In this document: positions 1-33,725 of the stretch, one piece after another
How the letters are laid out: every line of letters begins with the position of its first letter
How positions within the stretch are numbered: the stretch's first letter is position 1
Assembly (NCBI GenBank): GCA_017964255.1
Contig: JAGCSI010000078.1
Location: 1 to 33,725, forward strand
Reading direction: 5' to 3'
Source of the DNA: Bacteroidales bacterium
GTDB taxonomy: Bacteria > Bacteroidota > Bacteroidia > Bacteroidales > WCHB1-69
DNA length: 33,725 nucleotides
Program-made: the position numbers and the translations under genes
The notes under the pieces: generated by a model
What the model was told of the DNA's origin: nothing
The model's input: only the letters and a program-made list of their open reading frames with translations
Databases searched by the model: none

Positions 1-1508
1 ACCGTATCTATGCCGACAAAAACAACCACCCTGCTAAGTATTCAAAAGACAATGTTCCCTTTACCCCAAAGAAATACTTCACCATTTCCACCAAAGGTGT
101 GGAAGAAAATGATTTCACCCTCGTATTCGGTTATCCTGGTACTACCCAGCAGTTTATCATTTCGGATGCGGTGGATATGACGGTGAATGATATCAATCCC
201 GTGGCCATCCACCAGCGTGGCGTGCGCCTCGACATCATGAAGAAATACCAGAATCTGTCCACAGAAATCCGCCTGATGTACTCCGCCAAATCGAATTCCA
301 TCTCCAACGGTTGGAAGAAATGGATAGGGGAGAGCAAGGGACTGAAAGAGTGCAAGGTGGTGGAGAAAAAGCAGGCCGAGGAGGCCGAGTTTGAGCAGTG
401 GCTTAAACAGAATCCCGTGATGAACTCGAAGTACGGCAATGTGCTGCCCGACCTGAAGAAATCTTACAGCACTTATCGCAAATACAATACCAGCACCACT
501 TATTTCTACGAGACCTTCTGGGCGGTGGAGATGATGCAGTTCATGCATCGCAATTGCTCAAAAGTGATAGATATGGCAATGGACAAAACGGTCACCAATG
601 AGCAGTTCGAAGAGGTCAAAGCCAATTTGTTGCCTCGCATTGACGCTTTCTTCGCTTCTTATTACAAACCTATTGACAAAGAGTGTTTTGTGGAACTGAT
701 GTACTATTATTTCACCACTTTGGATCCGGAATTCATTCCTAATGAACTGAAAACTTATACGGGTTGTACAGGTCTTCCTGCTCCTGTGTTGAAAATGGTC
801 ATACAGGATTATGCTGAGAAGATTTTTGAGCAGTCTGTTTATAAAGATGCGGAAACATTTAAGGCCTTCTTGCAGAAAGCCAATAAAAAAGCGGTGGCGA
901 AACTGGACAAAGATGTGATTTTCCAACTGTTCAATCCCGCTATGGAGCAATATGGAAATGATTATGCGGCCATGCGAGAAGTCTATTCGCAAATCAACAA
1001 CGACTATCGTTTGTATGTGAAAGCCTTGATGCTCAAAGAGAAAGACAAGACCTTCTATCCTGATGCTAATCTTACGATGCGTGTCACCTACGGTCAGGTG
1101 AAGGGCTTCCATCCTCAAGACGGCAAGGACTACATTTATTATACCACTTTGGCAGGTGTAATAGAAAAAGATAATCCTGACATCTTCGACTACAAGGTGG
1201 ATCCGAAGCTGAAACAGCTTTACGAAACCAAAGATTACGGCCGTTATGCCAACAGCAAGGGCGAGATGCCCGTGGCTTTCATCGCCAGCAATCACACCAC
1301 AGGCGGCAACTCGGGCAGCCCCGTTATCAACGCTAACGGCGAGCTGATCGGTGTGAACTTCGACCGCGTTTGGGAAGGCACCATGAGCGACATTAACTAC
1401 GATGTGAACCGTTGTCGTAATATCTCCTTGGATATCAGATATTTCCTCTTTATTGTAGACAAGTTCGCAGGCGCTCAGAATATTCTGAACGAAATGACAC
1501 TCAATTAA
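1..1508 (+). CDS. S46 family dipeptidyl-peptidase, DPP11-like (5' end outside window)
   Basis: Periplasmic serine exopeptidase that removes dipeptides from oligopeptide N-termini, central to amino-acid nutrition in Bacteroidota. The frame is open from the first codon at position 3 to the TAA at 1506-1508 (about 501 residues), so roughly the first 220 residues of a ~720-residue family member lie outside, including the catalytic His. The catalytic Ser is in GNSGSP (codon 1311-1313), about 64 residues from the end as in the family. Eighteen codons downstream, in FDRVWEG, is Arg (codon 1365-1367). This is the position that is Gly in DPP7 and Arg (Arg673) in Porphyromonas DPP11, where it confers preference for Asp/Glu at P1. 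I infer an acidic-specific DPP11-type enzyme. The segment RIYADKNNH at the left edge may contain the catalytic Asp. Confidence 0.93.
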   Translation, partial: RIYADKNNHPAKYSKDNVPFTPKKYFTISTKGVEENDFTLVFGYPGTTQQFIISDAVDMTVNDINPVAIHQRGVRLDIMKKYQNLSTEIRLMYSAKSNSISNGWKKWIGESKGLKECKVVEKKQAEEAEFEQWLKQNPVMNSKYGNVLPDLKKSYSTYRKYNTSTTYFYETFWAVEMMQFMHRNCSKVIDMAMDKTVTNEQFEEVKANLLPRIDAFFASYYKPIDKECFVELMYYYFTTLDPEFIPNELKTYTGCTGLPAPVLKMVIQDYAEKIFEQSVYKDAETFKAFLQKANKKAVAKLDKDVIFQLFNPAMEQYGNDYAAMREVYSQINNDYRLYVKALMLKEKDKTFYPDANLTMRVTYGQVKGFHPQDGKDYIYYTTLAGVIEKDNPDIFDYKVDPKLKQLYETKDYGRYANSKGEMPVAFIASNHTTGGNSGSPVINANGELIGVNFDRVWEGTMSDINYDVNRCRNISLDIRYFLFIVDKFAGAQNILNEMTLN

Positions 1509-1516
1509 CAGATTTT

Positions 1517-2866
1517 ATGATTGATTTCACGCATGTCGGAGATTTCTCCTGGCGTTACTTTTGCTATAATCATTATTTGAAATTCTTTCATAATTATCTG
1601 TATTATAGAAAGATGCATGTAATCAACAGGGGAAATATCCCTGCCAAGGGGAAACCTGTGCTGATTATCTATAACCATCAGAATGGTTTAAGCGACCCTT
1701 TGAACATCCTGTACATGTTCGACGATTTCCGTCAGCCGGTGTTCATAGCCCGCGGCGACATTTTCAAGAAGGAAAGGGTAGCCAAGATTCTGCGTTTTCT
1801 GAAGATATTGCCCACTTTCCGTACCCGCGACGGAGGGGTGAGCGACATCAAATTCAACATGACCTCGTTCAGCATAGCGGCCAAGGTGCTGAACGATGGC
1901 GGTACTTTTGTGATAGCTCCTGAGGCACAGCACCAGCAGGGCCACTATCTGGGCAGCTTCAAGAAAGGCTTCCCGCGCATAGCTTTCGCCGCCGAGGAGA
2001 TGGCCGATTTTAAGCTGGGTTTGCAGATTCTGCCGGTCAATATCCACTACAAGGACTATTACAATGCCCGTAGCGAGGTGGTGCTGACGGTGGGCGAGCC
2101 ATTCGGCTGTGCCGAGTTTGCCGAGGTTTTCAAGAACGATCCGAATATTGCCTATCAGGAACTGAACGAGAAAGCGCGTGCGCGCCTGAAAGCCATCACG
2201 CCCGACATTGAGGCCTATGAGGAGTATTATCAGGAAGAGGATTTGCTCCGCCAGATGTGGGTGAAACCCCGTTTGCAAAAGAAGGGCTTAAGCACCTCGT
2301 ATTTCCCGAATTATCCGGCAGAGGAGGTGGCACTGTTGCAGGAAATTGCACGCATGCAACAGCAGAAACCCCAAAAGTTTTCGGATTTGATGCAGTCCAC
2401 TCGCGAATACTTGAATGAGCTCCAAAAGCTGAATCTTCGGGACTGGATTATCGGCAAAAAGGCGGGTCTGGCCAAAGTGTTTCTGTACACGGTAGCGGCG
2501 GTATTTCTGTTTCCCTTGTTCCTCTTTGGTTTGGTAAGCAATATCCTGCCTTTCGAGTTCCCCGCTTTGTTCCGTAAGAAAATAAAAGACAGACAGTTGC
2601 ACTCGTCGTTCAATTTCGTGGGCGGCATGGTGGCCTTCACCGTGTATTACCTTCTGGTTCTGGCAGTGGCATGGATTGTCTCCAAAAGTTTCCTTTGCGC
2701 CTTGGGTTGTATGTTTGCCATGATTGTTTCTTTCTTCATTTTTTATGCTTATAAGAAAGGTTTGATCAAGCTGAAAGCCCTGTGGCGTTATCACAAACAG
2801 CAACGTCAGGGAGAAACTGCCCGTGCCGAAGAATTGAAGAATATCATTGCCCGTTGGTCATGGTAG
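1517..2866 (+). CDS. Membrane lysophospholipid / glycerol-phosphate acyltransferase (PlsC-like)
   Basis: A 449-residue acyltransferase expected to act in phospholipid synthesis at the inner membrane. The acyltransferase domain spans about residues 30-220. Motif I is NHQNGLSDP (His54, Asp60), followed by FIARGDIFKK, LPTFRTRDG and APEAQ (Glu136, the EGTR-like block). Five rather than four residues separate His54 and Asp60, a variant also seen in the Gat1/Sct1-like branch, so glycerol-3-phosphate could be the acceptor. The C-terminal third holds hydrophobic helices near residues 318-346 and 368-410, which should anchor it. It starts 8 nt after the peptidase stop, with no recognisable Shine-Dalgarno. 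The family is clear; the acceptor substrate is not. Confidence 0.85.
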   Translation: MIDFTHVGDFSWRYFCYNHYLKFFHNYLYYRKMHVINRGNIPAKGKPVLIIYNHQNGLSDPLNILYMFDDFRQPVFIARGDIFKKERVAKILRFLKILPTFRTRDGGVSDIKFNMTSFSIAAKVLNDGGTFVIAPEAQHQQGHYLGSFKKGFPRIAFAAEEMADFKLGLQILPVNIHYKDYYNARSEVVLTVGEPFGCAEFAEVFKNDPNIAYQELNEKARARLKAITPDIEAYEEYYQEEDLLRQMWVKPRLQKKGLSTSYFPNYPAEEVALLQEIARMQQQKPQKFSDLMQSTREYLNELQKLNLRDWIIGKKAGLAKVFLYTVAAVFLFPLFLFGLVSNILPFEFPALFRKKIKDRQLHSSFNFVGGMVAFTVYYLLVLAVAWIVSKSFLCALGCMFAMIVSFFIFYAYKKGLIKLKALWRYHKQQRQGETARAEELKNIIARWSW

Positions 2867-2957
2867 CGGGAGTGTCCATACAGTGAAATCTGACAAAATA
2901 TAAGCCTATACCATGTTTTAAAATGCGGAAAATGGTTCGTCAATAAAAAAAATGTTG

Positions 2958-2965
2958 TAATTTTG
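2958..2965 (+). promoter_or_regulatory. Bacteroidota -7 promoter box for the DHH phosphoesterase gene
   Basis: TAATTTTG matches the consensus TAnnTTTG exactly. It is 20 nt upstream of the TTG start at 2986, in the gap after the acyltransferase gene. A weak -33 candidate (TTCG) lies near 2936-2939. The predicted 5' leader is only about 15-17 nt. Confidence 0.7.
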
Positions 2966-2985
2966 CAGATTAAAACTTTGGAGTC

Positions 2986-4005
2986 TTGAATAAGCTTGAA
3001 ATTGAAAAGGCCCGCGCGGCCATCGCACAGGCAAAGAAAATAGCCATTGTAACGCATTATAATCCTGACGGAGATGCCATCGGTTCGTCGTTGGCCCTGT
3101 ATAATTTTATGGAAAACGAAGGGAAGGAGGTACATGTTATCACTCCCAACCCGTTCCCGGATTTTCTGGCTTGGATGCCCGGCAGCGATCATATTGTGGT
3201 GGAACAAGGTCATGGCAGTCAGGCCAGAAAGGTCCTGCGTGAAGCCGACCTCTTGTTTGTGGTGGACATGAATGCCCCTCACCGGGCCGGAAAGGAACTG
3301 GAACCCCAGCTGGTGAAATCCAAAGCCTTCAAGATTTTGATTGACCACCATGTGTCGCCCGACATCGATTGCGATGTGATGTACTCTTGCACCAAAACTA
3401 CTTCCGCTTCAGAATTGGTGTATAATTTTCTGTACAAGCATCTTAAATATGGCAAAGAGAAATTGTCGCTGGCCATTGCCCAGTGCTTGTATGTGGGCAT
3501 TATCACCGACACTGGCTCGCTGACCTACGCTTGCAATTATCCCGAGACATATACTGCCGTGCATCAGTTGATTAAGAAAGGTGTGGACGGAGAGGATATC
3601 CATCGGAAGGTGTACGACAATTATTCCGAGAGCCGCATGCGCCTGCTGGGACTGCTGTTGAGCCAGCGCATGAAGGTGATGCCCGAAAAGGCTGCTTCCT
3701 ATACCTATCTCACTGCTGAGGATTTGAAACAGAACCACTATAAAACCGGTGATACCGAGGGTTTTGTCAATTACGGACTGTCCATCAAAGGCATTATATT
3801 CACGGCGTTTTTCTCCGACCGGAGCAACCGCATCCATGTGTCGTTCCGCTCCAAAGGAGAGTTTGACGTCAACCTCTTCGCCCGCAAGCATTTCAATGGA
3901 GGCGGGCATCGCAATGCCGCTGCCGCCGACTTTTATGGCACTTTAGAGGATGCCATCGCTCATTTTGAAACTGTTCTGGAAGAATATGAGGGGATACTTT
4001 TCTAA
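2986..4005 (+). CDS. nrnA: DHH/DHHA1 phosphoesterase, nanoRNase/pAp phosphatase (NrnA-like)
   Basis: Cytoplasmic Mn-dependent phosphoesterase family that degrades 2-5 nt RNAs and dephosphorylates 3'-phosphoadenosine 5'-phosphate. All expected motifs are visible: THYNPDGDAIGSS (His24, Asp28, Asp30), VVDMN (Asp94), the DHH triad (120-122), GIITDTGS (Asp175), and the C-terminal substrate-binding GGGHRNAAA (305-313). The length of 339 residues is normal. The start is TTG at 2986: an in-frame TAA at 2971-2973 leaves no upstream ATG, and the N-terminus matches relatives. The 3' end overlaps the next gene by 20 nt. NrnA function is inferred from motifs; the substrate balance between nanoRNA and pAp cannot be told from sequence. 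Confidence 0.92.
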   Translation: MNKLEIEKARAAIAQAKKIAIVTHYNPDGDAIGSSLALYNFMENEGKEVHVITPNPFPDFLAWMPGSDHIVVEQGHGSQARKVLREADLLFVVDMNAPHRAGKELEPQLVKSKAFKILIDHHVSPDIDCDVMYSCTKTTSASELVYNFLYKHLKYGKEKLSLAIAQCLYVGIITDTGSLTYACNYPETYTAVHQLIKKGVDGEDIHRKVYDNYSESRMRLLGLLLSQRMKVMPEKAASYTYLTAEDLKQNHYKTGDTEGFVNYGLSIKGIIFTAFFSDRSNRIHVSFRSKGEFDVNLFARKHFNGGGHRNAAAADFYGTLEDAIAHFETVLEEYEGILF

Positions 4006-4531
4006 TTTGGGTCTTTGTTGCTCTTGCGCCTTGATGCTGCTGGCCGCTTCTTGTCACCAGAAACCGACAGGGGTGGTGACGGTACAGACTTCGCAGCAGC
4101 AGGAGGAGAAACTTGACCCATACGTGGAGGGGAACAAAAGGATTCTGGCCTTGGAGCAGGAGGAGATAGAATTGGTGATCAAACGCCACCATTGGAATAT
4201 GAACACCACCGGCACAGGCTTGAATTACGAGGTGACAGAGCAGGGGAGTGGTCCTCATTTTGCGGAAGGTGACAGTGTGTCGATGAAATATACCATTGCC
4301 TTGCTGTCAGGCAAGGAGATTTACAATTCTGATACCGATGGGGTGAAGACCTTCAGAGTGAACAAATCGGAGGAGATTCCCGCCTTGCACGAAATTGCCC
4401 AGTTGGTGTCACCGGGGGCGAAGGTCCGCATGGTGATACCCTCGCATCTGGCCTACGGCGCAGGCGGTGATGGACACGAAATCAAAGGAAGGGAAGCCCT
4501 GATTATGAATATTGAAATCTTAAATCATTAA
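3986..4531 (+). CDS. FKBP-type peptidyl-prolyl isomerase lipoprotein
   Basis: Predicted envelope lipoprotein of 181 residues with one FKBP domain. I choose ATG 3986, because it gives a proper signal peptide (MRGYFSNLGL... ending MLLAASC, lipidated Cys25). An ATG 36 nt upstream only adds residues that lie inside the preceding gene. The FKBP domain covers about residues 75-180, with GDSVSMKYTIAL, IPALHEI and VIPSHLAYGAGG; the last matches the conserved FKBP IPxxLAYG block. The gene overlaps the 3' end of the DHH gene by 20 nt and is followed 29 nt later by a second FKBP gene, so the three probably form one operon. The fold resembles GldI of gliding bacteria, but nothing else here indicates gliding. 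Isomerase activity is inferred. Confidence 0.85.
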   Translation: MRGYFSNLGLCCSCALMLLAASCHQKPTGVVTVQTSQQQEEKLDPYVEGNKRILALEQEEIELVIKRHHWNMNTTGTGLNYEVTEQGSGPHFAEGDSVSMKYTIALLSGKEIYNSDTDGVKTFRVNKSEEIPALHEIAQLVSPGAKVRMVIPSHLAYGAGGDGHEIKGREALIMNIEILNH

Positions 4532-4560
4532 CCTATAATAAATTAAATCAAAAAAGAAAA

Positions 4561-5433
4561 ATGAAAAGAACAATTTCAAAAATCATGTTGGCTGTTTTGG
4601 CAGTGGCATGTGTATTCAGTTTCAACGCTTGCAGCAAGTACAAAGGCTTTAAGCAGGACAAAGAAACGGGTATTTACTACAAATTTTACATTCAGAACAA
4701 GGATTCCGTGCAGGCCCAGACCGGTGATGCCGTGAGTTTGATGTATCAGCTGGCTCTGAAAGACTCCATTTTGGTGCCCATGATGCCCATTCAGGAACTG
4801 GTGCAAGAGTCCTTCTACAAGGGTGATGTGTATGACGCTATCCGCATGATGCATGTGGGTGACAGCGCTACTTTCATTTTGGATGCCGACACTTTCTTCC
4901 ACTATATGGGGGGTGAGAATCCTTTCGACGACAAGGAATTGTATTTCACTTTCAAGATGACCGAACTGATGCCCAAGGCTGAGGTGGATGCCATGATGCA
5001 GGCCCAGGAAGAGCAATACAACGCTTATATGGAGCAGGCCAGAGCCGCAGAGGATTCAACGATGCAGGAATACATTGCCAAAAACAAGATCAAAGTGGCT
5101 CCCACTGCCAGTGGTTTGTATTTTATCTCCAAGAAAGCCGGTAATGGTGCTCAGGCAACTCCTGGTCAGAGAGTTTTCGTTCATTATACTGGTAAATTGT
5201 TGGATGGCACCAAGTTCGACAGCTCATACGACCGTGGCGAACCCATTGATTTCGTGTTGGGTTCAGGCCAGGTGATTCCCGGCTGGGACGAAGGCATTGC
5301 CATGATGAAGGTTGGCGAGAAGGCCGTTCTGCTGATCCCCTCAAAATTAGCCTACGGCGAAAGAGGCAACCAGGTGATTCCCCCTTGCGCACCCCTCGTA
5401 TTCGATGTTGAGTTGGTGAAAGTGGGAGAGTAA
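4561..5433 (+). CDS. FKBP-type peptidyl-prolyl isomerase lipoprotein, two FKBP-like halves
   Basis: Predicted lipoprotein of 290 residues (signal peptide MKRTISKIML..., lipobox FNAC with Cys24). The C-terminal domain, about residues 180-290, is a textbook FKBP: VHYTGKLLDGTKFDSS, PIDFVLGSGQVIPGWDEG, MKVGEKAVLLIPSKLAYGERG, IPPCAPLVFDVEL. Residues ~30-140 form a degenerate second FKBP-like unit (QTGDAVSLMYQLALKDSIL, MHVGDSATFILDADTFF), joined by a charged, probably helical linker (PKAEVDAMMQAQEEQYNAYM). This arrangement suits a periplasmic folding chaperone in which one half binds clients and the other isomerises prolines. It is the last gene of the operon; a strong terminator follows 30 nt downstream. 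Confidence 0.9.
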   Translation: MKRTISKIMLAVLAVACVFSFNACSKYKGFKQDKETGIYYKFYIQNKDSVQAQTGDAVSLMYQLALKDSILVPMMPIQELVQESFYKGDVYDAIRMMHVGDSATFILDADTFFHYMGGENPFDDKELYFTFKMTELMPKAEVDAMMQAQEEQYNAYMEQARAAEDSTMQEYIAKNKIKVAPTASGLYFISKKAGNGAQATPGQRVFVHYTGKLLDGTKFDSSYDRGEPIDFVLGSGQVIPGWDEGIAMMKVGEKAVLLIPSKLAYGERGNQVIPPCAPLVFDVELVKVGE

Positions 5434-5463
5434 GCCCTCCGTTGTTTACCTTATAGAACACAG

Positions 5464-5493
5464 CAGCCGCCCCATTCGAGGCGGCTGTTTTTT
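5464..5493 (+). terminator. Rho-independent terminator after the FKBP operon
   Basis: A perfect 8-bp GC-rich stem (CAGCCGCC at 5464-5471 pairing with GGCGGCTG at 5480-5487) with an 8-nt loop is followed by six T residues (5488-5493). It lies 30 nt past the stop codon of the second FKBP gene. Confidence 0.9.
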
Positions 5494-5532
5494 GTTTATG
5501 TTGGAATTGTTGCTGTGCGAAAGAATTGCCGT

Positions 5533-6063
5533 TTACGGCAGCATGTCGGCAGGTCTGGCCTTGTAGTCGGGAAAGTCGATGGAGGAGATGGTGTCTACCA
5601 GGATTTCTGTTGGACGGTAATGGATGGTTCTAGTGATGTGTTTGGGTTGAAGAGGTTGCGAGGATTCAGGATTTTCAGCAGGAGTTTCCTCTGCGACCTG
5701 AGGGGTCTGAGATTTTTGAGTAGCTGGTGAGCTGGGGGTAGGGCAGGAGGTTGCGACAGCTTCGTCAGTCACTGTCTCGGATACCACGTTTTCTGCCAAA
5801 TCGATGGTGTCAATTTGCTGGTTCTCAGTTTTTTGTTCTTCGCAGACCGTGACAACAGTTTCTTGTGGCTCGGGCTTCGGGCTCAAACTGAAATATAACA
5901 CGGTGCCCACAACGGCAACAGCGGCGGCGGACAAGGCCAACTTGGCACCGGTGCCCATCATCGGCATCCCGCTGCTATGCTTGAAGGACTTCCAAGCCTG
6001 CGATGTATAGTCGTAGCTTTTGTCCTTGAGCTTGTCTTTTATGATTTTGTCAAATTGATCCAT
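5533..6063 (-). CDS. Single-pass membrane protein, probable partner of the adjacent ECF sigma factor
   Basis: A 176-residue protein I cannot place in a named family. A charged N-terminal cytoplasmic part (residues 1-35, MDQFDKIIKDKLKDKS...) precedes one transmembrane helix (~38-60, rich in Ala/Val). A long, low-complexity Glu/Thr/Pro/Ser-rich segment (~61-150) probably spans the periplasm, and a short conserved-looking tail follows. This layout and its position directly downstream of an ECF sigma gene are typical of anti-sigma factors or sigma-linked membrane proteins in Bacteroidales. No zinc-binding anti-sigma motif (HxxxCxxC) is present, so the anti-sigma role rests on context. The 148-nt gap to the sigma gene is filled by three short tandem arrays. 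Confidence 0.65.
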   Translation of the reverse strand: MDQFDKIIKDKLKDKSYDYTSQAWKSFKHSSGMPMMGTGAKLALSAAAVAVVGTVLYFSLSPKPEPQETVVTVCEEQKTENQQIDTIDLAENVVSETVTDEAVATSCPTPSSPATQKSQTPQVAEETPAENPESSQPLQPKHITRTIHYRPTEILVDTISSIDFPDYKARPADMLP

Positions 6064-6090
6064 GTTTTTGATGTGCTAATTGTTTTGTTA

Positions 6091-6215
6091 TGAGCGATGA
6101 GCTGTGAGCTGTGAGCTATGAGTGATGAGCTGTGAGTTTTGGATTTTGGATTTTGGATTTTGAATTTTGAATTCTTTTAATTGTCAACTGTCAATTGTCA
6201 ACTATCAACTGTCAA
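6091..6215. repeat. Three consecutive heptanucleotide arrays between the sigma and membrane-protein genes
   Basis: 6091-6136 holds six units of the type TGAGCTG (variants TGAGCGA, TGAGCTA, TGAGTGA) plus a partial unit. 6137-6171 holds five units of TTTTGGA, then TTTTGAA. 6181-6215 holds five units of the type CTGTCAA / TTGTCAA / CTATCAA. The last unit contains the TGA stop codon of the sigma gene (minus strand, 6212-6214). Confidence 0.9.
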
Positions 6216-6766
6216 CTCCTCTTCCCAATCACCTCCTTCAGTTTATTCCGGGCAAAATTCAGGTGCCAGTGCGAAGTTCCCTCCTTGATATTCAGTCTCT
6301 TGGCAATCTCGGCATGGGGCATGTCCTCGAATACATAGAGGTTGAATACCGTGCGGCTCATCTGGGGCAACTCTTGTATCAGTTGCATTAGTTCGTCTGT
6401 CGAAATCTTTGCCAGCGCCTCGTTTTCGTCATGATTTTGCAGAACGTCGTCGGGCATGTCGTCGTAATTCACTGTCTCCATGTTGGCGCGGTACTTCCTC
6501 AGGTAGTCGAGTGCCGCATTCACCATGATGGTCTTCATCCATGCCTCGAAGGAGCCGCTTGGCTGGTAGGACTTCAAGCCCGCGAAAATCTTCACAAAGC
6601 CCTCGTTCACCATATCCTGCGCGTCCTCGTAACAGTGTGCGTATCGCATGCAAACCGTGAACAGCGATCCGTAGTAGGTCTTGAAAAGCCGGTGCATGGC
6701 TCTTCGCTGGCCTTTTTTACAGTCTTCTATCAGCTGCAAAATCTCATCACCGGATGGCTTGTTCAT
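6212..6766 (-). CDS. ECF-type RNA polymerase sigma factor
   Basis: A 184-residue sigma-70 family factor of the extracytoplasmic-function type, with region 2 and region 4 only. Region 2 spans about residues 22-90 (LFKTYYGSLFTVCMRYAHCYEDAQDMVNEGFVKIF, with the DAQDMVQ-like core-binding block). Region 4 is about residues 122-178 (MQLIQELPQMSRTVFNLYVFEDMPHAEIAKRLNIKEGT), with a helix-turn-helix at AEIAKRLNI-EGTSHWHL. It reads leftward into the membrane protein at 5533-6063, which may sequester it. No TAnnTTTG box was found in the 246-nt upstream gap, so it may use a self-recognised promoter. The stop codon lies inside a CTGTCAA repeat array. Confidence 0.93.
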   Translation of the reverse strand: MNKPSGDEILQLIEDCKKGQRRAMHRLFKTYYGSLFTVCMRYAHCYEDAQDMVNEGFVKIFAGLKSYQPSGSFEAWMKTIMVNAALDYLRKYRANMETVNYDDMPDDVLQNHDENEALAKISTDELMQLIQELPQMSRTVFNLYVFEDMPHAEIAKRLNIKEGTSHWHLNFARNKLKEVIGKRS

Positions 6767-6971
6767 AGTCTATAACGTATAGTCAATAAAAAATCTTTGG
6801 TCTTATTTTTAATTTTTTAGGTCTATATCTTTCCTCCTATGTATCCCCTTCAAAATTTGTTTCATCATTCCGCCTGCATATCAGGAACCCTATCCACGGT
6901 CTTCTATCACTTTTTATATGTATAAAAATTTATTTTACAATATAATACTTGAATAACCTTACTCCAAAATA

Positions 6972-7006
6972 TAAACTTTAAACTCTAAACCTTAAACCCT
7001 AAACTT
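6972..7006. repeat. Heptanucleotide array TAAACYY downstream of lptD
   Basis: Five consecutive units: TAAACTT, TAAACTC, TAAACCT, TAAACCC, TAAACTT. The array ends 6 nt from the lptD stop codon. The rest of the 246-nt gap (6767-6971) is AT-rich, and I see no gene or promoter in it beyond a short CTATA-CGT-TATAG palindrome next to the sigma start. Confidence 0.88.
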
Positions 7007-7012
7007 TCAGTT

Positions 7013-9727
7013 TTAATACATGTTGTCTCTGAAATCTTTCTGCAACGGAATCTTTACATCTTGCAGTACAGATGCCTTGATGTTCAGAGTGAAACTCCAT
7101 CCTTTGCGGTAGCCGAAGGGGATCCAGTTGAAACGCATTTCCCAGCAGTGCAGGTCGCGGTAAATGTCAATGGAGGTGTATGACATTTCTTTCTGTACAA
7201 AATCATAGCCGGTGGTGAAACCGACCTTCCATTTTTTTGTGATGTTGAATTCGCCGATGACGTTCAGCGTTTGTACAAATTTGTGAGTGTATGGTTTTTC
7301 CACATTGTTGCCCCTGTAAGAAACAATGTAGTAGCCGTAATTGTCATTGGCAGTGTAGGCAAAGGTGTAGTTGATGGTAAGAGACCAGGGGTTGTTGAAG
7401 TCCGGCCGGTGGTTGGGAATGCCCTGTGTGTTCTGGTCCAGTACCGACTCGTTGTTCTTGTTTTGTACAGCAATGTTCTGGTCGTCTTTTTGTTTTCCTT
7501 TGAATAAATCCCTGTTGATAACCAGGTTGAGACCCACGTTGACGTTGGCGTTGGAGAAACGGAGCAGCTTTTTGTTGACCTTCCATTCGGTTTGGTTAAC
7601 TCTGACTCCGTTTTGGATAATGTAGGGGTCGAATGACAGCGAGAAGGTGATGTTGAGTTGCTTCCAGATGGTGCTTCTTCCTGAGATACGCAGGGGTTGC
7701 CAGCGAAGCGAGTCGGCGGCGAAATCATAGCCCATCGATACCGACAGATTGTCGAAAATGGCGATTTTTTTGGTGCCAGTGATGGTGTCTCTCCGAGAAT
7801 GTACCTTGATTTCCAAATTGTTGTCGAAAGACAGTTGGGCCAAAGCTCTCGACTGTCCGCTTACTCCGCCATAAATCGAGTTGTCGAAATAGGAATAGTT
7901 GACATATTGTCCCGTAACTGTGTTGAAATAGGTGCCGGTTACTTGTTTGTTGAGTTTAGGACTATAGGTGACGCCGATATGGGGGGTTAGCACATGGCGG
8001 ATGGCTTTCAGTTTTCCTTTCTTGAACTGATACATGAAATACACCTTTGTGGTTAACTCGGAACTGATGCTGAGGTCGTGCAGCGCATAAAAACCCCGTT
8101 TGAACACATCATCAACCTGCCCCGCGACGTATCCTTCTGTGGTGTCGGTGCGGAAAACTCGCTCGTTACGCTGCAAATACCATTTCTCGCTGAAATTCAC
8201 TGTGGTGTTCCAGTTGATTAACTTGGCGATTTTGATAGGGATGGTGAGGGGAATGTTATGACGCATGCCAACAGCGATGTTCTCCCAGGTCTCTTTCTTG
8301 AAAAAGAGAGTGTCGTTGGTGTTGATTTGCGAGGTGATGTCCGTTGACCATTTCATGGCGATGTTGTCGTACCATTTCAGTGCGCCTGTTTTGTTTTTTT
8401 TGCGGAAAGGATAGAACTGGATTACCGACATGCTGAGAGTGGGCAGCTTGAGGTCGATCATGTGGGTGCTGGTGTTCTGTGAGTAGGAGATGGCGGCATC
8501 CAGGAAGAAAATGCCCTTGGCTCCGGTGGAGAAATTGACGGAGGAAGTGTACTGGTTGGACAGATAGTCGCTCACGCTCGAAAGGTTGTTTTTGTTGTAG
8601 CCGCTGCTCACAATGTCCACGTGGGCGGAGAAATGAGTGTAAGGGTGCGACTTGGCATCCTGTTTGTGATCCCAGTAGATTTTGAAGTCGTTGGTGTGGT
8701 AATAGGTGGAGTCGATTAACTTCTCACCGATGTATTTCTGTCCATATTCAGCCCGTATTTTGCCGGCGCACTTGTAACGGAACACGTAGTTGGACTCGGC
8801 TTTGATTGCCCAACTGCCACGGGTGTAGATGTCACCGGCCAACAGGAAGTCGAAATTGTCGCTGATGCCAAAATAATAACCGATGTTCTGCAAATAGAAG
8901 CCCAAGCTCTGCGTTTCACCAAAGGTGGGCATCACAAAGCCCGAGTGACGGCCTTTCTCCAGGGGAAAGTAGCCGAAAGGAATAGCCAACGGAGTGGGAA
9001 CATCCGCAAAACTAACATATGCGGGCCCCATGATGATTTTGTCATTGGGCAGTACCTTTGCCTTGGTGAAGGATATCTCGAAATGGGGGTGGTCCAACTC
9101 ACAGGTGGTGTATTTGCCTTTCTTGATATAGGTGGTGTTGTCCTCCAGTTTCTTGATTTGTTCACCATGAACATATCCTTCGCCTTCTTCTGTAATTACA
9201 TGGGTGATCTTGCCTTTCTTGGTCTCGAAATTATATTTGATTTCTTGCGCTCGGTAAACTCCGTCGGCTTGCTTAAGTACCGGACTGCCAATAAGTTTTC
9301 CATTCTCATCAACAACCCCACTGGCATAAAGTTCGTTGTGGGCAAAGTCTATTTCAATGTAATAGGCATACAGACTCATGTCCTCATACAGGACATAGGC
9401 ATCATTGAACAGATAAGCTACCTTGTTTTTGATGCTGAAGTGGATGGAGTCCTTGGCATCATAGGTGACAGTATGCTCCAGACCATTCTTGGCTAATTTT
9501 TTCGGATTTTTCAGGCTGTCACTTGACAAACTGTCGCTGGGCAAACTGTCCACATTTGTGATGAAAATATCGGTGGAAACGCTGTCCTGGGTAAGACTGA
9601 TATGGATGGAAGAGGCTGTGGTGTCAATGCTCTGGGAATATACACAATTACTTATCATGCTGATTATTAGAAGAATGCTGCAGCATAATAAATATGAAAA
9701 ATTTGTTGTGTATATTTTTTTATACAA
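7013..9727 (-). CDS. lptD: LPS-assembly outer-membrane protein LptD
   Basis: A 904-residue outer-membrane beta-barrel that inserts lipopolysaccharide into the outer leaflet. An N-terminal signal peptide (about residues 1-32, cleavage near VYSQS) leads into an OstA/LptA-like beta-jellyroll, ~80-230, with GVVDENGKLIGSPVL and the alternating strands of that fold. The Bacteroidota LptD signature follows (KYTTCELDHPHFEI, PLAIPFGYFPLEKGRHSG), and then a long barrel rich in aromatic, alternating strands to the end (MRFNWIPFGYRKGWSF). The Cys pattern of E. coli LptD is not conserved, as is usual in this phylum. The promoter is shared back to back with the amidase gene. The next gene downstream on the same strand is the sigma factor, 246 nt away. 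Confidence 0.9.
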   Translation of the reverse strand: MYKKIYTTNFSYLLCCSILLIISMISNCVYSQSIDTTASSIHISLTQDSVSTDIFITNVDSLPSDSLSSDSLKNPKKLAKNGLEHTVTYDAKDSIHFSIKNKVAYLFNDAYVLYEDMSLYAYYIEIDFAHNELYASGVVDENGKLIGSPVLKQADGVYRAQEIKYNFETKKGKITHVITEEGEGYVHGEQIKKLEDNTTYIKKGKYTTCELDHPHFEISFTKAKVLPNDKIIMGPAYVSFADVPTPLAIPFGYFPLEKGRHSGFVMPTFGETQSLGFYLQNIGYYFGISDNFDFLLAGDIYTRGSWAIKAESNYVFRYKCAGKIRAEYGQKYIGEKLIDSTYYHTNDFKIYWDHKQDAKSHPYTHFSAHVDIVSSGYNKNNLSSVSDYLSNQYTSSVNFSTGAKGIFFLDAAISYSQNTSTHMIDLKLPTLSMSVIQFYPFRKKNKTGALKWYDNIAMKWSTDITSQINTNDTLFFKKETWENIAVGMRHNIPLTIPIKIAKLINWNTTVNFSEKWYLQRNERVFRTDTTEGYVAGQVDDVFKRGFYALHDLSISSELTTKVYFMYQFKKGKLKAIRHVLTPHIGVTYSPKLNKQVTGTYFNTVTGQYVNYSYFDNSIYGGVSGQSRALAQLSFDNNLEIKVHSRRDTITGTKKIAIFDNLSVSMGYDFAADSLRWQPLRISGRSTIWKQLNITFSLSFDPYIIQNGVRVNQTEWKVNKKLLRFSNANVNVGLNLVINRDLFKGKQKDDQNIAVQNKNNESVLDQNTQGIPNHRPDFNNPWSLTINYTFAYTANDNYGYYIVSYRGNNVEKPYTHKFVQTLNVIGEFNITKKWKVGFTTGYDFVQKEMSYTSIDIYRDLHCWEMRFNWIPFGYRKGWSFTLNIKASVLQDVKIPLQKDFRDNMY

Positions 9728-9754
9728 TGTTGTTCTTCCTTAGTCTTATTATAA

Positions 9755-9762
9755 TATATTTG
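9755..9762 (+). promoter_or_regulatory. -7 promoter box for the amidase gene
   Basis: TATATTTG matches TAnnTTTG. A TTG at 9730-9732 is a possible -33 element (spacer 22). The box lies 40 nt upstream of the amidase ATG, in a 75-nt divergent intergenic region. Confidence 0.68.
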
Positions 9763-9777
9763 CCTTTAAAAAAAATA

Positions 9778-9785
9778 CAAAAATA
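9778..9785 (-). promoter_or_regulatory. -7 promoter box for lptD
   Basis: On the minus strand this reads TATTTTTG, matching TAnnTTTG, 50 nt upstream of the lptD ATG. It overlaps the transcribed side of the divergent amidase promoter, so the two units may interfere with each other. Confidence 0.62.
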
Positions 9786-9802
9786 GTCAAATAATTTGAG
9801 TT

Positions 9803-11257
9803 ATGAACATAAAAAATGGCTTTTTATTGTTGTGTTGCTTAACTTTTTTTAACGCTGTGATTTTTGCGCAGTCTACGGAAAAGAAATTCAAGCTGGTGAT
9901 TGATGCCGGTCACGGTGGCGAGGATCCTGGATGCCGTGGAAAGAAGTCACAGGAAAAGACTGTTACATTGAATGTTGCATTGAAGTTGGGCAAGCTGATC
10001 AGTGATAATTATGACGATGTGCAGGTGATTTACACCCGTAAGACGGACGTGTTTGTGGAGGTGTACAAGCGTGCGGTTATCGCCAATAACAATCATGCCG
10101 ATCTGTTCATTTCCATCCACTGCAATGCCGCCGAAAACAAGTCGGCGCATGGTGTGGAGACCTGGGTGATGGGTTTGGCAAAGTCGGATGCCAACATGGA
10201 GGTTGCCAAAAAAGAGAATGCAGCCATCTTGAAGGAGAAGAATTTTGAGAACAATTACGAGGGTTTTAATCCTAATTCCCCTGAAGCCAATGTGATTTTC
10301 TCGCTGCATACTTCCGCTTATATGAATCATTCCATCATGTTGGCGGACAAAGTGCAGAAAAATCTGGTCAGAAACACGCATTTGTTGGACAGAACGGTGA
10401 AGCAGGCAGGTTTCTGGGTGCTGTACAAGGTGGCGATGCCCAGTATTCTGATTGAGTTGGGTTTCTTGTCCAATGCTGTGGAAGAGGAATATATGATCAA
10501 ACCTGGTTCACAGGATGTGATGGCGGTTTCCATTTACAATTCGTTTGTGGAATACCGTAATGCTTTGGATGGTACCAACAAGCCTTTGTTGCCGCTTCCG
10601 AAAGCCAGTGAGCAGGAAAAGAGTGCAGCCAGTGCCGATGCCGGTGTGGCTCCGGAACCATATAAACCTGCTCCCAAAGCGGATGCAGACGTGGCCGCTG
10701 ATCCGGTGAAACCTCAATCCAAAACCGATACGGAAGTTGCCGCAGACCCTGTTAAGCCCGCACCAAAGCAGGACACTGATGTTGCTGCGGATCCGGTGAA
10801 ACCACAACCCAAAGCCGACGCTGGAGTTGCGGCGGAACCTATTAAGCCTGCACCAAAACAGGATGCTGATGTTGCTGCTGATCCTGTGAAACCTCAGCCT
10901 AAGAGCGATGCGGCTGTCGCTGCTGAACCAGTGAAACCGGCTCCGCAAGCCGAAGTAAAGCCTGCCTCGCAAGTACCTGCACAAACAGCCGTGCAGCATA
11001 ATATCCGTTTCAGGGTGCAAATCGCCGCTATCCCTGAGAATGTTTCGGTAACGGATAGTCGCTTCAACAAGGTAAAAGACGTGCGTAAATTCAAGGAAGG
11101 CAAATTCTGGAAATACACTTCTGGCAATGCCACTACCTTGGATGAAGCACAGGAAATCCTGAAAGCAGTGAAACCTTACTTTGCGGATGCTTTCATCATC
11201 GCTTTCGATGGAGAAAATAAAATCCCCGTCAGCCAAGCGGTGGAGCGCTTAAAATAG
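9803..11257 (+). CDS. N-acetylmuramoyl-L-alanine amidase (Amidase_3) with repeat linker and SPOR-like C-terminus
   Basis: Zinc-dependent periplasmic amidase that cuts the bond between MurNAc and the stem peptide, typically during daughter-cell separation. Signal peptide 1-22 (cleavage after FAQ). The amidase domain, ~30-252, shows DAGHGGEDPG (His37), Glu51, FISIHCNA (His106) and PSILIELGFLSN (catalytic Glu218). An inserted segment at ~128-170, rich in Lys/Glu/Asn, is where regulated amidases carry an occluding helix. Residues ~270-390 form a Pro/Ala/Lys/Asp-rich linker containing six perfect-length 15-residue repeats. Residues ~398-484 (FRVQIAAIP..., TLDEAQEILKAVKPYFADAFIIAF) look like a SPOR-type peptidoglycan-binding domain. 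It converges with the methyltransferase gene, 7 nt away. Confidence 0.92.
   Translation: MNIKNGFLLLCCLTFFNAVIFAQSTEKKFKLVIDAGHGGEDPGCRGKKSQEKTVTLNVALKLGKLISDNYDDVQVIYTRKTDVFVEVYKRAVIANNNHADLFISIHCNAAENKSAHGVETWVMGLAKSDANMEVAKKENAAILKEKNFENNYEGFNPNSPEANVIFSLHTSAYMNHSIMLADKVQKNLVRNTHLLDRTVKQAGFWVLYKVAMPSILIELGFLSNAVEEEYMIKPGSQDVMAVSIYNSFVEYRNALDGTNKPLLPLPKASEQEKSAASADAGVAPEPYKPAPKADADVAADPVKPQSKTDTEVAADPVKPAPKQDTDVAADPVKPQPKADAGVAAEPIKPAPKQDADVAADPVKPQPKSDAAVAAEPVKPAPQAEVKPASQVPAQTAVQHNIRFRVQIAAIPENVSVTDSRFNKVKDVRKFKEGKFWKYTSGNATTLDEAQEILKAVKPYFADAFIIAFDGENKIPVSQAVERLK
10667..10936 (+). repeat. Six 45-bp tandem repeats inside the amidase linker
   Basis: Exactly 270 nt, coding for six 15-residue units of the type P-A/Q-P-K-x-D-x-x-V-A-A-D/E-P-V/I-K. 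PA- and PQ-type units alternate, so there is a 90-bp higher-order period repeated three times. A degenerate seventh unit (ADAGVAPEPYK) precedes it. All units stay in frame. Confidence 0.92.
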
Positions 11258-11264
11258 TTCAGTT

Positions 11265-12353
11265 TTATCCCTCTATAACAGCTTCCACGATACTATGGCC
11301 CAAGCCGATGTTATCGTGGATTTTTTGTACTTTCAGTCCGGCTTGTTCAATGCATCGGATTAAGTCACCGGAATAATACATTTTACTGTTGCCGTTGGCC
11401 ATCACGGTGAAATAGAGACTGATTTGTGCCAGACAATAGGAGGCGGTCTCAAATCTTTGTCTGTCCCAGAAGGTTTCCATGATAAACAGGCGGCTGTCTT
11501 TGTTCATGGCCTTGGCGGCACGACTGAGGATGCTGGTAGCCTCTTCCTCGGAGAAACAATCCAGAAACTGACTCATCCAGATGGCGTTATAACCTTGGGG
11601 TATAGAAGTGTTGGGATCCAGAAGGTTGCCACAATGTCCGTCAATGCGGTCGGCACCTTCCATGCCTTTGGTCTGCTGTTTCATCATCTCAATTTGCTGA
11701 GGCAGGTCCATGATGGTCACTTTGACCTCGGGATTGTAACGCACACACTGTGTGGCCCATCGGCCGGTGTTGCCGCCGATATCCAATATTTTGTGGGGAT
11801 TAGACTCAAAGACAATCTTCAATGCCTGCTCGAATGAATTGTCCGAGTAAAAATGGTCGAAGGCGAACCAGCTGGTTTTGGCAGGTTCGGGCAGGGTGGA
11901 CAAACCTTCATAAATGGTGGGCCAGTTGCCCAATGTCTTCAATCCTTCCGGTTTGCCGTTGCGAATGGCTTCTTCCATATAAAACAGTCCCTGGTAATTG
12001 ACGTCATGGTTGAAGTCCAGGTTCACCCGTGCCATTTTGTCGTTCAGCAAAAACCATCCCGCTTTGGCCAGCACAAAGCGACCTTCTTTCAACGTGACGG
12101 TGCCAATGGTCAGTGAGGACTCGAGCAATACCTTGGCTCCATAGAGAGAAAGGCCAGCCTTCTCTGCAATCTCTTCCATGGTATAGCCTTCTTTTTGATC
12201 ATCAAGCATTTGTAAAATGCCGAATTTGATCATCAGTCTTGATACTTGGAAAACTACTGGACCAAAGGCGATTTCCTGTGCCAGTCGTTGGGCTTTGAGC
12301 GCGCTGAGCTGCTCTTTGCCGTAAATTTCTTTTTGCGGGGATTCTAATTCCAT
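11265..12353 (-). CDS. SAM-dependent methyltransferase (O-methyltransferase-like), aryl-polyene cluster
   Basis: A 362-residue methyltransferase with an N-terminal winged-helix dimerisation domain (~20-115, with MEEIAEKAGLSLYGAKVLLESSL) and a C-terminal class I SAM-binding domain. Motif I is KILDIGGNTGRWA, and the acidic ribose-binding residue follows VTIMD. This is the architecture of plant-like and bacterial small-molecule O-methyltransferases. I choose ATG 12353 (MELESPQKEIYG), since the longer reading to 12422 would overlap the acyltransferase gene by 46 nt. The 23-nt gap to that gene supports one operon. Related methyltransferases modify the aromatic head group in aryl polyene/flexirubin clusters; that substrate is inferred from context. 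Confidence 0.85.
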   Translation of the reverse strand: MELESPQKEIYGKEQLSALKAQRLAQEIAFGPVVFQVSRLMIKFGILQMLDDQKEGYTMEEIAEKAGLSLYGAKVLLESSLTIGTVTLKEGRFVLAKAGWFLLNDKMARVNLDFNHDVNYQGLFYMEEAIRNGKPEGLKTLGNWPTIYEGLSTLPEPAKTSWFAFDHFYSDNSFEQALKIVFESNPHKILDIGGNTGRWATQCVRYNPEVKVTIMDLPQQIEMMKQQTKGMEGADRIDGHCGNLLDPNTSIPQGYNAIWMSQFLDCFSEEEATSILSRAAKAMNKDSRLFIMETFWDRQRFETASYCLAQISLYFTVMANGNSKMYYSGDLIRCIEQAGLKVQKIHDNIGLGHSIVEAVIEG

Positions 12354-12376
12354 TGTATAATATGTTTGATTTTTGT

Positions 12377-13288
12377 CTATTTCTTTTTTGCCTTTTCCCA
12401 AAATGGAAAATAGTTGAACCACTGATGCGGATACTGCCGCAGTATATTCTCGATGGAGGTGGCATATTGCTGGAGCAGAAGATCCACCGTGCCGCTGACA
12501 GAACCGGCTTCTTCGTGTAGCTGCAGGTGTTTCATATAGCCTTTGTAATGATTGCCTTTCTCTTTCATGATGAATGTGGACACAACGGGAATCTCCATCT
12601 GGGCGGCGATGGTGAAAATGCCTGTGGGGAAAGAGGCTTCCTCTCCCATGAATTGCACTTTCCTGATTTTACGGCCTCCCAAGTGGCGGTCGCTCAGAAT
12701 GGCAATAATTTCGCCATTGTCAAGGGCATCTTTGATGGCGAAAAGATGGGACATGTCGTTTTGGATGGGAATCAGCTTGACATTTCTCTTGCCGAAGGAA
12801 ATATCCCTTTGTCGTTGATACCCACTGCTTTCTCCACCAAAAATGATACAGCTTATGGGTTTATAGTCCTGGTCGATACTTTGGCCTAACAGTTCGAAAT
12901 TGCCCACATGAGATCCGGCCAGTATGATGCCTTTGTCTGATTTGAGCAGGGTCTTGAAATGCTGTAAATCATTCTCGTCTATATGTATTTTAAACTGGTC
13001 GGCTTTGCCCGCCAAAACGGCGAATTTGTCCAAAACAATTTTTCCGAAGGTTATTTCATTCTTGAAATAACTGAAGAAACTTTTTATCGGATTGTATTTC
13101 AGGATGTTCCTGTAATAATATTTCAGGGCCTGTGTGCCTTGTCGCGAAAAAATGAGATAGAAGGGGATTGCAAAGTAAAGGGTAGGATAGAGCCAGAAGA
13201 CACGAATGTGCTTCAGGATGAAAAACAGGGCCTTTTGTCCGAAATTTCCACCGCCGGTCTTGCCTTGCCACTGGCGTTCTTCTGCCAT
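12377..13288 (-). CDS. LpxL/HtrB-like acyltransferase, aryl-polyene cluster
   Basis: A 303-residue member of the lipid A lauroyl/myristoyl acyltransferase superfamily. One N-terminal membrane segment (~28-50, VFWLYPTLYFAIPFYLIF) is followed by the HX4E catalytic motif in GSHVGNFELLG, then the conserved LSDRHLGGRK and FPTGIFTIAAQ blocks, and a typical ending with HQWFNYFPFW. In aryl polyene clusters such an enzyme is thought to transfer the polyene or fatty acyl chain to a lipid anchor. The ATG overlaps the ACP stop codon by one base (TAATG), implying translational coupling, which favours the ACP-bound chain as its donor. A role in lipid A itself is the alternative. Confidence 0.87.
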   Translation of the reverse strand: MAEERQWQGKTGGGNFGQKALFFILKHIRVFWLYPTLYFAIPFYLIFSRQGTQALKYYYRNILKYNPIKSFFSYFKNEITFGKIVLDKFAVLAGKADQFKIHIDENDLQHFKTLLKSDKGIILAGSHVGNFELLGQSIDQDYKPISCIIFGGESSGYQRQRDISFGKRNVKLIPIQNDMSHLFAIKDALDNGEIIAILSDRHLGGRKIRKVQFMGEEASFPTGIFTIAAQMEIPVVSTFIMKEKGNHYKGYMKHLQLHEEAGSVSGTVDLLLQQYATSIENILRQYPHQWFNYFPFWEKAKKK

Positions 13289-13539
13289 TATGCCTGTTGT
13301 TGGAGTTTCTGCTCGATATAGTCGTAGAACTGACCTAATGTCTTGATGGGTTTCATCTCTTCGGGTTTGATCTTGAAGCCGAAGTTGCGCTCCACAATGA
13401 CAACAATATCCACGAAATCAAGGCTGTCGATGCCCAGTTTTTCTTTTAAGAGGGCATCTTCCTGAAGTAATTCCTCGTCGATTTCAAGTTCTTCGATCAA
13501 AAAGGTGTTGATGGTTTTGATAATTTCTTCTCTGGTCAT
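13288..13539 (-). CDS. Acyl carrier protein
   Basis: An 83-residue carrier protein with the phosphopantetheine attachment site GIDSLDFVD (Ser39) and the acidic helices of the family. It is distinct from a housekeeping AcpP in its company: the ketosynthase gene ends 4 nt upstream, and the acyltransferase gene begins on its stop codon. It probably carries the growing polyene chain. No phosphopantetheinyl transferase gene is present in the window. Confidence 0.93.
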   Translation of the reverse strand: MTREEIIKTINTFLIEELEIDEELLQEDALLKEKLGIDSLDFVDIVVIVERNFGFKIKPEEMKPIKTLGQFYDYIEQKLQQQA

Positions 13540-13543
13540 GATT

Positions 13544-14764
13544 CTATTTGATTTTTTTGATGACTAATGCGCTGTTGGTGCCGCCGAAACCGAAGGAGTT
13601 GGAAAGGTAGATGTTGATTTCTTTGGCACAGGTTTGATTGATAATATTCAGATTTTTGGAATATTCGTCGGGATTCTCGAAGTTGAGGTTGGGGGCGATG
13701 AAGGAGTTGAGCATCATCAGGTTGGAGTAAATGATTTCGCTTGCTCCCGCCATCCAGCACTCGTGGCCGGTCATGCCTTTGGTGGAGCTGATCGGTGTGT
13801 GGTATGGGGTGAATAGCTGGTCCAGGGCCATGGCCTCGAAAGCGTCACCCTGCACGGTAGAGGTGGCATGGGCGTTGATGTAGTCAATGTCTTTTGGGGC
13901 AACACTGGCATCTTTCATGGCGCGTTCCATGGCGATGGCGGAACCTTGGTCGCTGGGTTGCGAGATGTTAGCTCCGTTGGAGGAGAAACCGTAACCGATC
14001 ACTTCGGCAATTATGTTGGCGCCGCGTTTCACGGCGTGCTCGTATTCTTCCAGGATGACAGTGGCGGCGCCCCCGCTGGGTACCAAACCGTCTCGGTTGC
14101 GGTCGAAGGGACGGGAGGCTTTGGTGGGTTCGCTGATGCGGGTGGAGAAAGCACTGATGCCATCGAAACTGCCCATGGAAAGGTAGTTGGTCTCCTGACA
14201 GCCACCGCAGATGACCATGTCTTGCAACCCCTGCCGGATGAACATCAGTCCCAGCCCGATGGCGTGGGAACCGCTGGCACAAGCCGCACTGATGGTCATG
14301 TTGACACCTCGGAGCTTGAAGATGGTGGACAGGTTCATGGTGACAGTGGAGTTCATTGACTGGAAAATGGCTCCTGACCCGACTAAAGTGGTGTCTTTAG
14401 TGCGCAGGGTGGCCTCATGTGCGTCGATGACGGCTTTGGCAGAAGAGTCATTGCCATAAAAGACGCCCACTTCGTTCTGTGCCAGGTAGTCCATGTCGAT
14501 GCCCGCATTCCGAAGTGCCTCAGCGGTGGCCATGTATGCGAACTCTCCCTCCTCGGCTAAACAGATGCGCGAACGGCGGTCCAACAGATTTTTCAGGGCT
14601 GGTCGTTCCACAATGCCAGTAAGAGGAGAGCGATAACCATACTCTGTACGCATCGGGTCGATGCCGATGCCTGACTTGCCCTCATACAAAGATTGCCGCA
14701 CTTCTTCTAGGTTTTTTCCCAGACAGGAGTATATTCCCATTCCAGTGATTACAACTCTTTTCAT
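13544..14764 (-). CDS. Beta-ketoacyl-ACP synthase, aryl-polyene/flexirubin type
   Basis: A 406-residue FabF-like condensing enzyme with the complete triad: Cys162 (SAACASGSHA), His299 (INAHATST) and His334 (KGMTGHECWMAGASE). The last block differs from the GHTLGAAG of housekeeping FabF; as I recall it is characteristic of ketosynthases in Bacteroidota pigment clusters. The enzyme should extend an aromatic starter with malonyl units on the adjacent ACP. Type II polyene systems normally also need a chain-length factor, which is absent here. A conserved AATTAGCACAT motif lies about 18 nt upstream of the ATG, at the end of a 256-nt repeat-filled gap behind the reductase gene. Confidence 0.9.
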   Translation of the reverse strand: MKRVVITGMGIYSCLGKNLEEVRQSLYEGKSGIGIDPMRTEYGYRSPLTGIVERPALKNLLDRRSRICLAEEGEFAYMATAEALRNAGIDMDYLAQNEVGVFYGNDSSAKAVIDAHEATLRTKDTTLVGSGAIFQSMNSTVTMNLSTIFKLRGVNMTISAACASGSHAIGLGLMFIRQGLQDMVICGGCQETNYLSMGSFDGISAFSTRISEPTKASRPFDRNRDGLVPSGGAATVILEEYEHAVKRGANIIAEVIGYGFSSNGANISQPSDQGSAIAMERAMKDASVAPKDIDYINAHATSTVQGDAFEAMALDQLFTPYHTPISSTKGMTGHECWMAGASEIIYSNLMMLNSFIAPNLNFENPDEYSKNLNIINQTCAKEINIYLSNSFGFGGTNSALVIKKIK

Positions 14765-14797
14765 GTTTATAATATGCTAATGTGCTAATTGATTTGG

Positions 14798-14853
14798 GGT
14801 TAGGAGGTTAGAAGGTTAGAAAGGTTAGGAGGTTAGAAGGTTAGGAGGTTAAG
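14798..14853. repeat. Octanucleotide array GGTTAGRA upstream of the ketosynthase gene
   Basis: About seven units: GGTTAGGA, GGTTAGAA, GGTTAGAAA, GGTTAGGA, GGTTAGAA, GGTTAGGA and the degenerate GGTTAAGG. It occupies the left part of the 256-nt gap between ketosynthase and reductase. No gene is visible in this gap. Confidence 0.88.
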
Positions 14854-14880
14854 GTTTTAATTTTAGTGTTTGGTGTTTAT

Positions 14881-14963
14881 GGGAGTCTCGCTTTGCTCGA
14901 GGGGAGTTTTGGGCTACGCCCTCAAGGGGAGTCTCATGCTATGCATTCGAGGGGAGTCCTGAG
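14881..14963. repeat. Array of three variable hairpins separated by a constant GGGGAGT spacer
   Basis: Each unit reads spacer, CTC or TTT, a small hairpin, TC, then GAG or AAG. The hairpins differ: GC-TTT-GC (14890-14896), GGGC-TAC-GCCC (14911-14921) and ATGC-TAT-GCAT (14936-14946). The outer CTC/GAG can extend the stem in units 1 and 3. Spacer starts are 21, 25 and 25 nt apart, and a fourth spacer begins at 14951 and ends in CCTGAG. Confidence 0.8.
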
Positions 14964-15020
14964 TTCTGAATTTTGAATTTTGAAATTTGAATTATTCAAT
15001 TGTCAACTGTCAACTGTCAA
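14964..15020. repeat. Heptanucleotide arrays at the 3' end of the FabG-like gene
   Basis: 14964-14991 carries TTCTGAA, TTTTGAA, TTTTGAA, ATTTGAA. After a TTATTCA junction, 15000-15020 carries TTGTCAA, CTGTCAA, CTGTCAA. The next triplet, 15021-15023 (CTA), is the TAG stop codon of the reductase gene on the minus strand. Confidence 0.88.
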
Positions 15021-15749
15021 CTATGTGTAAAGTCCTCCATTCACCGAGATGACTTCCCCATTGATGTAAGCAGCATCGTCGCTGGCCAGGAAGGCAGCCA
15101 CAGCGGCCACTTCTTCGGGTGTGCCGAAACGGCCTGCGGGAATCAGCTTCTTGAGAGATGCCTCGTCCAATTCCTTGGTCATGTCGGTAGCGATAAAGCC
15201 TGGAGCGACAGCGTTGACCGTGATTTTGCGGGATCCTACTTCCTGTGCCAAAGCTTTGGTGGCTCCGATTAAGGCAGCCTTGGCGGCGGAATAGTTGAGC
15301 TGTCCGTTCTGTCCTTTGATACCCGACAGGGAGGCAATATTGATAATGCGTCCGTGACGGTGCGTCATCATCTCTTTCACCAGGCGGCGGGTCAGATAGA
15401 AAAAGCCGTTGAGGTTGGTGTTCAGCACGTCGTTCCAGTCATCGTTGCTCATGAAAACTATCAGTGTGTCTCTTCGGATACCGGCATTGTTAACCAGTAC
15501 AGAAATGTATTCGTCCGGATGTTGGGTACTCCAACGATCCAAAGCAGCGTTAACCTGCTCTTCGTCAGCAACATCAAAAGGAAGCATTTCGGCACTTCCG
15601 CCCACTTCTTCCACCAGTTGCTGGGTTTCCATGGCCGCTTCACGGTTATTGTTGTAGTTGATAATCACATGAAAGCCCTGCTGCGCTAATTTGACACAAA
15701 TGGCTCGTCCGATGCCTCTTGAACCACCGGATACTAAGGCGTAATTCAT
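15021..15749 (-). CDS. 3-oxoacyl-ACP reductase (FabG-like SDR), aryl-polyene cluster
   Basis: A 242-residue short-chain dehydrogenase/reductase. The NADP-binding motif SGGSRGIGRAI (7-17), NNAG (87-90) and the catalytic residues Ser140, Tyr153 and Lys157 (NYSAAKAAL) are all present, and the C-terminus NGGLYT is typical of FabG. It should reduce the ketoacyl-ACP made by the neighbouring ketosynthase. The start codon overlaps the ammonia-lyase stop in an ATGA, so the two are translationally coupled. It could be a housekeeping FabG, but the coupling and the downstream ketosynthase and ACP favour the pigment pathway. Confidence 0.9.
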   Translation of the reverse strand: MNYALVSGGSRGIGRAICVKLAQQGFHVIINYNNNREAAMETQQLVEEVGGSAEMLPFDVADEEQVNAALDRWSTQHPDEYISVLVNNAGIRRDTLIVFMSNDDWNDVLNTNLNGFFYLTRRLVKEMMTHRHGRIINIASLSGIKGQNGQLNYSAAKAALIGATKALAQEVGSRKITVNAVAPGFIATDMTKELDEASLKKLIPAGRFGTPEEVAAVAAFLASDDAAYINGEVISVNGGLYT

Positions 15750-17260
15750 AAGATAGGTTCTATTTTCTTGGTTTTTAAATAATGTATAACGTTGGCAATG
15801 TCAATGTATTTTGGAGTGTCCTCAACAAATACCGGAACGAGTTGTCTGATGTCTTGGTAAAGGGCCTTTGTTTTCGGGGCCAGTTTGTCTTCTGTTTTCA
15901 AACAGTCAACGGCTTGTGCCAGTCCAATCATATAAACTGCCATCACTTGGTAGGCATTGTCAATGACTCTCCGTGCCAGAATCGCCGAGTTGGTACCCAT
16001 GCTTACCACATCCTGGTTGTCGTTGTTGTTGGGGATGCTGTGCACGTACATAGAATTGGCCAGTGACTGCGATTCGGCTGTGGTGGAGGTGGCAGTGAAT
16101 TGCATGGCCTGGATGCCATAGTTGAGTCCCAGTTTACCCAGATTGCAGAAGGGAGGTAGGATGCCGTTGATACGGTCGTGGCAGATGTAGTTCAACTGAC
16201 GCTCCATCAGCACAGTCAGTTTTACTATCGCCAGTTTTAGCTTGTCCATTTCGAAGGAGATATAATCGCCATGGAAATTGCCTCCGTGGTAAACGGTCTG
16301 GGTGTCGATATCCACAATGGGATTATCATCCACCGCATGGAACTCAGCTACCAAGGTCTCTTCAGTATAGCCCAAAGTGTCGAAAATTGGACCTAAAATC
16401 TGTGGTACACAGCGCAGCGAATAATATGGTTGCACCTTGTGGGTGAATACATTCTCTTGATGGCGATGGTACATTTCCACTTCGCGTTTGAGCATGCATT
16501 GTCCTCCGCTTGCATATTCTCTCATTTTCTGAGCAATGATATCCTGTCCTTTATGGCATTTCAGCTGGTTCAGCTCGGGGGCCATGAAGTCGTCGTAAGA
16601 GGCGGCGATTTCGTTGATGAACACCGAGGCGAGGGTAGCGAACACCAGCAGTCGTTTGGCGTAATGCAGATTCACCAAGCCTACACCCGTCATCATGGCG
16701 GTACCGTTGACCAAGGCAAGACCGTCGCGCAAATGAAGTTTCAATGGTTTGATACCCAATTCTTTGAGTACTTCAGCAGTGGGACGGCGTTGGCCTTTGT
16801 AAAAGACTTCGCCTTCACCAATCAGCGCCAGTGACATGTGTGCCAGCTGCACCAGGTCGCCACTGGCCCCGACACTGCCGTGCTGGGGGATAACGGGGTA
16901 TATTTCTTTGTTAATAAAGGTGCGCAACATTTCCATCACATCAGGATGGATGCCTGATTTTCCCCGTACAAAAGTGGAGAAGCGGGCCATCATGGCAGCT
17001 CTTACATAGATGGGCTCAAAAGGTTCTCCAGCACCTGTCGAGTGACTGCGAATGATGTTATACTGTAAGGCGTTCAACTCTTCATCGCTAACCCGGTATT
17101 GTGCCATGGGACCGAAACCCGTATTAATACCGTAAATGACTTTGTCGTGGGCAAAGTCATTTAAAAAATCATAGCTCTTCTGAATGGTATTCTGTTCTTC
17201 TATTGTCAGGTTTAGTTCTTGGTTATGAAACAGAATGCCTTCTATGGTCTCTAATGTCAT
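15746..17260 (-). CDS. Aromatic amino-acid ammonia-lyase (HAL/TAL family), probable tyrosine ammonia-lyase
   Basis: A 504-residue MIO-dependent lyase that eliminates ammonia from an aromatic amino acid. Ala132-Ser133-Gly134 (GSVGASGDLVQLAHMS) forms the MIO cofactor. Catalytic Tyr43 is in YGINTGFGPMAQ. FHAVDDNPIVD and the C-terminal helices match the family. The selectivity region reads IIRSHSTG (Ser72-His73), as in histidine lyases and, as I recall, in the Flavobacterium flexirubin-cluster TAL, so sequence alone does not settle the substrate. Context does: it is coupled to the reductase (ATGA) and no other histidine-utilisation gene is near, so it most likely makes p-coumarate as polyene starter. 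It begins only 11 nt after atpF. Confidence 0.88.
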   Translation of the reverse strand: MTLETIEGILFHNQELNLTIEEQNTIQKSYDFLNDFAHDKVIYGINTGFGPMAQYRVSDEELNALQYNIIRSHSTGAGEPFEPIYVRAAMMARFSTFVRGKSGIHPDVMEMLRTFINKEIYPVIPQHGSVGASGDLVQLAHMSLALIGEGEVFYKGQRRPTAEVLKELGIKPLKLHLRDGLALVNGTAMMTGVGLVNLHYAKRLLVFATLASVFINEIAASYDDFMAPELNQLKCHKGQDIIAQKMREYASGGQCMLKREVEMYHRHQENVFTHKVQPYYSLRCVPQILGPIFDTLGYTEETLVAEFHAVDDNPIVDIDTQTVYHGGNFHGDYISFEMDKLKLAIVKLTVLMERQLNYICHDRINGILPPFCNLGKLGLNYGIQAMQFTATSTTAESQSLANSMYVHSIPNNNDNQDVVSMGTNSAILARRVIDNAYQVMAVYMIGLAQAVDCLKTEDKLAPKTKALYQDIRQLVPVFVEDTPKYIDIANVIHYLKTKKIEPIL

Positions 17261-17271
17261 ATAAAATATTG

Positions 17272-17784
17272 TTAATTTTGATTCTGATTGATACCTTTCA
17301 TCCAGTCTTCCACCAACTGATTCTGTTTGTCCTTGTCTGACAATTCCTTGCGTATCAGTTTCTCCGCAATGTCAATAGACAGGTTAGCGATTTCGTTTTT
17401 CACGTCAGTGATGGCCTTCATCTTTTCGAAATTGATGGCTTTCTTGGCATCTTCAATCAGCGCTGTTGCCTCATTGTTGGCTTTGATTTTGGCCTCTTCA
17501 TACATTTTCTCGCTGATTTTGCGGGCGTCGCCTAAAATTTTGTCGCGTTCGGCTTTGGTTTGAGCCATCATTTCGTCATGTTTTTTTGACAAATTTGCCA
17601 GTTCGCTCTTGATTTTTTCCGCCTCTGCCAGCTGTGTCTCAATGTATTCTTCCCTTTGGGCGATGCTCTTTGTGATGACGGGCCAGGCGAATTTCGCCAG
17701 AATGAACACCAGAATGCCAAAACCGATGAGCATCCATACCAATAAGCCGAAAGAGGGGGTGAGAAGTGAAGCTAATAATGTCAT
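17272..17784 (-). CDS. atpF: F-type ATP synthase F0 subunit b
   Basis: A 170-residue peripheral-stalk subunit. One N-terminal membrane helix (~12-32, FGLLVWMLIGFGILVFILAKF) precedes a long charged, amphipathic helix to the end (AQREEYIETQLAEAEKIKSEL...). This is the usual length and organisation. It follows atpE after a 158-nt gap that holds a hairpin and a short repeat array. What follows is not atpH but the ammonia-lyase gene, 11 nt away. Confidence 0.95.
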   Translation of the reverse strand: MTLLASLLTPSFGLLVWMLIGFGILVFILAKFAWPVITKSIAQREEYIETQLAEAEKIKSELANLSKKHDEMMAQTKAERDKILGDARKISEKMYEEAKIKANNEATALIEDAKKAINFEKMKAITDVKNEIANLSIDIAEKLIRKELSDKDKQNQLVEDWMKGINQNQN

Positions 17785-17825
17785 TTTTTCCTATTTTTCG
17801 TTACGATTATTTCGTGTTATAAATT

Positions 17826-17853
17826 TAAGAACTAAAAATTAAGAACTAAGAAT
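17826..17853. repeat. Heptanucleotide array upstream of atpF
   Basis: Four units: TAAGAAC, TAAAAAT, TAAGAAC, TAAGAAT, in the 158-nt gap between atpE and atpF. The array is on the atpF side of the hairpin at 17888-17925. Confidence 0.8.
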
Positions 17854-17887
17854 GTTGATTTATCAAAAGTTTTCAATTTTCAGTTGA

Positions 17888-17925
17888 AAAAGGGAAGGGC
17901 TGCCAACCGCAGCCGGTTCCCTTTT
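17888..17925 (-). terminator. Strong hairpin between atpE and atpF, possible attenuator
   Basis: AAAAGGGAA (17888-17896) pairs with TTCCCTTTT (17917-17925). Inside it GGCTGC (17898-17903) pairs with GCAGCC (17909-17914), giving about 15 bp with a small internal bulge. On the minus strand the stem ends in five U residues, four of them within the stem. On the plus strand TTTTGTTTTTTT follows. It sits 18 nt after the atpE stop, inside the operon, and could lower transcription of atpF relative to atpE. Confidence 0.75.
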
Positions 17926-17942
17926 GTTTTTTTGCGCTTATA

Positions 17943-18212
<270 letters not shown>

Positions 18213-18232
18213 TTAAGGGGTTTGTTTGTTAT

Positions 18233-18358
18233 GTTGAGTTGTTTAATTGTTTAATTGTTTAATTGTTGAGTTGTGTTTATTTTAGTTCTTAATTCTTAAT
18301 TCTTAATCCCATTAGCACATTAACCAATTTGCTAATTTGCTAATTAACTAATTTGCTA
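18233..18358. repeat. 7- and 8-nt arrays between atpB and atpE, running into the atpB coding end
   Basis: 18233-18272: five octamers (GTTGAGTT, three GTTTAATT, GTTGAGTT). 18282-18309: four heptamers (TTAGTTC, TTAATTC twice, TTAATCC). 18311-18358: six octamers (ATTAGCAC, ATTAACCA, ATTTGCTA twice, ATTAACTA, ATTTGCTA). The last array encodes the final residues and the TAG stop of atpB on the minus strand. Confidence 0.9.
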
Positions 18359-19484
18359 ATTCTTCATGGTGCGGCTCTTCTATCGCCATGCCGATATAGA
18401 TGGCGGACAACAGGGTGAATACATAGGCTTGGATGAAGGCTACCAGCAATTCAAGCATACCCATGAAAATATAGAAGAAAATGGATACCGGTGACACCGC
18501 ATAGCCAATGGCGGGCACCATGGCACCGAAGATGAAAATCAAACTCAGGAAGCCCAATACAATGATATGTCCCGCAGTGATGTTGGCGAAAAGTCGGATC
18601 ATCAGCACGAACGGTTTGGTGAACACACCGATAAATTCAACCAAAGGCATAAGGGGAACGGGGAATTTCAGCCACCAGGGCACACCGGGGGAGTTGAAGA
18701 TGTCTTTCCAGTAATGCTTGTTGCCTGAAATGTTGGTGATGAAGAAGGTGATGATGGCCAAGATGGCGGTCACAGTGATATTGCCGGTAAAGTTGGCACC
18801 ACCCGGGAAAAACGGAACCAGACCCATCAGGTTGTTGACCAGGATGAAAAAGAACAAGGTCAGCAGGTAGGGGAAGTATTTTTGGTATTTGTCCTCGCCA
18901 ATAGAGGGGATGGCCACTTCATCACGGACAAACAGGATAATGGGTTCTAAGTAAGATTGCAAGCCTTTGGGGGCTTTCAGCGGTCCTTCTTTGTATTTTT
19001 TCGCCACCGACAGGAACATCCAGCAGAGTAAAATGATGGAAATCAGCAGGGCGCATACGTTCTTGGTGATGGAAACGTCATATTTGCATACATGGTCGAT
19101 AGGGGGACATGCCTCTTTATAGTCCAATTCCCCTGTGTAATCGGCGTAATTGCCGCCTAACTTGACAATTGAACCGTCAGTTTCTTCCGTAAATCCCAGG
19201 GCATATCCTTTGTAGGCCTGATGACCATGATGGAACTTGCTGGAGGAGAATGCCACAAACTTACCGCCATCGAAAAGCATTATCGGCAACGGAATAGAAA
19301 TGTGATGCTCGTTATAGGTGGTAATATGCCAGCCATATTCATCGGTGATGTGGTCCATAATGTATCCACCGATGTCCAATTTCTCCTCTTCCGCTTGAGC
19401 ATTCAAACTGAAATTGGGAGAAAAAAGAAAAAAAAGGAAGAAAAACAGAATGGGGAAGGCGGCATTTATTTTGTTGTAAGTCAT
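18348..19484 (-). CDS. atpB: F-type ATP synthase F0 subunit a
   Basis: A 378-residue proton-channel subunit. A cleavable-looking signal peptide (1-30, ending LNAQA) and an extra N-terminal soluble domain (~31-140) are typical of Bacteroidota. The membrane part follows from ~147. The essential Arg is in FVLMIRLFANITAGHIIVLGF, and the C-terminal helices are complete. The last codons (E-L-A-N then TAG) coincide with octamer units of the array at 18311-18358, so the C-terminal tail is repeat-encoded. It is the first gene of the leftward F0/pigment run; atpI is not present before it. Confidence 0.95.
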   Translation of the reverse strand: MTYNKINAAFPILFFFLFFLFSPNFSLNAQAEEEKLDIGGYIMDHITDEYGWHITTYNEHHISIPLPIMLFDGGKFVAFSSSKFHHGHQAYKGYALGFTEETDGSIVKLGGNYADYTGELDYKEACPPIDHVCKYDVSITKNVCALLISIILLCWMFLSVAKKYKEGPLKAPKGLQSYLEPIILFVRDEVAIPSIGEDKYQKYFPYLLTLFFFILVNNLMGLVPFFPGGANFTGNITVTAILAIITFFITNISGNKHYWKDIFNSPGVPWWLKFPVPLMPLVEFIGVFTKPFVLMIRLFANITAGHIIVLGFLSLIFIFGAMVPAIGYAVSPVSIFFYIFMGMLELLVAFIQAYVFTLLSAIYIGMAIEEPHHEELAN

Positions 19485-19543
19485 AATATATCAATTAATT
19501 GTCTTTTTTTTTCTTTTTTAATGTATGTTTTCGTACAAACGTA

Positions 19544-19551
19544 CAAATATA
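19544..19551 (-). promoter_or_regulatory. Promoter (-7 box) for the atpBEF operon
   Basis: The minus strand reads TATATTTG with TTTG at 19570-19573, 18 nt upstream, close to the ideal Bacteroidota promoter. It lies 60 nt before the atpB ATG. A direct repeat of CGTACAAA (19532-19547) overlaps the box and could be an operator. Confidence 0.75.
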
Positions 19552-19594
19552 CAATATTTTTTATAAAAACAAAAACAATTAAAAGACAGGTTGA

Positions 19595-21016
19595 TTAATC
19601 CCCAAGTTGCTTGATTTTGTCCTGGGTGTTCAGGCCTTTTTGCTGTGCCGTTTTCCAGTTTTTGACAGCTTCCTCTTTGTGTCCCAATTCTTTGTGACAG
19701 TCGCCTAAAACATTGAAAATGTTGGCCAAAAGATTGTTGTCGTATGAATAAACCGCTGCCTGTTGCAACAGGTCGATGGCTTTGTTATAGTCTTTGACAA
19801 AATAATAGGCATGTGCGATATTGTACAGCATGACGGCGTTGGTGGGGAACAGCTCGAGCACTTCCTTTCCCTGGCTGACCATGCTGGCATAGTCCTGTTG
19901 CTGCGACAGACAGTAGAAATAGTCCTCCCAAAGGGCATAAGAGGATTTGTCAATGCTGATTGCGCTGTCGAAATATTTGCGGGCCTGGTCGTATTTTTTC
20001 TCCGTCATGTACAGACTGGCCATGGTGGCCCATCCTTCCACACGGTCGGGGTGCGCTTCGCATATGATTTGTGCCAATTGTTTGCATTGACTAATAGTTT
20101 CATTACTTGGATTTTTCATAGCTTTGCTAAAGTAACTCTTCAGGAATGGGAGTTTGTCGTCGATGGAGATTTGGGAGTCGGCAAAGGCTTTTAAAAGCGA
20201 CTGGTAAGCAGCTTGCCGGTCGTTGGTACTGAGGTAATGGTTGGCCATAGCCATGTTGGCCATCGTGTTGTTGGGATCCAGTTTCAGGGCTTCTTGGTAA
20301 TAGCTTAGTGCTTTTTCACTCAAGTTGTTGGACTGGCAAATGTTGCCCGCCTGCACATAGTAGAGAGGCTCGTAGGGGAATTCTTTGATCAGTTTGTCGT
20401 ATTCCCCGACGGCATTTTTGATATCGTTGAGATACAGCCAGATAGAGACTTTTGCATTGGTAATCTCCTCGTTGTATCCTTCCAGCACCTCCAATTTGTT
20501 ATAGACATCAATGACTTTGGTGTATTCTTCCAGACTGATGTAGTCTTCGGACAGGGAGAACAGGTAGTATTCGTTTTCGGGTTTGAGTTTGCAGATTTCC
20601 TCCCATAGCTTGGCGGCGGCTTTGTAGTCCTCCATCAGATCGTAGATTTCCGCCAGCTCTACTTTGTACCATACATTGCTCTTGTCCAGCTTGATAGCCT
20701 CGTTCAAATAGTAAGAGGCTCCGCTGTAGTTCTTGCCTTCCTTGCGGATACGCGCCAGCATGAAATAGACCGCGTCGTTTTTGGCATCCTTGGCCAGTAC
20801 CTTGCGGAAACCGCTCTCCGCGCTCTCATAGTTTCCCGCATAGAAATCCCTCAGGGCATCGGCAAAAAGTGCAGACTGTTGGCGGGTTTCGTCAGAGATG
20901 ACGGTGGTTTTGCCCTTTGCTTTGGTCTTGCTTTTGCTCTTCTGCGCCGACGTATCAGGCATTGCCATCAGCAAAGATAATATCAATAGTAATGGAAGGA
21001 ATTTTTTGAGATACAT
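19595..21016 (-). CDS. Secreted tetratricopeptide-repeat protein
   Basis: A 473-residue protein with a signal peptide (1-24, MPDTSAQ), a Lys/Ser/Thr-rich stretch (25-40), then TPR units along the rest. Examples are ALRDFYAGNYESAESGFRKV, ALSYYQEALKLDPNNTMANM and ARKYFDSAISIDKSSYALWE. The fold is a protein-binding scaffold, probably periplasmic or outer-membrane-associated. I cannot assign a specific partner. It lies in the same orientation as dut and the RlmL-like gene and may be co-transcribed with them. Its stop codon, unlike those of its neighbours, is not in a repeat array. Confidence 0.85.
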   Translation of the reverse strand: MYLKKFLPLLLILSLLMAMPDTSAQKSKSKTKAKGKTTVISDETRQQSALFADALRDFYAGNYESAESGFRKVLAKDAKNDAVYFMLARIRKEGKNYSGASYYLNEAIKLDKSNVWYKVELAEIYDLMEDYKAAAKLWEEICKLKPENEYYLFSLSEDYISLEEYTKVIDVYNKLEVLEGYNEEITNAKVSIWLYLNDIKNAVGEYDKLIKEFPYEPLYYVQAGNICQSNNLSEKALSYYQEALKLDPNNTMANMAMANHYLSTNDRQAAYQSLLKAFADSQISIDDKLPFLKSYFSKAMKNPSNETISQCKQLAQIICEAHPDRVEGWATMASLYMTEKKYDQARKYFDSAISIDKSSYALWEDYFYCLSQQQDYASMVSQGKEVLELFPTNAVMLYNIAHAYYFVKDYNKAIDLLQQAAVYSYDNNLLANIFNVLGDCHKELGHKEEAVKNWKTAQQKGLNTQDKIKQLGD

Positions 21017-21030
21017 TTTATTTATTGTAT

Positions 21031-21051
21031 TTTGAACTTTGAATTTTGAAT
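21031..21051. repeat. Heptanucleotide array upstream of the TPR gene
   Basis: Three units, TTTGAAC, TTTGAAT, TTTGAAT, directly in front of the TPR gene start (21016), in its leader. Confidence 0.75.
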
Positions 21052-21060
21052 TCTATTTAT

Positions 21061-21083
21061 CACTACCCCGGACTTCGGCCACC
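21061..21083 (-). repeat. REP-like element, inverted copy left of dut
   Basis: A 23-nt element that on the minus strand matches the plus-strand element at 21779-21801 at 19 of 23 positions (shared cores CCGAAG and CGGGGTAGT). The two copies bracket dut in opposite orientation. Confidence 0.65.
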
Positions 21084-21116
21084 TGCAACCTGTAACCTGT
21101 AACCTATCTCCTGCTA
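21082..21116. repeat. Heptanucleotide array at the dut 3' end
   Basis: Units CCTGCAA, CCTGTAA, CCTGTAA, CCTATCT and, one base later, CCTGCTA. The TAG stop codon of dut (CTA at 21114-21116 on the plus strand) is the end of the last unit. Confidence 0.82.
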
Positions 21117-21548
21117 TTTCACCCCGCTGCTGCCGAAGCCGCCGGCGCCTCTTTCAGTGTCGGACAGCACCTCCACCTCTTCCCACTGCACGGTTTCGTG
21201 TTTGGCGATGACCATCTGGGCGATGCGCTCACCATGCTGTATTTCAAAGGGTTCTGTGGACAGGTTGATGAGGATGACCTTGATTTCTCCGCGGTAGTCG
21301 GCATCGATGGTGCCAGGGGTGTTGAGGACAGTGATGCCGTGTTTGGCGGCCAGTCCGCTTCTGGGGCGCACCTGTGCCTCGTAGCCGACGGGCAGTTCAA
21401 TGAACAAGCCGGTAGGAATCATGGCGCGTTCCATGGGTTTCAGGGTAATGGGGGCCTCAAGATTGGCTCTCAGGTCCATGCCGGCACTCTGGGCGGTGGC
21501 GTATGCCGGTGTGGCGTTGGTGGATTTGTTGACGATTTTACAGATCAT
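21114..21548 (-). CDS. dut: dUTP diphosphatase
   Basis: A 144-residue trimeric dUTPase that hydrolyses dUTP to dUMP and keeps uracil out of DNA. All five family motifs are present: SAGMDLRA (I), [10 protein letters not shown] (III-like core, preceded by VRP), [11 protein letters not shown] with the catalytic Asp, ERIAQMVI (IV) and the P-loop-like [10 protein letters not shown] near the C-terminus (V). Length is standard. The start is ATG 21548; a conserved AATTAGCACAT motif lies a few bases upstream. The gene is bracketed by inverted copies of a 23-nt element and by repeat arrays on both sides. Confidence 0.96.
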
Positions 21549-21584
21549 ATTTTTAATGTGCTAATTAGTTTATGTGCTGATTTT

Positions 21585-21712
21585 TTAGGGATTAGGTTTT
21601 AGGGGTTAGTGTTTAGTGTTTAGAGGTTAGAAGGTTAGAAGGTTAGAGGGTTAATGTTTAGGGATTAGAAGGTTAGAAGGTGAGAAGGTTAGAGGGTTAG
21701 GGGTAGAGATTA
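21585..21712. repeat. Long 7- to 8-nt array upstream of dut
   Basis: 21585-21626 has six heptamers starting TTAG (TTAGGGA, TTAGGTT, TTAGGGG, TTAGTGT twice, TTAGAGG). It slides into about nine octamers of the type GGTTAGAA/GGTTAGAG up to 21712, interrupted near 21653-21665. A TTTTGAA-type array follows (about 21723-21760). No gene is visible in this 259-nt gap. Confidence 0.85.
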
Positions 21713-21761
21713 AGGATTACAGGATTTTGAATTTTGGATTTTGAATTCTGAATTTTGAATT

Positions 21762-21801
21762 CCCCTTCTTCTAGAAGGGGTGCCCGAAGGGCGGGGTAGT
21801 A
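21762..21801 (+). repeat. REP-like double hairpin next to the RlmL-like gene
   Basis: Two hairpins in a row: CCCCTTC-TTCTA-GAAGGGG (21762-21780) and GCCC-GAA-GGGC (21782-21792), followed by GGGGTAGT. The second half has an inverted relative at 21061-21083. It resembles intergenic hairpin elements common in Bacteroidota genomes. Confidence 0.75.
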
Positions 21802-21805
21802 TACT

Positions 21806-21840
21806 TGTTAACTGTTCCCTATAACCTGTTCCCTGTAACC
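21806..21840. repeat. Heptanucleotide array coding for the C-terminus of the RlmL-like protein
   Basis: Alternating units CTGTTCC, CTATAAC, CTGTTCC, CTGTAAC. Read on the minus strand in frame they encode the last residues of the methyltransferase (GYREQVIGNS) and its TAA stop at 21808-21810. Confidence 0.82.
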
Positions 21841-22986
21841 TGATTTCTTCCCTGCGTATAGGTCAAACTTCAGCATCAGGCATTCGAGGGGGCCGTTGAA
21901 GAGTTTGAAGCGGCGGGATGGGCGCAATCCGATGCTCTTTAGCGCCTCTATGTCCGAGCTGATGATGAAGGCGGTGCAGCCGCTGAAATACTGCTTCCAT
22001 GTGTCGCCGATTTTTTTGTACAGGACTTTGAGATCTTCCACCTCCAAGCGCTCACCGTAGGGTGGGTTGATCATGATCAGAGCAGGGGTGCGTTCGGGAC
22101 GTGTGTCGGCCATGTCAGATTTCTCTAAAAAGATAAAGTCTTGCAATTCAGCTTCCTGCACATTGGCCTTGGCCATGCCTAAATATCGTCCGGAGATGTC
22201 GTAGCCGTAAAAGTTGATGTTGACATCCTCTTTGATGTCGGCACTGTCGGTAATCTTGTTCCACAGTCGCCGGTCGAAGTTCTTCCAGTTAAAGAAACCC
22301 CAGTGGTGGCGGTAGTAGCCGGCGGGGATGTTGAGTGCCTGCATGGCGGCCTCGATGAGAAGGGTTCCGCCACCGCACATGTTGTCGATGAAGTCGCACT
22401 CGCCATGCCAGCCGCTGAGTTTGATCATGGCCGCCGCCAGCACTTCGTTGATTTGCGCGGGATGCCCCGATACCTTGTAGCCGCGCTTGTGCAGCGACTC
22501 ACCCGAACTATCCAGATACAGGGTGCAACTGTTGCGGTAAATGTGCAAGTGGAACTGTACGTCAGGCTCTTCTTTGTCTACCGATGGGCGCTCATTGTAA
22601 ATGCTTCTGAAACGGTCGCAGATGGCATCTTTGGCCAGCACCGAAGGGAAAAGCGGGGTTTTGAAGTCGCTTTCCGTCAGTGAGGCGCTGACCGCCAGGG
22701 TGCCGTCTTTCGACAGGTATTTCTCTGCGGGGAATTTGTAGATGGCATCGTAAAACTGGTTGTTGTCACGGAAAGTGAAACTGTCCATCTCCCAGAGTAT
22801 CCTCAGGGCGGTGCGGCAGAAGTAGTTGGCCTTGTAGAGTAGGGGAAGGTCGCCCTCGAAAGAGACGGAACGGCTGTGTTGCTGGCAGTTATGCGCTCCC
22901 AGTGCCTCTAACTCCTGTAACAATACTTCTTCCAACCCTGCGAAGGTCTTGGCCAGGAAGTGTTCTTTATGTTGTTTTTCAATCAT
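21808..22986 (-). CDS. THUMP-domain 23S rRNA guanine-N2 methyltransferase (RlmL N-domain-like)
   Basis: A 392-residue RNA methyltransferase. The N-terminal ferredoxin-like/THUMP part (~1-160, FLAKTFAGLEEVLLQELEALGA) precedes the SAM domain with DNMCGGGTLLIEAA (motif I), FYGYDISG and the N2-guanine signature NPPYGERL. It resembles the m2G2445 half of RlmL. I set the start at ATG 22986 rather than 23022, because a TATCTTTG promoter box (23012-23019) lies between them. The family body should end near FDLYAGKK; the remaining SGYREQVIGNS is encoded by a heptamer array, so this tail is probably a recent addition. It is divergent from the glycosyltransferase gene. Confidence 0.9.
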   Translation of the reverse strand: MIEKQHKEHFLAKTFAGLEEVLLQELEALGAHNCQQHSRSVSFEGDLPLLYKANYFCRTALRILWEMDSFTFRDNNQFYDAIYKFPAEKYLSKDGTLAVSASLTESDFKTPLFPSVLAKDAICDRFRSIYNERPSVDKEEPDVQFHLHIYRNSCTLYLDSSGESLHKRGYKVSGHPAQINEVLAAAMIKLSGWHGECDFIDNMCGGGTLLIEAAMQALNIPAGYYRHHWGFFNWKNFDRRLWNKITDSADIKEDVNINFYGYDISGRYLGMAKANVQEAELQDFIFLEKSDMADTRPERTPALIMINPPYGERLEVEDLKVLYKKIGDTWKQYFSGCTAFIISSDIEALKSIGLRPSRRFKLFNGPLECLMLKFDLYAGKKSGYREQVIGNS

Positions 22987-23011
22987 TATTTTCAGTTGAT
23001 GTTTAAAACTG

Positions 23012-23019
23012 CAAAGATA
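23012..23019 (-). promoter_or_regulatory. Promoter for the RlmL-like gene
   Basis: TATCTTTG on the minus strand, with TTTG at 23041-23044, 21 nt upstream. The -33 element is supplied by a unit of the AATTAGCA array. The box lies 26 nt before ATG 22986, and rules out a start at 23022. Confidence 0.75.
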
Positions 23020-23026
23020 CAAAAAT

Positions 23027-23050
23027 AATTAGCAAATTAGCAAATTAGTT
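23027..23050. repeat. Octanucleotide array AATTAGCA overlapping a promoter
   Basis: Three units (AATTAGCA twice, AATTAGTT) immediately upstream of the -7 box of the RlmL-like gene. The same unit family ends the atpB gene at 18311-18358. Confidence 0.8.
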
Positions 23051-23067
23051 AATGTACCAATTGTTTT

Positions 23068-23182
23068 CGTTAAGGCGTGGAGGCGTAGAGACATGCACTG
23101 CGTGCATTCGGATAGACGTTATAGTAATTATCGTCTTAACGAGCGAACGAAGTGAGCGTCTCCACGTTTTCACGTCTTAACG
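23068..23182. repeat. Imperfect 25-nt inverted repeat with internal hairpins
   Basis: The left arm 23068-23092 and right arm 23158-23182 are inverted copies matching at 19 of 25 positions, with a 65-nt centre. The centre holds a perfect hairpin ATGCAC-TGC-GTGCAT (23093-23107) and a GAGCG...TGAGCG motif pair. The right arm continues with another GTCTCCACG. The element fills the divergent gap and ends 40 nt before the glycosyltransferase promoter box. Confidence 0.75.
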
Positions 23183-23221
23183 TCTCCACGAAAAAAAACG
23201 TGAAGATTCCGGAAAAAATTG

Positions 23222-23229
23222 TAATTTTG
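23222..23229 (+). promoter_or_regulatory. -7 promoter box for the glycosyltransferase gene
   Basis: TAATTTTG, 13 nt before the TTG start at 23243, predicting a leader of roughly 10 nt. No convincing -33 element. Confidence 0.68.
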
Positions 23230-23242
23230 CAAAAAAATAATT

Positions 23243-24367
23243 TTGAAGATAGCGATAAACACACGGTTGTTGCTTCCCGACAAGCTGGAAGGCATAGGGT
23301 GGGTGATGTATGAGACCCTGCGCCGTATGGTGTTGTCGCATCCAGAGGTGGAGTTTTATTTTATTTTTGACCATCAACCTGCCCCGAAATATATTTTCGC
23401 ATCCAATGTGACTCCGGTGGTGCTGATGCCGCCGGCCCGACATCCTTTATTATATATATGGTATTTCGAATTGTCGGTCACACGTTTCTTGCGCAAATTA
23501 AAGCCCGATTTGTTCTATTCTCCCGACGGCTATTTGAGTTTGCGCACGGAGGTGCCTTCGGTGGCGCATTTCCACGATTTGAGTTTCGAGCATTTCCCCA
23601 AGGATATGCCTTCGCTGGTGCTGTGGCATTACCGCAAGTATTTCCCCAAGTTTGCCCATAAGGCGCGGCGCATCATCACGGTGTCCGAATTTTCCAAAAA
23701 AGACATTTGTGAATGCTATAATATTGATACTGAAAAAATTGACGTGGTATACAATGGCGCCAACGAGATTTTTGTGCCACTATCAGCCGAGGAACAGCAG
23801 CGGGTTCGTGAACGGTATACACAGGGTAAACCCTATTTCATGTTTGTGGGTTCTCTTCATCCGCGCAAAAATCTGGCACGTCTTTTTCGCGCCTACGATT
23901 TGTTCAAAAAGCAAGCGGCAACAGATACCAGGTTGGTGATTGTAGGTGAGAAACGCTGGTGGACCGAGGATATACGACAGGCGTATGAAGGCATGCGCAG
24001 CAAAGAAGAGGTGGTGTTTCTGGGGCATCTCAGTGCGGAAAAACTGCATGAGATTACTGCTGCAGCCTATGCGTCAGTGTATGTGTCTTATTTTGAAGGT
24101 TTTGGAATCCCTATAGTGGAGGCTTTCCGCTGCCAAGTTCCGGTTATTACGTCTAATGTCACGTCAATGCCCGAGGTGGCGGCAGGGGCAGCGTTGCTTG
24201 CGGACCCTTTCGACGAAAACGATATTGCGAAAGCAATGCTAAAAATTCAGGATGAAAAACTCCGATCAGAATTGGTTGTAAAAGGCTGGAAAAGAAAAAA
24301 TTGCTTCTCCTGGGATCTGGCAGCAGAGCAAATTTGGCAGTCTTTGATGAAGGTTGTTGAAAAATAA
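23243..24367 (+). CDS. Glycosyltransferase, GT4 family (GT-B fold)
   Basis: A 374-residue retaining glycosyltransferase. The N-terminal half binds the acceptor (HFHDLSFEHFPK, RRIITVSEFSKKDI). The C-terminal half binds the nucleotide-sugar: FVGSLHPRKNLARL, LVIVGEKRWW and the EX7E motif Glu285...Glu293 in FEGFGIPIVEAF. It resembles mannosyltransferases of polysaccharide or LPS synthesis, but donor and acceptor cannot be read from sequence. The start is TTG at 23243: an in-frame TAA at 23222-23224 excludes an upstream ATG. It stands alone, with its own promoter just upstream and no sugar-pathway genes beside it. Confidence 0.88.
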   Translation: MKIAINTRLLLPDKLEGIGWVMYETLRRMVLSHPEVEFYFIFDHQPAPKYIFASNVTPVVLMPPARHPLLYIWYFELSVTRFLRKLKPDLFYSPDGYLSLRTEVPSVAHFHDLSFEHFPKDMPSLVLWHYRKYFPKFAHKARRIITVSEFSKKDICECYNIDTEKIDVVYNGANEIFVPLSAEEQQRVRERYTQGKPYFMFVGSLHPRKNLARLFRAYDLFKKQAATDTRLVIVGEKRWWTEDIRQAYEGMRSKEEVVFLGHLSAEKLHEITAAAYASVYVSYFEGFGIPIVEAFRCQVPVITSNVTSMPEVAAGAALLADPFDENDIAKAMLKIQDEKLRSELVVKGWKRKNCFSWDLAAEQIWQSLMKVVEK

Positions 24368-24445
24368 TTGATTGATAATCAGTTTGTTGTAATTTTTTCA
24401 AGTAAAAAAATCTTAATAAATCACCATTGTATTAAATTATTTTTA

Positions 24446-24453
24446 TATATTTG
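24446..24453 (+). promoter_or_regulatory. Promoter of the regulator-receptor-DUF4249 operon
   Basis: TATATTTG with TTG at 24427-24429 as a possible -33 (spacer 16). It predicts a leader of about 45 nt to ATG 24505 or 85 nt to ATG 24544. Confidence 0.68.
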
Positions 24454-24477
24454 CAATTGGATAAAAGATATAAATCT

Positions 24478-24492
24478 AATTGATAATCAATT
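24478..24492. promoter_or_regulatory. 15-nt palindrome in the leader of the response-regulator gene
   Basis: AATTGAT-A-ATCAATT is a perfect 7+1+7 inverted repeat. A second copy of its core, ATTGATAATCA, is at 24371-24381, upstream of the promoter. Two copies flanking the promoter suggest an operator, possibly for autoregulation by the encoded regulator. Confidence 0.5.
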
Positions 24493-24504
24493 CGTTATAT
24501 ACTT

Positions 24505-25314
24505 ATGAAGGGTAAAGATAGCGTAACAAAACAAAATAATAAAATGAAAAAAGGTAAAATAATGTTAGTCGAAGATAGTCAGAATCTTCGCTATGTTTTA
24601 AGAGATTACTTTGAAATGCTTGGTTATGAGGTGTCTGAGTACAGTGATGGCAACTCTGCTTCCAAAGCGTTTAACAGAGGATTGTTTGACATCTGCATTT
24701 TGGATGTTATTATGGCGGACAAAGACGGTTTCACCTTGTTGCAGGAAATCCGTAAATTGGATGCCGATGTTCCGGTGATTTTCTTGACGGCCAAAGCTAG
24801 CAAGGAAGACCGTATCAAAGGTTTCAAACTGGGTTGCGACGATTACATGTCCAAGCCTTTCAGTACGGAAGAGTTGGCACTCCGTATCGAGGCCATCCTG
24901 CGCCGTACCCGTCGATTCAAAGATGAGTCCGATTCTTTGTATCATGAGAAAATTTACAAATTCGGTGATTTCGAATTCAACTACAGTGCCATGCAGCTGA
25001 TTCACCCGAAGAAAACCCGCACGTTGACCCGCAAGGAGGCTGAACTGCTGAAACTGTTGTGTGAGCATCAGAACAAGTTGCTGCCTCGTGAGGTGATTTT
25101 GAAGGAAGTCTGGGGCGACGAGGATTATTCCGTTGGCCGTAGCATGGATGTTTTCCTGACCAAGTTGCGTTCATATATTAATATTGAGCCTGTGAAGAAA
25201 GAACATCTTAACCCGAATGGTGGTCGCCACGACAAATATCTGCCGGGCTTCGAACCCAAGGTTGAGATCTGCAATGTTCATGGAACAGGTTTCATCTTGA
25301 AAGTGAGAGAATAA
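24505..25314 (+). CDS. OmpR/PhoB-family response regulator
   Basis: A 269-residue two-component DNA-binding regulator. The receiver domain (~17-130) has Glu23-Asp24, phospho-acceptor Asp67 (CILDVIMADKDG), Thr95 and Lys117 (KPF). The winged-helix output domain (~150-267) has LTRKEAELLKLL, LLPREVILKEVWG and DVFLTKLRSYI. About 20 extra residues (around NIEPVKKEHLNPNGGRHDKYLPGFEP) sit before the final wing NVHGTGFIL, compared with usual family members. A second ATG at 24544 (MKKGKIMLVEDS) gives a more typical N-terminus and may be the true start. No histidine kinase gene is in the window. The receptor gene begins 5 nt after its stop, so the two are co-transcribed. Confidence 0.92.
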   Translation: MKGKDSVTKQNNKMKKGKIMLVEDSQNLRYVLRDYFEMLGYEVSEYSDGNSASKAFNRGLFDICILDVIMADKDGFTLLQEIRKLDADVPVIFLTAKASKEDRIKGFKLGCDDYMSKPFSTEELALRIEAILRRTRRFKDESDSLYHEKIYKFGDFEFNYSAMQLIHPKKTRTLTRKEAELLKLLCEHQNKLLPREVILKEVWGDEDYSVGRSMDVFLTKLRSYINIEPVKKEHLNPNGGRHDKYLPGFEPKVEICNVHGTGFILKVRE

Positions 25315-25319
25315 TAGTT

Positions 25320-27707
25320 TTGAAAAAGCTCTGTTTATTGGCGATACTTCTCGCCGTGTTGCATGCCGCATTCGCCCAAAAGGTGACTGTTTCGGGTGTT
25401 GTGGTAGACGCAAACAGTGGGGAGCAGATAACAGGTGCGTATATTATTCTGACCGATACGGTCAATCCATCTAACCCGCAGGGTTGCGTCAGCAACAAGG
25501 CGGGTTTTTATTCTGTCTCTGTTTATCCGGGGACTTATCTGCTCAAAGTGTCCTTTATGGGCTACAAAGAGTATTCCGAGATGATTCGGATGGAGGCTAA
25601 CAGAAGTCTGAATATCGCTATTGAACCTGCGGCCATCCTGACCGACGAGGTGGTGGTGACCGGCCAGCAGAGTGACCATAACGTCAGCAGTGTCGATGTC
25701 GGCAAGGTGGATTTGCAGGTACAGGCCATCAAGAAGATGCCCGCCTTCTTGGGTGAGGCGGATGTAATCAAGGCCGTACAGCTGCTGCCGGGTTTCTCCG
25801 CCGGTTCAGAAGGCAATAGCGGCTTGTATGTGCGCGGTGGTGCCGCCGATCAGAACTTGGTGCTGCTTGATGAGGCCACCATTTATAATGCCAGCCATCT
25901 TTTCGGTTTTTTCTCGGTGTTCAATACTGATGCTATCCGGAATGTGGAGGTCTATAAGTCGGGTATGCCCGCATATTACGGAGGTCGTTTGTCATCCATC
26001 ATTGATGTGTCGCAGAAAGAGGGCAACATGAAAAAGTACGAGTTCGATGGCAGTATCGGACTCCTCTTCTCCAAATTCACCTTGCAGGGACCTATCAAAA
26101 AGGACAAGTGCTCCTTTATCATCTCCGGTCGCCGTACGTACATCGATTTGCTGATACAGCCTTTCCTTCCCAAAAAACATCAGATGAAGGGGCTGAAATT
26201 CTATTTTTATGACCTGAACGCCAAATTCAATGTGGTGATCAACGACAAACACCGCTTGTATTTCGGAGGTTATTACGGACGTGACCACTATGGCTTCAGG
26301 TCACGGTCCGACATGATGAAGGTGAATTTCCTCTGGGCCAATGCCATGGCCAGCGCCAGATGGAATTACATCATCTCTCCCAAGTTGTTCCTGAATACGA
26401 CTTTTACCTTCAGTCATTACGACTTTTCCACCTTGATGAATATGGATGTGTATAAGTTTGAAATGATGTCGGGACTGGAGGAATATGCCGTGAAAAGCGA
26501 GTTGACTTATTTGCCCACTCCGGCACATAATTTACGCTTTGGTGTTCATTATATCTACCATGTGATGCGTCCGAATGACTTTGATGTGGAGGCGGGTGCG
26601 CAAATCAACCTGTCGTTACCCAAAAGCGCTCCAATGTACGCTCATGAGTTGGGTATTTACGCATCGGATGAGTGGGATATTGCCAAGTGGCTGAAAGTGA
26701 ATATAGGACTCCGTTATTCCCATTTCGAGCATGTGGGAAAATTTACGCGTTACATATTGGATGCCCGGGATATGGTTGTCGATTCCATTGTATATGGCAA
26801 GGGCGAGCGTATCAAACAATACAATAGGGTGGAGCCTCGCTTGAACATGCGTTTCCGTCTGGCAGAATATACCTCCATCAAAGCTTCTGCCACTCTCAAT
26901 TACCAGTATCTCCACCAGATACCGATGTCCACCATCTCGCTTCCGGTGGATGTGTGGATGCCCTCAACGGAATTGTTGAAACCGCAGACTTGTGTGCAGG
27001 TGTCGTTGGGATTGTATCAGAATTTCTATAAGAATATGTTCGAGGCTTATATTGATGGCTATTATAAAAGAATGTATAATCTGGCAGAGTATAAGGATGG
27101 TTTGGCCTTTAATTCGTTGATGATCAACCCTGACCAAATGTACACTTTCGGAGATGGCTATTCCACTGGCGTGGAGTTCTTCTTCAAGAAGAGCAAGGGA
27201 CGTTTCACAGGTTTTATAGGCTATACGCTGTCCTATACTAAGCGTCATTTTGACGAATTGAACGGCGGCGAGCCCTTCTATGCCAAGTACGATCGTCGTC
27301 ATGATGTGAGTATCAACTTGTCGTACGAGATTTTGCGAAACAAGCTGACGGTGTCGTTGGTGTGGGTGTATGCCACAGGCAATGCCATGACTGTTCCACT
27401 TGGGTTCTACCAGTTCAATGGCGGTATGATTCAGGAATACAGCAAGCGCAACGAGTACCGTATGGCGCCGTATCATCGTCTGGACTTCTCTCTGGATTGG
27501 TTCATTGCCAAACGACGTCACTTCGAAACAAGTCTGAATTTCTCCATCTACAATGTGTATAACAGGAAGAATCCTTTCTTCATTTTCTATGAAACTAAAA
27601 CCAATGTGGATTTGTCGAATCAGGTCTTTGAAATGGAGACCAAGGCTTATCAGATGAGTTTGGTGCCGATTATGCCATCCATTACCTGGAATTTTAAAAT
27701 CAAGTAA
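25320..27707 (+). CDS. TonB-dependent outer-membrane receptor with carboxypeptidase-like N-domain
   Basis: A 795-residue outer-membrane transporter that takes up a ligand using energy from TonB. Signal peptide 1-19 (AAFAQ). A CarboxypepD_reg-like domain, ~21-105 (SGVVVDANSGEQITGAYIIL, YLLKVSFMGYKEY), precedes the plug, ~115-230 (AVQLLPGFSAGSEGNSGLYVRGGAADQNLVLLDEATIYN), and a beta-barrel of alternating aromatic strands to the terminus. It is shorter than SusC proteins, and no SusD is present. The start is TTG at 25320, which yields the typical MKKL signal start; translation is probably coupled to the regulator gene. The DUF4249 gene begins on the base after its stop. Ligand unknown. Confidence 0.9.
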   Translation: MKKLCLLAILLAVLHAAFAQKVTVSGVVVDANSGEQITGAYIILTDTVNPSNPQGCVSNKAGFYSVSVYPGTYLLKVSFMGYKEYSEMIRMEANRSLNIAIEPAAILTDEVVVTGQQSDHNVSSVDVGKVDLQVQAIKKMPAFLGEADVIKAVQLLPGFSAGSEGNSGLYVRGGAADQNLVLLDEATIYNASHLFGFFSVFNTDAIRNVEVYKSGMPAYYGGRLSSIIDVSQKEGNMKKYEFDGSIGLLFSKFTLQGPIKKDKCSFIISGRRTYIDLLIQPFLPKKHQMKGLKFYFYDLNAKFNVVINDKHRLYFGGYYGRDHYGFRSRSDMMKVNFLWANAMASARWNYIISPKLFLNTTFTFSHYDFSTLMNMDVYKFEMMSGLEEYAVKSELTYLPTPAHNLRFGVHYIYHVMRPNDFDVEAGAQINLSLPKSAPMYAHELGIYASDEWDIAKWLKVNIGLRYSHFEHVGKFTRYILDARDMVVDSIVYGKGERIKQYNRVEPRLNMRFRLAEYTSIKASATLNYQYLHQIPMSTISLPVDVWMPSTELLKPQTCVQVSLGLYQNFYKNMFEAYIDGYYKRMYNLAEYKDGLAFNSLMINPDQMYTFGDGYSTGVEFFFKKSKGRFTGFIGYTLSYTKRHFDELNGGEPFYAKYDRRHDVSINLSYEILRNKLTVSLVWVYATGNAMTVPLGFYQFNGGMIQEYSKRNEYRMAPYHRLDFSLDWFIAKRRHFETSLNFSIYNVYNRKNPFFIFYETKTNVDLSNQVFEMETKAYQMSLVPIMPSITWNFKIK

Positions 27708-28622
27708 ATGAATAAAAAACATTGGATTATAGGATTTTGCTTGCCGCTTTTGCTGCTGTTTCAGGCTTGCCAGTCGGAAATCGAGGTGGATTTGCCGGAC
27801 TATGAGCCGAAGTTGGTGGTGGAAGGCTATATTGAAAATGGCAAGCCACCCCGGGTCATGCTGACACGCAGCGTGCCGTTTTTTCAACATATGGATTATG
27901 ATTATATTGTGGAGAATGTGCTGATAATGGATGCGTCGGTTATTGTGTATGCTGAGGACGGGGAAGGACAGCGCTTGAACTTTCAAGAATGTGCGGATTC
28001 ACCATACCGTTATGCTTATGTCGGACGTTTCCCAGGTCGTGAAAATATGCGCTATGACTTGGAGATAGAGTGGCAGGGTAAGAAATATACCGCTTCTACC
28101 CGTGTTTTGCATACTTTCGACTTGGATTCCATCGGTTTTTATGCCAAACCGGAATTGTTGGGTGAGGCTCGAAGAACCATTCGGGTGCTGATGACGGATG
28201 ATCCACAGGAGTTGAATTTCTATCAGTTTTTTGTGAAGCTTGATTGTAAAACTATTCACGACAGGGTGTGGGTGACCACTTTGCCGGTGGCTTTCGATGA
28301 TGTTACTTTCAGTGGACTCACATTTAATTATGAGGTGCTTAGAGCCAATCCATCAGCTTTTTTCATGCCTTTGATGACGGATGAGGAACAGAAGGAGTAT
28401 TTCCGCATGACTTATCGTCCTGGCGACACCGTTTACGTGAAATACGGTTTGATTGATTATGACAGTTACCAGTTCTGGAATACAGGGGGGAACAATGCCT
28501 CACTGGGACAGAATCCGTTCACGAATCCGACGCCCACAATTTCCAATATCAAGGGTGATAATGTGACGGGAGTGTGGTGCGGATATGCTTCGAAAACCGA
28601 AAAACTGGTTTACGACAATTAG
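27708..28622 (+). CDS. DUF4249 family lipoprotein
   Basis: A 304-residue predicted lipoprotein (signal peptide with FQAC, Cys21) containing the DUF4249 start pattern VDLPDYEPKLVVEGYIENGKPPRVMLTRSVPF and beta-strand-rich, extended segments after it. DUF4249 proteins are found in Bacteroidota next to TonB-dependent receptors of this kind and are thought to act as surface partners; the function is undetermined. The start ATG directly follows the receptor stop codon (0 nt gap). Its 3' end converges with the TolC-like gene, 10 nt away, without an evident terminator. Confidence 0.85.
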   Translation: MNKKHWIIGFCLPLLLLFQACQSEIEVDLPDYEPKLVVEGYIENGKPPRVMLTRSVPFFQHMDYDYIVENVLIMDASVIVYAEDGEGQRLNFQECADSPYRYAYVGRFPGRENMRYDLEIEWQGKKYTASTRVLHTFDLDSIGFYAKPELLGEARRTIRVLMTDDPQELNFYQFFVKLDCKTIHDRVWVTTLPVAFDDVTFSGLTFNYEVLRANPSAFFMPLMTDEEQKEYFRMTYRPGDTVYVKYGLIDYDSYQFWNTGGNNASLGQNPFTNPTPTISNIKGDNVTGVWCGYASKTEKLVYDN

Positions 28623-28632
28623 TGTGTTGAAT

Positions 28633-29892
28633 TTACAAACGGCCAGTCAGTGCCAAGAGTTCGTACTTGGCTTTCAGTAATTGTATGGAGTGGACTTCCT
28701 GGTTGAGCAGCGACTGGGTTTCATCGTTTTGCTGCTTGATGTAGTCGTAGGCCGTGATGGTACCATTGAGGAGCTGAATGGAGAACGCATTGGTGATTTC
28801 TTTTTGCTTTTCCGTAATCTGTTTGTCGATAATCAGCATATTCTCAATACGCTGGATTTCAAAGCGTTTTTCCTGGATGGCGATGTTGTTGCCCTTGGCG
28901 AAGTCGCTTTCCTGACTGGTCAAAATGGCTTTCTGCAGGTTGATGACATTTGACACACCGGTACTTTTTGCCCAGTCGATAAGCGGAATGTTCACGCGTA
29001 CACCCACTTCATAGTACCAATGGAAATTGGGGTTGAAGAAATTGTAGTTGGGACGGCCGTAACCTCCCGTGGCAAACAGCGACAGGCGGGGAAGACTGTT
29101 GGCCAGATGCAGCTTGCGCTGGAATTCCATGGTCTGCTTGCCATTCTCGAAAATTTTGTATTCCAGACGTGCCGATTCTGAATTGATATCCACAGAGGGC
29201 ACATCGGGAATAGCAAACTCCACTTGAGAGAGGTCTTTGCCCGTGAGAATGGACAATGATGCGATCAGTGATTCTTTTTTGGCTTGCAGCTCACCCTTGT
29301 TTTGTCCCACTTTCAGCATCTCGACCTCCAGTTGTGATACGGCGCTGACGGGAATAATACCATTGGTTTGCAGGGAGTTGAGTTGCGCTAACTGTTTTTG
29401 CAGCACTTCTTCGGCATTGTTGAGGATGTGAAGATGTTTGTCCACAATCAGCAAATTCAGGTACAGCGTAATAACCTGTTCCTTCATCTCGTTGATAGCA
29501 ATCTCCACTTTATAAATCTCAGCCTCATTGGCCAGCTTCTCATAACGTCTTCCGTAGTACAATTTTCCGCCTTCAAAAATTACCTGCTCGAAATCAATTC
29601 CGATAAAATACTGATGGTTGTTGAAGGTGTCGGCCCCGTCAACGTAGGGGTACAGCTGGGGCACATCCGAGCGGTAAGCGGCCTCGCCGTTGATTTCCAA
29701 CTTCGGGAAAATATGGGAAGCGGCATTGTTCAGCTTGACTTTCAGCAATTTGTCATTCAGTTCTTTTTGCACATTGGCGGACGATTGCGCCACCGCCCAT
29801 TCCTGGCATTGCTCAATGGTAACCACATTTTGCGCAAAAACAAAAGAGACAAGGGAGAACAGGAAAAAAGACAGGAGTATATGTTTTTTCAT
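28633..29892 (-). CDS. TolC-family outer-membrane efflux protein
   Basis: A 419-residue outer-membrane channel. Signal peptide 1-20 (FAQ). Two outer-membrane efflux protein repeats with long amphipathic helices are visible (e.g. NLLIVDKHLHILNNAEEVLQKQLAQLNSLQTNG and its counterpart near 340-410). Beta-strand blocks follow the pattern FIGIDFEQVIFEGG / GVRVNIPLIDWAKS. It normally works with an inner-membrane pump and a periplasmic adaptor; neither is encoded nearby, so it must pair with proteins from elsewhere, possibly a type I or RND system. It has its own promoter and is divergent from the small lipoprotein gene. Confidence 0.9.
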   Translation of the reverse strand: MKKHILLSFFLFSLVSFVFAQNVVTIEQCQEWAVAQSSANVQKELNDKLLKVKLNNAASHIFPKLEINGEAAYRSDVPQLYPYVDGADTFNNHQYFIGIDFEQVIFEGGKLYYGRRYEKLANEAEIYKVEIAINEMKEQVITLYLNLLIVDKHLHILNNAEEVLQKQLAQLNSLQTNGIIPVSAVSQLEVEMLKVGQNKGELQAKKESLIASLSILTGKDLSQVEFAIPDVPSVDINSESARLEYKIFENGKQTMEFQRKLHLANSLPRLSLFATGGYGRPNYNFFNPNFHWYYEVGVRVNIPLIDWAKSTGVSNVINLQKAILTSQESDFAKGNNIAIQEKRFEIQRIENMLIIDKQITEKQKEITNAFSIQLLNGTITAYDYIKQQNDETQSLLNQEVHSIQLLKAKYELLALTGRL

Positions 29893-29947
29893 AAATTTCT
29901 GTTTTTCAGTATGTTATATTTTCAGAGACAAAAACTCTTTAAAAGTG

Positions 29948-29955
29948 CAAATTTA
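29948..29955 (-). promoter_or_regulatory. Promoter of the TolC-like gene
   Basis: The minus strand reads TAAATTTG with TTG at 29975-29977, exactly 19 nt upstream. This is one of the best matches to the Bacteroidota consensus in the window. It lies 55 nt before the ATG. Confidence 0.78.
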
Positions 29956-30015
29956 GAAAAATTTTTGTCATAAACAATTCGTTATCGGAATGTATATAGA
30001 ATCAACAAAAATCAG

Positions 30016-30023
30016 TATTTTTG
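30016..30023 (+). promoter_or_regulatory. -7 promoter box for the small lipoprotein gene
   Basis: TATTTTTG, 45 nt before ATG 30069. It overlaps a TTG at 30021 that would otherwise extend the reading frame, so it decides the start. No clear -33. Confidence 0.68.
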
Positions 30024-30068
30024 CAAAAAGTTTTTTTTGTTCAATTATTGAAGATTAAAGCATTGAAT

Positions 30069-30335
30069 ATGAAAATATTGAAAAGGGTTAACGGCAAGGC
30101 GGTGGCGTTTGGTTTGGTTGCGCTCATGGTTATGGGCCTGATTTCATGCAAGAGGGAGAAATGCTCGTATTACAAAGATATTATGAAATATTACGACCAG
30201 TCGGAGGAGGCCTGGACTAATAGCTATGAGCAGGGAAAAATAGACTCGGTAGATTTGGATAACCAGTTGTACAAAATTCAGCGCGAGCGCGAGGCCTTGA
30301 AAAAACAGTACAAGGAGTGTGTGGAGGAAGAGTAA
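30069..30335 (+). CDS. Small lipoprotein of unknown function
   Basis: An 88-residue protein with a lipoprotein signal peptide (KAVAFGLVALMVMGLISC, Cys27), followed by a highly charged, mostly helical mature part of ~60 residues (EAWTNSYEQGKIDSVDLDNQLYKIQ..., ending in EEE). It has three Cys in total after the lipidation site region, so a disulfide in the periplasm is possible. I do not recognise the family. ATG 30069 is preferred because the promoter box lies at 30016-30023. lepA follows 21 nt after its stop, and the two may be partly co-transcribed. Confidence 0.7.
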   Translation: MKILKRVNGKAVAFGLVALMVMGLISCKREKCSYYKDIMKYYDQSEEAWTNSYEQGKIDSVDLDNQLYKIQREREALKKQYKECVEEE

Positions 30336-30343
30336 AATTTTCG

Positions 30344-30351
30344 TATTTTTG
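30344..30351 (+). promoter_or_regulatory. -7 promoter box abutting the lepA start codon
   Basis: TATTTTTG ends only 5 nt before ATG 30357. If used, transcription would begin at about the start codon itself, giving a leaderless lepA mRNA. No -33 match was seen. Confidence 0.6.
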
Positions 30352-30356
30352 CCGTT

Positions 30357-32147
30357 ATGATGAAGAATATTAGGAATTTTTGCATTATTGCCCATATCGA
30401 CCACGGTAAGAGTACTTTAGCTGACCGTTTGCTGCAATATACAGGTACGGTGAACGAGCGCGATTTTCAGGATCAGGTGCTGGATGATATGGATTTGGAG
30501 CGCGAGCGTGGTATCACCATCAAAAGCCATGCTATCCAGATGAATTATAAATATAAAGGTGAGGAATATGTGCTGAACCTGATTGACACTCCGGGGCATG
30601 TGGACTTTTCTTACGAGGTGTCCCGTTCCATTGCCGCCTGCGAAGGCGCTTTGTTGCTGATAGACGCAACCCAAGGTGTTCAGGCCCAGACGATTTCGAA
30701 CCTGTATCTGGCCATTGAGAATGATTTGGAAATCATTCCGGTGCTGAACAAGATGGATATGCCGGCCGCCATGCCCGACGAGGTGAAAGACCAGATTGTG
30801 GATTTGATTGGCTGCGACGCCTCCGACATTATCGAGGCCAGCGGCAAGACCGGTGCTGGCGTGGAGGAGATTCTCGCCGCTATCATCGAAAAGATTCCCG
30901 CTCCCGTTGGCGACCCTGCCGCTCCGCTGCAAGCATTGATTTTCGACTCCGTATTCAATTCATACAGAGGTATTATCGCTTATTTCCGTATCAAAAACGG
31001 TACGATTAAGACCAACGATTTTGTGAAATTCATGGCCACGGGTAAGGAGTATTATGCCGACGAAATCGGGGTGTTGCGCCTGAATCAGGAGCCGAAAGCG
31101 GAACTGTCCGCCGGCGATGTGGGCTATATTATTTCGGGTATCAAGACTTCCAAGGAGGTGAGGGTAGGTGATACCATCACCCATGTGAACAATCCTTGCA
31201 CAGAGGCAGTTGCGGGTTTCCAAGAGGTGAAACCGATGTTGTTTGCCGGTATCTATCCCACCAATGCCGATGACTACGAGGAGTTGCGTTCTTCGCTGGA
31301 GAAATTGCAGTTGAACGATGCCTCTTTGACTTTCGTTCCGGAATCCTCCGCCGCATTGGGCTTCGGTTTCCGTTGCGGTTTCTTGGGCTTGCTACACATG
31401 GAAATTGTGCAGGAACGCTTGGACCGAGAGTTCGATATGGATGTGATTGCCACCGTTCCCAATGTGTCGTACAAGGTCATCACCACCAAACGCGAGGTGT
31501 TGGAGGTGCATAATCCTTCGGGTATGCCGGCCCCCAATGCCATCGACCATGTGGAGGAACCTTTTATTTTGGCCCAGATTATCACCAAGGCCGAGTTTAT
31601 CGGTCCCGTGATGAAGTTATGTCTCGACAAACGTGGTACGCTGATCAACCAGACCTACATCTCTACCGACCGTATAGAATTGTCTTTTTACCTGCCTTTG
31701 GGTGAGATTATTTTCGACTTCTATGACAAACTGAAGAGCATTTCCAAGGGTTATGCTTCTTTCGATTACCATATTTCAGACTACAAACCCGCACAGCTGG
31801 TGAAACTGGATATTCTCCTGAATGGCGATTCGGTGGATGCCTTGTCATCGCTGATTCATGCCGATAATGCCTACGCTTTTGGTCGCCGTATTTGCGAGAA
31901 ACTGAAGGAGTTGATTCCCAGACAGCAGTTCGACATTGCCATCCAGGCGGCTATCGGTACCAAGATTATCGCTCGCGAAACAGTTAAAGCAGTGCGAAAG
32001 GATGTGACGGCCAAGTGTTATGGTGGTGATATTACCCGTAAGCGTAAGCTGTTGGAGAAGCAGAAGCAGGGCAAGAAACGTATGCGCCAGATTGGTAATG
32101 TGCAAGTGCCACAGTCCGCATTCCTCGCTGTGCTGAAGCTGGATTAA
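30357..32147 (+). CDS. lepA: Elongation factor 4 (LepA), ribosome-associated GTPase
   Basis: A 596-residue translational GTPase that acts on stalled or back-translocating ribosomes. Motifs are in order: G1 [10 protein letters not shown]2 around RERGIT, G3 [10 protein letters not shown]4 NKMDMP and G5 SGKTG. Then come domains II, III and V, and the LepA-specific C-terminal domain with its basic end ([31 protein letters not shown]). Length and domain order are standard. The ATG at 30360 (MKNIRNFC) is an equally good start. Its own TAnnTTTG box ends 5 nt upstream. Confidence 0.97.
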
Positions 32148-32233
32148 GCTTTTTCTTCCTCAGGTCTGAATTTATAAAGGCAGATTCTGTATAAAAAAAT
32201 TCTTCGAATTAACTTTTATTAACAAAAAAGTTG

Positions 32234-32241
32234 TATCTTTG
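32234..32241 (+). promoter_or_regulatory. -7 promoter box for the cysteine desulfurase gene
   Basis: TATCTTTG, 24 nt before ATG 32266. It contains a TTG (32239) that would lengthen the frame; the box makes that start unlikely. The remaining gap after lepA (32148-32233) is AT-rich and holds no clear terminator. Confidence 0.7.
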
Positions 32242-32265
32242 CAGCGATTTAAAAATTGTGAAGAT

Positions 32266-33420
32266 ATGATATATTTAGACAATTCTGCAACTTCTTTTCC
32301 TAAGCCTGTAGAGGTTTATGATTTTATGAACAGCTTTTACCGCGACCATGGTGTAAGTCCTGGCCGTTCGGGCTTTGACGCTGCTATTGAAACAGGCGAA
32401 ATGGTTGAGGAAACTCGTAAAATGCTCACGAAGTTGTTCAATGGTGGTGAAGATCCCAATCGTTTGACTTTCAGCTATAATGCTACGGATTCTTTAAACA
32501 TATTGATACAAGGTTTGGTGGAAAAAGGTGCCCATGTGATTACCACTATGTTGGAGCATAACTCTGTTCTCCGTCCCTTGTATGTGATGCAGGAGCGTGG
32601 TATTATAGACGTAACTTACGTGCCTTTCGACAAACATGGTTATGTGGATCCCGATGATATAGAGAAGGCAATCAAACCGAATACCAAATTTGTGGTTTGC
32701 ACCCAGTGTTCCAATGTGATTGGCACAGTGCAGCCTATTGCCGAAATCGGCAAGATTTGCAAGAAACATGGTTTGATTTTTGTGGTGGACGGCAGTCAAG
32801 GTGCTGGCGCTAATACCATGGATATGATTAATTATGGTGTTGATTGCTATGCTTTCACCGGTCACAAATGCCTGATGGGACCCACCGGTATTGGTGGTTC
32901 CTACGTGCGTGAAGGCATTGAGATCAAACATACCCGCTTCGGTGGTACTGGTGTGCGTTCCGCATATCCCGGCCATTTGGATGAATATCCTTATCGTTTG
33001 GAAGCCGGAACCCTGAATGTTTTGGGTGTGGCCGGTCTGCATGCGGGCGTGAAATGGGTGATGGAGAAAGGTGTCGAGAATATTCATGACCAGGAAATGA
33101 AACTGTGGGAGAAACTGCGTCTGGGTATCAAGGATGTGCCTGGTGTGACCTTGTACTGCGCTGAATCTGTTGAAAATCACAATCCTGTGATGTCTATCAA
33201 TATCAATGGCTTTGAAGCTGGTGATGTGGGTACAATGCTGGATGTGGACCACGATATCGCTTGCCGTACCGGTTTGCAGTGTGCGCCCAAAGTGCATGTG
33301 GGTATCGGCACCATCGACATTCACGGTACCGTTCGTTTGAGCATCGGCGCTTTCAACACCGAAGCCGACATTGACGCAGCCATCAATGCAGTGAAGGAAA
33401 TCGCTGCGCTGAAGAACTAA
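32266..33420 (+). CDS. Cysteine desulfurase / class V aminotransferase-fold PLP enzyme
   Basis: A 384-residue PLP enzyme of the SufS/NifS type that removes sulfur from cysteine for Fe-S cluster or other sulfur pathways. Visible landmarks are MIYLDNSATSFPKP, LEHNS, the PLP pocket VVDGSQGAG, the PLP lysine in AFTGHKCLMGPTG, FGGTGVRS, and the catalytic-cysteine loop ACRTGLQCAP near the C-terminus. The short catalytic loop and GHK block place it with the SufS/Csd-like group rather than IscS. ATG 32266 is chosen because the promoter box overlaps the longer frame. No suf or isc genes are adjacent. A heptamer array and a terminator follow. Confidence 0.92.
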   Translation: MIYLDNSATSFPKPVEVYDFMNSFYRDHGVSPGRSGFDAAIETGEMVEETRKMLTKLFNGGEDPNRLTFSYNATDSLNILIQGLVEKGAHVITTMLEHNSVLRPLYVMQERGIIDVTYVPFDKHGYVDPDDIEKAIKPNTKFVVCTQCSNVIGTVQPIAEIGKICKKHGLIFVVDGSQGAGANTMDMINYGVDCYAFTGHKCLMGPTGIGGSYVREGIEIKHTRFGGTGVRSAYPGHLDEYPYRLEAGTLNVLGVAGLHAGVKWVMEKGVENIHDQEMKLWEKLRLGIKDVPGVTLYCAESVENHNPVMSININGFEAGDVGTMLDVDHDIACRTGLQCAPKVHVGIGTIDIHGTVRLSIGAFNTEADIDAAINAVKEIAALKN

Positions 33421-33426
33421 AAGAAA

Positions 33427-33461
33427 TTTAGAATTCAAAATTCAGAATTCAGAATTCAAAT
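33427..33461. repeat. Heptanucleotide array after the cysteine desulfurase gene
   Basis: Five units: TTTAGAA, TTCAAAA, TTCAGAA, TTCAGAA, TTCAAAT. The array begins 6 nt after the TAA stop. Confidence 0.85.
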
Positions 33462-33479
33462 TACATCTTAATATTGTAG

Positions 33480-33513
33480 GGCTGTCATATTATGACAGCC
33501 TTATTCTTTATTT
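33480..33513 (+). terminator. Terminator after the cysteine desulfurase gene
   Basis: GGCTGTCAT (33480-33488) pairs perfectly with ATGACAGCC (33492-33500) around a 3-nt loop, followed by TTATTCTTTATTT. It may also serve the convergent minus-strand ORF, though without a U-run on that side. Confidence 0.85.
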
Positions 33514-33684
33514 CTGATATTTGACTGCCATATTGATTAGCACGTAGTCCATATAGTACAACATCCGGCTCTCGTAATACTCCTGTTCGGCTCGTTGCAT
33601 CTCCACAATCATCCTGTTCATAATCTGGTCCTCACAATAAAGATCGAAAATGATTCTTTTCTCCTTGTTCGTGAATCCAAGCAC
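33508..33684 (-). CDS. Short unidentified ORF at the right edge
   Basis: A 58-codon reading frame (possible GTG start at 33684) coding for a charged, aromatic-rich, helical peptide: LGFTNKEKRIIFDLYCEDQ, then MNRMIVEMQRAEQEYYESRM and YYMDYVLINMAVKYQK. Residue composition looks protein-like rather than random. An in-frame TAA at 33697-33699 cuts it off from the frame further upstream (KITDVV before the stop). It may therefore be a small gene of its own, or the 3' remnant of a longer gene broken by a nonsense change. No family recognised; the window ends 41 nt further on. Confidence 0.35.
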   Translation of the reverse strand: MLGFTNKEKRIIFDLYCEDQIMNRMIVEMQRAEQEYYESRMLYYMDYVLINMAVKYQK

Positions 33685-33725
33685 CTCTGTCTGTAGTTAA
33701 ACGACATCGGTAATCTTTCTCCCGA

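What the first reader, a model, noticed from the sequence alone, without database searches (positions are those of the whole stretch)
6091..33461. Genome-wide-looking family of 7- and 8-nt intergenic arrays, each with its own unit
At least twelve short arrays occur in this 33.7-kb window (6091, 6137, 6181, 6972, 14798, 14964, 15000, 17826, 18233, 18282, 18311, 21031, 21082, 21585, 21806, 23027, 33427). Unit length is nearly always 7 or 8 nt, yet the unit differs: TGAGCTG, TTTTGGA, CTGTCAA, TAAACCT, GGTTAGAA, CCTGTAA, TAAGAAC, ATTTGCTA, TTCAGAA. Units drift by one or two bases within an array, and different arrays are placed end to end. This recalls the heptameric STRR sequences of heterocystous cyanobacteria, but with many unrelated units in one genome. 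A fixed length with free sequence suggests a length-measuring copying process rather than selection for a sequence.
Basis: partly seen in the sequence, partly recalled or inferred. Interest (0 to 1): 0.75.

Follow-up and report, generated by a model that had tools for sequence, protein, structure and literature searches.

The report
Drifting 7- and 8-letter intergenic repeat arrays
Between its genes this bacterium, a relative of rumen species, carries short tandem repeats whose unit is almost always 7 or 8 letters long; sister species often keep arrays in the same places but with changed wording, gaining or losing whole units, which makes an old puzzle about why bacteria favour 7-letter repeats easier to test.

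Summary
All 17 listed arrays are present. In 1.27 Mb from eight genomes of the genus, 269 of 353 intergenic arrays have period 7 or 8 (a ninth, G004, lacks them in 60 kb). In own-genome spacers periods 2-6 give none.

The reading is partly supported. The units are not unrelated: 59 of 60 distinct heptamers form one network of single-base steps, with a loose YTNANAR register. Outside the genus the lengths persist, but the TNA core is not significantly enriched.

Between sister species, 24 of 27 in-array indels of 5 bp or more are whole units. Array presence follows the spacer (25 groups all, 40 none, 16 mixed) while wording changes. Composite blocks recur elsewhere in the genome. Arrays run into gene 3' ends and write species-specific C-terminal tails, as in RlmL.

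Best explanation: unit-by-unit slippage plus drift and ectopic copying, without sequence-specific function. The 7-nt lower bound may reflect what polymerase and repair sense (inferred). Heptamer excess is in print (PMC6344855, PMC4679880); this is a dense Bacteroidales variant.

The parts
6090..6173 (.). Composite 7-nt array: TGAGCTG units passing into TTTTGGA/TTTTGAA in one register
6179..6217 (.). 7-nt array TGTCAAC; the stop codon (TGA on the minus strand, 6212-6214) of the gene 6212-6766 lies in it
6966..7004 (.). 7-nt array TAAACYY
14798..14851 (.). 8-nt array GGTTAGAA (given period 25 by the lag scorer)
14954..14991 (.). 7-nt array TTTTGAA/TTCTGAA
14996..15022 (.). 7-nt array CTGTCAA, touching the 3' end of gene 15021-15668 (-)
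17821..17853 (.). 7/14-nt array TAAGAAC
18232..18274 (.). 8-nt array TTGTTTAA; the orthologous G001 spacer has the same array with one unit (TTGTTGAA) more
18282..18307 (.). 7-nt array TTCTTAA; two units longer in G001
18310..18361 (.). 8-nt array TTTGCTAA/TTAACTAA reaching into the 3' end of gene 18348-19484 (-); one unit shorter in G001
21025..21052 (.). 7-nt array TTTTGAA
21078..21105 (.). 7-nt array CCTGTAA beside the 3' end of gene 21114-21548 (-), dut-like (my naming, not searched)
21585..21703 (.). Composite 7/8-nt array TTAGGG.../TTAGAAGG; its spacer shares blocks of 186, 156 and 110 bp with spacers in L012 and contig C19, and through L012 with L017
21722..21762 (.). 7-nt array ATTTTGAA within the same dispersed block
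21811..21842 (.). 7/14-nt array CCTGTAA/CTGTTCC inside the 3' end of RlmL (21808-23022, -); it encodes the tail SGYREQVIGNS after the conserved GKK
23027..23048 (.). 8-nt array AATTAGCA upstream of RlmL; a TAnnTTTG promoter-like site starts 9 nt further on towards RlmL
33425..33458 (.). 7-nt array AATTCAG/AATTCAA; one unit shorter in G003, by eye

Best explanation
These are intergenic tandem arrays that tend to stay in particular spacers and are rewritten in place. Shown: (1) unit length is almost only 7 or 8; (2) arrays differ between sister species by whole units; (3) neighbouring copies are more alike than distant ones; (4) the genus's heptamers form one network of single-base steps; (5) which spacers hold arrays is kept far more than chance, while units are at times wholly replaced; (6) composite blocks occur at several places in one genome; (7) arrays press against and into gene 3' ends, avoid 5' ends and are rarer between divergent genes. 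Inferred: replication slippage adds and removes units, point mutation makes units drift and local duplication fixes variants, and recombination between array-bearing spacers copies composite blocks. The 7-nt lower bound would come from polymerase, proofreading and mismatch repair sensing bulges placed closer to the primer end, and the fall beyond 8 from longer chance seeds being rarer. No sequence-specific function is needed; position is limited by what promoters and genes tolerate.
For: Period spectrum. Whole-unit indels: 24 of 27 at aligned identity 0.93 or more (expected 4.1; 50 spacer pairs), 25 of 30 at 0.88 (expected 4.4; 93 pairs). Identity at 1 to 5 units' distance in 58 heptamer arrays of 7 or more copies: 0.80, 0.74, 0.68, 0.63, 0.60. 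Network: 2 clusters from 60 heptamers (null 16.0, SD 3.2) and 6 from 33 octamers (null 26.5, SD 1.9). Spacer retention: 25 all, 40 none, 16 mixed of 81 groups against 10.2, 17.1, 53.8 when shuffled. Replacement: 12 of 60 array-bearing spacer pairs share no unit. Blocks: composite blocks of 110-206 bp at 74-81% identity; 45 of 57 array-bearing own spacers share a match of 45 bp or more with another own spacer, against 29 of 191 array-free ones. 3' ends touched by 102 of 380 arrays (random 48.6 of 358), 5' ends by 22 (random 42.0). Divergent spacers hold arrays in 16 of 100, tandem in 119 of 475, convergent in 30 of 76. MutS and MutL are present, so no repair loss is needed.
Against: No mutation was watched; slippage is read from comparison. 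Units of 5 and 6 nt should also escape mismatch repair fairly well (recalled), yet are absent. In this genus the fall from 8 to 9 (47 to 1 in G000; 70 to 10 in six sisters) is steeper than chance seeding predicts; only the sample outside the genus falls more gradually (7, 8, 9, 10: 29, 8, 5, 1), and 4 of its 39 genomes were chosen because they hold TTTTGAA arrays. Some array pairs are too different for unit-by-unit change alone. Some 45-bp matches between spacers may be no more than two arrays of one unit. Outside arrays, 8 of 23 indels of 5 bp or more are also multiples of 7 or 8 (18 of 64 at the looser cut). Spacer pairs and dispersed copies are not independent, so nominal significance is inflated; a first smaller set looked nearly perfect (60 both, 68 neither, 2 discordant) and the larger one did not (16 of 81 mixed).
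Confidence: 0.6

Rival explanations
1. The arrays are binding sites for a regulator (DNA- or RNA-binding protein, such as the Csp, S1 or Csr proteins suggested for TAACTGA repeats), and the loose YTNANAR register is its recognition motif.
For: T-N-A in 53 of 60 heptamers (null 39.3, SD 3.2) and 30 of 33 octamers (null 22.3, SD 2.4); EM register score 3.39 against 2.69 per unit in shuffles; TAACTGA of Beggiatoaceae can be rotated to CTGATAA, which fits YTNANAR (my comparison, no call; chance roughly 5-10% by hand). Octamers lean against the direction of transcription (11 same, 28 opposite).
Against: Heptamers show no clear strand bias to transcription (51 same, 36 opposite) and neighbouring 7-nt arrays agree in strand 12 times and disagree 12 times. 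Arrays avoid 5' ends. Units are swapped between sister species. TNA is not significantly enriched outside the genus (21 of 28, null 18.3). In the family search the reversed control also hits often (own 319 against 170).
Confidence: 0.12
2. The composite arrays are remains of a dispersed miniature element (REP- or MITE-like) that is copied around as 100-200 bp blocks.
For: Blocks of 110-206 bp with the same series of different arrays at several places in one genome; a 14-nt-period module in different spacers of G002 and G008; octamer elements with hairpins in several spacers; one clean presence/absence of an array-holding stretch (G000 C11 34939-35055 lacks what four relatives have), though a deletion in G000 explains it as well.
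Against: Array-bearing state follows the spacer; I saw no shared ends or target duplication by eye but made no systematic search for them; most change within conserved arrays is by whole units. Copying may explain spread but not the 7/8 rule.
Confidence: 0.15
3. Arrays are selected as stop-codon cushions at gene 3' ends: a unit length not divisible by 3 that holds TNA puts stops in all three frames of one strand.
For: 3' ends are preferred, and 35 of 102 genes ending in arrays stop with TGA against 188 of 1103 overall; 7 and 8 are not multiples of 3; 6 and 9 are absent or rare.
Against: CTA/TAG is not enriched in units (17 against 15.8; 8 against 9.3); TNA is not significantly enriched outside the genus; 4, 5, 10 and 11 would serve equally and are absent or rare. 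Preference for 3' ends may be mere tolerance.
Confidence: 0.08
4. A dedicated template-copying enzyme (reverse transcriptase- or telomerase-like) adds 7-8 nt units.
For: Sharp length window with varied sequence; several units resemble telomere repeats (recalled resemblance).
Against: Many units would need many templates; single-step drift inside arrays fits mutation better. No such enzyme was searched for, so absence is not claimed.
Confidence: 0.03

Closest known systems
Intergenic tandem heptamer repeats of prokaryotes at large (PMC6344855; two passages seen)
   Different: Here octamers are nearly as common, units drift across composite arrays, and turnover is read across sister species.
TAACTGA direct repeats of Beggiatoaceae, Cyanobacteria and five Bacteroidetes (PMC4679880; abstract, passages and section 12 seen)
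   Same: Intergenic 7-nt direct repeats, also in Bacteroidetes; other heptamers noted in the same spacers, and larger assemblages in Elizabethkingia.
   Different: There one unit dominates, single-base variants are rarely repeated, and most repeats (in the main genome) lie just upstream of start codons; here variants form a cloud and arrays avoid 5' ends.
GGGNATC heptamers of Xanthomonas and Nostoc (PMC4692102; abstract and passages seen)
   Same: Heptameric, genome-wide, mainly non-coding; most lie between the same genes in two Xanthomonas species with extensive length and sequence variation, which is close to the spacer retention seen here.
   Different: G-rich, G-quadruplex-forming, one consensus; here units are mostly A+T-rich and varied.
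STRR sequences of heterocystous cyanobacteria (recalled; one search gave listings only)
   Same: Heptameric intergenic tandem arrays with several families per genome.
   Different: Relationship not tested; no cyanobacterial sequence could be fetched.

Membership tests
Prokaryotic long simple sequence repeats of the heptamer class | Tandem units of 5-11 nt in excess over chance, heptamers the commonest class | tested here: met
Prokaryotic long simple sequence repeats of the heptamer class | Mainly non-coding | tested here: met
   269 intergenic against 21 coding period-7/8 arrays
Prokaryotic long simple sequence repeats of the heptamer class | Length change by whole units between relatives | tested here: met
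   24 of 27 indels
TAACTGA repeats | Unit TAACTGA with single-base variants rarely repeated | tested here: not met
   60 distinct heptamers, 59 in one single-step network; TAACTGA is not among the 30 commonest units printed
TAACTGA repeats | Location a few nt upstream of start codons | tested here: not met
   22 of 380 arrays at 5' ends, random 42.0; 102 at 3' ends, random 48.6
Cyanobacterial STRR | Homology or shared units with the cyanobacterial families | not tested
   control records not held
REP/MITE-like element | Dispersed copies with defined ends | tested here: inconclusive
   dispersed blocks found; ends not defined
REP/MITE-like element | Insertion into otherwise identical empty sites | tested here: inconclusive
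   16 of 81 spacer groups mixed; of 5 aligned, 1 shows a clean presence/absence (array stretch missing in G000, present in four relatives, so deletion or insertion) and 4 show replacement or arrays near the score limit

The most novel reading that the evidence does not exclude
Bacteroidales replication or repair has an intrinsic ruler that lets repeat units of 7-8 nt, and almost no others, multiply whatever their sequence; in this genus the process runs fast enough to replace the wording of intergenic arrays between sister species and to write species-specific tails onto conserved proteins at gene 3' ends.
Probability: 0.3. Interest if true: 0.72.

Novelty: new variant of a known kind. Interest (0 to 1): 0.55.

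Why it matters
A 2018 survey left the dominance of heptamers in prokaryotic intergenic DNA without explanation (PMC6344855, passages). This genus gives many arrays, several related species with them, a sharp 7/8 window and countable whole-unit events, so the length rule can be measured rather than guessed. It also shows a route by which non-coding repeats change protein C-termini.

Tried and rejected
Hairpin-driven slippage: self-complementarity of the units does not exceed shuffles (heptamers 3.67 against 3.74; octamers 4.00 against 3.97), and DNA folding energy of 80 heptamer arrays does not differ from column-permuted ones; 71 octamer arrays fold somewhat better (mean -1.1 kcal/mol).

Loss of mismatch repair: MutS1 matches in 25 of 25 genomes (24 over cut-off; the exception, G011, is in another genus) and MutL over cut-off in 25 of 25.

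Arrays as rearrangement points: the six stretches displayed at three synteny breaks held no arrays; two of the breaks lie at tRNA-like sequences (by eye). Three cases only.

Assembly artefact: array at 1 of 60 contig ends, 1.0 expected.

Stop-codon selection as the cause of TNA: TAG/CTA not enriched.

Geometric decay of unit counts from 7 upward as a test of chance seeding: rejected within the genus because 8 is too common and 9 too rare; roughly compatible outside it.

Family order in composite arrays: relative strands of some neighbouring families are consistent but order is not fixed, and the common register across long arrays is moderate (12 of 31 same strand and phase). Not used as main evidence.
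Full report
What the window is. The window is contig C16 of a 2.50 Mb, 151-contig, 74% complete genome of the Bacteroidota, judged from a flexirubin tyrosine ammonia-lyase and other best matches. Of six named relatives of its RlmL-like gene, five match at 87-94% identity and one at 63%; all are titled Bacteroidales or Bacteroidetes MAGs, one of the five from sheep rumen by its title. The window's own source is not named. Eight further genomes of the genus are held.

Observation. In 569 kb of this genome 99 of 136 intergenic arrays have period 7 or 8; shuffled intergenic DNA gives none. Over 1.27 Mb of eight genomes the counts are 180 and 89 of 353 intergenic arrays, against 16 and 5 of 86 in coding DNA (G004 was not in this set). 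In own spacers periods 2-6 give 0 at score 12 or more, 7 gives 52, 8 gives 47, 9 gives 1 and 10 gives 2. G004, in the same genus, has no intergenic ones in 60 kb. E. coli K-12 has none in 100 kb. Gene borders come from my own codon-based gene finder, not from an annotation.

The units are related. The 60 distinct heptamers fall into 2 clusters under single-base linkage (59 and 1; null 16.0, SD 3.2) and the 33 octamers into 6 (null 26.5, SD 1.9). T-N-A occurs in 53 of 60 and 30 of 33 (null 39.3 and 22.3; of 1000 shuffles none reached 53, at least one reached 30). EM gives YTNANAR for heptamers and YTNAKNNG for octamers, scoring above shuffles (3.39 against 2.69, and 3.99 against 3.04; the null runs had fewer restarts). 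Units related by descent are not independent, so these numbers overstate significance. Outside the genus TNA is 21 of 28 heptamers against 18.3 expected and 9 of 11 octamers against 8.4, not significant, even though part of that set was fetched with patterns that favour TNA. Periods 7 and 8 still lead there: 20 of 32 intergenic arrays in 19 other family genomes and 17 of 29 in 20 genomes of other families (four of the 20 were picked for holding TTTTGAA arrays). The pattern YTNANAR x4 hits 94 of 104 family genomes, but its reversed control also hits often (own 319 against 170), and G007, which has arrays, gives 0. TTTTGAA x3 occurs in 23 of 393 genomes of the order, own included.

Turnover. The spacer downstream of RlmL holds TTAGGG/TTAGAAGG/TTTTGAA here, AATTAAG in G001, TCAGTGA/TTAGGGG/AATTCAA in G002, and TGTGCTAA/AATTAAG/TTGTTTAA/TTCTTAG in G005 and G008, which differ from each other by single units; G004 has no array there and other neighbours. 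Across orthologous spacers with aligned identity of 0.93 or more (50 pairs used), 24 of 27 in-array indels of at least 5 bp are multiples of the period of the array hit (expected 4.1); outside arrays 8 of 23 are multiples of 7 or 8. Similarity between copies falls with distance. Of 81 orthologous spacer groups from seven species 25 have arrays in all species, 40 in none and 16 in some; shuffling gives 10.2, 17.1 and 53.8. All 13 groups with mean spacer length under 80 bp are array-free, which inflates the 'none' class. A first, smaller comparison had only 2 discordant pairs of 130, so the larger sample weakened that result. Of 60 array-bearing pairs 12 shared no unit at all (a lenient measure of sharing). 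Five of the 16 mixed groups were aligned: one shows a stretch with arrays cleanly missing in G000, the others replacement or arrays near the score limit.

Dispersed blocks. Blocks of 110-206 bp with the same series of different arrays link window 21548-21807, L012, L017 and C19 at 74-81% identity (45 of 243 matches were listed). Of 57 array-bearing own spacers 45 share a match of at least 45 bp with another own spacer; of 191 array-free ones, 29 do. Short matches can be two arrays of one unit, so the long composite ones carry the argument that array content is copied between spacers as well as altered in place.

Position. Arrays occur in 30 of 76 convergent, 119 of 475 tandem and 16 of 100 divergent spacers. 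They touch or overlap gene 3' ends in 102 of 380 cases (random placement 48.6 of 358) and 5' ends in 22 (random 42.0); orthologous copies are counted separately in this tally. Genes that end in arrays stop at TGA in 35 of 102 cases against 188 of 1103 overall. RlmL shows the consequence: after the conserved GKK its tail is SGYREQVIGNS here, QGTEIIKN in G001 (L053) and SGDRRQVTGDRSELRTKN in G005 and G008 (L055, L056), each read from the local repeats; the same script failed to find the frame in L057. Heptamers have no clear strand bias to transcription (51 to 36); octamers do (11 to 28), and of 7 octamer hits facing a downstream gene 6 have TAnnTTTG within 40 nt, of 21 hits in all.

Mechanism. 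Slippage by whole units, drift, local duplication and ectopic copying account for these facts without a sequence-specific role. That 7 is the shortest unit is, I infer, because a bulge nearer the primer end is sensed by polymerase or repair; the polymerase part was proposed by Mrazek et al. 2007 as cited in PMC4679880 and PMC4692102; I did not read the 2007 paper. That mismatch repair handles short loops best is recalled. MutS and MutL are present.

Known work. Heptamer dominance in prokaryotic intergenic DNA is in print, with the function called unclear (PMC6344855, two passages). TAACTGA arrays are reported in five Bacteroidetes (PMC4679880, abstract, passages and section 12). Retention between the same genes with length and sequence change was noted for GGGAATC repeats of two Xanthomonas species (PMC4692102, passages). 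My searches listed no paper on mixed 7- and 8-nt arrays in Bacteroidales; they cover open PubMed Central papers only, and except for only the top 10 to 20 of 14 to 421 hits were shown.

Noticed in passing
window 23068-23190; orthologous spacer of G003 C71: An element of 8-nt repeats (GTTAAGGC/GTGGAGGC and their complements) at both ends around two hairpins; by eye its middle part lies in the opposite orientation in G003, which looks like inversion between the repeats. Related copies lie in several other own spacers.
   Followed up: partly
window 14881-14958: Three head-to-tail hairpin units framed by GGGAGT...CGA, about 25 nt each; G001 keeps one (by eye).
   Followed up: no
window 21808-21842 and L053, L055, L056: Species-specific C-terminal tails of RlmL encoded by the neighbouring repeat array.
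   Followed up: partly
window 10636-10929: Period 45/90 coding repeat inside the N-acetylmuramoyl-L-alanine amidase gene 9803-11257, perhaps a linker.
   Followed up: no
G008 C60 from about 22982: Synteny with G005 ends inside a tRNA-like sequence (by eye); the DNA that follows was not searched, an integrated element is a guess.
   Followed up: no
G008, spacer orthologous to G005 C17 12406-12652: By eye, three copies of a unit of roughly 70 bp that itself holds 7-nt arrays and a CGGTTCCACCG hairpin.
   Followed up: no
G000 C11 30919-31125 and orthologue G002 C5 9884-10089: Spacer nearly identical in G000 and G002 although flanks of six other mapped spacers average 80% identity; suggests exchange between species.
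   Followed up: no
L054 11256-11313 (end of a G003 contig): Array with 9-nt unit TAACCTTCC, one of the few period-9 arrays.
   Followed up: no
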